DNA from: Diplocarpon mali
Taxonomy: Eukaryota; Ascomycota; Leotiomycetes; Helotiales; Drepanopezizaceae
Length of the DNA stretch: 64,000 nt
Reading direction: 5' to 3'
NCBI GenBank assembly: GCA_024741835.1
Contig: JAENRP010000262.1
Coordinates: 1-64,000, forward strand
Part shown: positions 1 through 64,000 of the stretch, piece by piece
Numbering within the stretch: the first letter of the stretch is position 1
Layout of the letters: each line of letters starts with the position of its first letter
Translations under genes and position numbers: made by a program
The notes under the pieces: generated by a model
What the model saw: only the letters and a program-made list of their open reading frames with translations
What the model was told of the DNA's origin: nothing
The model's database searches: none

Positions 1-2013
1 AAACTCTTATATAATTCAACTTTATATAGATTTTATAACTAAATAAAAGATTAATACTTAAGCTAAGTATAAGGAAAACATTTTATAAAAGGAAAGAAAT
101 ACTAGTAATATTTATCTTTACTATACCTATCGAATCTATATATAACCTTTTACTATTAACTTTAATAAAGCGCCTTTTTATTTTAATAAGTAGGCCTTTA
201 AATAAGTAGGATTTGTTAGTTATATATATTATATAACTAGTATTATTATACTAATCGGATTTAAGGATCTTATAAAGATCGGCTTTTAAAATATAGGCAT
301 CTTTATTATAATTATCATTTAAATTATTAGAACTGGATTTAGGTTTAAATAACCTACTATTATTATTAAAGGTATTTGCTAAAGTTTTAATTAAATAGCC
401 TTTTCCTTTGCCTTTCCTTAGTAGTTATAGCCTTTAATAGGATAAGGGCAGTTTGCTTCTTAACTTCTGCTTTAATTACTTCTTAATATTAAAGCTAGCA
501 ACTATATCGATCAATTGCCTTTTAACTTTATAATTAGTAATATTATAAGTACTATTATAAAAGTAGTATCTCCGATAAGCTTAAGGGCTTATCCTACGCT
601 CCTTCCTCTTCTTAGGCTTATCGTTACCCTATAACGCAGCATTTGCCGATTTAAAGCGTCCTTTAAGGTTTTACTTAATAGTTCGAAAGAGGTCGATCTT
701 CTTATAGATCTTAAGGTTAGGTTAAATAAGAAGAGATTGTTTTATAATAGTAAACTTAAGAGAAAGGCTATTAAATAGGAAACTAAAAAGCTAAGTTTCT
801 TTAAAAGTTATAGCTATCTTAAAATCTGCGGCTTTTACTCTCCTCCTTACTTTATATAGTATAGATTAAGCAAAGTCTATATTTATATTTATATCCTTAC
901 TATCTTTATCTTTTTTATATTAAAATAAAATAATCTACTATAGTAGATGCTAAGTATTAAAGGCAGTTATTTAAGAGTATTTTACCTTTAAAGTATCCTA
1001 ACTTATCTTTGTATTATTATAAATTTAAATAAAATCTTAGTCTTTATTACTTAAACCTCTATTAATCTTAAGCTTATATTTAGCTAAGGCTAGCTTATAC
1101 TCCTTCTCCTTTTCTATATTTAAAATCTGCCTTTAAGATTCTTAGTTATTATCTATTAAGGCTCTTAGGCTAAGCTTATTTAGTATATTTAGCAAATCCT
1201 TAGCAATTATATTAGCTATTAAAGTAGAAGTAGATAAATCGGTAAAGGGAGTATAAGGGGCTATTCTTGCGTATTTAATAAGTATCCTTTAAATCGCTAT
1301 TTCAATGCCTTTGCTTTTAAAGTAAAGCTCTAAATTATCGAACCATTATTGCTAGTTCTTTCGAAAGAATTAGAGGTCTCTAGGTCTAGTGTTTCGATCG
1401 GAATCGGAAGCTATTGCTATTTCGAATAGAATTGCATTTAAAATCAAATAAATTAAATAGTTAAAGGCACTCTTCCTATCGAAAAGTCGAAATGATTAAA
1501 TAGTAGGTATTATAGAAGTATTAAATAGGGAGGAAGTCCTTTTATCGAAAAGGGTTTTTAGGCTATAATATAGGAAATCATACCTCTTATAAAATATAGT
1601 AAAGTAAGGAATTATACCTCTTATAGTACTAAAGGGTTATAAAGTAAGGAATTATACCTCTTATAATATAGGTTAGCTAAATAGGGAATCATACCTCCTA
1701 TTCGCCGATTGCTCGCCTCTTACTATAAGTCTCATTCAACTTCCTACTAATAGTTATAGCGCAAGTGCTTTTTAAAGGAAGTTAATAATCTATTATTGGT
1801 TTAGCTAAGGCTTATAACCTATTAAGCTTAAGTAAGTTGGCGCAGTAAGTAATAGAAACTTCTAAAGGTCGATAGTCAATATATTAGTAAGAGTTAAGGA
1901 AGGAAGGTTACCCCTTTCTTCCCTTAGCTATATATGTATCAATATCCTACTAACTAAGCAGTAGGGTCATATAACAATACATCGGAGTGATAGCTATATC
2001 ACCCATCTCAATA
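1..2013 (-). mobile_element. Copia-1 copy 1, 5' part of a Ty1/copia LTR retrotransposon (runs off the left edge)
   Basis: This is the gag half and 5' LTR of a minus-strand element; the rest lies left of the window. It is collinear with 16541-18557 and with the reverse complement of 22856-24870, which are the same part of two full copies. The 5' LTR and an adjacent primer-binding site define the orientation. The gag frame is broken by many TAA/TAG codons, so the copy is dead. The base after the LTR (2014) begins gypsy-1 sequence; the left TSD cannot be seen, but the right one would be CAATT. Confidence 0.92.
1820..2013 (-). repeat. 5' LTR of copia-1 copy 1, with adjacent primer-binding site
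   Basis: The repeat is 194 bp and matches the 195-bp LTRs at 12368, 18363, 22856 and 28663. In element orientation it begins TATTGAGATGGG and ends AAGCTTAATA, which are RIP-altered TG...CA ends. The primer-binding site lies at about 1809-1819 and reads GGTTATAAGCC on the minus strand. That is complementary to the anticodon stem-loop of initiator tRNA-Met (half-tRNA priming). Confidence 0.93.
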
Positions 2014-2780
2014 CAATTGGCGTTTTATCAGATTAATAATTAAGAAAAAAGAAAAATAAGGTAAAGAAGAGAGTTTATTTTATAAATTTCGATAATTTAC
2101 CAATTATTTTAAAAAACCTAAAAACCACTTATAGGCCGGACCTGCGAGTGAAAAATAATAAGATTACTAATAACATTTCTATTTATATACTTTAAATCGA
2201 TGACTTAGAAAATCTTTTATTTGTTTTTAAAAAGGAAAATTCGGACTATTTTATAGGATTTGATAAAAGGAAAGAAGTAGAAAAGCATAGTACTAGCTAA
2301 TATTTGAACTATATATAAAAGTAAGGTAGATAAAGTATAACTGGTAGATTAGGGAATCTCTAATAGCTTAAAGCTTAAAGGATTAGATAATTAGTTTAAA
2401 TAAGATAAGAAGCTTCGACCTCTAATGCTAGGTAGCAAATTCGATAAATTTATTATAAGTAGATTTTCTAATAAACCTATCGGATATCGGCTAATAAAAG
2501 AGCGTTTCAATATGCTAAAAATTAGAGATGACTTAATAGAGTAAGAACGCGAACTACTTTATAAAACCTTAATAAATCGAAAGGACGCCTTGGCTTTTGA
2601 TTAGATAGAACTTAGTCAGATTTGAGAAGAGGTCACGCCTTATATTAAAATTAAGATAATACCTTATAAAGCCTAGTAAGAGAAAACATTCGGAGTTCCT
2701 AAAGCTCTTTAAGAAAAGGTAATCGAAATGCTAAAGGATAGGCTGAAGTAAGGCGTTCTCGAATTTTGTAATAGCCCTTA
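2014..2780 (+). pseudogene. Gypsy-1 fragment 1: linker upstream of reverse transcriptase
   Basis: This is the first visible piece of an old Ty3/gypsy pol. From about 2460 the degraded translation reads ERFNMLKIRDDLIE, then an acidic and aromatic stretch with KIIPYKA and VPKAL*EKVIEMLKDRLK. That is the lead-in to a metavirus reverse transcriptase, where a helper helix precedes the xGVLExxxSPY motif, here GVLEFCNSPY at about 2754-2783. Stops are TAA or TAG. One palindromic motif copy sits at 2127-2149. The frame resumes at 3285 after the TRIM. Everything left of 2014 belongs to copia-1. Confidence 0.82.
2127..2149 (+). repeat. Palindromic 23-bp motif, gypsy-1 copy
   Basis: An imperfect palindrome starting ACTTATAGGCC and ending GACCTGCGAGT. 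It is a diverged copy of the motif found in copia-1, copia-2 and the gag-only elements. It lies upstream of the recognisable pol frame. Its phase does not match that downstream frame, so here it may be non-coding or separated by an indel. Confidence 0.8.
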
Positions 2781-2865
2781 TGTTATGCAGAAAATAGGCT
2801 AAATATGCTAGTACGCGCCCTAAGGTATGGATTCACATTTTGGCCGAGCGGTATTATATACAATA
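2781..2865 (+). repeat. TRIM left (5') LTR
   Basis: The 85-bp repeat differs from its partner at 3195-3279 at about seven positions, all transitions. Its outer end (TGTTATGCAG) is less altered than the inner end of the partner (TATTATATAG), the edge-sparing pattern seen in every element here. Confidence 0.9.
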
Positions 2866-3194
2866 GTTATAAGTCCTATAAGCGCAGCGATAAATCTTTT
2901 CGTATTCCTTTTGCGCAAGGTTTAGCCGACTTTTCTCGCTTCGAAGTTCTACTAGTAAACCACTTTTTAAAGAATTCGGCAATGATTATACTCGGTTTCG
3001 ATTGCATTAATAGAAGTTTCGATAGATTTGAGTAAAACGACCTTTGATATATAGCTAAAGAAAAATGCATTCCGGCCCTTCTAACTACCTATTTTCTACT
3101 AGCTTAGCGGTCTATGCGCTATATCTACGCTACTATAGACTAGGCTAGTACTTAGGCCATTAGAAGAACTGTTCTTCCGGCGACCTAAGGGGTA

Positions 3195-3279
3195 TATTAT
3201 ATAGAAAATAGGCTAAATATGCTAGTACGCGCCTTAAGGTATGGATTCACATTTTGGCCGAGCGGTATTATGCACGATA
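3195..3279 (+). repeat. TRIM right (3') LTR
   Basis: The 85-bp direct repeat of 2781-2865. It is preceded by the polypurine tract AAGGGGTA and ends GCACGATA, followed by the TSD CCTTA. Confidence 0.9.
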
Positions 3280-3284
3280 CCTTA

Positions 3285-3645
3285 TAGGAATAAATGGTTC
3301 TTAGTTGCTAAAAAAGAGAAGGGAACTTATAGACTAATAATAGTAGTAGTAGAGATGAACTAAGTAACTATTAAGGACGCTAACGTTCCTTCGAATATAG
3401 ATAAGTTCTCGAATGAATTCGCAGGATTAACCTATAGCTCTCTTATTAACTTCTTCTTTAAATACAACCAATTCATTCTTAATATTAAATCGAGAGATAT
3501 AATAGTAATTTAAACCCCTCTTAAGCTACTTTAGATAATAAGATTACCTTAAAGGGCTATAAATTCGATCGCTTAATTTGTTTAAGTAATCTATAAGATA
3601 CTAATGGATTATATACCTAATATTGCGCTCTCTTATATAGATAAT
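3285..3645 (+). pseudogene. Gypsy-1 fragment 2: reverse transcriptase N-terminal half
   Basis: The frame resumes as NKWFLVAKKEKGTYRLI, then VEMN*VTIKDANVPSNIDKF, then FAGLTYSSLINFFFKYNQF. These are the conserved WFLVxKKxGxYRLI, xxxNxVTIRDAxLP and SSLIDxFSGYxQ blocks of Ty3/gypsy reverse transcriptases. The fragment ends at YIDN, the catalytic Y-x-D-D box, where copia-3 copy 1 inserted and duplicated ATAAT (3641-3645 and 11240-11244). Stops are TAA/TAG only, as expected from RIP. Confidence 0.9.
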
Positions 3646-3841
3646 TGTCGTGCAGAATGGGCGGAGTCTCCACTTATTCTGGAGACCCTCCACATGACTC
3701 TGCTAAGTCATAGACTCTCCCTTTTCTTTTTGAAATCTCTTTATCATATATATATTAGATAATATATAATTAATCATCTTTATCTATATTAGCAAGCCTC
3801 TTAAGCGACCTAATAAAGGCCCTCCAGCCGACTGCACTATA
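3646..3841 (+). repeat. Copia-3 copy 1 5' LTR
   Basis: 196 bp, starting TGTCGTGCAGAATGGGCGG (unaltered) and ending GCACTATA (RIP-altered from GCACCACA). A TATA-like run, CATATATATATTAGATAA, lies at about 3745 and probably belonged to the U3 promoter. Confidence 0.93.
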
Positions 3842-3867
3842 GTTATAAGTCCTATAAGCACTTTAAT

Positions 3868-5330
3868 ATGCTTTCTCTTTATATGCAACTGGCTAAAGGG
3901 CCCTTCGAGCTCCTAACCGACTTTTCGAGTATTTATAACGATTCGAAGGACCTTTATTTTTAATTAAAAAATCTCTATCTTCCGATCGAACTTTATTTGC
4001 AAACTTTATTTATATACTTAACCTTTTTCATTAGACTCTATTTAATATATCTAACTCTTTAAGCATCTCTAAGCCTCGCTTTAATACCTTTGCCTTTTAA
4101 GTAAAGTAGTTTAGTAAATATATATTCTTTATAAAGCTCTATAATATTACCATTTTTACCGATCTAAGACTCCTATTTAAGTCAATTATAAAGACTAAGC
4201 ATTAAGCTCCCTTTATATAAGAGCTTAAGGAATTGGAAATAGCTAACCTTTGTATAATATACGCAAGGTTATATAAAGAGTATATAGCGACTTTATCCAA
4301 ATAGATTTACACCCGCTTTCCTTTAAGAGATCTATCAAAAGCTCCTCCTTTATAAGCTTCTTATAAAGATATTAAGGATAAATATAAAATCCTAATAAAG
4401 GAGCACCATATATGCAAGGAGACTTAGAAGACCTAATGCAAATACTATAAACTACTCTTAGAATAGGTCTCTAAGACCGTCGACAGAACGCTTCTAGCTT
4501 TTGCAATAGCTTAAGCATAAATCTAAGTTAAAAAGCTCTCCTCTTTAATACTTAATAGAGATACTCCTATAAGTGGAACTACTGCTAACAACTTATATAT
4601 TAATTTAGTAAACTAGCAACTCTTACTCTAAGGCCTAGTATCTATTTTAAAGTGTGATATTACGCCTTCCGATAAGGCTATTTAATCTTAGATAAGGCTC
4701 TAGTATTGCGATATACTATACTAAAGCAAGATTAAGAGAACTAATACTTAGCAGTAGATCTAAGAGTAGCAGGAGGCGTACTACCTAATAGAATAATATA
4801 GTCTTCTTAAGATTAAAGGGAGATTAAGAGTAATTGACTTTTTAAACTTAGTTATAATAAAGATTAATCTAAGTTAGGCGACTCGCTTAAAAGAGGAAAT
4901 CATTATTAATAAGTAGATAGGAACCCTATATAAGCATAACCTAATGCAGCTAAGCCGCGCCTTAGTAAGCATTAAATCCAATAGAGCGATCGATAATAAA
5001 GGGCTAGCAGTTTTTACTACTTAAGAGTCTCTCTTAGATGCTGAAACCCCTTTGCAGGCTCTAGCGAGCAGCTCCCGAAATCGCTTTATAAGCTCTAGAA
5101 GGGAGATCAGGCCTAAGTGCCCTTGTAAAGGCTCTAAAAATCACTATTAGAAGCCCTAAGACTATTAGAAACTATTATATGCTATAAATAGGCGTAAGGA
5201 AAATATAAAGGTTCTCCCCTTGCGAGAGGAGGTCTTACGAATATAAAAGGCGTTAAATGCAGAAGACTAGTTCAAAGGTCTTCGAGCATAGCTTAAGGAG
5301 AATAACATTATAATAATAGTAATTAACAAA
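3868..5330 (+). pseudogene. Copia-3 copy 1 gag remnant
   Basis: An ATG at 3868 starts MLSLYMQLAKGPFELLTDFS, which is shared with copy 4 at 47029. I chose it because it is the first ATG after the primer site and the similarity to copy 4 begins there. At about 5115-5165 the translation KCPCKGSKNHY contains C-x-C plus His, with the final Cys apparently mutated. This is a zinc knuckle of the copia gag type. Numerous TAA/TAG codons break the frame. The knuckle lies in a different frame from the ATG, so at least one indel separates them. Confidence 0.78.
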
Positions 5331-5459
5331 TTCAAGGGAAAGGCTTTAGCCTTTAAGAAGGATAGTTCAGGCAAAAGGGAGAACTTACCAGTCTTTATAG
5401 TAATAGATCCCTTTGCTTTTAACGCTTTTAAAGAATTGTTTAACGTCTACTACCTCTTT

Positions 5460-7060
5460 AAGCTAAAATGCTACCCGCTCTTCTTAAGTACGCTCTTTAA
5501 TAATTGCATAGCTACTTATATTATTAATTCAAAGGATTTACTTATCGCAAGTACCTTTAAGCCTTTTAGCAACTTATAGTAATATATTAAAGCAGGTACC
5601 TCGAGACTCTTAATTATTAGAAGAGGTAATAGATATATAGCAGACTCTCTTCTATAGCGTAATAGCTCTCCTATAGGAATAATGCTTTGCAATATTGCTA
5701 TTATAAAGGAGTTTACTACTAATATTATCTCAAAGAGGCTCCTTGCGGATAAGGGTTTTTAATACTCTAAGGTAGACCTTACTTTACGCTTTAGAAGTAT
5801 TAAAGATTTTATAAAGCAAGCTTAATTAAAGCATTACTATAATCTCATTTTCTTTAAATATAAGCCTATTAACTATTTAGATCTCCTAAATATGCTTTAA
5901 TATAAGTTCTCTACCTTAATAGCATTTCCTATAGCTAAGACGACGCTTTATAATAGGTTCTAATCTAGCTATATACCTACTAAGGTGCAGGATAATAATA
6001 CGTATACTTAATACCTTTGCGCTAGCTACTTAGGCGCAAAGGCTCTTTAAGCGCTAGTTAAGTGCGCTAAAGGAGTAAAGATCAAAGGAATACAAAGGCT
6101 AAAGTGCCTTGCATACGTAGTAGCGTCTGCTAAGCAAGTTATTTCTTATACTACCTTTAAGAACCGATCTCTAAAGCCCTTCTTCAAGATCTCTTAAGAT
6201 CTTTTTAACTTTTTAAATAACTTATATAATAGTTACTTATAAGTTCTTTTAATTAAAGACAAGTATAGTAGTATACTTTAGATATTCCTATTAAGATCAA
6301 AGGGCAAAGATATAGTTATAGAAGTCCTTTAGGCCTTTAAAGTATAAGTAAAACGCTAATATAGACTTTCAATTTATAAGATTAGGTAAGATAATAATAC
6401 TTTAATAATCTCCTTAAGGGAAGACTCTCTTATAAAGTACTAGAGATAGGTAAAAGAGGAGGGAATCGATTTAAAGCTTACTCCTACTTATATATACTAA
6501 CCTAATAAAGGCGCAGAGCAAGTAAGAAGGGAGTTGATTAAACGCTCTATTAAAATAAGGATCTATACCAGGCTTCTTGCGAGCCTTTGGCCAAAGGTTA
6601 TAAAGGCTACTACATACCTCTATAATATCTCTCCACTTACTAAGAAGAAGATAATCTTATTAAATAAGGCTCTCTATAGTTAGTTTAAGTAGTATTTTCA
6701 ATTCTATAAGCTGCTACTTATTAAGTAGATAACGGTAAGCTTAAAGCCCGACTAAAGTCGCGTTTATACGTATAGCGCTTATACATACCTTTTAATTAAA
6801 GAGAGGGAGGTAAGAAGGGACCGCTAAACCTTTAAAATTGAATTACAAAGGCACTTAGGTTACTTAATTAGATATATTACCTTTAATATTTATAAAATCT
6901 AAGTTCTTATGCTCTAGCGAATAATAATAACTTATAATATCGAATTTGATAAGTCTCTCTTTTATAATCTAGAAGCTAAGCGTGCAAATCCTATATTGCG
7001 CTAAGAACTTAAGATAACTCTCTAATTAATTAAAAAGGAAGAGGGAGCTTAAGACGCTAA
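5460..7060 (+). pseudogene. Copia-3 copy 1 protease and integrase remnant
   Basis: NNCIATYIINSKDLLIAS at about 5500-5560 looks like a decayed copia aspartic protease, with the D-S-G-A-S-x-H box altered. A GAG-pre-integrase-like stretch follows at about 5660-5760. The integrase core is recognisable from FNFLNNLYNSYL*VLLIKDK (about 6205-6265) through THTYxxPNKGAEQ-like text near 6480-6530, which holds the catalytic Glu. Beyond that are the copia landmarks LASLWPKVIKATTYLYNISP and RHLGYLIRYI (about 6860). Many RIP stops are present. Confidence 0.82.
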
Positions 7061-7879
7061 GTTTAAAGGTATTTTCAAAGAATCGGAGCTTATTATAAGG
7101 CCGAACGCAATTGCTATAGAAGAAGCCGCTATATAAGAAGAGCTTGCATTATAGACCGACGCTGCTCTATAGCCTCTAACTAATGATATAAAAGGCCTTA
7201 ACTTAAATCTAAATTCTCTAAGAGACCCGCTTAAAAACTTAAAGGTAGAAGTAAGCAAACTAAAAGCCATTTCGCCAGTCTTTAAAAAGGTAAATGGCAA
7301 CTAAAGCTTAAGGGTAATAATTCCCTATAGAGGCCCTATTAAAGAAGGAATTATAGACGACTCTAAGGAAGTCTTTAAAAACGAGTTCTATAGAACAATC
7401 GGCAGATCTCTAGCTACTATTCTATATAAGAATGGAAATAGCTTAAGGGCTCTAAGATAGAGTCTTTAGTTATAAAAGCAGGCCTTAGTAAACTTTAGTA
7501 GAAGGCTAGAAGCACTACTACTAAGATCTAGGAGAAGCTTTAATAGTCTTATAAGAAGCGACCTAATAAGAGGAATAGGCCTTAATAATATAATACCTTA
7601 AGTTGTAATATTAGCTTAAAGACTATAGGCTTAAAAGACAAAGCTACCCAGACTCTTAAAGGAACCTTTAGCAATAATAAAAATAGAAGAGGAGACCTAT
7701 AGAAAAAAGCGCAAAGAGGAACTCCCTCTTCTTAAGTAAAAGAGGATAAGACGCTTAAGCATTAAGCAATAGGAGACTTTAAAAGTATACGCTACTGCTT
7801 TAAAGTATATATTCTCTTAAAGTAATATTGATCTACCCTACTCCTTATATACATAAGAGTTTGTATCGACCTTTTAAGC

Positions 7880-9590
7880 AAATAAATAGATAAAGGAAGA
7901 TAGGAAGGACTATTTAACAATTTATATAATTATTAAAGCTGCAATTAATAGTTAGGCAAAGGATAGAGCGCAGTCTCTCAACCGCTTATAGCACTAAGGC
8001 TCTCTGCTAAAGCCTCCGAAAGGATAGCTAAACCTAGAAAAGCACCTTTTTAGCAAACGATTTAAAAAAGGAAGGCGCTAAGATATTAGGAATTTAAAGT
8101 CTTAGAGTTGCTAAAGAATTGTGCGAAAGGACTACTTAAAGCCTCTGCTAATACTATTAAAATAGGTTTTTACTTATAAGGTCAATAGCTTTAGCAAACT
8201 TCTAAAGTGCCAATTATAGCTAGTTATATAAAGGGATCTTTAAGATAAAACTTCAATTTTCTCAACCTACGCAATCACGCTTATAGTAAGATCTTTTAAA
8301 GTACTAATAGCACTTACCGTATACTTCGATATAGAAGTAAAGTAGTTCGATATTATTAATGCGTTTATTAATACTCTTAAAGACCTAAGGAGTACTCTAG
8401 TTACGTGCTTCCTATTAAATGGCTTTAAGCGCCCTAGTATAGTAGTAGAACTGGACCGCGCGCTCTATAAGCTAAAAGACTCTTTAGTACTATAGTATAA
8501 GAACTTCGCAGGAATGCTCAAAGGCCTTTAACTTAAGCTACTAGGTAAGGAGCCTTATATTTTCATAATAAAGGATTGTATAGTCTTTATAGCGTTTTAT
8601 ATCGACGATATTTAAGTATTATATAAGACCTTTAACTTAGATCAAGCGACTTGTTTGATTAAAGACCTAAAGAGGGCATATAAGCTTACTATTATAAGAG
8701 ATATCTTCTAATTCTTTAAAGTAAGGATTATTTAGAATAGGAAAGCAAAGAGGATCTTCTTAATTTATAATACTTATATTGAAAAGATCGCTCAAAAGTT
8801 TAAAGCTAATATAAGGAAAGTGCCTAGTACTCTACTATTAAAGAAGGAGTTTATTAAGAACTTAAGGTAAGCTTCTTTAAAAAAGGTAAAGGAGTATTAA
8901 GAGAAAATAGGCTCTATTCTTTATATAGCAATTATAATACGCTTAGATATTGCATTTGTAGCCTCTTAACTATCTTTCTTTTTAACTAATCCAAGCTTTA
9001 AGTACCTCTTAGCCGCGGACTAGACGCTTTAATACCTATATAGTACGCGCTTCTTAGGAATTGCCTATAGCTTTAAAGCTAGGGAATACTAATTAGTTAT
9101 ATCTTTAAATGCTTCTTTTAAAGATGATTAAAAGACTTGCAAATCCTCTTAAGGATACGTTTTCTTCCTATTTAAAGGACCGATTATTTAAAAAGCGAAT
9201 CGCTAAGCGACTATTATACTCTCCTCTACTAAAGTAGAACTCTATAGTATAGTTTCTATTACAAAGGAGATAATAGCTATAAAACGCCTTTTTAAAGAGA
9301 TTCGCATAAACTTCCTCTTTAAATAGAATATATATTATAATAACTAATAGACGATTCGGCTAATTATTATAAAGAATAAGAAGATTAAAATAAGCCTTTA
9401 ATATATCGAAATTAATAATATATAAATCTGCTAAAAGTATTATAAAGGAAGCTTTTAAATAATCTACCTCTTTATTAAGGAGATATATATAAATAAGCTT
9501 ATTAAGAACTTAGACCGCTAGAAGTTTAAGAGCTTTATTTATTTATTAAATCTTTAAAGCTTTTAAATAATCGTTTAATAACTCGCACTT
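7880..9590 (+). pseudogene. Copia-3 copy 1 reverse transcriptase and RNase H remnant
   Basis: The reverse transcriptase shows VKQFDIINAFINTLKD (about 8338-8385), where the first catalytic Asp lies. LDRALYKLKDSL (about 8451) follows, then FYIDDI at about 8595-8612, which is the catalytic Y-x-D-D. The RNase H region has RLDIAF (8940), a KTCKSS*GYVFFLFKGPII block (9130-9190) and SSTKVELYSIVSITKEI (9218-9275). These match the copia RNase H landmarks. The reading frame ends near 9560. All stops are TAA/TAG. Confidence 0.9.
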
Positions 9591-9851
9591 GCTAGTAAGT
9601 AGTCACTTATTATTAAGAGACTTATACTTATAAGCTCTTACTCTCTTATAATTATATTTATTTATTTTCTCTTATAAAGCGTATTATAAAAGCTTCTCCT
9701 TTTTTAAAAATATAAAGTAGGTAATATTCCTAAGCTGCTATTATAAGGCGCGACCCTCTCTTAGATTCTCCTAGCTAAGGCCAGGAGCTAAGACGCTATA
9801 GCTAAGAGCTTTATATAGATCTCCTCTTAAGAGAGGCCTACTAGCACTCCC

Positions 9852-10175
9852 TTGGCTAAAGGCCTACTGGCAAATATACTAGTAATAGCAAAAGCGAAGG
9901 CAAGGGGTGCGGCAGGGGCGATAGGAGTAAAGGCGGCAAAGGCGGCGGCAAGGATAGGCGTAGCAATAGCAGGGGTTAGGGAGACAAACGGGGAGACTAT
10001 AGCAGCGGCTGCGATAGCAGAGGCAAAGGGAATAGAAGCGGTAGCAGCGACGATAGGAGCGAATAGGTCTAAGCCAAAAGGCCTAAGAGCGAATGGGAAT
10101 AGTATATTAAAAGCAAAGGAGGCAGCGATACTACTACTTACAAGAGTAGCAGGCCCTCCTAGCACTAGGGTCTAA
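9852..10175 (+). CDS. Ala-rich ORF in the copia-3 tail, function unknown
   Basis: A 107-residue ORF in the element's sense orientation, with equivalents at 32722-33045 and 40326-40673 in copies 2 and 3. All three begin with or contain LLANIL and have the KGETIAAA and NRSKxKGLRAN blocks. In copy 4 the sense frame is broken and only the antisense frame (52988-53323) stays open. Composition is low complexity (Ala, Gly, Ile, Lys). Survival of an ORF in RIP-ravaged DNA may simply reflect few stop-prone codons in GC-rich triplet repeats, so translation is doubtful. Confidence 0.3.
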   Translation: MAKGLLANILVIAKAKARGAAGAIGVKAAKAAARIGVAIAGVRETNGETIAAAAIAEAKGIEAVAATIGANRSKPKGLRANGNSILKAKEAAILLLTRVAGPPSTRV

Positions 10176-10524
10176 TTGCTCCTATCTTTTAAAATTAGCC
10201 TAGAACTTAATAAGACTTAATAAACGTACTATAGAAGCTTTAAAGCGCATCCTTTATTATATTAAGTAATAGTACTACCTCCTCTTTAAAGGCGCTGCAA
10301 GCGTAGGCCGATATAATAGCCTTTTAAAAGGTAAAGAGAGGTCCGCTGGCCTACTAATAGCTATTGCTTAGCATTATATAATAAATATAATATATACTAA
10401 AGGTATTATTAAAGTATTAATAATCGAGATTGCTAATACTCTTGCGTACGATATAACGTATATATGCATTATCGCGCTTTATTATAAGCTTAGGTATACG
10501 GCGTATAGTAGGGGTAGGGCTCTT

Positions 10525-10580
10525 AAGTAGCGGCGGCAGCAGCAAGGGCAGCGGCGGCGGCAAGGACGGCGGCAGCGGCT
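10525..10580 (+). repeat. Imperfect CGG/CAG trinucleotide tract
   Basis: A run of CGG, CAG and CAA triplets in the copia-3 tail. The same position carries triplet tracts of different length and purity at about 32317-32370, 37022-37083 and 53690-53745 in the other copies. It is strongly GC-rich against an AT-rich background. Confidence 0.8.
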
Positions 10581-11043
10581 TATTACCTAGTAGGCGCTAA
10601 GAGGACTAGGATAGGGTTCCTGCTCTTATAGGAGCGCTAGCGACTTAGCGCAAAGTCAGTATAACGCAAGGTATAAGGATTCTAAGGGTCTTACTTTGCA
10701 AAGGCGGCTAGGGCTATAATAAGCAGGAGTTCCTTCTATATTTAAAAATTATTAATATAAAGACGATATTTTTAAATAATAAAGGAGGGTTATTTTTAAA
10801 AGAAGGGAAGGAGAACCTCTGCGATAGAAATACTCTATAAGAAGCTTAATAAAGCACTAGTATAAAATCGCAAAGATTCTTAAGCGCGCTTATTGCCTAT
10901 AGCGACCCTTCTTATTCTAAAAGGAATAACCTTTAAAAGGGCGGCATATAAGATAGAGCCTCTTTTCCTTATAACTGCCATTCTTTCTTTTATTTTATTT
11001 ATATAGCTAAGCGATTCTAAGAGCATCGCCTAACTAAAGGGTA

Positions 11044-11239
11044 TATTATATAGAATAGGCAGAGTCTCCACTTATTCTAAAGACCCTCTACGTGACTCTA
11101 CTAAGTTATAAACTCTCCCTTTTCTTTCCGAAGTCTCCTTACTATATATATATTAGATAATATATAATCAATCATCTTTATCTATATTAGCGAGCCTCTT
11201 AAGCGACCTAATAAAGGCCCTCCAGCCGACCGCACCACA
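11044..11239 (+). repeat. Copia-3 copy 1 3' LTR
   Basis: 196 bp. The inner end is RIP-altered (TATTATATAGAATAGGCAG) while the outer end is intact (CCGACCGCACCACA). It is followed by the TSD ATAAT. Confidence 0.93.
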
Positions 11240-11244
11240 ATAAT

Positions 11245-12367
11245 ATAAGAGTAAAAGGATTAAGATCATTTTATAATTATAAAGAAGTTCTCTTTAGTAT
11301 ATAATGATTTATAATAGAATATATTTAAAACCTAGACTAAGTGCTTATATAATTCAAAAGGGCAAGAGTAATAGTTAGTCTAAAGTTATAATACTATCTT
11401 CTATCGATGGAAATTATTAGTTTTATTACTAATTCTAATAGCCGAAGTCCTTAAAGGGCTAAAGTACTTAAAATCGATAAATAGAAGAGGTATAATAATA
11501 TGGCAAAAGCTCGCGTGTTTATTAGCATTATAGTATACTATTATATTTAAATTAAGGATTTTGCTAAAAAGGCAGTACCTATTTACGCTTTGTTTTAAAA
11601 AGGAGCTAAGTTTCAATAGGAGGAACTTTAAATAAAGGCTATAAAGTAATTAAAGCAAGCGTTGCTTAAAGTGCTATATCTGATTAAAATAGACTATAAA
11701 GCTAAAGCTAGGCCAATTATACTAATAGTTGACGCAAGCCTAATCAAATAGGATACTATCCTTTAATAAGCTAATAGCTAATAGAAAAGACACCTAGCTC
11801 GCTTTAAAAGCGGTCTTTAGAATCTAGTAGAAATAAAGTATAATATTATTAAATAGAAATGCAAAAGAGCTTTAAAAGTAATAAAAAAGATAAGAAGTAA
11901 ACTCTATAGTACTTACTTCATCTTTGAAACTAATACTAAAGTATTAGTAGAACAATTGAATAGAGCTGCAAGCGACCTACCTAAAGCCTTACTAATAAAA
12001 TGGATTACTTAAATAAGACTAATGGACTTTAAAGTTAAATATATTCTAGGAATGAAAAACACCGCTATAAACGGCCTTTTAAGAAGAACTTGCCCTTACC
12101 CCTTTGATTTAATTAAAGAAGATAAAATAGATATTAATAAGTAGGTAGAGAATAAAGTCGGTTATCTATTAATATATCGCTTTAAAGGGACTCGACTCGC
12201 AGTCCTAGCCTATAAGTCAAATGAAAGAATTTTATTATTTAACTACTTAAGTGACTTTAAAGAAATTGCAAAATTTTTAGTTATACTTAAATGACTAAAG
12301 ATAGTTTCTCTTAAGGATTTTTAGAAGTTTAAAGCTAAAGCCCTGATTTATCTAATATAAGGAAGAC
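11245..12367 (+). pseudogene. Gypsy-1 fragment 3: reverse transcriptase C-terminus and RNase H
   Basis: Pol continues straight after the copia-3 TSD with RVKGLRSFYNYKEVLF, the region following the catalytic box. RNase H is recognised by ARPIILIVDASLI at about 11705-11745, which carries the first catalytic Asp. Further landmarks are FIFETDTKVLVEQLN (about 11910-11955) and FKVKYILGMKNTAINGLLRR near 12030-12085, the usual end of RNase H in Ty3/gypsy. Stretches of more than 60 codons are open, so this part is less damaged than most. It is cut by copia-1 copy 2 with the TSD AAGAC. Confidence 0.88.
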
Positions 12368-12562
12368 TATTAAGCTTAAGTGAGTCGGCGCAGTAGGTAA
12401 AGGAGGCTTCTAGAGGTCGATGGTTGATATATTAGTAAGAGTTAAGGAAGGAAGGTTACCCCTCTCTTCCCTATAGCTATATACGTATCAATATCCTATT
12501 GATTAAGTAGTAGGGTCATATGATAATACATTAGAGTAATAGCTATATCACCTATCTTAATA
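12368..12562 (-). repeat. Copia-1 copy 2 3' LTR
   Basis: 195 bp, starting TATTAAGCTTAAG and ending CACCTATCTTAATA on the plus strand. It pairs with 18363-18557. Confidence 0.94.
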
Positions 12563-12700
12563 CCCCTACTTAGACCTTATTCCGATTGACCTATAGTTGG
12601 GAAAATAATAACTATCCTTTTACGCTAATCCAACTCTTAGGTATCTCTTTAAATTAAAAACAATCAATTAATAGCAACCTCTATTAAAATCACTAACCTT

Positions 12701-12854
12701 ACTCATAAGGTAGGACTAGGAGTTAAATTTCCTAAAAGCGTTCCTTTATAAGACTATATAACTTAACTCGCGGTCTAGGCCTAGGAGTCGATTTAAAAAA
12801 AAAACTTTCCTCTATAAGACCACGTGACCTAACTCGCAGGGTAGGCCTAGGAGT
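12701..12854 (-). repeat. Three palindromic motifs in the copia-1 copy 2 3' UTR
   Basis: 23-bp palindromic motif copies lie at 12701-12723, 12766-12788 and 12832-12854, spaced 65-66 bp, each followed by a similar spacer. They form a short tandem duplication of motif plus flank. Copy 3 carries the same trio at 28375, 28437 and 28502. The polyprotein ends just beside them (in this orientation to the right), so these copies are non-coding. Confidence 0.88.
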
Positions 12855-12869
12855 TGTCCTTAAGCCTAC

Positions 12870-14560
12870 TAAGCTCCTACTATCTTCTATAACCTTAGCA
12901 TATCTTTGAATGCTTTGAACTTTATAACTGTCTTTAATAGCTTTATAAATCTATCTGCTACTATTTAATCGATTGAGATATAGGTGATTAATAACTTATT
13001 CTTTATAATAAGGTCGCGGATAAAGTAGTAGGTAATATCGATATATTTCGATCGCTTATATAAGTATAGATTCTTTATAAATGCAATCGCCCTTATATTA
13101 TCTACTTAAAGATTAATATAGTTCTTATCTTATTTAATATACTTAATAAAACCTATATCTTTTAGAACTTAGGCAATCTATAATCCTTGCTTACAATTTG
13201 ATAATATTAATATATATTCGGCCTTAGTACTTGCAGTAGCTACTGATTTCTACTTCCTACTTCTTTATAATATAGGTCTATTATATAGTATTACTATACT
13301 TTTAGATATACTTTTCCGACCTTTTATATTTACCTAGTCGGAATTAATATATACCTTAAGCTTTGCGCTTATATATTTCATTAGTCTATATCTTACTTTT
13401 TATATAATTATCAATTAAAGGTATCTTTTAAGTCGCTTAACTATATTCTTATATCGAATCGTCGGATCCTTTAAGTTCTAATTAAGTTGCTTAATAATAA
13501 AGGCGATATCTGGTCTTATATATACTATAGTATATATAATTGCTCTAATATCCTATTAGTACTTCTTCAGATCTCCTCTTTACTTATTTTCATTAGTAGG
13601 CTCTAACTTATTATACTTTCCTTTAATTAGAGTACGCTTTAGCTTAAAGTTAAAAGCATAAGTAAAGAGTCCTATTTAGTCTAGGATCTTCTTAATATAC
13701 TACTTTTAGTTTAAATAAAGTTCTTAAGTAGAGCGGTTCCTTATAACGCAGATGCTAAGGATCTTATGAATTCCCCTTAGATCCTTAGTATTAAAACGTT
13801 TCTAAATTATTATAAAGAATTAATCTAATTAAGTAGTTGTCTTTATAGCTATAGTAATATTATTAATATATAGTAGCAACTTGATTCTATACTTAGTATA
13901 GGTAAATAGATAAGGGTTAGCTAGGCTTTAAACGAATCCTATTTCTACTAAAGTAAAGCTATATAAGAGGTTCTAATTATAAGCTGATTGTTTAAGCCTA
14001 TAGATACTGTAGAGTATATAAAGAGAGTGGCTAGCGCGTATAGGAATACTATTAGATTAGGAGAGAAAAATCCATTCCTTTATAGTCGCTTTAGTAAATG
14101 CATTTTTAATATTGTACTATTTATATTTAAGGTCTTTAGCAGCTACTATTACTATAAATATGCAAAGGGTATCTATGCGAACTATTGGCGCAAATATATT
14201 AAAGTAGTCTTTTCTATACTATTAGAAGAAGCCTTTAGCTATAAGTCTTGCCTTATAACATTCTAGGATCCTATTTATATATATCTTAATTGTAAAGACC
14301 CACTTTATTAATATTAGGTTTATATCCTTTGGCGTCGGTTCCTCTATCTATATACTATTTATAATAAGAGAGCTTATCTCCTCTTAGATTGCCTTATTCT
14401 ATACTACTCTATTCTTTAGGTTATTAATAGCTTTATTATACGTCTTTAAAAGAGAGATTTTCATTATTCTCTTAGCGGCTAAGAACGCATTATCTTTATT
14501 AAAGCTCTATTAAAGTTTAAGCTTATAAATCTTATATACTATTATAGCCTAGATACGCTT
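12870..14560 (-). pseudogene. Copia-1 copy 2 reverse transcriptase and RNase H remnant
   Basis: By collinearity with copy 3, RNase H spans about 12945-13575 and the reverse transcriptase about 13800-14400. The catalytic box lies near 13852-13866 (LLLYINDI on the minus strand in the relative). Plus-strand ORFs at 13988-14266 and 14565-14879 are antisense shadows of this gene. Stops in the sense frame are TAA/TAG. Confidence 0.85.
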
Positions 14561-14899
14561 AGACTTGCGTTTATTTAAGGTATCTTCTAATTCTAGGTTT
14601 CTATTCCTCTTTAAAAGCGTAGGTTCAGCTATAGGTTTTATAGGCTTATTATCTAAGGAACTGCTTTTTAATAGTAGAGGCTTATTATTACTTATACCTA
14701 TTTTAGGAATATCCTTTACTATAAGTACTTTAATTAAAGGGATAATAATATCAAAGTTATTCTATACTTTAAGTAGTTCGCAAATAATAGGAATAGTCTA
14801 TTTGGCCTTTAAGCGACTAGTAGGTCGTCGATCAGCGGATGCGCTTAATATACTTAAGCTAAAAGAGAGGGGTTATTAGTTCGGCTTAATAGTATTACT

Positions 14900-15900
14900 A
14901 TTAAGTAGTATACTTTGCGAATCTTTAAGTATATAAAGCTTTAAGGATAGCTCCCTTTTATTTTAAGATTTATTAAACTTAACTACTAAGGATATAATTA
15001 CTTGCCTTAGATCTAGCGCATATACTATCTATTGCTTTATTATCTATTTAATATACTTAATAAATATATACTCTTTACTTTAATCTATTAGCTTCTTACT
15101 CTTTATACCCGTAGGCTAGGACTTTAAGCTAATATAGGAGTAATAGACGCTTTTAAAGATGCAGATATAGTCTAGGCTTAATTTCTATTTAAAATATACC
15201 TTATATAGCGATATTCAAGTGCTATTAACTATTAGTCTATTACTTATTCTATTTCATAAGTATATATCTACTTCTATCGCAAGGTCTTAGAATTCTAATA
15301 GTAGGTTAGCATCTTATAATAGAGCGCAATAGTTAGTCTTTACTTGCTAGATGCTTCGCTTAGTAATGCTATTCTAATAAGAACCTTTATATATTATAAT
15401 TGGTTTATAATAAACTCTTTATTTTACCTATTTATTAAGCTTTGCCCTAATCTCTAATATATTATTAGACCTAATAGCTATTAGCTTTAACTAGGTCTAG
15501 TATTCCTTTATTACTTTCTAAGTTTCTAGCTTTTTTATAAGCTTAGATTTAATCCTAGCGCAAATAATCTATATCTATTAAGTAGAGTTATCTACTATTT
15601 AAGAAAACCAATTATTTCCTTTAATTGAGATTATAAATAGTCTAATAGTATTAATAGATATTAGCGCTAGTATTAAATCTTTTTATAAATTAAGCTTAAT
15701 TTGCGTTTGATTTTAAAGTTTTATTAACTTGCAAATTTAATATACTAGGTAATCCTTTAGTACTTAGATCTTCTATTTTAAAGTTAAGACCTTATATAAG
15801 CCCTTTAATTTCTTTAGCCTTAGATACGCGAATCTTTTATATATTAGCTAATACCTTAATAAGCTTTTAGCTTTTAATAGCTTTAATAGCCTATTATTAG
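14900..15900 (-). pseudogene. Copia-1 copy 2 integrase remnant
   Basis: Collinear with 25370-26230 of copy 3, where LRLKKLRGLHKV (GAG-pre-integrase) and NGIAERS-like catalytic Glu text can be read. In this copy the core lies at about 15005-15695. It is heavily mutated, with no open frame left. Confidence 0.8.
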
Positions 15901-15965
15901 TTAATGCTTTATTATTAGCAGTTAGAAAGGACTAGTAATAGCAGTTTAAGGTTTTGCCGTTTTCC

Positions 15966-16435
15966 AGTTGCAAGCCTAGCTTAAGAGTCATTTTTAATAA
16001 AACTGCAAGATCTACTCGCAGTCCTAGCTTAAGAGTCGATTTCTTAGAAATAGCAAGATCCACTTGCGGTCCTAGCTTAAGAGTCGTTTTTGACAAATTT
16101 GCGAATTTCACTTATAATCTTAGCCTAAGAGTCATTTCTACGAATTTTACTTACAATCCTAGCTTAAGAGTCGTTATTAGTAAATTTGCAAAATCTACTT
16201 ATAGTCATAGTTTAAGAGTTATTTCTATTAAATTCACTTATAATCCTAGCTTAGGAGTCATCTTTAAAAATACCTTATAATCTACCTATAGTTTTAGCTT
16301 AAGAGTCATTTTTGCAAATTTCATTTGCGATCTTAGCTTAAGAGTCTATCTATTCTCTTTATCCTTACTTAATTATATTAGGGTAGAGAGTGCACTTTCC
16401 TTAAAGGAATCCATTTATAAGTCTGGCTTAAGAGT
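15966..16435 (-). repeat. Array of ten palindromic motifs inside the copia-1 polyprotein
   Basis: Ten 23-bp motif copies start at 15966, 16014, 16062, 16110, 16149, 16197, 16236, 16284, 16323 and 16413. The spacings are 48, 48, 48, 39, 48, 39, 48, 39 and 90 bp, every one a multiple of three. On the coding (minus) strand each unit is read in the same phase as T-x-x-P-x-L-x-V. The array lies between the protease and the GAG-pre-integrase domain. Copy 3 has six units at the matching place. The plus-strand ORF at 15954-16280 is a shadow of this array. Confidence 0.9.
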
Positions 16436-16499
16436 CAATTTTTATAATATTACCTTTAAGATAATATAAAGTCTATCTTTGATTTTAACTTTAAAGATT

Positions 16500-18100
16500 A
16501 CTTTATAATTATTATTTATAAACTATATAAATTAATTATTAAAAACTCTTATATAATTTAATTCTATATAAATCTTATAGTTAGATAAAAGATTAATACT
16601 TAAGTTAAGTATAAAGAGAACATTTTATAAAAGGAAAGAAACGCTAGCGATATTCATCTCTACTATACCTATTAAGTCTATATATAACCTTTTACTATTA
16701 ACTTTAATAAAGCGCCTTTTTATTTTAATAAGCGGGCCTTTAAATAGGTAGGATTTATTAATTATATATATTATATAATTAGTATTACTATACTAATCGG
16801 ATTCAAGGATCTTATAAAGATCGGCTTTTAAGATATAAGCATTTTTATTATAATTATCATTTGAATTATTAAAAGTGGATTTAAGTTTAAATAACCTACT
16901 ATTATTATTAAAGGTATTTGCTAAAGTTCTAGCTAAATAGCCTTTTCCTTTGCCTTTCTTTAATAGTTATAGCCTTTAGTAGGATAAGGGCAGTTTGCTT
17001 CTTAATTTCTACTTCAATTACTTTTTAATATTAAAGCTAGCGATTATATTAATCAATTGCCTTCTAACTTTATAATTAGTAATATTATAAGTACTATTAT
17101 AGAAGTAGCATCCTTAATAAGCTTAAGGGCTCGTCCTATGCTCCTTCCTCTTCTTAGGCTTATTATTACCTTATAACGCGGCATTTGCTGATTTAAAGCG
17201 TCCTTTAAGGTCTTGCTTAATAGTTCAAAGGAGGTCGATCTTCTTATAAATCTTAAGGTTAGGTTAAATAAGAAGAGATTATTTCGCAATAGTAAACTTA
17301 AGAGAGAGGCTATTAAGTAGGAAACTAAAAAGCTAAGTTTCCTTAAAAGTCATAGCTATCCTAGGATCTGCAGCTCTTACTCTCCTTCTTACTTTATATA
17401 ATATAAATTAGGCAAAGTTTATATTTATATCTATATCCTTGCTATCTTTATCTTTTTTATATTAAAATAAAGTGATCTACTATAGCAAATACTAAGTATT
17501 AAAGGCAGTTGTCTAAAAGTATTTTACCTTTAAAGTATCCTATCTTATCTTTGCATTATTATAAATTTAAATAAAATCTTAATCTTTATCGCTTAAACTT
17601 CTATTAATCTTAAGCTTATATTTAACTAAGGCTAGCCTATACTCCTTCTCCTTTTCTATATTCAAAATCTGCCTTTAGGATTCTTAATTATTATCTACTA
17701 AAGCTCTTAAGCTAAGCTTATTTAATATATTTAGCAAATCCTTAGTAGTTATATTAGCTATTAAAGTAGAAGTAGACGAATTAGTAGAGGAAGTATAAGA
17801 GGCTATTCTTACATATTTAATAAGTATCTTTTAAATTGCTATTTCAATGCCTTTGCTCTTAAAGTAAAGCTCTAAATCGTCGAACTATTATTGCCAGTTC
17901 TTTTAAAAGAGTTAAAGGTCTTTAAGTCTAGTATTTCGATTAGAATCAAAAGCTATTGCCGTTTCAAATAGAATTGCATTTAAAATCAAATAAATTAAAT
18001 AGTTAAAGGCACTCCTCTTATTAAAAAGTTAAAATGATTAAATAGCAGGTATTATAAAAGTATTAAATAAGGAAGAAGTCCTCTTATCGAAAAGGGTTTT
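16500..18100 (-). pseudogene. Copia-1 copy 2 gag and protease remnant
   Basis: Collinear with 23310-24870 of copy 3 and with 1-1560 of copy 1. The protease end, FLLQNVLFIPSLSINLL in copy 3, lies at about 16590-16640 here. Gag lies at about 17060-18010. It is broken by TAA/TAG. The region right of about 18100 is leader sequence up to the primer site. Confidence 0.8.
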
Positions 18101-18362
18101 TTAAGCTATAACGCAGGGAATCACACCTCCTATAAAACATAGTAAAGCAAGGAATCATACCTCTTATAGTACTAAAGGGTTATAAAGCAAGGAATCACAC
18201 CTCTTACAATATAAGTTAGCTAAATAGGGAATCATACTTCCTATTTGCCAATTGCTTACCTCTTACTATAAGTCTTATTCAACTTCCTATTAACAGTTGC
18301 GGCGCAAGTGCTTTCCAAAGGAAGTCAATAATCTATTATCAGTCTAACTAGGGCTTATAACC

Positions 18363-18557
18363 TATTAAGCTTAAATAAGTCGGCGCAGTAAGTAAAGGAG
18401 GCTTCTAAAGGTCGATAGTCGATATATTAGTAAAAGTTAAGGAAGGAAGGTTACCCCTTTCTTCCCTACAGCTATATATATATCAATATCCTACGAACTA
18501 AGCAATAGGGTCATATGATAATACATCAGAGTGATGGCTGTATCACCTATCTTAATA
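18363..18557 (-). repeat. Copia-1 copy 2 5' LTR
   Basis: 195 bp, flanked on the left by the primer site GGGCTTATAACC and on the right by the TSD AAGAC. Confidence 0.94.
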
Positions 18558-18562
18558 AAGAC

Positions 18563-18852
18563 GATTGTTTAAAAGGAGCGATAACTTATTTCCTATACAA
18601 CTCTATTTAAATAATAATAAATTGCAAGCTAAGGCTATTTAAGATATTTATAAGGAGATAGGCCACTAAGGGGCTAAGTCTACTTACTATTGACTCTTAA
18701 GAAAATTCTTTTAAAAAGGTTCTTTTAAAAATTATAAAGCTTTTATAAAAAGCTGTATCTCTTATTAGAAACGAAAACCTAGTTGTAAAGAGAATCCCTT
18801 ATTCATAACTTAGCCATTAGGCCTTTTTTATAAAGTCAGCCTTAATATTATA
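18563..18852 (+). pseudogene. Gypsy-1 fragment 4: integrase zinc-binding domain
   Basis: The translation contains LQAKAI*DIYKEIGH, then GAKSTYY*LLRKFF*KGSF and AFIKSCISC*KRKPS. This matches the H-H-C-C zinc finger of retroviral-type integrase: xxHxxxGHxGxxxTxxxLxxxFxW, a spacer, then CxxCQxxK. The first His is Tyr here through C-to-T change. It is cut by copia-2 with the TSD TTATA at 18848-18852. Confidence 0.85.
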
Positions 18853-19086
18853 TGTTGCAGGTATGCCCGTCACATGTTTGTCACATGATCTGTCATATGA
18901 CATATTATACATATGATATGTTATATGACTTGCCATATGACTTAGTGGCAGCCCTTGTTAAATAGCTCGTAGTTAGAAGAGCTCTTATATATCAAGACAC
19001 CTAATATCGTCGTTTGCACCTTATACTTCTTCGTGCCCTCTTTTAGTTTATTATCAAGTTTACTATTAGAGAACCTTATTACTATA
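18853..19086 (+). repeat. Copia-2 5' LTR
   Basis: 234 bp. The outer end is intact (TGTTGCAGGTATGCCCG) and the inner end altered (TTACTATA). At about 18866-18947 the U3 holds repeated GTCAYRTGAY units, for example GTCACATGATC and GTCATATGAC, resembling clustered bZIP/bHLH sites. CTTATATATCAAG near 18986 is a plausible TATA box. Confidence 0.94.
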
Positions 19087-20550
19087 GGTTATAAGCCCCG
19101 CATGCCTATGAATAGCATTTGATAAAATTCCATCGATTAGAGTCTCCCTTATAAACGAAAAGGCTGATCGATATTTTTAAGTTTTTTTTTTACTCAACCA
19201 ATAACGTACGATAGCGTTATTTCAATAATAAAAAAAAACAGTGGCTACTCCTCTTCTGGAGTGCTATATAATAATCCAAGCTTACGCAAGATTCGTCACT
19301 ATAGCTGAATCATTAAGACTAATAGCTAAGATTACCAGCTTAATTGCTAAAAGTACTCTACTGCCTGAATCACCTAATTTTAAAGGGACTAATATATAGT
19401 ACCTTAAACTCGAATTCAATAGTTTATCTCCTCCTCTTCCTCCTTCTCTTCCTTCTCCTTTCGACAACTCTAAATATATATATATAAATAAGATGTCGTT
19501 ATTGTCTTCGGCTGCCCTTAGCCTCCCTAAGTCTTAAAAGCTTAAAGGCGTAAAGGACTATAGCTAGTAAAGGAATAAGGTTTTGAACCTTGCAAAGTCA
19601 AACGCCTTAACTATGCATTTCTATACAAAAGCTAAAATATATGCTCTACTTAAGGTTGACTTATAGGACCGTTCTATTACACTTAAGGAAAGGGACAATT
19701 GGGTTAAATAAGAAGCTAAAGAATCTTAGATAAAGCTTACTATTATACTTAATTATAAACCAGGCCTATTAGCTTATACAAAGGCGACAAATCTGCTTTA
19801 AATATATAGGAAGCTCTTTAAAAATAGTATAAAGGATCTGGAATAGTGCTTGAATATAATGCTATACAGACCTACGTTACTATTAAATATGACAACTTCA
19901 ATTTACTTAAAGCTTACGTCATCGCCTTTAGGCTTTTAATTATTAAATTGAAAGCTCTCGACTCTATCCCTCCCTCTTACTAGCACCTTATTATATTTAT
20001 TACTAGCTATTCTAATAGATAGCCTATTTAGGTAGATCGATAACGCTTTAACCTTCGCTTAGCTATAGCAGTTAGACGAAAATCAGAGATTACGCTTAAA
20101 GCTCTTATTAAAGATATTACTAATAAAGCTCAAGCCTTATAAAGTTTAAAAATGAACGGAACTATCTTATATAGTAATAAATTAGCTAGCAAGTTGCATT
20201 TATCTGATTATAAGAAGTCAGAAAATAAAAGAGGTTTCAAAGACTTAAAGAAGAGTACCTTTAAGAATACTACTACCTCCTCCCCTAACTCCCCCTATCC
20301 TTATTATAAGTAACTAGAGCTATACTATAAGGCAGAAGATTGCTTTATAATTAACAAATCGAAAAGAAAGGCCTAGGAAAAGGATTCAAGGAAGAAGTAC
20401 GTATTTCGTCACCTTAAAGGCAAGGACGATAAGTCCTTATCATTATTACCAAAAGGCAAGAAGCCTTCTAGGAAGATTCAAAAGGAAGATGAAGAGTCAG
20501 ATAATGACCTCTTTGGGCATATTATACTATTACTAACCCTAGGGCCAATT

Positions 20551-20624
20551 CTTACTCGCGAGCCAGGCCTAGGAGTCAATTTATTACTAAGGCCAATTTC
20601 CACTCGCGGGCTGGGCCTAGGAGT
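20551..20624 (+). repeat. Two in-frame palindromic motifs between copia-2 gag and protease
   Basis: Copies at 20551-20573 and 20602-20624 are 51 bp apart. They are read as TREPGLGVN and TRGLGLGVS in the protease frame, about 50 bp before the DIGASKH active site. Their orientation is opposite to the pair at 22012-22088, yet the phase is the same. Confidence 0.9.
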
Positions 20625-22011
20625 CAGTTCTTCTACCTACTTCTTATTAAAATTAAGGAATTATTAGCTATACGATATAGGTGCTAGTAAGCACGTCTTT
20701 AATAATCTCTCCAAGTTCACCTCCTATACTACTTAAGACAATCTACCCTCCTTAAGTATAGTTAATAGATCTATTCAACCTTTTAGCGTTAGCACTTGCA
20801 AAGTCAATACACTTAAATCAAATGGAAAGGTATATATTCTTAAGTTAATTAATACTTTTTATATACCTTAATTACCTATCTACTTATACTTAAGTAATAA
20901 ACTTAATAAAATCAAAGGCTTCTATCGAAATGGTAAGCTATTCCTATCTAATAAAAAGGAAATTTATACTATCGATAATAATATATATATTAATAAGGAA
21001 TAGCCTTCTACTAACTCCTTTAGTTATATAAGTAGATATACTCTCTTAGCTACTATCGAGAATAGACCTTTTAATATTAAGCTCTGGCACTATCGATTAG
21101 GCCATACTAGCTTATAAACAATTAGAAAGACCTAATCTGCTATTACTAATATGTAGATTAAGGAAATAAAATTAAGGAAGACGCGAATTTGCGCTTCTTG
21201 CGAAAAAGGCAGACCTCTTTAATATATTAATAAACGTTTAGCTTGCCCTCGACCTACAAAGGCACTTAATGAGCTATATATCGATATAGTTCATCTAAAG
21301 CCAACTAGCCTTAATAGCTATAAATACGCCTCTATCTTCACTTGCCTAACTATAATAGCTAAGTAGGGATAGACCTATATAAACAAATCTAATGCCTTTA
21401 AGGTAAATAAGAAGATAATCAGCCTCTTATAAACTTAATACAATCGTATAATTAAGTGGTAGAGAACTAATAGAAGCAAGGAGTACTCTTTTATATAGAT
21501 GCGAATACTTATAGAAAACCTTAATATAATTTTAGAAGAATCTACTCTATATACGCTAGAATAAGATAGCAGATTGGAAAGATCAATTCGTATATTAATA
21601 GAAAAGTTGCAAATAGCTATAATTGATTAAAATATCCCCTCCTTTCTTTAGCCTTACCTCCTTCTTTCAATAATATATATTACCAATCTTACCGCCTCTA
21701 ATATTCTAAGCGGCAAGACTTTATATAAGGTCTTTTAAGATAATATTAAGCTTAATAAGTCTTATACTCCCTTAGTCAAGCATCTTTAAGTACTAGGCTA
21801 TCGCATCTATATACTAATTAAGAAAGAAAGGCGAACTTAAAGTAATAAACTCGCTTTAAGAGCAAAGGTAAGTACTCTTATCGGATTTAATAGCAAAAGT
21901 ATTTATTAAATCTATATACTATCGCGAATAGGTAAAAAGATTATTTAATTATCTTATATTCGATTTAATAAAAACGGCCTAATTATAGAGCCGCAATTGA
22001 ATAATGATTTC

Positions 22012-22088
22012 ACTCTTAGGCCGGGACCGCGAGTTAATTCTGACTCTTACGATAATGATGATTTCACTCCTGGGCTAGGACCGCGAGT
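22012..22088 (+). repeat. Two in-frame palindromic motifs between copia-2 integrase and reverse transcriptase
   Basis: Copies at 22012-22034 and 22066-22088 are 54 bp apart. They are read as TLRPGPRVN and TPGLGPRVD. They fall in the non-conserved integrase C-terminal linker, just before a basic stretch. Confidence 0.9.
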
Positions 22089-22855
22089 TGATTCAAGAGA
22101 AGCTGAGCTTCTAACTCTAAGAAAGAGAGGAAGACCTCCTGGTTCAAGGAATAAGGCTTACCCTTAGCCTTCTAAGAAGAGAGCTATTCGCTCAACTTAT
22201 ACTCTTAGATTTAAAGCTAATAACTCTAATAATAAGAAAGCCTATTTAAGCGCCTTCTATATAGCCTTACTCGACTCTCTATACCTAAATAACTTGAAAA
22301 CAGTCGAATAAGCCCTCTCTTGCACTAATGCTAATAAATAGCAATCTATAATCAACTCTAAGTATAATTCCCTCGCTTATAAGAATATATAAGTAATAGT
22401 GAAACGCTTAAAACTCTTTAAAGACGATAGAGTACTTAGATCGAAACTCGTCTTTAAAACCAAAAGAGACTAAAATAGGAAAATCTCCTAATAGAAGGTT
22501 AGATTCGTTATATAAGGCTATATATAATAATAAGGTCGAGATTATAATTAGACATTTGCTAGAGTTTACAAATCTGCGGTTTAAAAGATCGCAATTGCGC
22601 TTGCAGCGCTATACGATTTCGAGCTAGATTAGTTTAATATCGAAATAGCTTTCCTTAATTCAAAAGCTAACTCTAATATCTATATCAAGTTACCTCTTAG
22701 ATATACTTAAGATAAGGTTATTCTTTTACCTTAAGACTACTATCTTAAGCTTCTTAAGGCCTTATATAGCTTAAAGCAATCTCTACGACTATAGTAAGAA
22801 AAGCTACAGTCTAAGCTATAAAAGCTCGATTTTCAACCTCTTAATACTAATAATT

Positions 22856-23050
22856 TATTAAGATGGGTGATACAGCCATTACTCTAATATATTATCATAT
22901 AACCCTATTGCTTAGTCAGTAGGATATTGATACGTATATAGCTATAGGGAAGAAAGGGGTAACCTTTCTTCCTTAACTCTTACTAATATATCGACTATCG
23001 ACCTTTAGAAGCCTCCTTTACCTATTGCGCTAACTCACTTAAGCTTAATA
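22856..23050 (+). repeat. Copia-1 copy 3 5' LTR
   Basis: 195 bp. It starts TATTAAGATGGGTGATACAG, less mutated than the inner copy at 28663 (TATTAAGATAAGTAATACAG), and ends AAGCTTAATA. Confidence 0.95.
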
Positions 23051-23309
23051 GGTTATAAGCCTTGGATAGACCGATAATAGATTATTGACTTCCCTTAGAA
23101 AGCACTTATACTACAACTATTAGTAGGAAGTTGAACGAGACTTATAATAAGAGGCAAGCAATCGGCGAATAAGAGGTATAATTCCCTATTTAGCCAACCT
23201 ATATTGCAAAAGGTATAATTCCTTGCTTTATAACCCCTTTAGTACTATAAGAGGTATGATTCCTTGCTTTACTATATCTTATAGGAGGTGTAATTCCCTA
23301 CGTTATAGC

Positions 23310-24870
23310 CTAAAAACCCTTTTTAATAAAAGGACTTCCTTCCTATTTAATACTTTTATAATACCTGCTATTTAATCATTTCGACTTTTCGATAGGAGGA
23401 GTGCCCTTAACTATTTAATTTATTTGATTTTAATATAATTCGATTTAAAATAGTAATAGCTTCCGATTCCGATCGAAATACTAGACCTAAAGACTTCTAA
23501 CTCTTTTAAAAGAACTAGTAATAATAGTTCGACGATTTAAAGCTTTACTTTAAGAGTAAAGGCATCGAAATAGCGATTCAAAAGATACTTATTAAATATA
23601 TAAGAACAGCCTCTTATACTCCTTCTACCGATTCGTCTACTTCTACTTTAATAGCTAATATAACTATTAAAGATTTACTAAATATATTAAATAAGCTTAG
23701 CTTAAGAGCTTTAATAGATAATAACTAAGAATCCTAAAGGCAGATTTTAAATATAGAAAAGGAGAAGGAGTATAGGCTAACCTTAGCTAAATATAAGCTT
23801 AAGATTAATAGAGGTTTAAGCAATAAAGATCGAGATTTTATTTAAGTTTATAATAATATAAAGATAAGATAGGATACTTTAAAAGTAGAATACTCTCAAA
23901 TAACTGCCTTTAATACTTAGCATCTATTATAGTAAATCACTTTATTTTAATATAGAAAAGATAAAGATAGTAAGGATATAGATATAAATATAGACTTTGC
24001 CTAGTTTATACTATATAAAGCGAAAAGGAGAGTAAGAGCCGTAGATCTTAAGATAGCTATAACTTTTAAGGAAACTTAGCTTTTTAATTTCCTACTTAAT
24101 AGCCTCCCTCTTAAGTTTGCTATTGCAAAATAATCTCTTCTTATCTAACTTAACCTTAAGATCTATAAGAAGATCGACCTCCTTTGAACTATTAAATAAG
24201 ACCTTAAAAGATGCTTTAAATTGGCAAATGCTACATTATAGGATAATAATAAGCCTAAGAAGAGGAAGGAGCGTAGGATAAGCCCTTAAGCTCATTAGGG
24301 ATGCTACTTCTATAATAATACTTATAATATTACTAATTGTAAAGTTAGAAGGCAACTGATTAATATAGTCGCTAGCTTTAATATTAAAAAGCAATTAAAG
24401 TAGAAGTTAAAAAGCAAACTGCCCTTATCTTGCCAAAGGCTGCAACTACTAAGGAAAGGCAAAGGAAAAGGCTATTTAGCCAGAACTTTAACAAATACCT
24501 TTAATAATAATAGTAGGTTATTTAAACCTAAATCCACTTCTGATAATTTAAATAATAATTATAATAAAGATGCCTATATCTTAAAAGCCGATCTTTATAA
24601 AATCTCTAAATCCGATTAGTATAATAATACTAGTTATATAGTATATATAACTAATAAACCCTACCTATTTAAAGGCCCGCTTATTAAAATAAAAAGGCGC
24701 TCTATTAAAGTTAGTAGTAGAAGGTTATATATAGACTTAATAGGTATAGTAGAAATGAATATTGCTAGCATTTCTTTCCTTTTACAAAATGTTCTCTTTA
24801 TACCTAGCTTAAGTATTAATCTTTTATCTAATTGCAAGATCTATATAGAGTTAAATTATATAAGAGTTTT
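23310..24870 (+). pseudogene. Copia-1 copy 3 gag and protease remnant
   Basis: Gag is readable from about 23480 (SKGIEIAIQKILIKYIRTA) to a decayed zinc knuckle at 24302-24340, CYFYNNTYNITNC. There the second Cys and the His appear as Tyr, the expected RIP replacements. The protease lies at about 24600-24850; its active-site region has decayed to SYIVYITNKPYLF. Its C-terminal hallmark FLLQNVLFIPSLSINLL (about 24779-24830) is intact. The array of palindromic motifs follows directly. Confidence 0.85.
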
Positions 24871-24976
24871 TAATAATTAATTTATATAGTTTATAAATAA
24901 TAATTATAAAGTGATTTTTAAAGCTAAAATTAAAGATAGACTTTATATTATCTTAAAGGTAATATTATAGAAATTG

Positions 24977-25263
24977 ACTCTTAAGCCAGACTTATAAGTA
25001 GATTCCTTTAAGGAAAGTACACTCTTTGCCCTAATATAATTAAGTGAGAATAAGGAGAATAGATAGACTCCTAAGCTAAGATCGCAAGTAAAATTCGCAA
25101 AAATGACTCTTAAGCCAGGACTATAGGTAGATTGCAAGGTATCTTCGAAGATGACTCCTAAGCTAGGATTATAAGTGAATTTGGCAGAAATGACTCCTAG
25201 GCCAGGACTGTAAGTAGATCTTGCGATTTTACTAAAAACGACTCCTAAGCCGGGCTTGCAACT
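24977..25263 (+). repeat. Array of six palindromic motifs inside the copia-1 polyprotein
   Basis: Motif starts are 24977, 25067, 25106, 25154, 25193 and 25241, with spacings 90, 39, 48, 39 and 48 bp, all multiples of three. In the coding frame the units read TLKPDL, TPKLRSQV, TLKPGL, TPKLGL, TPRPGL and TPKPGLQL. Most have a TAA or TAG where Gln is expected, followed by V-[DN]. The same order of spacings is found in copy 2, which has four more units. The minus-strand ORF at 24943-25275 is a shadow. Confidence 0.9.
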
Positions 25264-25369
25264 AGAAAATGGCAAAACCTTAAACTGCTATTATTAGTCC
25301 TTTCTAGCTGCTAATAATAAAGCATCGACTAACAATAGGCTACTAAAGCTATTAGAAGCCGAAAGCCTA

Positions 25370-26230
25370 TTAAAGTATTAGCTAATATATAAAAGATTCG
25401 CATATTTAAGGCTAAAGAAATTAAGGGGCCTGCATAAGGTCTCGACCTTAAAATAGAAGATCTAAGTATTAAAGGATCGCCTAGTATGCCGAATTTGCAA
25501 GCTAATAAAATTTCGAAATCGGACGCAAACTAAGCTTAGTCTATAAAAAGATTCGATATTAGCGCTAATATCTATTAATACTATTAGATTATTTATAACC
25601 TTAATTAAAGGAAATAATTGGTTTTCTTAAATAGTAGATAACTTTACTTAATAGATATAGACCATTTGCACTAGGACTAAATCTAAGCTTATAGAAAAGC
25701 TAGAAACTTAGAAAGTGATAGAGGAACGCTAGACCCAGTTAAAGCTAATAGCTATTAAGTCTAATAATATATTAAAGATTAGGGTAAAGCTTAATAAATA
25801 GGTAAAATAAGGAGTTTATTATAAACTAACTATAATATATAAAGGTTCCTATTAGAATAGTATCGCTAAGCGAAGTATTTAATAAGTAAAGACTGACTAT
25901 TGCGCTTTACTGCAAGATGCTGACTTGCTATTAGAATTCTAAGACCTTATAATTAAAGCAGATATATATTTGCGAAATAGAATAGGTAGTAGACTAATAG
26001 TTAATAGCATCCGAATATAGCTATATAAGGCATATTTCAAATAGAAACTAAGCTTAGACTATATCTATATCTTTAAAAGCGTTTGCTACTCTTATATTAG
26101 TCTGAAGTCCTAGCCTACGGGTATAAAGAGTAAAAAGCTAATAAACTAAAGTAGAGAGTATATATTTATTAAGTATATTAAATAGATAATAAAATAATAG
26201 ATAGTATATGCGCTAGATCTAAGGTAAGTA
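25370..26230 (+). pseudogene. Copia-1 copy 3 GAG-pre-integrase and integrase remnant
   Basis: FAYLRLKKLRGLHKVSTLK (about 25387-25445) and CRICKLIKFRNR (about 25489) form the zinc-binding region. The core follows with STNTIRLF-like text near 25560 and TIIYKGSY*NSIAKRSI* near 25830, the catalytic Glu region with Glu changed to Lys. The copia landmarks YLRNRIG (about 25963), SVCYSYI and PTGIKSKKLIN (about 26115) are also visible. Confidence 0.88.
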
Positions 26231-26859
26231 ATTATATCCTTAGTAATTGAGTTCGACGAATCTTAAAATAGGAGGAAGCTATCCTTAAAGCTTTATATAC
26301 TTAAAGATTCGCAAGGTATACTACTTAATAGTAATACTATTAAGTCGAACTAATAACCCCTTTCTCTTAACTTAAGCATATTAAGCGCACCTGCTAATCG
26401 ACGACCTACTAGTCGCCTAAAGGCTAAATAGACTATTCCTATTATCTGCAAACTACTTAAAGTATAGAACAACTTTAATATTATCATCTCTTTAATTAAA
26501 GCACTTATAGTAAAGGATATTTATAAAATAGGTATAAGTAATAATAAGCCTCTACTATCAGAAAGCCGTTCCCCAGATAATAAGCCTATAGAACTTATAG
26601 CCGAACTTATATCTTTAAAGAGGAATAGAGACCTAGAATTAGAAGATACCTTAAATAAACGCAAGTCTAAGCGTATCTAAGCCATAATAGTATATAGGAT
26701 CTATAAGCTTGAACTTTAATAGAGCTTTAATAAAGATAATATATTCCTAACTGCTAGGAGGATAATGAAAATCTCTCTTTTAAAGATATATAATAAAGCT
26801 ATTAATAATTTAAAGAATAAAGTAATATAAAGTAAGGCAATTTAAAAGGAGATAAGCTC

Positions 26860-28360
26860 TCTTACTACAAATGGTATATAGATAGAGGAACTAATGCTAA
26901 AGGATATAAACCTAGTATTAACAAAGTGGGTCTTTATAATTAAGATATATGCAAATAGAACCCTAGAATATTATAAGGCAAGACTTATAGCTAAAAGCTT
27001 CTTCTAATAGTATAGAAAAGACTACTTTAATATATTCGCGCCAATAGTTCGCATAGATACCCTTTGCATATTTATAGCAATAGTAGCTACTAAAGACCTT
27101 AAATACAAATAGTATAATATTAAAAATGCATTTACTAAAGTGACTATAAAGGAACGGATTTTTCTCTTTTAACCTAATAGTATTCCTATATATGCTAGCT
27201 ACTCTCTTTATATACTCTGCAGTATCTATAGGCTTAAATAATCAGCTTATAATTAGAACCTCTTATATAGCTTTACTTTAATAGAAATAGGATTTGTTTA
27301 AAGCCTAGCTAACCCTTGTCTATTTACTTATACTAAGCATAGAATTAAGTTACTACTATATATTAACGATATTACTATAGCTATAAAAACAACCACTTAA
27401 TTAGATTGGTTCTTTATAACAATTTAGAAATGTTTTAATACTAAGGATCTAAAGGGAATTTATAAGATCCTTAGCATCTGCGTTATAAGAAACCGTTTTA
27501 CTTAAGAACTCTAGTTAGATTAAGAGCAGTATATTAAGAAGATCCTAGACCAAATAGGACTCTCTACTTATACTCCTAACTTTAAGCTAAAGCGTACTCC
27601 AATCGAAGGAAAGTATAATAAGTTAGAGCCTACTAATAAAAATAAGCAAAGAGGAGATTTAAAGAAGTACTAATAGGATATTAAAGCGATTATATATACT
27701 ATAATATATATAAGACTAAATATCGCCTTTATTATTAAGCAACTTAGTCAAAACTTAAAGGATCTAACGATTTGATATAAGAATGCAATTAAGCGACTTA
27801 AAAGGTACCTTCGATTGATAATTATATAAAAGGTAAGATATAGACTAATGAAATATATAAGTGCAAAGCTTAAGATATATACCAATTCCGATTAGGCAAA
27901 TATAAAAGGTTGGAAAAGTATATTTAAAAGCGTAGTAGTACTATATAGCAGACCTATATTATAAAGAAGTAGGAAGTAGAAATCAGTAGCTATTACAAGT
28001 ATTAAGGCCGAATATATATTAATATCGTTAAATTGCAAATAAGAATTATAGATCGCCTAAGTTCTAAAAGATATAGGTTTTATTAAATATATTAAATAAG
28101 ATAGGAATTGTATTAATCTTTAAGTAGATAATATAAAGGCGATTGCACTTATAAAGAATCTATACTTATATAAGTGATTAAAATATATCGATATTGCCTA
28201 CTACTTTATCTATAACCTTATTATAAAGAATAAGTTATCGATTACCTATATCTTAACCAATCGAATAGTAGCAGATGGATTTATAAAGCTACTAAAGATA
28301 GTTGCAAAGTTTAAAGCATTTAAAGATATACTAAGGTTGCAGAAGATAGTAGGGGCTTAA
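26860..28360 (+). pseudogene. Copia-1 copy 3 reverse transcriptase and RNase H remnant
   Basis: KWVFIIKIYANRTLEYYKAR (about 26926-26985) opens the reverse transcriptase; YNIKNAF (about 27113) holds the first catalytic Asp, now Asn; LLLYINDITIAI (about 27350-27385) is the Y-x-D-D box with Asp to Asn. RNase H shows IYTNSDQANIKG (about 27875), SIKAEYILIS (about 28000), YIDIAYYFI (28180) and ADGFIKLL (28273). The stop is near 28358. Asp-to-Asn and Gln-to-stop changes are both typical RIP outcomes. Confidence 0.9.
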
Positions 28361-28374
28361 TAAGCTTAAAGACG

Positions 28375-28524
28375 ACTCCTAGGCCTACCCTATAAGTTAG
28401 GTCATATAATCTTATAAAGGAAAGTTTTTAAGATCGACTCTTAGGCTTAAACTGCAAGTCAAGTCATATAGTCTTATAAAAGAACGCTTTTAGGAAATTT
28501 AACTCCTAATCTTACCTTATAAGT
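28375..28524 (+). repeat. Three palindromic motifs in the copia-1 copy 3 3' UTR
   Basis: Copies at 28375-28397, 28437-28459 and 28502-28524 lie immediately after the polyprotein stop. Motif plus spacer is repeated three times with a period of 62-65 bp. The matching trio is at 12701-12854 in copy 2. Confidence 0.87.
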
Positions 28525-28662
28525 AGGATTAGTGATTTTAATAGAGGTTGCTATTAATTGATTATTTTTAATTTAAAGAGATACCTAGGAATTAGATTAG
28601 TATAAAAGGATAGTTATTGTTTTCCTAATTGCAAGTCAATTAGAGTAAGGTCTAAGTAAAGG

Positions 28663-28857
28663 TATTAAGATAAGTAATACAGCTATTACTCTAATATATT
28701 ATTATATAATCCTACTGCTTAATTAGTAGGATATTAATACATATATAGCTATAAGGAAGAAAGGGGTAACCTTCCTTCCTTAACTCTTACTAATATATTA
28801 ACCATCGACCTTTAGAAGCCTCCTTTACCTATTGCGCCGACTCACTTAAGCTTAATA
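28663..28857 (+). repeat. Copia-1 copy 3 3' LTR
   Basis: 195 bp. The outer end (GCGCCGACTCACTTAAGC) is less mutated than the 5' LTR equivalent. It is followed by the TSD TAATT. Confidence 0.95.
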
Positions 28858-28862
28858 TAATT

Positions 28863-29893
28863 GCATATATATTAACCGCGCCTCTCGGATTCTTATTATC
28901 ACTTATATTAACGACTTCCTTATAGTAGCTAAGAAAGGTAATATATATAATAAGTTTAAAAGAGATCTTTATAACCTTTTTAAAATCATAGGTGGCAAAC
29001 TAGCTAACTACTTCTTAAGAGTACGTATAGTCAGAGATCGATAAAATAGAACGATCTTACTTTATTAAAACGCTTATATTAATAAAGTTCTTAAACGGTT
29101 TTATATAACTAATTGCAAGAGCGTACTAACGCCTTTTGCTAATGACTATAAAGTTCATATGGTCAAATTCGAAGGCTAAGCCACTCTATAAGAAGTGAAG
29201 CTATACTAAGAGATCTGTAGTTCTCTATAGTACCTTGCGCACTATACGCATTAGGATATATTATACTATTGCTCTATTCTTAACAAATTCCTTACTAACC
29301 CTTTGCTATAGTATATAGCAGCTTTAAAACGAGTTTTATAATACTTATAAGGAATGCGATTCTATTATACTACCTTCGGAAGTAAAACAACTAACCTAAA
29401 GCTTTAGAAATTGCATAGCTACTACAATTCTGATTAAGCAGGTGATAGAGGAACTAAAGCCTCCTATTCTAGGGCCGTCTTCTTCCTTAATAATAGTATA
29501 ATTACCGCCTCCTTTAAGTGATAGACTATTATCGCTCTCTTATCTATAAAGGTAGAGTACGTTGCTATATGCAAATTCGCATAAGAGGCCTTTTAGATAC
29601 GCTAGGTACTTAAGGAAATAGGCTATACTAGTAATAACGCTATTAAAGTTAAGATAATCTATAATAACTAAAGAGCCCTTTATCTTATTAAAAACCCCGA
29701 ATATTATTAGAGAACGAAGCATATCGATATCAAGTTCTATTATATTCAGCAAGAGCTTCGGAAAGGCCATTTAGACTTCTAGTACACTAATACTAAAGAC
29801 AACGCCGCCGACGGCCTTACTAAGAGCTTAAATAGCTCTAACCACGCCGCCTTTATCAAATTATTAAATATAAAGGTTTTGCACCTTAATTAA
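28863..29893 (+). pseudogene. Copia-2 gag-pol, 3' part: reverse transcriptase catalytic box and RNase H
   Basis: The frame resumes with CIYINRASRILIITYINDF, which holds the catalytic Y-x-D-D (YIND) at about 28905-28916. RNase H follows: HQDILYYCSILNKF (about 29249), LHSYYNSDQAGDRGT-like text (about 29410), LLSIKVEYVAICKFA*EAF (about 29539-29595) and RTKHIDIKFYYI (about 29713). ADGLTKSLN near 29809 is the standard copia C-terminus, and the stop is at 29891-29893. Only a few TAA/TAG codons interrupt it. The 29540-29770 minus ORF is a shadow. Confidence 0.92.
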
Positions 29894-30169
29894 AGGGTGA
29901 TTTTTTTTTATACCTCTATTATAAGGTGATTTTTTTTTTTACACTTCTATTAAAGGGTGATTTTTTTTTACTCCTAGGCCAAGCCCGCAAGTTGATTTTG
30001 ACTTACTAAAGGGTGGATTTCCTATTCTAAAGTAGAGCGCGCTAGCGAACTCTACTCTATTTCCTATATCTGTAAGTTGATTTTTCATACGAAACTGTAG
30101 ATTATAACAAAAGTTATAATATCATATATATTGCTAGCGAGTACCTTTAAAGGTCTCCCTAGAGGGATA
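29894..30169 (+). other. Copia-2 3' UTR with tandem T-tract repeats and one palindromic motif
   Basis: Three tandem repeats of an AAAGGGTGA plus long T-run unit (about 29894-29969) are followed by a palindromic motif at 29970-29992 (ACTCCTAGGCC arm intact). The rest, to the AGAGGGA polypurine tract, shows no coding. Confidence 0.8.
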
Positions 30170-30403
30170 TATTATAAGTATGCCTATTATATATTTATCA
30201 TATGATCTGTTATATAATACATTATATATATGATATGTCATATGACTTACCATATGACTTAGTGGCAGCCTTTGTTAAATAGCTTGTAGTTAGAAGAGCT
30301 CTTATATATTAAGACACCTAACATCGTCGTTTGCACCTCATACTTCTTCGTGCCCTCTTCTAGTTTACTATCAAGTTCACTATCAGAGAACCTCATTGCT
30401 ACA
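30170..30403 (+). repeat. Copia-2 3' LTR
   Basis: 234 bp. The inner end is altered (TATTATAAGTATGCCTA) and the outer end intact (CATTGCTACA). TSD TTATA follows. Confidence 0.94.
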
Positions 30404-30408
30404 TTATA

Positions 30409-31656
30409 TAAGTACTAACTATTAAGAATAGGATAATATATTTTATTTTAATAAAAGAAGACCTATTAGGATGGCTTAAAGGACGACCTTTAAGATCTGC
30501 TAACTCTGAATCTATTGTAAAGTTCCTTTAGAAAGACGTAGTCTATTACTATAGACTTTTTAATAGACTAACTATTAATAGAGGCCTTGAAAATAAAGGA
30601 GTAGTTAAAGCTTTTTTATAAAAATATAGCATTAAGCGGGTTCAAATCTTAGCGTATAACTCGAAAGCTAATAGAGTAGTAAAGTAAGGATATCGCGACA
30701 TTCTTAATAAGCTATTTAAAGTTACTTATAGAGGATTTAAGAATTGGATAAAATACTTTTATAGAATACTCTTTGCTTATTAAATAATAATCTATAAACC
30801 AATTAAAGTTATATTATTTTTCCTTATCTATAGTAGAAAGGCATAGCTCCTTCTTAAATCCTAATAGCTTATTTAAAGATTGTTTGACTATAGTCAAATT
30901 TAGAACCGTTCCAATTTGCTTATAATAAGATGCTAACAACTTAAGCTTTAAGATATAGATATAGAGGAAATCATTTTGCGAAAGAAATGATATAGGGAAA
31001 AAGCTAAAGAGGCATAGGCTGCTTTTAAAATACTTAAAACGTACCCTATTTAAAAAGATGATCTTATCTTAGTCTATAATATTATAAGAAGCATTAATAT
31101 ATTACCAGATATTAAACTTAACTATTAATAGCTTAATCCATTTAGGGTTAAGTCTAAGTAGAAAGAAAAGGGATACTATTCTCTTTAAGAACTTAATAGA
31201 GTTAATATTAAAGGAACCTTTATAGCTAACCGACTAAAGCGCTTTTATTAATGCAATTAGACCTTATTTCCTTTAGAAGATAAATTAGAAATCGATATAA
31301 CCTTAGAATCTTCTATAAGAACTGATAGCAATATAAGCAATTTTGAACCCTTAGATAAAGATTAAGATTTTTCCAACTTAACCTATAAGCCGGTCCTATA
31401 AGTAAAGAATATTAAAATACCTAATTAATTATAACCTTAAGTCATTATTCTTAAAATATCTAAAGAACGCAGGCGGGAATACTAAACGATTTCCTAGCCT
31501 ATTAATTATCTTACCTTTTTATAATCCTTGTTTTTACATTTTCGGCAAGGTCGCCTCCTTTATTATTTAAGATATGGATCTTTTAGGATCACCCTAATTT
31601 CTTGCCTACTTTGACTTATTTTGCATTCTTAATATTAACCTTTAATTATAGCATTC
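30409..31656 (+). pseudogene. Gypsy-1 fragment 5: integrase core and C-terminus
   Basis: The core is readable as LLGWLKGRPLRSANSESIVK (about 30457), LFNRLTINRGLENKGVVKAF with the catalytic Asp now Asn (about 30560-30620), KRVQILAYNSKANRVVK*GY with Glu to Lys (about 30635-30690), and FYRILFAY*IIIYKP. The C-terminal region ends near 31500 and includes one palindromic motif at 31381-31403. About 150 bp of unassigned A+T-rich DNA follow, up to copia-3 copy 2 (TSD base run CATTC at 31652-31656). No gypsy-1 LTR is visible in the window. Confidence 0.85.
31381..31403 (+). repeat. Palindromic motif in gypsy-1 integrase C-terminus
   Basis: Reads ACCTATAAGCC then GGTCCTATAAGT. In the pol frame it gives T-Y-K-P-V-L-stop-V-K, the same T-x-x-P-x-x-x-V phase used in the copia families. 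Confidence 0.8.
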
Positions 31657-31853
31657 TGTGGTGCGGTCGGCTGGAGGGCCTTTATTAGGTCGCTTAAGAG
31701 GCTTGCAGAAGTAGGGGAAGATGATTTATTATATTATTATCTAGTATATATATAGTAAGAAGACTTCGGAAAGAAAAGGGAGAGTCTATAACTTAGTAGA
31801 GTTATATAGAGGGTCTTTAGAATAAGTAGAGACTCTGCCTATTCTATATAATA
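31657..31853 (-). repeat. Copia-3 copy 2 3' LTR
   Basis: 197 bp. The outer end is intact (TGTGGTGCGGTCGGCTGG) and the inner end altered (ATTCTATATAATA). Confidence 0.93.
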
Positions 31854-33330
31854 TACCCTTTAATTAAGCGATGCTCTTAGAATCGCTTAGCTATATAAAT
31901 AAAATAAAAGAAAGAATAGCAGTTATAAAGAAAAGAGGCTTTATCTTACGTGCTACCCCTTTAGAGGTTGTTCCTTTTAAAATAAGAAGGGTCGCTATAA
32001 GTAATAAGTATTCCTAGGAATCTTTGCAATTCTATACTAATGCTCTATTAGGCTTCCTATAGAGTATTTCTATTATAGAGGTTCTCTTTCCCTTCTTTTA
32101 AAAATAACCCTCTTTTATTATTTAAAAATATTATCTTTATATTAATAATTTTTAAATATAAAAGGAACTCTTACTTATTATAGCCTTAGCCGCCTTTGTA
32201 AAGTAAAACCCTTAGAGTCTTATACCCTGCGTTATACTAACTTTGCGCTAAGTCGCTAGCGCTCTCTTAAGAGCTATAACCCTATCTTAATCCTCTTAGC
32301 GCTTATTAGGAAATGTACCGCCGCTGCTATTACCTCTGCCGCTACCGCCGCCCCTGCTGCCGCCGCTACTTAAGAGCCCTACCCCCGCTGCGTACCGTAT
32401 GCCTAAGCCTATAATAGAGCGCGACAATGCATATATATATTATATTATACGCAAGAGTATTAATAATCTCGATTGTTAGTGCTTTAATAGTACCTTTAAT
32501 ATATATTATATTTATTATATAGTATTAAGCAATAGCTGCTAGCAGGCTAGTAGACCTCTCTTTACCTCTTAAAAGGCTATTATATCGGCCTATACCTGCG
32601 GCGCCTTTAAAGAGGAGGTAGCGCTACTACTTAATGCAATAAAGGGTACGCTTTAGAGCTTTTTTAATTTATCTTATTAAGTCTTATTAAGTTCTAGGCT
32701 GATTTTAAAAGATAGGAGCAATTAGACCCTAATATTAGGAGGGCTTGCTACTTTCGCAAATAGTAGTACTACTACCTCCTTTGCTTCTAGTATACCGTTC
32801 CTATTCGCCCTTAGCCCTTTTAGCTTAGACCTATTTATCTCTGCTATCGCTGCTGCTACTCTTATCCTATCCGCCTCTGCTATTACAGCCGCTGCTATAG
32901 TCTCTCCCTTTGTCTCCCTTACCCTTGCTATCGCCGCTTCTACTATCGCTGCTGCCCCTGCTATCCTCGCCTCTATCGCCCTTACCGCACCCCTTGCCTT
33001 CGCCCCTACTATCGCTAGTATATTTGCTAATAGGCCTTTGGCCAAGGGAGTACCTTTAGGCCTCTTTTAAAAGGAGATCTATATAAAGCTTATAGCTATA
33101 GTATCGCAGCTCTTAGCCTTAGCTAAGAGAATCTAAAAGAGGGTCGCGCCTTATAATAGCAGCTTAGGAATATTACCTATTCTATATTTTTAAAAAAGGA
33201 GAGCTTTTATAGTACGCTTTATAAGAGAAAACAAATAAATATAACTATAAGAGAGTAGGAGCTTATAAGTATAAGTCTTTTAATAATAAATAACTACTTA
33301 TTAGCAAGTGTAAGTTATTAAACGATTATT
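31854..33330 (-). other. Copia-3 copy 2 tail with triplet tract and Ala-rich ORF
   Basis: Equivalent of 9600-11043. The triplet tract is at about 32317-32370. The Ala-rich sense frame (107 codons, MAKGLLANILAIV start) is open at 32722-33045 on the minus strand. No function is recognised. Confidence 0.65.
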
Positions 33331-33339
33331 TAAAAGCTT

Positions 33340-36300
33340 TAAAGGTTTAATAAACGAATAAAGCTTTTAAACTTCTAGCGGTCTAAGTTCTTAATAAGCC
33401 TATCTATATATATCTCCTTAATAAGGAGGTAGATTATTTAAAAGCTTCCTTTCTAATACTTTTAGCAGATTTATATATTACTAATTTCGATATATTAAAG
33501 GCTTATCTTAATCTTCTTATTCTTTATAATAATTAGCTAAATCGTCTATTAATTATTATAATATATATTCTATTTAAAGAGGGAGTCTATACGAATCTCC
33601 TTAAAGAGGCGTTTTATAACTATTATCTCCTTTATAATAGAAACCATACTATAGAGTTCTACTTTAGTAAAAGAGAGCGTAATAGTCACTTAGCGATTCG
33701 CTTTTTAAGTAATTAGTCCTTTAAATAAAAAGAAGATATATCCTTAAGAGGATCTATAGGTCTTTTAATTATCTTTAAAAGAAGTATTTAAAGACGCAAC
33801 CAGTTGGTATTCCTTAGCCTTAAAGCTATAAGCAATTCTTAAGAAGCATATACTATATAAGTATTAAAGCGTTTAATCTATAGCTAAGAGGTACTTAGAG
33901 TTTGGATTAGTTAAGAAGAAAGACAATTAAAAGGCTATAAACGCAACGTTTAAGCGTATTATAATCGCTATATAAAGAATAGAGCCTATTTTTTCTTAAT
34001 ACTCCTTTACCCTTTCTAAGAAAGCTTGCCTTAAGTTCTTAACAAACTCCTTCTTTAGCAGTAGAGTATTAGGCACTTTCCTTATATTAGCTCCGAACTT
34101 TTAAGCGATCTTCTTAATATAGATATTATAAACTAAAGAGATCCTCTTTACCTTCTTATCTTAAATAATCCTTACTTTAAAGAACTAAAAGATATCTCTT
34201 ATAATAGTAAGCTTATATGCCCTCTTTAAGTCTTCAATTAAACGAATCGCCTAATCTAAGTTAAAGGCCTTATATAACACTTAAATATTATTAATATAAA
34301 ATGCTATAAAAACTATATGATCCTTTATTATAAAAATACAAGGCTCCTTACCTAATAGCTTAAGTTAAAGGCCCTTAAGCATTCTTGCAAAGTTCCTATA
34401 CTATAGCACTAAAGAGTCTTTTAGCCTATAGAGCGCGCGGTCCAGTTCTATTACTATACTAAGGCGCTTAAAGCCATCTAATAGGAAGCATATGACTAAA
34501 GTACTCCTTAAGTCTTTAAAAGCATTAACAAATGCATTAATAACGTCGAACTGCTTTACTTCTATATTAAAATATATAGCAAGCGCTATTAGTACCTTAA
34601 AAGACCTTACTATAAGCGTAGCTATATAGGTTAAGAAAATTAAAGCTTTATCTTAAAGATCCTCTTATATAACTAGCTATAATCGGCACTTTAAAAGCTT
34701 ACTAAAGCTATTGACCTTATAAGTAAAAACCTATTTTAATAGTATTAGTAAGGGCTTTAAGTAGTCCTTTTATACGATTCTTTAGCAACTTTAAGATTCT
34801 AGATTCCTAATTTCCTAATACCTTCCTTCTTTAAATCGTTTGCTAAAAGGGTACTTTTCTAAGTTTAGCCATCCTTTTAAAGGCTTTAGTAAAAAGCCTT
34901 AATACTATAAGCGGTTAAGAGACTGCGCTTTAGTCTTTGCCTAATTATCAACTATAGCTTTAATAATTATATAAACTATTAAATAGTCCTTCTTATCCTC
35001 TCTTATCTATTTATTCGCTTAAAAGGTCGATATAAACTCCTATATATATAAGAAGTAAAGTAAATTAATATTACTTTAAAAGAGTATATACTTTAAAGTA
35101 GTAGTATATACTTTTAAAGTCTTCTATTGCTTAACGCTTAAGTATCTTATCCTCTTTTACTTAAGAAGAGGGAGTTCCTCTTTGCGCTTTTCTTTATAAG
35201 TCTCTTCTTTTATTTTTATTATTACTAAAGGTTCCTTTAAGAGTCTAAGTAGCTCTATCTCTTAAGCCTAAAGTCTTTAAGCTAGTATTATAACTTAAGG
35301 TATTATATTATTAAGGCCTGCTCCTCTTACTAAGTCGCTTCTTATAAGACTATTAAAGCTTCTCTTAGATCTTAGTAGTAATGCCTTTAGCCTTCTATTA
35401 AAGTTTACTAAGGCCTACCTTTATAATTAAAGACTCTATCTTAAAGCCCTTAAGCTATTTCTATTCTTATATAGAATAGCAGCTAAAGATCTGCCGATCG
35501 CCTTATAAAACTCGTCTTTAAAGACTCCTTTAAAGTTGTTTATAGTTTCTTCTTTAATAGGGCCTTTATAAGGAATCATTACCCTTAAGCTTTAGTCGCT
35601 ATTTGCCTTTTTAAAGACTAGCGAAGTAGCTTCTAATTCGCTTGCTTTTACCTTTAAGTTTCTAAGCAAATCTCTTAGAAAATTTGGATTTAAGTTAAAG
35701 CCTTCTATATCATTAGTTAAAGGCTATAGAGTAGTATTAGTCTATAATATAAGCTCTTCTTATATAGCGGCTTCTTCTATAGCAATTGCGTTCAGCCCTG
35801 CGATAAGCTCTAATTCTTTAAAAATGCCTTCGAACTTAGCGTCTTAAGCTCCCTCTCCTTCTTTAATCAATTAGAGGGTTATCTTAAGTTCTTAGTATAA
35901 TATAAGGTTTACGCGCTTAGCTTCTAAACTATAGAAGAGAGACTTATCAAATTCGATATTATAAGTTATTATTACTTACTAAAGTATAAGAACCCAGATT
36001 CTATAAATATTAAAGGTAATATATCTAATTAAGTAACCTAAGTGCCCTTATAATTCAATTTTAAAGGTTTGGCGGTCCCTTCCTACCTCCCTCTCCTTAA
36101 TTAAAGGGTATGCGTAAGCACTATATATATAAACGCAACTCCAGTTAGGCTTTAAGCTCGCTATTATCTGCTTAATAAGCAGCGGCTTATAGAATTGAAA
36201 ATACTACTTAAACCAATTGTAGAGAGCCTTACTTAATAAGATTATCTTCTTCCTAATAAGTAAGGAGATATTATAAAGGTATATAGCAGCCTTTATAACC

Positions 36301-36366
36301 TCCGGCCAAAGGCTTGCTAAAAGCCTAGCGTGGATTCTCATTTTAATAGAGCGTTCAATCAACTCC
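33340..36366 (-). pseudogene. Copia-3 copy 2 RNase H, reverse transcriptase and integrase C-terminal remnant
   Basis: Collinear with copy 1: RNase H about 33415-33960 and reverse transcriptase about 34100-34850. The Y-x-D-D box is near 34290-34300, decayed to Y-I-N-N. The integrase to reverse transcriptase linker lies at about 35300-35900, and the distal integrase at about 35980-36366. It is full of TAA/TAG in the sense frame. Truncation is by insertion, not deletion. Confidence 0.85.
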
Positions 36367-36563
36367 TATAGTGCGGTCGGCTGGAGAGCCTTCATTAGGT
36401 CGCTCAGGAGGCTCGCAGAAGTAAGGGAAGATAATTGATTGTATTATTATCTAGTATATATATAGTAAGGAGACTTCGGAAAGAAAAGGGAAAGTCTATA
36501 ACTTAGCAGAGTTATATAAAGGGTCTTTAGGATAAGTAGAGACTCTGCCTATTTTGCATAATA
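36367..36563 (-). repeat. Copia-3 copy 3 3' LTR
   Basis: 197 bp, beginning TATAGTGCGGTCGGCTGG and ending TTTTGCATAATA on the plus strand. Confidence 0.92.
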
Positions 36564-37123
36564 CACCTTCTAATTAGGCGATACTCTTAGAATTGCTTAG
36601 CTATATAAATAAAATAAAAGAAAGAATGGCAGTTGTAAAGAAAAGAGGCTTTATCTTATATACCGCCTTCTAAAGGTCGTTCCTTTTAAAATAAGAAGGG
36701 TCGCCATAAGTAATAAGCGTTCTTAAGAATCTTCGCGATTCTATACTAATGCTCTATTAGGCTTCTTATAAAGTATTTCTATTATAGAGGTTCTCCTTCC
36801 CTTCTTTTAAAAACAACCTTCCTTTATTATTCAAAATATCGTTTTTATACTAATAATTTTTAAATATAAAAGGAACTCTTGCTTATTGTAGCCTTAGCCA
36901 CCTCTGCAAAGTAAGACCCTTAGAGTCTTATACCCTGCGTTATACTAACTTTGCGCTAGGTCGCTAGCGCTCCCTTAAGAGCTGCAACCCCGTCCTAGTC
37001 CTCTTAGCGCCTGCTAGGAAACGTGCTGCCGCCGCCATTGCCCCTGCCGCCGCCGCCGCCGCCCCTGCCGCCGCCGCCACCTAAGAGCCCCGCCCCTGCT
37101 GCGTACTATATGCCTAAGCCTAT
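36564..37123 (-). other. Copia-3 copy 3 tail, part 1, with the purest GCC/GGC tract
   Basis: The triplet tract at about 37022-37083 is the longest and least decayed of the four copies (runs of GCC on the plus strand). The Arg/Gly-rich minus ORF at 37014-37235 is a translation of it running into the neighbouring LTR and is not a gene. Confidence 0.75.
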
Positions 37124-37371
37124 TATAAGAGGGAGCAGGAACAACACCTGAGAATAGGCCTAAGGGAAGACCAAAGACAAGAGGGAGGAAGCACCATAAG
37201 CGGGCTCTCCGAAGATAAGAACTAGGACAATTCACTAGTTAAAGGTAGAATAGGTAGTTAGTATTACGCGCTATCTCTAAGTATAATAGTAGTCCTATAT
37301 ATACCCCTTTCTTAATCCTTATCCAACTATATAATCTATATTACAAGATCCTCTACTTCTAGGTCTTTATA
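37124..37371 (-). repeat. Gag-only copy 1 3' LTR
   Basis: 248 bp. It shares the TATA...TATA ends (RIP-altered TGTA...TACA) with the 316-bp LTRs of copy 2. It lacks about 68 bp, mostly in the U3 repeat region. Confidence 0.92.
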
Positions 37372-37543
37372 TATGCCCTAATTAACTTAAGTAGCGGCCC
37401 CTGCTACTATTAGCAAAGAATACAAGACTCTTATAGGTTGAGAATACTAATCCCTATTTGTAAAAACAATAAGTATAAGTAAGGTTAGTACCTAAAGTTA
37501 TAAAGGTAAGGAAAGGAGAGAGGGTTTTTTTTTTTTTTTTTTA

Positions 37544-37689
37544 ACTCGCGGGTCGGGCCTATAAGTGGATTTCAAAGAAATATATAAAGGGAGAGGGGGA
37601 AGGGAGGAGGTATAGTAGTAAACGAATAAAAATAATTAAAACTCCTTTTCCTCCTTTACTAATACGACTCTTAGGCTAGGCCCGCGAGT
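37544..37689 (-). repeat. Two palindromic motifs in the 3' UTR of gag-only copy 1
   Basis: Copies at 37544-37566 and 37667-37689. The former corresponds to 43389-43411 in copy 2. The latter occupies the place where copy 2 has two motifs (43158 and 43265) with 84 bp between them. Confidence 0.88.
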
Positions 37690-37879
37690 TAAAAGCTCGA
37701 AGTTATTAAAGCTATTAAATTGCAATTTCAAAGAAAATTTAAAGACAATTTCAAGTAATCTTAAGCATATATGCCTTAACTAACTTAAGAGGCGTCCTTG
37801 CTAAAGAAAATCAGGCTTTATATAAAATTAGATTAATAATTTAAGAATTTCTTTAATATAGCTATATACAATTATTAAG

Positions 37880-39010
37880 CCTTTTTAAGGTAGCAACTCG
37901 CTTATTCAACTTAAGGGAAGCTGGATTTAGGTATTTAAAGTTCGTATGCTAGTTTTTACCTTTTAAAGCCTATCGATTACCAAACTAAGGGGCGCGACGA
38001 GTTTCTTAAAGAAGGCCCTTAATTAAGGTTTTTAAACGTTAGATATAGAGTTTAGAAAACTGGGCTTTGAGTTCCTTGATTTTTAAGGTAGATTTTACTT
38101 TTAAGCTAGGACTGCAAGTAAAGGGAATCACTATTAGATTTCTCTTTGCCTCTTTAGTAACCTTTAAAGCCTTTAAATGTTCTTATATCAGGCTTTTAAG
38201 ATCTTTAGTAAAGGAGGAAGTAGGCTCTTTCTCCTTTTCTATTGCCTTAATAGTCCTTTCGCTAAGGTCTGATTTTAAGGCAAAGGTTAAGAAGTCTTCG
38301 AATTGAGCGTATATTATAAGATTATGCTTATTAATTCTAAAATGCTTAATAATCCTATTTCAAAGGCTAATAGGTAATCTAAGTAAGAAAAGGCGTCCTC
38401 TTTCAACTTTATTAAGAATCTTCTAATTAATTAAAGTATTCGATACTTAAGTAAAGGTCTGATAGTAGTTTTTAAGTTCCTTAGGAGTGCGAATAATAAG
38501 AATAAACTCCTTTAGAAAGGCTAGAGTATTGCGAATCTGCTATTTATTAAATTCTTGAAATTCAGATTTAAAAGCCTTAGTAAGGAGTTCCTAGGATTCG
38601 TAAAGCTTTCACTTAAGTAGAGATTTAATAATATCTTTGCTAATTTAATTATAATAGTAGGGAAGTCGATTGATTATCTTATTATATTTAATACCGAAAT
38701 TATAATAAGTCTCTATATATTATTTAAGGAAATTAGTAATATTAGCTTTAGTAAAATAAGGAGCGCTAAGGGAATTAAAAAGGGGAAAATGATTAGTAAT
38801 AGCTTTAAAGGCGGCTATTATCGCTTTATTTGTTTCGATAAGAGGGGAGCTAAGTCGAATATAAGGCCTAAGGTATTTTAAAGAGTTTTCAGAATCTGAG
38901 TTAATCTTAAAGTGACTAAGATAGGCTTAAAAAGATTTAAGCAAAGGGTTAAAAGGAGGTTTAAAATTGATATTTTTAGTATTTTCAAATATCGATATTA
39001 AAAAAGCAGG
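37880..39010 (-). pseudogene. Gag-like gene of gag-only copy 1
   Basis: The minus-strand translation runs ANITNFLK*YIETYYNFGIK, then IINRLPYYYN, LTKAFKSEFQEFNK, LAFLKEFILIIRTPKELKNY and RGRLFLLRLPISL. The order of an aromatic-rich helix, an LPxYC-like block, KEFxxxD/E and a P-R/K-T-x-x-[DE]-L block matches the gag-like proteins of ascomycete gypsy-type elements. Stops are TAA/TAG only. A palindromic motif at 38097-38119 lies in frame (TCSPSLKV). The plus ORF at 38067-38306 is a shadow. Confidence 0.72.
38097..38119 (-). repeat. Palindromic motif within gag of gag-only copy 1
   Basis: Read on the coding strand as T-C-S-P-S-L-K-V, the same phase as in both copia families. It falls in the low-complexity C-terminal part of gag. 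Confidence 0.85.
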
Positions 39011-39072
39011 TACATTTATCAAAAGGGAAGGTAAAGAACTTAAGTTATATAAAATTGCATTTTTATATTCCT

Positions 39073-39095
39073 ACTCGCAGGCCTAGCCTAAGAGT
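39073..39095 (-). repeat. Palindromic motif upstream of gag in gag-only copy 1
   Basis: Reads ACTCGCAGGCC, then TAGCCTAAGAGT on the plus strand. It corresponds to the diverged copy at 42845-42867 in copy 2. Confidence 0.85.
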
Positions 39096-39809
39096 GAAAG
39101 TCCGGCTTCTGCAGAAAGTTTATTTATACTTTACTAAGACTTCTTTAATAAGTGCAAAGTAGCAAATAAGGGTACTATAATCACTAATAGTAAAAAAAGG
39201 TTTATTAAGTTAAAGATTAATTTTTAAGATAAAGTTTCTAAGAAAGATTCATTTTAGCTTTTAAGATAATTCCTATTAGTTCTTAAAATTAGTATATCTT
39301 AAGGATTATTTCTAAAGTAAAGAATAGAGTTCTATTGAATAGAGGCAGCTGAAGTATCCAATTTAGCTTTTTAAGAAAACTGAAGAGACACTCCCGATTA
39401 GAGCTTTTATTTAATATTATATAAATACTCGAAACTGCTATTATTTAAAGTAGCTATTATAGCTAATCAAACTTCTTTATATTAGAAAGGCTGGAAATCC
39501 GATAATCGTACTAATAAGCTAATAATTCAAGCTTTTTAAATTAAAAGTAGGAGAGGCGGAATAGGGGCCGAAATAGGAAAATCTAAGGTTATTAATAGTA
39601 AAGAGTGGCAATCGATAGTTTTAAATAACTGAGTAATTATAAGATCGATAATAGAGGAATAATAACTAATAGTTATAAATAATTAAATAATTATTATTTT
39701 AAAAGGGATTTTCAAAGGGTTGATCTCTTATCTGCGAATTAAGAGAATCAAAAGGAGAAGTCGTATAAAGACGAAATCTTAAAGGAATTGTCCCTGCGTA
39801 GGTCACTAA

Positions 39810-40057
39810 TATAAAAGGAAGTAGGAATAACACCTGAGAATAGGCCTAAGGGAAGACTAAAGACAAGAGGGAGGAAGCACTATAAGCGGGCTCTCTAAAG
39901 ACAAGAACTAGGACAATTCACTAGTTAGGGGTAGAATAGGTAGTTGGCATTGCGTGCTATCTCTAAGTATAATAGTAGTCCTATATATACCCCTTTCTTA
40001 GTCCTCATCCAACCATATGACCTATGTCATAAGATCCTCCACTTCCAGGTCTCTATA
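39810..40057 (-). repeat. Gag-only copy 1 5' LTR
   Basis: 248 bp. The U3 start on the minus strand reads TATAGAGACCTGGAAG and holds only two GTCATATG-type units, against about six in copy 2. The leader after it (TTAGTGACCTACGC) is conserved in copy 2 and should contain the primer site, but I cannot assign the tRNA. Confidence 0.9.
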
Positions 40058-40061
40058 CTAT

Positions 40062-41642
40062 AATAAAGCGCAATAACGCATACGTATATTGCATCGCATG
40101 CAAGAGCATTGGCAATCTCGATTATTAGTACTTTAATAGCACCTTTAGTATGCGTTACGTTTATTATACGGTATTAAGTAATAGCTGCTAATAGGCCAGC
40201 GGACCTCTCCTTGCCTCTTAAAAGGCTATTATATCAGCCTATGCCTACGGCGCCTTTAAAGAGGAAGTAGTACTACTACTTAATATAATAAAGGGTACGC
40301 TTTAAAGCTTTTATAATATATCTTATTAAGTCTTATTAAGTTTTAGGCTAATTTTAAAAGATAGGAGCGATTGGACCCTAGTGCTAAGAGGGCCTGCTAC
40401 TCCTATAAGTAGTAGTGCCGCTGCCTCCTTTGCTTTTAGTATACTATTCCTATTCGCCCTTAGCCCTTTTAGCTTAGACCCGTTCGCCCTTACTATTGCT
40501 ACCGCTCTTATCCTATCCGCTGCTACTATCGCAGCCGCTGCTATAGTCTCTCCCTTTATCTCCTTAGCCCTTGCTATCACCGCGCCTATCTTTGCCCTTG
40601 CTACCCTTGCCCTTGCCGCCCCTATCGCCGCACCTTTTGCTATCGCCTTTACTATTACTAGTATATTTGCCAATAGGCCTTTAGCTAAGAGAGTACTAAT
40701 AGGCCTCTTTTAAAAGGAGATCTATATAAAGCTTATAGCTATAGTATCTTAGCTCTTAACCTTAGCTAAAAGAATCTAAAAGAGGGTCGCGCCTTATAAT
40801 AGTAGCTTAAGAATATTACCTATTTTATATTTTTAAAAAAGGAGAGCTTTTATAATATACTTTATAAAAGGAAATAAATAAATATAATTATAAAAGAGTA
40901 GGAGCTTATAAGTATAAGTCTCTTAATAATAAGTGATTACTTATTAGTAAGTGCAAATTATTAAATAATTGTTTAAAAGCTTTAAAGGTTTAATAAATAA
41001 ACGAAGCTTTTAAACTTCTAGTAGTCTAGGTTCTTAATAAGCCTATTTGCGTATATCTCCTTAATAAGGAGGTAGATTATTTAAAAGCTTCTTTTCTAAT
41101 ACTCTTAGCAGATCTATATATTACTAATTTCGATATATCAAAGGCTTATCTTAATCTTCTTATTCTTTATAATAATTAGCTAAATCGTCTATTAGTTATT
41201 ATAATATATATTCTATTTAAAGAGGAAGTCTATGCGAATCTCTTTAAAAAGGCGTTTTATAGCTATTATCTCCTTTATAATAGAAACTATACTATAGAAT
41301 TCTACTTTAGTAAAGGAGAGCGTAATAATCGCTTAGCGATTCGCTTTTCAAATAATTAGTCCTTTAAATAGAAAGAAGACATATCCTTAAGAGGATCTGC
41401 AAGTCTTTCAATTATCTTTAAAAGAAGCATTTAAAGATATAACTAATTAGTATTCTTTAGCTTTAAAGCTATAGGCAATTCTTAAGAAGCGCATACTATA
41501 TAAGTATTAAAGCGTCTAGTCCGCAGCTAAGAGGTGCTTAAAGCTTAGATTAATTAGGAAAAAAGATAGTTAAGAGACTGCGAACGCAATATCCAGGCGT
41601 ATTATAATCGCTATATAGAAAATAGAGCCTATTTCTTCTTAA
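40062..41642 (-). other. Copia-3 copy 3, part 2: Ala-rich tail ORF and RNase H remnant
   Basis: A continuation of copy 3. The Ala-rich region is open on both strands (40326-40673 minus, 40381-40713 plus). RNase H remnants follow at about 41080-41640. It is interrupted by gag-only copy 2 at the TSD TTAA. Confidence 0.82.
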
Positions 41643-41958
41643 TATAGAGACCTAAAAGAAAAGGAGTCACGTGATAGTCACGTGACAGTCGAGGAGTCAC
41701 AGGATAGAGAGTCGAAGGAGGAGTCATATAATATAAGTCATATAATAAAGTCATATAATCGGCTAAGGGTCGAAGGGGGTATAAATAGGACTACTATTAT
41801 ACTTAGAGATAGCGCGCAATGCTAACTACCTATTCTACCTCTAATTAGTGAATTGTCCTAGTTCTTATCTTCAAAGAGCCTGCTTATAGTACTTCCTCCC
41901 TCTTTATCTTTAGTCTTCCCTTAAGCCTATTCTTATATTATTCCTACTCCCTCTTATA
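41643..41958 (+). repeat. Gag-only copy 2 5' LTR with promoter-like elements
   Basis: 316 bp. The U3 holds GTCACGTGAT and GTCACGTGAC followed by several GTCATATAAT units (41667-41762). These are palindromic E-box-like repeats, most of them altered by RIP. A clean TATA box (TATAAATA, about 41780-41787) follows. The outer end retains CACGTG while the inner LTR has CATATA/CATATG. Confidence 0.92.
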
Positions 41959-42048
41959 TTAGTGACCTACGCAAGGACGATTCCTTTGAGATTTCGTCTT
42001 TATACGACTTCTCCTCTTAATTCTCTTAGTTTGCAGATAAGAGATCAA

Positions 42049-42440
42049 TCCCTTTTTCGACAACCCCCTTTCGATGCAAGAATCATTTAGTTAATTGTGA
42101 CTATCGGTCTCTGCTTCGAAAACTCTTTTTCGATAACCCCCTTTTAATGCAAGAATCATTCAGTTAATTATAACTATCGGTCTCTGCTTCGAAAACTCTT
42201 TTTCGACAACCCTCTTTTAATGCGAGAATCATTCAGTTAATTATAACTGTCGGTCTTTGCTTTAAAAACTCTTTTTCGACAACCCTCTTTTGATATAAGA
42301 ATCATTTAGTTAATTATAACTATTAGTCTCTGCTTCGAAAACGCTTTTTCAATAACCCTCTTTTAATGCGAGAATTATTTAGTTAATTATAACTGTCGGT
42401 CTTTGCTTTGAAAACCTCTTTTTCGATAACTCCCTTTCGA
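42049..42440 (+). repeat. Tandem repeat, five 73-bp units plus a partial one, in the leader of gag-only copy 2
   Basis: The block CTTTTTCGACAACCC, then AATCATT[CT]AGTTAATT, then GGTCTCTGCTTCGAAAA recurs. AACCC landmarks fall at 42062, 42135, 42208, 42281 and 42354, exactly 73 bp apart, and a last partial at 42428 (74). Copy 1 has no such array at this place (about 39720-39760). Each unit ends in a GCTTCGAAAA block that could form a small hairpin. Function is unknown. Confidence 0.93.
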
Positions 42441-43589
42441 CTTCTTAATTGAAACCTTTATTCCTTTTCTTTACTTAAAAAGCTTGAATTATCAGCTTTA
42501 ATAGTACGATTTTTTAGATTCTGGCCCTTTTGGAATAGATACATTTGATTAGCTATATTAGTAACCTTAAACACTTATAGTATCGAATATTTAATTCGAT
42601 AGAACTCGAAATCTTGCTTTAGAAACGATTCCGAAAAACCCTTTATTTCGATAGCTAATAGGAATTGTCCTAAAGGCTAAGAAAAGCCCCCTTTTATTTT
42701 AGAAACCTTATTTTAGAAATTAATCTTAAATAGAGTAAACCTTTTTCTATTGCATTTAATTGCAATACCCTTATTAGTTATTTTATACCTTTTTACACTT
42801 ACTTAGCAAAGGCTAATTAAGCTTTATATAGAAACTGGAATTCTACTTTTAAGCCTAGCTTGCGAATAGGAATATACTAATACAGTTTTAGATAATTCGA
42901 CTTTCTTACTAACTTCTTTAATTTTAATACTTAAATATATTAAAAACAACTTTAAACCTTTTGATAACTTCCCTATTTAAACCCTTTAAACTTACCTAAG
43001 TCACTTTAAGGCTTATGCAATTTCTAATTGTTTTTACCCTATTTAGTAAGATCGCCTCTTAAGTTAATTAGGCCATATATCCTTAAGATTGCTTAAAATT
43101 GTTTTTAATTTTTCTTTAACTTACGCTTTAATAGCTTTGCTAGTTTTCGGATTTTTAACTTATAGTCTTAGCTTATGAGTCATCTTACTTAAAAGAAGAT
43201 TTTCAATTTATCAAATTACCCTTTTGCCTCTTTCCCTTTCCCTTTATCGGTTTTTCCGAAATCCACTTATAGTCCTAGCCTAAGAGTTGTATTACCAAAG
43301 GAGGAAAAGGAGTTTTTATCATTTTTATTTGTTTACTACCGTACCTCCCCCCCTTCTCCCTCTCCTTTTATATATTTCTTTAAAATCCACTCGCGGGCCT
43401 GGCCTGCGAGTTAAAAAAAAATAAAAAAAATAAAAAAAATATCCCCTTTCTCTTCTCTCCTTCCTTCCCTCTTTACTAATTTAGCTATTAGTCCTTATAC
43501 TTATAAAAGGGCTAGTATTCTTGACTTGCAAGAGTCTTATATCTTTGCTAATAGTAGCAGGGGCCGCTACTTAAGTTGGTTAGGGCATA
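42441..43589 (+). other. Interior of gag-only copy 2: leader remainder, gag deletion scar, palindromic motifs and 3' UTR
   Basis: No open frame is left. Palindromic motifs lie at 42845-42867 (diverged), 43158-43180, 43265-43287 and 43389-43411; the last is an almost perfect palindrome (ACTCGCGGGCC, T, GGCCTGCGAGT). The gag deletion joins sequences equivalent to both ends of the copy 1 gene near 43040. A tract of As, then a polypurine run GGTTAGGGCA, precedes the 3' LTR. Confidence 0.82.
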
Positions 43590-43905
43590 TATAGAGACTT
43601 AGAAGAAAAGGAGTCATATAATAGTCATATGATAGTCGAAGAGTCATAGGATAGAGAGTTAAAGGAGGAGTTATATAATATAAATCATATGACAAAGTCA
43701 TATAATCGGCTAAGGGTCGAAGGGGGTATAAATAGGACTACTATTATACTTAAAGATAGCGCGTAATACTAACTACCTATTCTACCCCTAATTAGTGAAT
43801 TGTCCTAGTTCTTGTCTTTAGAGAGCCTGCTTATAGTGCTTCCTCCCTCTTTGTCTTTGGTCTTCCCTTAGGCCTATTCTTGTATTGTTCCTGCTCCCTC
43901 TTATA
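43590..43905 (+). repeat. Gag-only copy 2 3' LTR
   Basis: 316 bp. The inner end is more mutated than the 5' LTR start (GTCATATAATAGTCATATGA in place of the CACGTG units). The outer end GTTCCTGCTCCCTCTTATA is intact. Confidence 0.92.
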
Positions 43906-43909
43906 TTAA

Positions 43910-45045
43910 TACTCCTTTACCCTTTCTAAGGAAGCTTGCCCTAAGTTCTTAATAAACTCCTTCTTTAGTAGTAAAGTACAAAGCACTCTCCTTATATTAG
44001 CTCTAAACTTTTAAGCGATCTTCTTAATATAAGTATTATAAACTAAAAAGATCCTCTTTACCTTTCTATTTTAAATAATCCTTACTTTAAGGAACTAGGA
44101 GATATCTCTTATAATACTAAGCTTATACGCCCTCTTTAGGTCTTTAATTAAATAAGTCGCTTGATCTAGGTTAAAGGCCTTATATAATACTTAAATATTA
44201 TTAATATAAAATACTATAAAGACTATATAATCCTTTATTATAAAAATACAAAGCTCCTTACCTAATGGCTTAAGTTAAAGGCCCTTAAGCATTCTTACGA
44301 AGTTCCTATACTATAGCGCTAAAGAGTCTTTCAGCTTATAGAGCGCGCAGTCTAGTTCTACTTCTATATTAAGGCACTTAAAGCCATCTAATAGGAAGCA
44401 TATGACTAAAGCACTCCTTAGGTCTTTAAGAGTATTAATAAATGTATTAATAATATCGAACTGCTTTACTTCTATATTGAAGTATATAGCAAGCGCTATT
44501 AGTACCTTAAAAGACCTTGCTATAAGCGTGGCTGCATAGGTTGAGAAAATTAAAGCTTTATCTTAGAGATCCTCTTATATAACTAGCTATAATCGGCATT
44601 TTAAAAGCTTACTAGAGCTATTAACCTTATAAGTAAAAACCCATTTTAATAGTATTAGTAAGGGCTTTAAGTAGTCCTTTCGCACGATTCTCTAATAACT
44701 CTGAGATTCTAGATTCTTAATTTCCTAGCACCCTCTTTCCTTAAATCGTTTGCTAAAAGGGTGGTTCTTTAGGTCTAGCTATCCTTTCAAAGGCTTTAGC
44801 AAAGAGCCTTAATACTATAAGCGGTTAAGAGACTGCGCTTTATCCTTTGCTTAATTATTAATTGCAACTTTAATAACTATATAAACTGTCAAATAATCCT
44901 TCCTATCTTCCCTTATCTATTCATTCGCTTAAAAGGTTAATATAAACTCTTGCGCATATAGGAAGTAGGGTAAATTAATATTACTTTAAAAGAGCATATG
45001 CTTTAGAGCAGTAGCGTACACTTTTAAAGTCTCCTATTGCTTAAT
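43910..45045 (-). pseudogene. Copia-3 copy 3, part 3: reverse transcriptase remnant
   Basis: Collinear with about 7780-8920 of copy 1, which covers the whole reverse transcriptase, with the Y-x-D-D region near 44200. It is cut by gypsy-2 at the TSD TTAAT (45041-45045, 60216-60220). It is pseudogenised. Confidence 0.87.
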
Positions 45046-45352
45046 TGTAATGACACAGAACCACCGAAGTGCGAGATCAAGTATAGTAGCAAGAAGTAGT
45101 GCAAAAGGCGTATTCTATAGGTCTAATACAAAGGAAACGAAGAAGTTAGAGAACCCTCCTTAAGGGAGAGCCCTTCTTCCTTATATATATAGCAGTTAGA
45201 AGCTCTATTGCCTATTTATATAATATTATATAAGAATATCCTTTTATACCTTTAGGGTCGATTTAAGAAAACCCTATATCAAATTGAGATTGTAAAACCT
45301 TAAAACGCTATACTCCTAGGTAATTGCATTAAGTAGAGGTACAGCTGTTATA
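45046..45352 (-). repeat. Gypsy-2 3' LTR
   Basis: 307 bp. The outer end TGTAATGACACAGAACC is intact on the plus strand, and the inner end reads CAGCTGTTATA. CTTATATATATAGCAG near 45180 is a TATA-like run. Confidence 0.93.
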
Positions 45353-45372
45353 CTACCTTCCCCCTTTAAGAA

Positions 45373-45680
45373 CGCTTGCCTATAAGCGTTAATAGGTTGT
45401 AATGATTTTCATACGATAATATACTTAGCGCATTATTATACAAATAGTACTATTTTATATTTAGTTTAGTATAAGTTGCGTTATATACTTAAATTTGTTT
45501 TTCTCCTTATAGGATCTTCCTTCCTTAGTATAATAATTATATATAACTGTATAGGTCCTTTACTTCTACTACTATAGTATAGGGCTAATGTATAGTAGTA
45601 GAAACAATTACTATTATTACTACTAACTACTATAAGTAAGTTTACCCTAGTCTAGGGTCGAATCGCGTTTAATACATATA
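45373..45680. other. AT-rich stretch in the gypsy-2 3' region, nothing recognised
   Basis: Between the polypurine tract and the antisense reading frame I see no motif, repeat or coding similarity. It may hold the upstream part of the antisense frame, which remains partly open with TAG/TAA at Gln-like positions. Confidence 0.5.
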
Positions 45681-46605
45681 ATGCTAATTCCCCTGCTATT
45701 AAGTACCCTTGCGATAGCCTACTGCGTTTGTTATTACTAGTGCGTATAGCGCCTTATATGCAATATCGCATATAAGTATGAGTTTAAGTCTGAATATAGT
45801 AAAAAGTGCTACTAGTACTAGGAGTAAAAGGCGGAGTATATCCTTATAAGTACTTCGAATCGACTCTAGAGTTCTATTCGCACTAATACTTATTTATAGC
45901 TTCCCTCCTATATTAGGGAGGAGTTCGCGGCACTATCCGCGGCCTTTAAAGAGTAGCAGGAGGAGGCTGCTTAGCAGTAAGAAGAGGATAATAGTAGTAA
46001 TAATAATAATGCGCAGGCAGTTTTGATAAGGAACTGCGAGATACTCTATTAAAAGGCGGTCTAGCGCGCCTAGATCCTTATTAACCTCTTACTAATAGCT
46101 AGCGCAAAGGCTCTGACTAGCCGCTCTTAACTTAAGCGTGCTAGCCTTGCAGAGCTCTGCTTTATAGCTAAGGCTATAGTAAGCTAGCTAAAGGGGATTT
46201 AGGCAACGGTTATTATAAGTTAAACTCGAATTAGTATTAAATCGATCGCTAACTTTTTAATAAAAGTATAGCAACCTTATTAAGTCCTAATTAGTAAAGT
46301 TAAAGCAATCCAGCCGAACTATACTAGGCCTCTTAAGGTCTATTGCTATATTAGTAGAGCGGACTACTATAGTAGTAGAGTCTTTTATAAGAGGAAAGGA
46401 GCTTATAGTAATAAGGGTAGCGTCGGGCGCAGCGGCTAGTAGGGCGGCGCTAGTAGCAGTAAGAGGAGGTCAGGGTCATTCTAAGCAGGAGCGTAGATAG
46501 GAGCTAAGCTTTAGCTTTAGAATAGAGTTAGAGCTTATCTCCTTAAGCGCAGAAGAGAAGGGGTCGGAGGAGTTATAAAAGGAGGGGGCAGTAGGCCTAG
46601 TATTA
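45681..46605 (+). pseudogene. Degraded reading frame antisense to gypsy-2, function unknown
   Basis: One frame from the ATG at 45681 runs about 300 codons with no TGA; every interruption is TAG or TAA, as if CAG/CAA were mutated. Readable parts include YCVCYY (Cys-rich start), SYIREEFAALSAAFKE at about 45905, then a Glu-rich low-complexity run (EEDNSSNNNNAQAVLIRNCE), helical text (ASAKALTSRS*LKRASLAEL), and a basic Gly/Ser-rich tail near 46400-46560. It is GC-richer than its surroundings. It ends at a T-rich run next to the gap. It could be an antisense ORF of the element, a captured host gene, or a piece of an undetected insertion. I do not recognise the protein. Confidence 0.45.
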
Positions 46606-46639
46606 TTGTTTTTTTTTTTATTTTTTATTGTTTTTTCTC

Positions 46640-46659
46640 NNNNNNNNNNNNNNNNNNNN
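46640..46659. other. Assembly gap of 20 N
   Basis: Twenty Ns follow a T-rich low-complexity run. The gap lies inside gypsy-2, whose two LTRs and TSD match on either side, so the join is probably right although the missing length is unknown. Confidence 0.99.
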
Positions 46660-46805
46660 TTTTATTTATATTTTTAGATTTATTTACCAACCCATTTTAC
46701 ATTCGGCCTATTATCCTTTAAGTGACTATAATCATTTATACCACTTTCCTAAGCCTTTAGCTAAGCTTATAAGTTCTAAGGTAGTTTTAGCTTTATAAGA
46801 TTAGC
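46660..46805 (-). other. Gypsy-2 segment between the gap and copia-3 copy 4
   Basis: 146 bp ending in the TSD TTAGC (46801-46805), continuous with 54406 onward once copia-3 copy 4 is removed. On the minus strand it would follow the integrase C-terminus. No motif is certain. Confidence 0.7.
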
Positions 46806-47002
46806 TGTCGTGCAGAATGGGCGGAGTCTCCACTTATTCTGAAGACCCTCCACGTGACTCTGCTTAGTCATAGACTCTCCCTTTTGTTTCCGAAGTCTCC
46901 TTACCATATATATATTAGATAATAATACAATTAATCATATTCTCCTATATCAGCAAGCCTCTTAAGCGACCTAATAAAGGCCCTCTAGCCGACCGCACCA
47001 CA
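46806..47002 (+). repeat. Copia-3 copy 4 5' LTR
   Basis: 197 bp with both ends intact (TGTCGTGCAGAATGGGCGG and CCGACCGCACCACA), the best-preserved LTR of the family here. Confidence 0.94.
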
Positions 47003-47028
47003 GTTATAAGCCCTATAAGCACTTTAAT

Positions 47029-48490
47029 ATGCTTTCTCTTCGCATACAACCGGCTAAAGGGCCCTTTAAGCTCCTAACCGACTTTTCAAGTACTTATAAC
47101 AACTCAAAGGACCTTCATTTTCAATTAATAAATTTCCATTTTCTAATCGAACCTTATTTGCAAACTTCATTTATATACCTAATCTTTTTTATTAAATTCT
47201 ATTTAATATATCTAACTCTTTAAGCATCTCTAAGCCTCGCCTTAATACCTTTGCCTTTTAGGTAAAGTGGTTTAATAAATATATATTCTTTATAAAGCTT
47301 TATAATATTACTATTTTTACCGATCTAAGACTCCTATTCAAGTCAATTATAGAGACTAAGCCTTAAGCTCCCTTTATATAGGAGCTTAAGGAATTAGAAA
47401 CAGCTAACTTTTGTATAATATACGCAAGGTTATATAAAGAGTATATAGCGACTCTATTTAAATAGATTTACGCCCGCTTTCCCTTAGGAGACCTATTAAA
47501 GGCTCCTCCTTTATAAGTATCTTATAAGGATATTAAAGATAAATATAAAATCCTAATAAAGGAGTACTATATACGTAAAGAGACTTAGAAGACCTAACGC
47601 AAATACTACAAACTACTCTTGAAATAAGTCTCTAAGACTATTAATAAAATGCTTTTAGCTTCTGCAATAGCTTAAGTATAAATCCAAGCTAAGAAGCTCT
47701 CCTCCTTAATACCTAATAGAGATACTCCTATAATTAGAACTACTATTAATAACCTGCATTCCATTTTAGTAAACTAGCAACTCTTACTCCAAGGCCTAGT
47801 ATCTATTTTAAAGTATGATATTACGCCTTCTAATAAGGCTATTCAATCTCAGATAAGGCTCTAGTACCGCGATATACTATACTAAGGCAAGACTAAAAGA
47901 ACTAATACTTAATAGTAGATCTAAGAGTAGTAAGAGGCGTACTACTTAATAGAATAATATAATCTCCTTAAGATTAAAGGAAGACTAAGAGTTATTGACT
48001 TTTTAGACTTAGTTATAATAAAGATTAATCTAAATTAAGCGACTCGCTTAAAGGAGGAAATTATCACTAATAAGTAGATAGGAACCTTATATAAGTATAA
48101 CCTAATGCAGCTAAGCTACGCCTTAGCAGGCATTAAATCTAATAGAGCTATTAATAATAAAAGGCTAATAGTTTTTACTATTCGAAAGTCTCTTTTAAAT
48201 ACCGAAACCCTTTTGCAAGCTCTAGTAAGCAGCTCCTGAAATTGCTCCACAAGCTCTAAAAGGGAGATCAGGCCTAAGTGCCCTTATAAAGGCTCTAAAA
48301 ATCACTATTAGAAGCCCTAGGACTATCGGAAACTATTATATACTATAAATAGGCGTAAGGAAAATATAAAGGTTCTCCCTTCGTAAAAGGAGGTCTTATA
48401 AATACAAAAGGCGTTAAACGCAAGAGACCAGTTCAAGGGTCTCTAAGCATAGCTTAAGAAGAATAATATTATAGTAATAGCAATTGACAA
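47029..48490 (+). pseudogene. Copia-3 copy 4 gag remnant
   Basis: The ATG at 47029 starts a 64-codon open stretch (MLSLRIQPAKGPFKLLTDFS...), matching the gag N-terminus of copy 1, before a TAA at 47221. Downstream, the zinc-knuckle region corresponds to about 48275-48330 (CPYKGSKNHY, the second Cys changed to Tyr). RIP stops are throughout. Confidence 0.78.
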
Positions 48491-48619
48491 ATTTAAAGGA
48501 AAGGCTTTAGCCTTTAAAGAGGATAGTTCAAGTAATAAAAGGGAGAACTTACCAGTCTTTATAGTAATAGATCCCTTTACCTTCGACGCTTTTAAAGAAT
48601 TATTCAATATCTACCACCT

Positions 48620-50220
48620 CTTTAAGCTAAAATGCTACCTGCTCTCTTTAAGTACGCTCTTTAATAATTGCGCAGCTACTCATATTATTAATTCAAAGGA
48701 TTTACTTATCGCAGGCACCTTTAAGCCTTTTAGCGACTTATAGTAATATATTAAAGTAGGTACCTTAAGACTCCTAATTATTAAGAGAGGTAATAGATAT
48801 ATAGTAGATTCTCTTCTATAGCATAACAGCTCTCTTATAAGGATAATACTTTATAATATTACTATTATAAAGGAGTTTACTACTAATATTATCTTAAAGA
48901 GGCTCCTTGCGAATAAGGGTTTTTAATACTCTAAAGTAGACCTTACTTTACGCTCTAAGAGTATTAAAGACTTTATAAAGCGAGCTTAATTAAAGCATTA
49001 CTATAATCTCGTTTTCTTTAAATATAAGCCTATTAACTATTTAGATCTTCTGAATATGCTTTAATATAACTTCTCTACCTTAATAGCATTCCCTATAGCT
49101 AAGACAATGCTCTATAATAGGTTCTAGTCTAGCTATATACCTACTAAGGTATAGGATAATAATATATATACTTAGTACCTTTGCGCTAGCCACTTAAGCG
49201 CAAAGGCTCTTTAAGCGCTAGTCAAATGCGCTAAAGGAGTGAAAATCAAGGGAATATAAAGGCTGAAGTACCTTATATACGCAGTAGCGTCTGCTAAATA
49301 AGTTATTTCTCGCGCTACCTCTAAGAACCGATCTCTAAAGCCCTTCTTTAGGATCTCTTAGGATCTCTTTAACTTTTTAAACAATTTATATAATAGTTGC
49401 TTATAGGTTCTTTTAATTAAAGACGAGTATAGTAGTATACTTTGGATATTCCTATTAAGATCAAAGGGCAGAGATATAATCATAAAGGTCCTTTAGGCCT
49501 TTGAAGCATAAGTAAAACGCTAATATAGGCTTTCTATTTGCAAAATCAAGTAAGATAATAACACTTTAGTAATCTCCTTAAGGAAAGACTCTCTTATAAA
49601 GTACTAAAGATAGGTAAAAGAGGAAGGAATCGATTTAAAGCTTACTCCCACTTATATATACTAACCTAATAGAGGCGTAGAGCAAGTAGGAAAGGAGTTG
49701 ATTAAACGCTCTATTAAAATAAGGATCTACGCCAGGCTTTTAGCAAGCCTTTGGCCAAAAGTAGTAAAGGCTACTATATACCTTTATAATATCTCCTTAC
49801 TTACTAGGAAGAAGATGATCTTATTAAGTAAGGCTTTCTATAATTAGTTTAAATAGTATTTTCGATTCTATAAGCCGCTACTTATTAAGCAGATGATAGT
49901 AAGCTTAAAGCCTAACTAAAGTCGCGTTTATACGTATAGCACTTGCGCATACCCTTTAATTAAAGAGAAGGAGGTAGAAAGGGACCGCCGAACCTTTAAA
50001 ATTAAACTACAAAGGCACTTAGGTTACTTAATTAGATATATTACCTCTAATATTTATAAAATCTAGGTTCCTATACTCTAGTAAGTAATAATAACTTATA
50101 ATATCGAATTCGATAAGTCTCTCTTTTATAATCCAAAAGCTAAGCGCGCAAACCCTATATTATACTAAGAACTTAAGACAACCTTTTAATTAATCAAAGA
50201 GGGAGAGGGAGCTTAAGACG
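48620..50220 (+). pseudogene. Copia-3 copy 4 protease and integrase remnant
   Basis: Equivalent to 5460-7060 of copy 1. The NNCAATHIINSKDLLI-like protease text at about 48665-48715 is closer to the ancestral D-x-G-A-T-H-x-x-N than copy 1. Integrase spans about 49010-50060. It is broken by TAA/TAG. Confidence 0.8.
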
Positions 50221-51039
50221 CTAAGTTCAAAGGCATTTTCAAAGAATTAAAGCTTATTGTAAGGTCGAACGCAATCGCCGCAAAAGAAGCCGCTATATAA
50301 GAAGAGCCTATATTATAGACCGATACTGCTCTATAGCCTTTAACTAATGATATAAAAGGCCTTAACTTAAATCCAAATCCGAGAGACCTGCCTAAAAACT
50401 CAAGGGTAGAAGTAAGCGAACTGAAAGCTACTTCGCCAATCTTTAAAAAGGCAAATAGCGACTAAAGCTTAAGGGTAATAATTCCTTATAAAGGCCCTAC
50501 TAAAGAAGGAACTATAGACGACTTTAAAGGAGTCTCTAAAGACAAGTTCTATAAGGCGATCGGTAGATCTTTAACTGCTATTCTATATAGGAATAGAGAT
50601 AGCTTAAGGGCTTTAAGATAGAGTCTTTAATTATAAAGGCAAGCCTTAGTAAACTTTAATAGAAGGCTAAAGGCATTGCTACTAAGATCTGGGAAGAGCT
50701 CTAATAGTCTTATAAAAAGCGACTTAATAAGAGGAGTAGGCCTTAATAATATAATACCTTAAGTTATAATACTAGCTTAAAGACTATAGGCTTAAGAGAT
50801 AGAGCTACTTAAACTTCTAAAGGAACTTTTAATAATAATAAAAATAAAGGAGGAAACTTATAAAGAAAAGCGCAAAGAGGAACTCCCTTTTCCTAAGCAA
50901 AAGAGGATAAGACGCTTAAGTATTAAGTAATAGAAGACTTTAAAAGTATATACTATTGCTTTAAAGCATATACTCTTTTAAAGTAATATTGATTTACCCT
51001 ACTCCTTATATACGTAAGAGTTTATATTAACCTTTTAAG

Positions 51040-52750
51040 CGAATGAATAAATAAGAAAGGATAGAAAGGACTATTTGCTAGTTTATATAATTATTAAAAC
51101 TGCAATTAATAATTAGGCAAAGGATAGAGCGCAGTCTCTTAACCACTTATAATACTAAGGCTTTTTACTAAAGCCTTCGAAAGGATAGTAGGACTTAAAG
51201 AAGCACCCTTTTAGTAAATAATTTAAAGAAGGAAGGCGCTAAGAGATTAGGAATTTAAAATCTCGAAGTTGCTAGAGAATTATATAAAAGGACTACTTAA
51301 AGCCCCTACCGATACTATTAAAATGGGTTTTTACCTATAAGATCAATAGCTCTAATAAGCTTTTAAAGTGCCGATTATAGCTAATTATATAAGGGGATCT
51401 TTAAGACAAAGCTTTAATTTTCTCAACCTACGCAACCACGCTTATAACAAGGTCTTTTAAAGTACTAATAGCGCTTGCTATATACTTTAATATAGAAGTA
51501 AAGCAGTTCGATATTATTAATGCGTTTGTTAATACTCTTAAAGACCTAAGGAGTACTCTAGTTACGTGCTTCCTACTAAATGGCTTTAAGCGCCCTAGTA
51601 TAATAGTAGAACTAGACCGCGCGCTTTATAGGCTAAAAGACTTTCTAACGCTATAGTATAAGAACTTTGCAAGAACGCTTAAAGGCCTTTAACTCAAGCT
51701 ATTAGGCAAGGAGCCTTATATTTTTATAATAAAGGATCGCATAATCTTTATAGTATTTTATATTAATAATATTTAAGTATTATATAAGGCCTTTAACCTA
51801 GATCAGGCGACTTATTTAATTAAAGACCTAAAGAGGGCATATAAGCTTACTATTATAAGAAATATTTCCTAATTCCTTAAAGTAAGGATTATTTAAGATA
51901 GAAAGGTAAAGAGGATCTCTTTAGTTTATAATACCTATATTAAGAAGATCGCTTAAAAGTTCAAAGCTAATATAAGGAAAGTGCTTAGTACTCTACTATT
52001 AAAGAAGGAGTTTATTAAGAACTTAGGATAAGCTTCCTTAGAAAAGGTAAAGGAGTACTAAGAGAAAATAGGCTCTATTCTTTATATAGCGATTATAATA
52101 CGCTTAGATATTGCGTTCGCAGCCTTTTAACTATCTTTCTTCCTAACTAATCCAAGCCCTAAGTACCTCTTAACTGCGGACTAAATACTTTAATACTTAT
52201 ATAGTACGCGCTTTTTAGGAATTGCCTATAGCTTTAAGGCTAAGGAATACTAATTAGTTGCATCTTTAAATGCTTCTTTCGGAGATAATCGAAAGACCTG
52301 CAGATCCTCTTAAGGATACGTCTTCTTCCTATTTAAAGGACTGATTATTTAAAAAGCGAATTGCCAAGCGACTATTACGCTCTCTTTTACTAAAGTAGAA
52401 CTTTATAGTATAGTTTCTATTACAAAGGAGATAATAGCTATAAAACGCCTTTTTAAAGAGATTCGCATAAACTCCCTTTTTAAATAAAATATATATTATA
52501 ATAACTAATAGACAATTCGGCTAATTATTATAAAGAATAAGAAGATTAAAATAAGCCTTTAATATATCGAAATTAGCAATATATAAATCTGCTAAAAGTA
52601 TTAAAGAGAAAGCTTTTAAATAATTTACCTCTCTATTAAAGAGATATATATAGATAGGCTTATTAAGAACTTAGACCGCTAGAAGTTTAAGAGCTTCGTT
52701 TATTTATTAAACCTCTAGAGCTTTTAAATAATTGTTTAATAACTCATACT
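51040..52750 (+). pseudogene. Copia-3 copy 4 reverse transcriptase and RNase H remnant
   Basis: VKQFDIINAFVNTLKD at about 51498-51545 and LDRALYRLKD at about 51611 are well preserved. The catalytic box near 51759-51770 has decayed to Y-I-N-N. RNase H lies at about 52090-52650, with RLDIAFAA and KVELYSIVSITKE. Confidence 0.88.
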
Positions 52751-52759
52751 TGCTAGCAA

Positions 52760-54204
52760 GTAGTCATTTATTACTAAGAGACTTATACTTATAAGCTCTT
52801 ACTCTCTTATAATCATATTTATTTGTTTTCTCTTATAAAGTATACTATAAAAGCTCTCCTTTTTTAAAAAATATAAGATAGGTAATATTCTTAAGCTGCT
52901 ATTATAAGGCGCGACCCTTTCTTAGATTCTCTTAGCTAAGGCTAAAAGCTGCGAAGCTATAGCTATAAGCTCTATATAGATCTCCTCCTAAGAGAGGCCT
53001 AAAGGTACTCCTTCGGCCAGAGGCCTGCTGGCGAATATACTAGCGATAGTAAAGGCAAAGGCAAAGGGTGCGGTAAGGGCAATAGAGGCAAGGATAGCAA
53101 GGGCGGCGGCAATAGTAGGAGCGGCGATAGTAAAGATAAGGGAGATAAAGGGAGATACTATAGCAGCGGTTGCAATAGTAGCAGCAGAAGGGATAGGAGC
53201 GGTAGCAGCAATAAGGGCAAACGGGTCTAAGCTAAAAGGGCTAAGAGCAAATAAGAATAGTACGCTAAGAGCAAAGGAGGCAGCGATACTACTACTTATA
53301 AGAGTAGCAGGCCCTCCTAGCACTAGGGTCTAATCGCTCCTATCTTTCAAAATCAGCTTAGAACTTAATAAGATTTAATAAGACGTACTATAGAAGCTCT
53401 AAAGCGCACCCTTTACTATATTAAGCAGTAGCGCTACCTCCTCCTTAAAGGTACCGCAGGCGCAGGCTAATATAATAGCCTTTTAAAAGGCGAAGAGAGG
53501 TCTACTAGCCTATTAGCAGCTATTGCTTAGCACTATATAATAAACGCAATATATACTAAAGGTACTATTAAAGTACTAATAATCGAAATTGCTAATACTC
53601 CTGCGTATAATGCAATACATATACGCGTTATCGCGCTCTATTATAAGCTTAGGCATATAACGCGCAATAGGAGCAAGGCTCTTAGGTAGCGGTAGTAGCA
53701 GCAAGGGCAGCAGCAGTAGCAAAGGCAATAGTAGCAGCGGCTTATTACCTAGCAGGCGCTAAGACAATCGCGCTAAGGTTGCAGCTCTTAAAGGAGCATT
53801 AGCAACTTAGCGCAAAGTTAGTATAATATAAGGTATAAGGACTCTAAGGGTCTTACTTTACAAAGGCAGCTAAGACTATAATAAGTAGGAGTTCCTTCTA
53901 TATTTAAAAATTATTAGTATAAAGATAATATTTTAAATAATAATGGAGGGTTATTTTTAAAAAAAGGAAAGGAGAACCTTTATAATAGAAATACTCTATA
54001 GGAAGCCTAATAAAGTACTAGCGTAGAATTGCGAAGATTCCTAAGCGCGCTTATTACCTATAACAACCCTTCTTATTTTAAAAGGAATAACCTTTAAAGG
54101 GATAGCATATAAGATAAAGCCTCTTTTCTTTATAACTGCTATTCTTTCTTTTATTTTATCTATATAGCTAAGCGATTCTAAGAGCATCGCTTAATTAAAG
54201 GGTA
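52760..54204 (+). other. Copia-3 copy 4 tail with Ala-rich region and decayed triplet tract
   Basis: Equivalent to 9600-11043. Only the antisense frame (52988-53323, 111 codons) is open. The triplet tract at about 53690-53745 is decayed to GTAGCAGCA-type repeats. No function is recognised. Confidence 0.65.
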
Positions 54205-54400
54205 TATTATATAAAATAAGCAGAGTCTCTACTTATTCTAAAGACCCTTTATATAACTCTACTAATTATAGACTCTCCCTTTTATTTCCAAAGTCTCCTT
54301 ACCATATATATACTAGATAATAATACAATTAATCATCTTCTCCTATATTAGCGAGCCTCCTAAGCGACCTAATAAAGGCCCTCCAGCCGACCGCACCACA
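54205..54400 (+). repeat. Copia-3 copy 4 3' LTR
   Basis: 196 bp. The inner end is altered (TATTATATAAAATAAGCAG) and the outer end intact (CCGACCGCACCACA). Confidence 0.94.
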
Positions 54401-54405
54401 TTAGC

Positions 54406-55800
54406 CTAATAAAAGTCGCAAATCTTATATAAGGATCTTGTAAAATTTGAAGTATAATACTAACTTAAGTTAAGGTTATAATTAATCTATTTAACTTAGT
54501 ACTCTAAGTTCTCTTAAGATAGGCATACACTTAGTATCTTAGATACTTTATACTCTTCTTACCTTACGATCTTTTCTATAATAGGCTAGGGTTATTCCTA
54601 ACTTAACAAAGGGTTCTACAGATCTTTAAATAGTAGCTTTAGCGCAAAGATATTATATATTATAAAACCTATAAGCAGTTTGATCTAATATAAATTGCCT
54701 ACCTTTTTAAGAACCTTAAAGGGGCTATCCTATTAATTGTCCAGTTTCCTATTAAGGTAGTAATTCTTAAGACTTTTTATTAAAAGGTAGACTATATCTT
54801 TAGATTTCTAATTAATCTCCTTTTAGTATTGATTTATAGACTTATGCATTTTCTCTTAAGCGCGTTCTATATTGCCTTTTGCTACTTCCTAAGCTAAGTG
54901 CATCCTCTCTACTACTAGCTTAGCCTTTGCTTAATTTAATCTCTCTTATAGGCTGGACGTTTTTAGAAAGATCTAGTCCCAACTTATTTAAGGTGCAACT
55001 CTATACTTAAGCTAATATAGGATTATACTAATTGAAGCGTAAGGGAGAGTCGATTGCATATAATCTATTAATAGAATTAGTTCACTCTAATTATCTTAAT
55101 AGTAGTTAATAAAAGGCTATAGCCTTAAATTAATATACTTATTTATGATCTTCATTTGATCGTTAGTCTCCTTATAATACGCTATAAAGAGTTTGATCTT
55201 AATACTAATAATATAGTAGAACTCTCTTTAAAATAAGGAGACGAATTAGGGGCCTTGGTCTAAGGTAATTATCTCTAAGGTATAGCCGAATCGATAAATC
55301 TATTAAATAAATAATCAGGCAGTTCCTTAAGCGTTAATATCTTTTTAATAAGGAATTGTAATAGCGCTCTTACTAAGTCGGTTTATAAAAACCAGGATTC
55401 GATTAAAACCGTACTTATTAAAAGGGAAGTCCTTAAAATCTATATATAAGTGCTATATAAGATAATTAAGAATAGGGAAGAGCTGCAAAAGGCCTTATTA
55501 TTTAATTATCTTCGAATGCGAGAATTAATAAGATCTATAGTTTATAATAAATCTTTTGCAATCTAAACCTATCCTAACCTAATAGTACTTAGGAGCGAGT
55601 AGCTAATAGGTCTTTAAGCTACTAAGGTGCGCGCTTAAAGGTTAGTTATAAGCTTTCTAAATTAGATAAGTGTATAAAGGAGTATTATAGTATATATAAA
55701 GACGCTCCTTAAAGTAAAGCAATCTATCTTTTAAAAAGTAGTTCTTAAGGAGGTTGGTACAAATCTTTTAAAAGGATTTGCAATTATCTTAATAAAGCTT
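54406..55800 (-). pseudogene. Gypsy-2 integrase remnant
   Basis: The minus-strand translation gives ITL*QGP, then FKESSTILLVLRSNS, and KETNDQMKIINKYINLRL*P (about 55120-55180), FINYYQDN*SELIPLIDY, and LPYASISIILY at about 55040. These match the TDxGPQF, catalytic Glu region (QTEVVNR-like) and FNYYQDNWSELLPLIDFAQ blocks of Ty3/gypsy integrases. Stops are TAA/TAG. Confidence 0.85.
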
Positions 55801-55899
55801 TTTAATTAAATTAAAGGAATCCTTAGGTCGATTCGAGGTCGAATCGGGAGTATCGGTTAATATTAGAACTAAGGTGCCTTTGGCAGATTTAGCAAGAAA

Positions 55900-56490
55900 T
55901 TTTTCAATTAGTTTAATATTAATTTAAAGGTCTAACTAGGCTAAGGAAATCAGAACTTAGGATCGGCTATCTAGCTTCGCTTATTTATAAACTGGCATAT
56001 CTTATTCTTAGTAGCTAAGAATATTAGCCTTTTAATTATCTTTATTAAAAGTATATATGATTTGAAAATTGAAGTTAAATAAAAATTCCATCTATTAGCA
56101 CTATTTTACAATTAGAACTTTAATAGTTATAAAGTACTTAAAGGAGCAATAATTTAAGTAAATATCAACTTGCTCCTTAAGTGATATAAGCTTAAGTCTC
56201 TATTTATAGTAGGATTCTATAATAGCAAAGAGTTCCTTATTATATATTTCCTAATTAGGTTTATAGCTAAAGAGCATATGCGAATAAAAGCCAATTAAGT
56301 ACTATTGCTTATTAGAGTATTACTAAGAAAGTACTCTAGCGACGATGCTATTAGAAGTATTAGTTTATAGCTTTATAAGCAATTTAGGGTTAAAATAGTA
56401 AATCTGCTGAATTAAGAGCAACTGCTTACAAAGCTCTTTAAAAGCGATTTAGCACTCTTCTATCTAATTCCAAAGTACTATCAGTTGGAT
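55900..56490 (-). pseudogene. Gypsy-2 RNase H remnant
   Basis: Minus-strand text includes IEEC*IAFKELCKQLLL, FNPKLLIK, NTSNSIVARVLSQ, IYNKELFAIIESYY (about 56220) and FNFQIIYTFNKDNQKANIL (about 56050). This is the full series of Ty3/gypsy RNase H landmarks, with the catalytic DAS decayed to NTS. Confidence 0.88.
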
Positions 56491-56499
56491 TAGAATAGA

Positions 56500-57290
56500 A
56501 AGGGGTTTGGCAATTAGCCTAAAGTTACAAATAAATTATTAATAGAACTTATAAAATCCTAAGTAGGACTTCACTTTAGTAATAGTTTTCAAGTACTTCT
56601 AATTATATAATAGTTCGACCTTTTCAAAGTCCAGTTCGATCCTAATTATTATTAAAATATATTTAAAATATCGAATATAAGTAATATAGAACTTAAACTT
56701 TTTAATATCTACTTAAAGGCTAGCTTTTAAAAGTCGTTTTAATACCTTTTTAATATAACCTTAATGCTTTTTAATATTCTTAAAGTAAATTAAAATATTA
56801 TTTAAATATACTATATAAAAATCATTTAATTAATTCAAAAGAATATCATTTATATACTAATAGTAAATACTAGGTCTATTATAGAGGCCGAATAGGAGAA
56901 CCTTGCATTTATAGGATTTGTACTTTATTCGAAAGGTAGTATATTCCTTTAATTTAAAGTCCATTTGTATTTAATTAAAAGCGGCTCAAATATCCAGTTT
57001 TATAAAAATCTTAGCTTTGGATACTTGCCTTAAAAGCTTATCTATCCTTAGAATCGGGTAAGCGTCCTTTTAAATTAATGCGTTTAACTTCCGATAGTCT
57101 ATGCAAAATCGGAAGCTACTATCGGCCTTCTTTATAAATAGTATTAGCGAAGCAAAAGGGCTAGTACTTGTTTTAATAAAGCCTTTGTTTAAATTCTTAA
57201 GTAAGTACTCCTTTATAACCTTAAGCTCCTTAATAGATTGATAGTAAAGGGGCGAATAGGCATTAGGCAAGGGCCCTTCTAGCTATATCT
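56500..57290 (-). pseudogene. Gypsy-2 reverse transcriptase remnant
   Basis: A 66-codon open stretch at 57070-57270 reads LYYQSIKELKVIKEYLLKNL, NKGFIKTSTSPFASLILFIK, then KADSSFRFCIDYRKLNALI. These are the canonical first blocks of a Ty3/gypsy reverse transcriptase (KGFIRPSxSPxxSPxLFVxKKDGxxRxCxDYRxLN). The palm continues leftward to about 56600, with further RIP stops. The Y-x-D-D region near 56815 is decayed. Confidence 0.92.
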
Positions 57291-57299
57291 TATAATTAT

Positions 57300-58300
57300 A
57301 ATACTAATAGGAAGTAAGGGTATCTGCGTCCCTTTTTAAAAAGGCTTATCTTAAAGATTGGTACTATTTCAAGAGTCGATTATTAATTAGCTTTTCGATA
57401 TTAGGATTCCTAAGCTTATATTTTTCTTTTAGAATCCTATCTACTTTATAAATACTAGTTTAAAAGAACTCAGTCTCCTTATACTTTATATTATAATAAA
57501 AGGCATTAGTACTAATCTTGCAAATAGGAACTATAGCTTTAAGACATTTGCAAATAGAGTCAGATTATAATCGATTTATATTAGACTATTTTCTAAGATT
57601 TAACTTAGTTATAAGCAAAGGCGCTAGCCTAGTAATAGCAATAAGGATCTCGCGCCTAGTTAAGACTATTAAATTAACGTAAGACTATCTTTTATTAATC
57701 TATTAAGCTTTATCTATAGCCATTTCCTATTCTTTATAATTAATATTAGCTTAATAATCGAATTGGATCCAAAGTCCTTTAAAAAGGGGAAGACGAATGA
57801 CGATTTCCTTTGCGAATTAAGGAGATAAGGGGTAATATAAAGGCTATATAAATCGGTTTTCCTTTAGATTAAGTTTAAGTCAGAATCGGCATATCCATTT
57901 GACTCTAATAATAGCATTACGCTAGCTTAGGTTAAGAATAACCTAAGGGCAATTATAAATACGCCTTCTATCAATTATTAAGTAAAAGCGTATATAGTAT
58001 ATAGCTTATATGCGAACTATATTTTAAAATCTATAAATAGGAATAGGAGCTAGAAGAGGAAGAATTTTAAAGCCAATCGCTTTCGAAAGACGTATGAAAA
58101 GGGAATAATTTAAAAATAGGTAACTAAGGGCTTTAATATCTACTAAAGCTAATAATAATACTTTAAGTCTATTTATACTAATAGTATAAGAGGTTAAGAA
58201 TTACTTCTCTTTTATTAAAGAGTTAAGATCTAGCTTTAATAAGTTGCACTTTTGCAAGCTTAAGTAAGAGTCTTTTCCTAGGCCTCTTTATTTTTCTAAT
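57300..58300 (-). other. Gypsy-2 region between gag and reverse transcriptase, presumably protease
   Basis: By position this should encode the aspartic protease, but I could not read a convincing D-[ST]-G-A motif. The minus frames are scattered with TAA/TAG. No other feature is seen. Confidence 0.5.
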
Positions 58301-58309
58301 CTTCTTCTA

Positions 58310-59860
58310 TTTCGATCCTATTCTTAATTAAGTCTAAAGTTGGATTAGCTTCCTTTATATCTTTTAAAGTATTAATCTTATTTATAAAAGGACACTTAGT
58401 CTTATAGTGACCTATTTTACTATAAGTCTAATAGGTGGCTTACTTAAAAGGCAAAGTAGGAGAACTAGCCTTAGCTGGCGTATCTTAGCAAAAAGGGGTA
58501 GTCGGCTTTAAGGCTAATGACCTAGAAACTTAGGTAGTACTTTTAGCGCTTAGACTGCAAGCGGTCTTATTAAAGAGCGAATTAGATATCTTTTAATATA
58601 ATACTAAGGTCGCTTTACTTTTAGTCAAAGGGTTAAGAAGTTAATTACTTTAGCGTTTAATATTAAGGGCATTTAATTAATTAACTATAATAGTATAGTC
58701 CTTCTCTTAAGAGGCCTTAGCTAAGGCGTAGGTAGCTTTAAGCTAAAGGGTAATCTTATTCTATATAAAGAAGAACTACTTAGATTTTAAGACCTCTTCT
58801 TAGATTATAGCTAATTAGAATCAGGCTTAAAACTAAAGGAAAGTTTCTTTAAAATAACCGGCTTTTCCTATATAAAAGTAATAGAAAGTAGATTAGAATA
58901 GGTCTACCTTTTAGCTAATTAAAAAGTAACTACTTAATAGTTCTACTATTTCTTAATAGTTTTAAAAGGAATTAGTCTTTAAAAGGTACTAAGGTTTAAG
59001 GTACGTTTAGGCTTATCTTATAATAGATCCTTAAATAAGGGCTTAGCGAGCTCGCTTATTTAAATATAAGTTAGTATTAATTTGCAATTAGTCTTAGACT
59101 AAAGCTAATTACTACTTATATATTAAGGAGGTCCTATTATTAAAGGGGATGATCTTTTCAATTAGCTGAATTTTTAGCTATTTTATATCTATATCGACTT
59201 CTAAAGGAGGCTAGGTCTCGCTTTATCAAAGGTAGGTAGATTCTCGCTTAATAGTCTAATATACGCGCTAAGCCGTCTCTTAGCTTTAATAAGCTAAGGT
59301 CTTTAAGCTAAAGATAGCTTAAGCAATCCTATTAATCTTACTTTATAATTATTAATTAGATTGATCTTAGCGTTATAAGGATTCCTTTAAACTTAAGACT
59401 ATTTCTTATAAGACATTTAAGTTCGAAAAGTCTTATTTATCTTAGTTGGCTTAGCTATAGCATTATAGTCTCTTGCCCTTAGTAGTAAAAGAAGGTCCAG
59501 CCTTAAGGGCTAGGATAAGGGTACTCCTTATAGAAGCTGCTTCCTTAAATGAACTGGGTATATTCTATATTTGCTAACTTCTAGCTAGTAGGGAATTCAT
59601 TTTACCGATTTTGGTTTTAGTAGTAATTTAGTTAAAAAAGGGGTTCTATAGAAAAAGGGTTCTAGTAGTATAGTGCTCTCCTAACTTCTGCCTATAGCAC
59701 TTTTATAAAAGGAATAGTTAAGAAAATCCAGCTAATGAAAGCGTTCCTCGATTATACTAATTAATAAGCTATACTTAAGCTCTTAATTTGTCTAAGAGAT
59801 CTTTAGGATCCTGACTCTATTGAAAGTTAAAACAACTGCGAATCGAATTTCAAAGGGGTA
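58310..59860 (-). pseudogene. Gypsy-2 gag remnant with zinc knuckle
   Basis: Minus-strand TYSKIGHYKTKCPF near 58395-58440 is the second half of a C-x2-C-x4-H-x4-C knuckle; the preceding Cys residues are now Tyr. Upstream (rightward) the frame is decayed but contains capsid-like text up to about 59700. The leader runs to the 5' LTR at 59909; the primer site there (starting TTAAATGAAG in element sense) does not match a tRNA I can name. Confidence 0.7.
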
Positions 59861-59908
59861 GGATATTATTAAAAGCCGTCTCCGGTAGAGAAGAACTTCT
59901 TCATTTAA

Positions 59909-60215
59909 TATAATGATATAGAACTACTGAAATACGAGATCAAGTATAATAGTAAGAAGTAGTGCAAAAGGCGTATTCTATAGGTCTAATACAAAGGAAA
60001 CGAAGAAGTTAGAGAACCCTCCTTAAGGGAAAGCCCTTCTTCCTTATATATATAGCAGCTGGAAGCTCTATTGCCTATTTATATAATATTATATAAGAAT
60101 ATCCTTTTGCACCTTTAGGATCGATTCGAAAAAACCCTATATCGAATCGAGATTGCAAAACCTTAAAACGCCGTACTCCTAGGTAATTGCACTAAGTAGA
60201 GGTGCAGCCGTTATA
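59909..60215 (-). repeat. Gypsy-2 5' LTR
   Basis: 307 bp. The outer (right) end GTGCAGCCGTTATA is less altered than the inner equivalent (GTACAGCTGTTATA); the inner end TATAATGATATAGAAC is altered relative to TGTAATGACACAGAAC. It is followed by the TSD TTAAT. Confidence 0.93.
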
Positions 60216-60220
60216 TTAAT

Positions 60221-63200
60221 GCTTAAGCGTCTTATCCTCTTTTACTTAAGAAAAGGGAGTTCCTCCTTACGCTTTTTTCTATAGGTCTCTTCCTCTATTT
60301 TTACTATTACTAAAGGTTCCTTTAAGAGTCTAGGTAACTTTATCTCCTAAGCCTAAAGTCTTTAAGCTAGTATTACAACTTAAGGTATTATATTATTAAG
60401 GCCTACTCCTTTTATTAAATCGCTTCTTATAAGACTATTAAAGCTCCTCTTAGATCTTAGTAATAGTGCTTCTAGCCTTTTACTAGAGTTTACTAAGGCC
60501 TGCCTTTATAACTAAAGACTCTATCTTAAAGCCCTTAAGCTATTTCTATTCTTATATAAAATAGTAGCTAAAGATCTGCCGATCGCCCTATAGAACTCAT
60601 CTTTAAAAACTCCTTTAAAGTCGTCTATAGTTCCTTCTTTAATAGGGCCTCTATAGGGAATTATTACCCTTAAGCTTTAGTTGCCATTTGCCTTCTTAAA
60701 GACTAGCGAAGTGGCTTTTAATTCGCTTGCTTCTACCTCTAAGTTTCTAAGTAGGTCTCTTAAAGAATTTGGATTTAAGTTAAGGCCTTTTATATTATTA
60801 GTTAAAGGCTATAGAGCAGCATCGGTTTATAATATAAGCTCTTCTTATATAGCAGCTTCTTTTATAGCGATTGCATTCAGCCTTGCGATAAGCTCCGATT
60901 CCTTGAAAATGCTTTTAAACTTAGCGTCTTAAGCTCCCTTTCCCTCTTTAATCAATTAGAGGGTTGTCTTAAGTTCCTAGCGTAATATAAGGTTTGCGCG
61001 CTTAGCTTCTAGACTATAGAAGAGAGACTTATCGAATTCGATATTATAAGTCGTTATTACTTATTAAAGCATAGGAACCTAGATTCTATAAACATTAAAG
61101 GTAATATATTTAATTAAGTATCTTAAGTGCCCTTATAGTTTAATTTTAAAGGTTCGGTAGTCCCTTTCCGCCTCCCTTTCCTTAATTAAAGGGTATACGC
61201 AAGCGCTATATATATAAATATAATTTTAGTTAGGCTTTAAGCTTGCTATTATCTACTTAATAAGCAGCAGCTTATAGAATCGAAAATACTACTTAAACTA
61301 ATTATAAAGAGCCTTACTTAATAAGATCATCTTTTTCCTAGCGAGTAAGGAGATATTATAAAGGTATATAGCAGCCTTTATAACTTCTAGCTAAAGGCTT
61401 GCTAAAAGCCTAGCGTAGATCCTTATTTTAATAAAGCGTTTAATCAACTCCCTTCTTACTTGCTCTACGCCTTTATTAGGTTAGTGTATATAGGTAGGAG
61501 TAAGCTTTAAATTGATTCCCTCCTCTTTTACCTATCTCTAGTACTTTATAAGAGAGTCTTCCCTTAAAGAGATTACTAAAGTATTATTATCTTACCTAAT
61601 CTTATAAATAGAAAGCCTATATTAGCGTTTCACTTATACTTTAAAGGCCTAAAGGACTTTTATAATTATATCTCTACCCTTCGATCTTAATAGAAACGTC
61701 TAAAGTATACTACTATACTTATCCTTAATTAAAAGAACCTATAAGCAACTATTATATAAGTTATTTAAAAAGTTAAAGAGATCTTAGGAGATCTTGAAAA
61801 AGGGCTTTAAAGATCGATTCTTAGAGGTAGCGTAAGAGATAACTTGCCTAGCAGACGCTACTGCGCATGCAAGGTACTCTAGCCTTTATATTCCCTTAAT
61901 CTTCACTTCCTTAGCGCACTTGACTAGCGCTTAGAAAGCCTTTGCGCCTAGGTGGCCAGCGCGAAGGTACTATATATACGCGTTATTATCCCGCACCTTA
62001 GTAAGCGTATAGCTAGACTAGAACCTATTATAAAGCATTATCTTAGCTATAGGGAATACAATTAAGGTAGAGAAGTTATATTAAAGTATATTTAAAAGAT
62101 CTAAATAATTAATAGGCTTATATTTAAAGAAAATAAGATTATAGCAACGCTTTAATTAAGCTTGCTTTACAGAATCTATAATGCTCTTAGAGCGCAAAGT
62201 AAGGTTTATTCTAAAGTATTAAAAACCCTTATCCTTAAGGAGCCTCTTTAAGATAATATTAGTAGTAAACTCCTTTATAATAGTAATATTACGCAGCGTT
62301 ATCCTAATAAGAGAGCCGTTATACTATAAAAGAGAGTCTACTATATATCTATTACCTCTCCTAATGATTAGGAGTCTTAAGGTACCTACTTTAATATATT
62401 ACTATAAGTCGCCAGAAGGCTTAAAGGTACCTACGATAAGTAAATCCTTTAAATTAATAATATAAGTAGCTATGCAATTATTAAAGAGCGTACTTAAAGA
62501 GAGCAAGTAGCATTCTAACTTAAAGAGGTAGTAGATATTAAATGATTCTTTAAAAGCGTTAAAAGCAAAGGGATCTATTATTATAAAGATTAATAAGTTC
62601 TCCCTTTTGCTTAAACCATCCTCTTTAAAGGCTAAAGCCTTTCTCTTGAATTTGTTAATCGCTATTATCGCAATATTATTCTCCTTAAGCTATACTTAAA
62701 GACCCTTAAACTAGTCTCTTACGTTTAATGCCTTTTGTATTTATAAGACCTCCTTTTATAAGGGGAGAACCTTTATATTTTCCTTGCGCCTATCTATAGT
62801 ATATAATAGTTTCCGATAGTCCTAGGGCTTTTAATAGTAATTAGTAAAGCCTTTATAAGGGTACTTAGGCCTAATCTCTCTTTTAAAGCTTATAAAGCGA
62901 TTTTAAGAACTGCTTACTAAAGCCTGCGAAGGGGTTTCGGCATTTAAGAGAGACTTTTAAGTAGTAAAAACTGCTAGCCTTTTATTATCAATCGCTTTAT
63001 TAGATTTAATACCTGCTAAGGTGCGGCTTAGTTACATTAAGTCATACTTATATAAGGTTCTTATCTACTTATTAATAATTATTTCCTCCTTTAAGCAAAT
63101 CGCTTAACTCGGATTAATCTTTATTATAATTAAGTCTAAAAAATCAGTTACTCCTAGTCTTCCTTTAATATTAAGAAGAATGTATTATTCTACTAGGTAA

Positions 63201-64000
63201 TACGCCTCCTACTATTCTTAGATCTATTACTAAGTATTAGTTCTCTTAGTCTTGCTTTAGCATAGTATATCGTAGTATTAAAGCCTTATTTAAAACTAAA
63301 TAGCCTTATTAAAAGGCGCAATATCATACTTTAAAATAGATACTAGGCCTTAAAGTAAGAGTTGCTAGTTTACTAAATTAGTATATAGGTCGTTAGTAGT
63401 AGTTCCACTTATAGGAGTATCTCTATTAAGTATTAAAGAGGAGAGCTTTTCAACTTGGATTTAAGCTTAAGCTATCGCAGAAGCTAGAAGCGTTCTATCG
63501 ATAGTCTTAAAGACCTATTTTAATAGTAGTTTATAGTATTTGCATTAGGTCTTCTAAGTCTCTTTACATATAAGGTGCTCCTTTATTAGGATTTTATATT
63601 CATCCTTAATATCTTTATAAGAAGCTTATAGAAGGGGAGCTTTTAATAGATCTCTTAAAGGAAAGCAGGCGTAAATCTATTCGGCCAGAGTAGCTATATA
63701 CTCTTTATATAACCTCGCGTATACTACGCAAAGGTTGGCTATTTCCAATTCCTTAAGCTCTTATATAAAGGGAGCTTAAGGCTCAGTCTCTATAATTGAC
63801 TTAAATAGGAGTCTTAGATTAGTAAAAATAGTAATATTATAAAGCTTAGCAAAGAATATATATTTACTAAACTACTTTACTTAAAAGGCAAAGGTCTTAA
63901 AGCAAGGCTTAAAGATACTTAAAGCATTAGATATATTAAATAGAGTTTAGTAAAAAAAAGTTAAGTATATAAATAGAATTTGCAAATAAGGTTCGATCGG
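60221..64000 (-). pseudogene. Copia-3 copy 3, part 4: integrase, protease and gag remnant
   Basis: Copia-3 copy 3 resumes exactly after the gypsy-2 TSD. Right to left it holds gag (about 62450-64000), protease (about 62430-62500) and integrase (about 60900-62100), with the linker to reverse transcriptase at 60221-60900. It is collinear with copy 1 from about 3982 to 7770. The plus ORF at 60681-60932 is an antisense shadow, matching the shadow at 7049-7300 in copy 1. The window ends inside gag, about 336 bp short of the element's 5' end. Confidence 0.88.

What the first reader, a model, noticed from the sequence alone, without database searches (positions are those of the whole stretch)
2127..43411. 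A 23-bp palindromic motif dispersed through four unrelated retrotransposon families
Seen in sequence: at least 37 copies of a 23-bp imperfect palindrome, consensus arms ACTCCTAGGCC and GGNCCGCGAGT around one central base. There are 2 in gypsy-1, 13 in copia-1 copy 2, 9 in copia-1 copy 3, 5 in copia-2, and 4 in each gag-only element. I noticed none in copia-3, gypsy-2 or the TRIM. It is GC-rich in AT-rich DNA, occurs in both orientations and lies in UTRs and coding regions of elements sharing no other sequence. Inference: a tiny mobile or copy-spreading palindrome living inside retroelements, comparable in lifestyle to the Rickettsia palindromic elements or the GC clusters of yeast mitochondria. 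I know of no description of this nuclear motif.
Basis: partly seen in the sequence, partly recalled or inferred. Interest (0 to 1): 0.88.

Follow-up and report, generated by a model that had tools for sequence, protein, structure and literature searches.

The report
Palindrome spread through fungal retrotransposon families
A tiny palindromic DNA unit, found more than two thousand times in one fungal genome, sits inside several unrelated jumping-gene families, often where it can be translated without breaking the protein, which suggests that it once spread from one family to another.

Summary
The motif is real. A scan tolerant of C-to-T/G-to-A decay finds 30 window sites and none in controls. 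The 49.4-Mb genome has 2,791 hits at up to 3 mismatches; the reversed pattern has 0. The host is probably Diplocarpon.

Different families share no flank beyond a symmetric RAWTY-N-motif-N-RAWTY signature, so the unit is about 35 bp. In 12 of 13 groups with a fairly open frame, ACT is a codon, sense or antisense. Spacings in five arrays are multiples of three in 71 of 71 cases.

Within sites, transversions cluster on the two base pairs where the arms can mismatch, suggesting arm-to-arm templated correction.

Against live mobility: no empty alleles were found at the sites tested and no target duplication.

Best reading: an ultra-short palindrome that spread among co-resident LTR elements before the present families expanded, probably by template switching during reverse transcription, now fixed and decaying. 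How it moved is inferred, not shown.

The parts
12195..12217 (+). motif at site J of repeat X; the same site is filled in the genome places found by pattern
12701..12854 (-). three motif copies in the 3' region of copia-1 copy 2 (sites E3, F, E), spacing 65-66 bp
15966..16345 (.). array of six detectable decayed motif copies (site G) in the protease-integrase side linker of copia-1 copy 2
12355..18559 (-). copia-1 copy 2, LTRs about 196 bp (12367-12562, 18362-18557)
   Evidence: coding strand inferred from copy 3
20554..20624 (-). motif sites D and C of copia-2, between zinc knuckle and protease; the motif is antisense to the coding direction
22012..22088 (+). site B array of copia-2 (two copies, 54-bp spacing) in the integrase-RT linker
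29970..29992 (+). site A of copia-2, probably untranslated, about 175 bp before the 3' LTR
18850..30412 (+). copia-2, LTRs 18850-19095 and 30167-30412, interrupted by copia-1 copy 3
22852..28870 (+). copia-1 copy 3, nested in copia-2
   Evidence: Pol_BBD match (below cut-off) at 24620-24877
25067..25263 (+). five motif copies (site G array) in copia-1 copy 3
28375..28459 (+). motif sites E and F in copia-1 copy 3
37120..40057 (.).
37544..37566 (+). motif, left arm of the GCG type (site 25)
37667..37689 (+). motif (site 6); homology to element e2 stops at its right end
38097..38119 (+). motif (site 36)
39073..39095 (-). motif (site 26)
41642..43908 (.). LTR element e2, inverted relative to e1, LTRs about 320 bp
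42845..42867 (+). decayed motif, counterpart of 39073
43265..43287 (-). motif (site 51); its right flank resembles the right flank of the neighbouring motif
43389..43411 (+). near-perfect palindrome, GCG/CGC arms

Best explanation
The motif is an ultra-short palindromic unit: a 23-bp core (least mutated form ACTCCCGGKCCNGGMCCGCGAGT) inside a roughly 35-bp dyad, RAWTY-N-core-N-RAWTY. It was copied several times between unrelated LTR retroelements living in the same fungal genome. Shown: about 18 positions in copia, RVT_1 and gag-only elements and unassigned repeats, without flanks common to different families; both orientations; in-frame local tandem growth at five positions; AT-rich surroundings at every site examined; filled alleles at the sites tested. 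Inferred: the copying happened in the particles where these elements reverse-transcribe, when reverse transcriptase stalls at the hairpin and switches template. That would explain why the sites lie mostly in retroelements, why orientation is free, and why arm mismatches change to match the partner arm. Insertions that kept the reading frame and fell in linkers between polyprotein domains, or in untranslated DNA, survived. The families then amplified and carried the unit to over two thousand copies, which now decay by C-to-T mutation resembling RIP.
For: Genome-wide 2,791 hits against 0 for the reversed pattern. Position map: copia-2 site B lies 339-348 bp before RVT_2 (C63, C86, C94), copia-1 site G about 1.75-1.89 kb before RVT_2, and family H site b exactly 2,504 bp before RVT_1 in C15, C29, C48, C82 and C140, so the positions are not homologous. 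Cross-family flank similarity beyond the unit does not exceed a rotation null (best 14.2; 60 null maxima: mean 13.0, highest 15.8). The flank signature fits best at offset 1 on both sides (4.18/5 left, 3.91/5 right; offsets 0 and 2 give 3.0 and 3.45, offsets 4-10 give 1.6-3.1) over 22 flank pairs from 18 positions. Array spacings are multiples of 3 in B 36/36, C-D 16/16, G 10/10, He 8/8, Hd 1/1, but 2/6 in E/F (copies within a family are not independent). Uninterrupted ORF pieces of 175 and 122 aa run through the motifs. At site J, 35 copies with the same flank words show purine/pyrimidine changes inside the motif only at positions 5 and 9, the two mispaired places. Over the sites examined, 15 of 19 such changes lie on the 5-19 and 9-15 pairs (P about 1e-8; collapsed by site and pair, 11 of 15, P about 5e-6). 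Hairpin energies as RNA are -14.4 and -13.3 kcal/mol for two less mutated forms and -5.7 for the decayed form.
Against: No insertion event has been caught: 53 of 53 places with printed letters are filled, and 38 of 38 at site J have the filled length with words outside the unit. No target-site duplication and no extra pairing of the flanks. The near-constant reading phase is more than random insertion predicts, so selection or a coding origin may matter. Pair 9-15 is paired in 87 and unpaired in 88 of 175 tabulated sites, and pair 5-19 paired in 20 and unpaired in 155, so correction is far from complete and its polarity is not established (one group, G, 17 sites, was oriented poorly there). 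The site C hairpin folds no better than 22 of 200 shuffles. Template switching itself was not observed.
Confidence: 0.5

Rival explanations
1. A functional sequence kept by selection. It gives polyprotein linkers a proline/glycine peptide (TPGPGPRV, or TRGPGPGV in the other orientation), or gives the RNA a hairpin used for packaging or processing, and was passed between elements by recombination because it is useful.
For: It sits at domain boundaries: gag-protease, protease-integrase and integrase-RT sides. Of 13 groups whose best frame has fewer than 5 stops per 100 codons, 12 have it in phase 1 (one tied); site 26 (n=2) does not. A palindrome gives the same hairpin in either orientation. The gag-only elements share it.
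Against: It also lies in stretches that look untranslated and vary in length (T-run at site A, spacing of E/F). Third codon positions 3, 6, 18 and 21 show no purine/pyrimidine change within sites, which peptide selection alone does not explain. The predominant form folds poorly. The frame test is biased, because the decayed motif itself puts a stop in two of the six frames.
Confidence: 0.27
2. Inheritance: one ancestral retroelement had the motif, and its descendants kept it while the flanks diverged.
For: Within each site tested every caught copy has it. Several positions are linkers in more than one family.
Against: The carriers include RVT_2 and RVT_1 elements, and the positions differ relative to the RT domain. 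Orientation differs within one element. No flank similarity between families beyond the unit.
Confidence: 0.1
3. Protein-level repeat: a proline-rich linker repeat grew by slippage in one polyprotein and was exchanged between elements as part of longer coding pieces; the palindrome is a by-product.
For: Local arrays vary in copy number, and 24-nt and 29-nt tandem changes are seen. At site 43265 the right flank resembles the neighbouring motif's flank, so copies seem to recombine.
Against: No longer pieces are shared between families, and positions without an open frame exist.
Confidence: 0.1
4. Chance or compositional artefact.
For: None found.
Against: 0 matches in the controls against 12, 30 and 2,791 hits.
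Confidence: 0.01

Closest known systems
Rickettsia palindromic elements (RPE)
   Same: Palindromic repeats inserted in frame in unrelated coding sequences (review PMC10969869, passages).
   Different: RPEs are about 150 bp, bacterial, and sit in host genes; this is about 35 bp, in a fungal genome, and so far seen only in retroelements and other AT-rich DNA.
GC clusters of yeast mitochondrial DNA (GC42 and others)
   Same: Short GC-rich palindromes in AT-rich DNA; RNA-mediated spread has been proposed (PMC4478555, passages).
   Different: [quoted passage not shown] here neither was found.
Ultra-short invasive elements of Podospora mtDNA, double-hairpin elements of Allomyces mtDNA, Neurospora mtDNA palindromes
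   Same: Invasive palindromes or hairpins in fungal mtDNA; known to me by recall and by mention or citation in PMC7218506 (passages).
   Different: Organellar; in-frame polyprotein sites not known to me.
Quasipalindrome-templated mutation (recalled, no call)
   Same: Mismatches in an imperfect palindrome are changed to the complement of the other arm.
   Different: Here it is inferred from the spread of alleles in decayed repeats, not from an assay.

Membership tests
Rickettsia palindromic elements | palindromic repeat in frame within unrelated coding sequences | tested here: met
   array spacing and frame counts; carriers with RVT_2 and RVT_1
Rickettsia palindromic elements | about 150 bp, bacterial host genes | tested here: not met
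   unit about 35 bp, in fungal repeats
GC clusters (mitochondrial) | resides in mitochondrial DNA | tested here: not met
   hits listed on very many contigs up to hundreds of kb, with LTR elements and host genes
GC clusters (mitochondrial) | short direct repeats at the ends, like target duplications | tested here: not met
   no clear excess of left-right identity in 16 tests (lowest P 0.034)
Mobile element in general | presence/absence alleles at the same site | tested here: not met
   53 of 53 places filled, 38 of 38 at site J of filled length (loss of 31-35 bases not covered); 17 site groups without a clean empty site in fetched DNA
MITE | terminal inverted repeats with TSD, mobilised by a transposase | tested here: inconclusive
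   palindromic ends but no TSD; no transposase sought
Quasipalindrome correction | changes confined to mispaired positions and towards the partner arm | tested here: inconclusive
   15 of 19 changes at the mispaired pairs; four elsewhere; polarity not shown and many sites unpaired

The most novel reading that the evidence does not exclude
A nuclear ultra-short parasite of retrotransposons: a hairpin unit that lives in the replication cycle of LTR elements, passes between copia, Ty3-like and gag-only families by reverse-transcriptase template switching, is tolerated because it reads through in frame in both orientations, and keeps its symmetry by copying one arm onto the other.
Probability: 0.3. 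Interest if true: 0.87.

Novelty: new variant of a known kind. Interest (0 to 1): 0.66.

Why it matters
Ultra-short invasive palindromes are known from organelles and bacteria. A nuclear one confined, as far as examined, to AT-rich repeats and found in retroelements of two RT classes would be a hyperparasite of transposons and a record of how often different LTR families exchange sequence in one cell. The allele pattern at site J, with transversions only at mispaired positions, makes hairpin-templated copying directly testable.

Tried and rejected
Chance: rejected. Target-site duplication: no clear sign. Flanks as extra stem: own pairs are no more complementary than shuffled pairs. Shared longer flanks between families: not above null. 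Covariation at pair 9-15 as a sign of RNA structure: all four combinations occur. Relatives in the protein database: one hit; two further searches gave none. Pfam on stop-free pieces: of 10 pieces from copia-1 and repeat H one weak Pol_BBD match worth using, the other matches being weak and unrelated; of 10 pieces, mostly from repeats X and u14/24, none. A sweep of 40 random stretches was planned; only 5 were obtained.

Empty sites: none found, with these limits. The output was cut and I saw only its head and tail; one search did not print 15 array contexts. The words lie partly inside the RAWTY flanks, so an allele without the whole 35-bp unit would escape them; one search used words outside it at site J but covered gaps of 5-35 only. 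One search covered losses of 18-40 bases in 17 site groups of fetched DNA and found ten shorter places (two at A, eight at D), each with one or two motif copies within 60 bp, which I read as tandem changes.

Dropped before counts: the centre position 12 of site D in the count; mixed spacings outside the five arrays (25-6: 5/5 multiples of 3, 51-25: 0/1, E3/EF: 1/2, G-27: 1/1). The G group was oriented unreliably and I do not use it there. Contexts 14, 24 and 41 are not assigned to a family; that J, 28 and 49 belong to one repeat X is inferred from their lying together in L019, L027 and the window. 22 of the 53 flank contexts have one member.

Literature: searches were read as listings and abstract openings only; passages were read in PMC11527701, PMC7218506, PMC10969869 and PMC4478555. 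None of these describes this motif; that is no proof of absence from print.
Full report
Observation. Allowing for C-to-T/G-to-A decay there are 30 sites, with 0 in the reversed window and in 5 Markov shuffles. In the whole assembly (49.4 Mb, 676 contigs) the pattern has 1,367 + 1,424 hits on the two strands and the reversed control 0. Some perfect palindromes may be counted on both strands, and the tool calls its counts lower bounds.

Host. One piece of the copia-2 polyprotein (175 aa) has a single database relative, a Diplocarpon coronariae protein, 82% identical over 51% of the query. A D. coronariae assembly is reported with 34.15% repeats, 20.74% of the genome copia (PMC11527701, passages). 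I take the host to be Diplocarpon or close kin; this is inference.

Where it sits. I fetched twenty 10-kb stretches around exact hits, five random ones and twenty short ones. A scan tolerant of decay found 189 sites in these plus the window and one 3-kb locus. All 189 have less than 45% GC in the surrounding 1 kb, while 40 of 314 one-kb windows scanned have more; most of this DNA was chosen around hits. The motif occurs in 2 of the 5 random stretches, both AT-rich. The sites fall into 53 flank contexts, many of them internal to arrays. I group them as about 18 positions: copia-2 (C/D, B, A), copia-1 (G, E/F), RVT_1 family H (b, e, d), gag-only (25, 6, 36, 26), repeat X (J, 28, 49), unassigned (14, 24, 41). 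In the roughly 200 genome places listed out of 822 strand hits the right flanks mostly fall, by eye, into recurring strings, so copy number comes mainly from amplification of the carriers.

Carriers. In copia-2, sites C/D lie between the zinc knuckle and the protease and are antisense to coding; site B lies between an SH3-like integrase end (PF25597, E 1e-5, below its cut-off) and an AT-hook-like piece before RT. Site B is 339-348 bp before RVT_2 in C63, C86 and C94. In copia-1, site G follows a weak Pol_BBD match and precedes RVT_2 by about 1.75-1.89 kb. In family H, site b precedes RVT_1 by exactly 2,504 bp in C15, C29, C48, C82 and C140, with site e about 1.8 kb and site d about 3.75-3.9 kb after b in C24, C68 and C78; I read H as Ty3/gypsy-like from RVT_1 alone.

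The unit. Less mutated copies read ACTCCCGGGCC on the left. Over 32 flank pairs, position -2 is a pyrimidine in 31 and +2 a purine in 31. On 22 flank pairs standing for 18 positions, RAWTY fits best at offset 1 on both sides (4.18 and 3.91 of 5); offsets 0 and 2 give 3.0 and 3.45, offsets 4-10 give 1.6-3.1. Left and right flanks of one site are not more complementary or identical than shuffled pairs, apart from one of 16 tests at P 0.034. Beyond six bases, flanks of different families are no more alike than a rotation null. So the shared unit is about 35 bp and symmetric, without a recognisable target duplication.

Frame. Spacing in arrays is a multiple of three in 71 of 71 cases for B, C-D, G, He and Hd; in E/F only 2 of 6. 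Copies within a family are not independent. The most open frame puts ACT as a codon in 16 of 22 groups, sense or antisense; the other six are E/F, J, 41, 26, 36 and 14. Of the 13 groups whose best frame has fewer than 5 stops per 100 codons, 12 are in this phase (51 tied with another frame) and site 26 is not. Several groups have one or two members, and the decayed motif itself biases the test. In frame, the unit reads TPGPGPRV-like one way and TRGPGPGV-like the other.

No recent movement seen. Patterns joining the flanks of three sites with 0-30 free bases returned 15, 35 and 3 places; all 53 carry the motif. Their words lie partly within the RAWTY flanks, so at site J I repeated the test with words outside the unit and 5-35 free bases: 38 places, all of the filled length by their coordinates; loss of more than 30 bases was not covered there. 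In fetched DNA, 17 site groups outside the long arrays gave no clean empty site for losses of 18-40 bases; ten shorter places lie beside motif copies and look like tandem changes. One allele has lost 15 nt inside the motif.

Arm correction. At site J all 35 copies share the flank words, and inside the motif only positions 5 and 9 show both purines and pyrimidines; haplotypes are G5T9 11, C5T9 11, G5G9 10, C5G9 3. These are the positions whose partners (C19, C15) mispair. Over the sites examined, 15 of 19 purine/pyrimidine polymorphisms fall on the pairs 5-19 and 9-15 (collapsed by site and pair 11 of 15); the other four are single copies at positions 2, 2, 8 and 14. A copia-2 subfamily shows the opposite repair, right arm to left: one search lists 67 strand hits, many places counted on both strands, and the 55 rows with letters have one type of 6-base flank. 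Not all evidence points one way: in the local table pair 9-15 is paired in 87 and unpaired in 88 sites, and pair 5-19 is paired in 20 and unpaired in 155. I read the unpaired forms as ancestral, but polarity is not proven. Positions 9 and 15 are also third codon positions, so synonymous drift can explain part of them, though not 5 and 19.

Mechanism. Spread among unrelated LTR elements is the best-supported step. Template switching of reverse transcriptase at a hairpin is the mechanism I think most likely. As RNA, less mutated forms fold at -14.4 (site C; 22 of 200 shuffles as good) and -13.3 kcal/mol (site 14; 2 of 200), a composite string at -16.4, and the decayed form at -5.7 (90 of 200); as DNA -7.5, -9.0 and -1.5. 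The sites examined lie in AT-rich DNA and mostly in retroelements, and orientation is free. Switching was not observed. Selection for a linker peptide or RNA signal is the main rival and may act together with it.

Comparison. It works like Rickettsia palindromic elements (in-frame) and like mitochondrial GC clusters (short, GC-rich, palindromic), but it fails size, compartment, target-duplication and empty-allele criteria, so I file it in neither.

Noticed in passing
window 42047-42422: Repeat of 73-bp period inside element e2 (86-90% identity between copies).
   Followed up: no
window 37667-37700 and 43250-43287: Two related elements are alike up to and including a motif copy, then differ; the right flank in e2 resembles the flank of the next motif, as if two motif copies had recombined.
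   Followed up: partly
window 3646-11245, 46806-54403: A 7.6-kb LTR family, abundant in the same DNA, carries no motif copy by the criterion.
   Followed up: partly
L021:430-480 against L040:440-470: An allele where 15 nt are missing from inside a motif copy, a multiple of three.
   Followed up: partly
copia-2 sites A and B (L010, L012, L013): The left flanks of site A (probably untranslated) and of the first site B copy (coding) share ttaaggggtgattt, a hint of copying within one element together with flank.
   Followed up: no
L046:1121-1438: A stop-free 106-aa stretch, open in both directions, carrying a perfect-arm motif; no Pfam match and no database relative.
   Followed up: partly
whole assembly: 150 of 1,082 RVT_2 and 150 of 489 RVT_1 candidates were scored; nearly all carry stops, as expected of RIP-like decay.
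   Followed up: no
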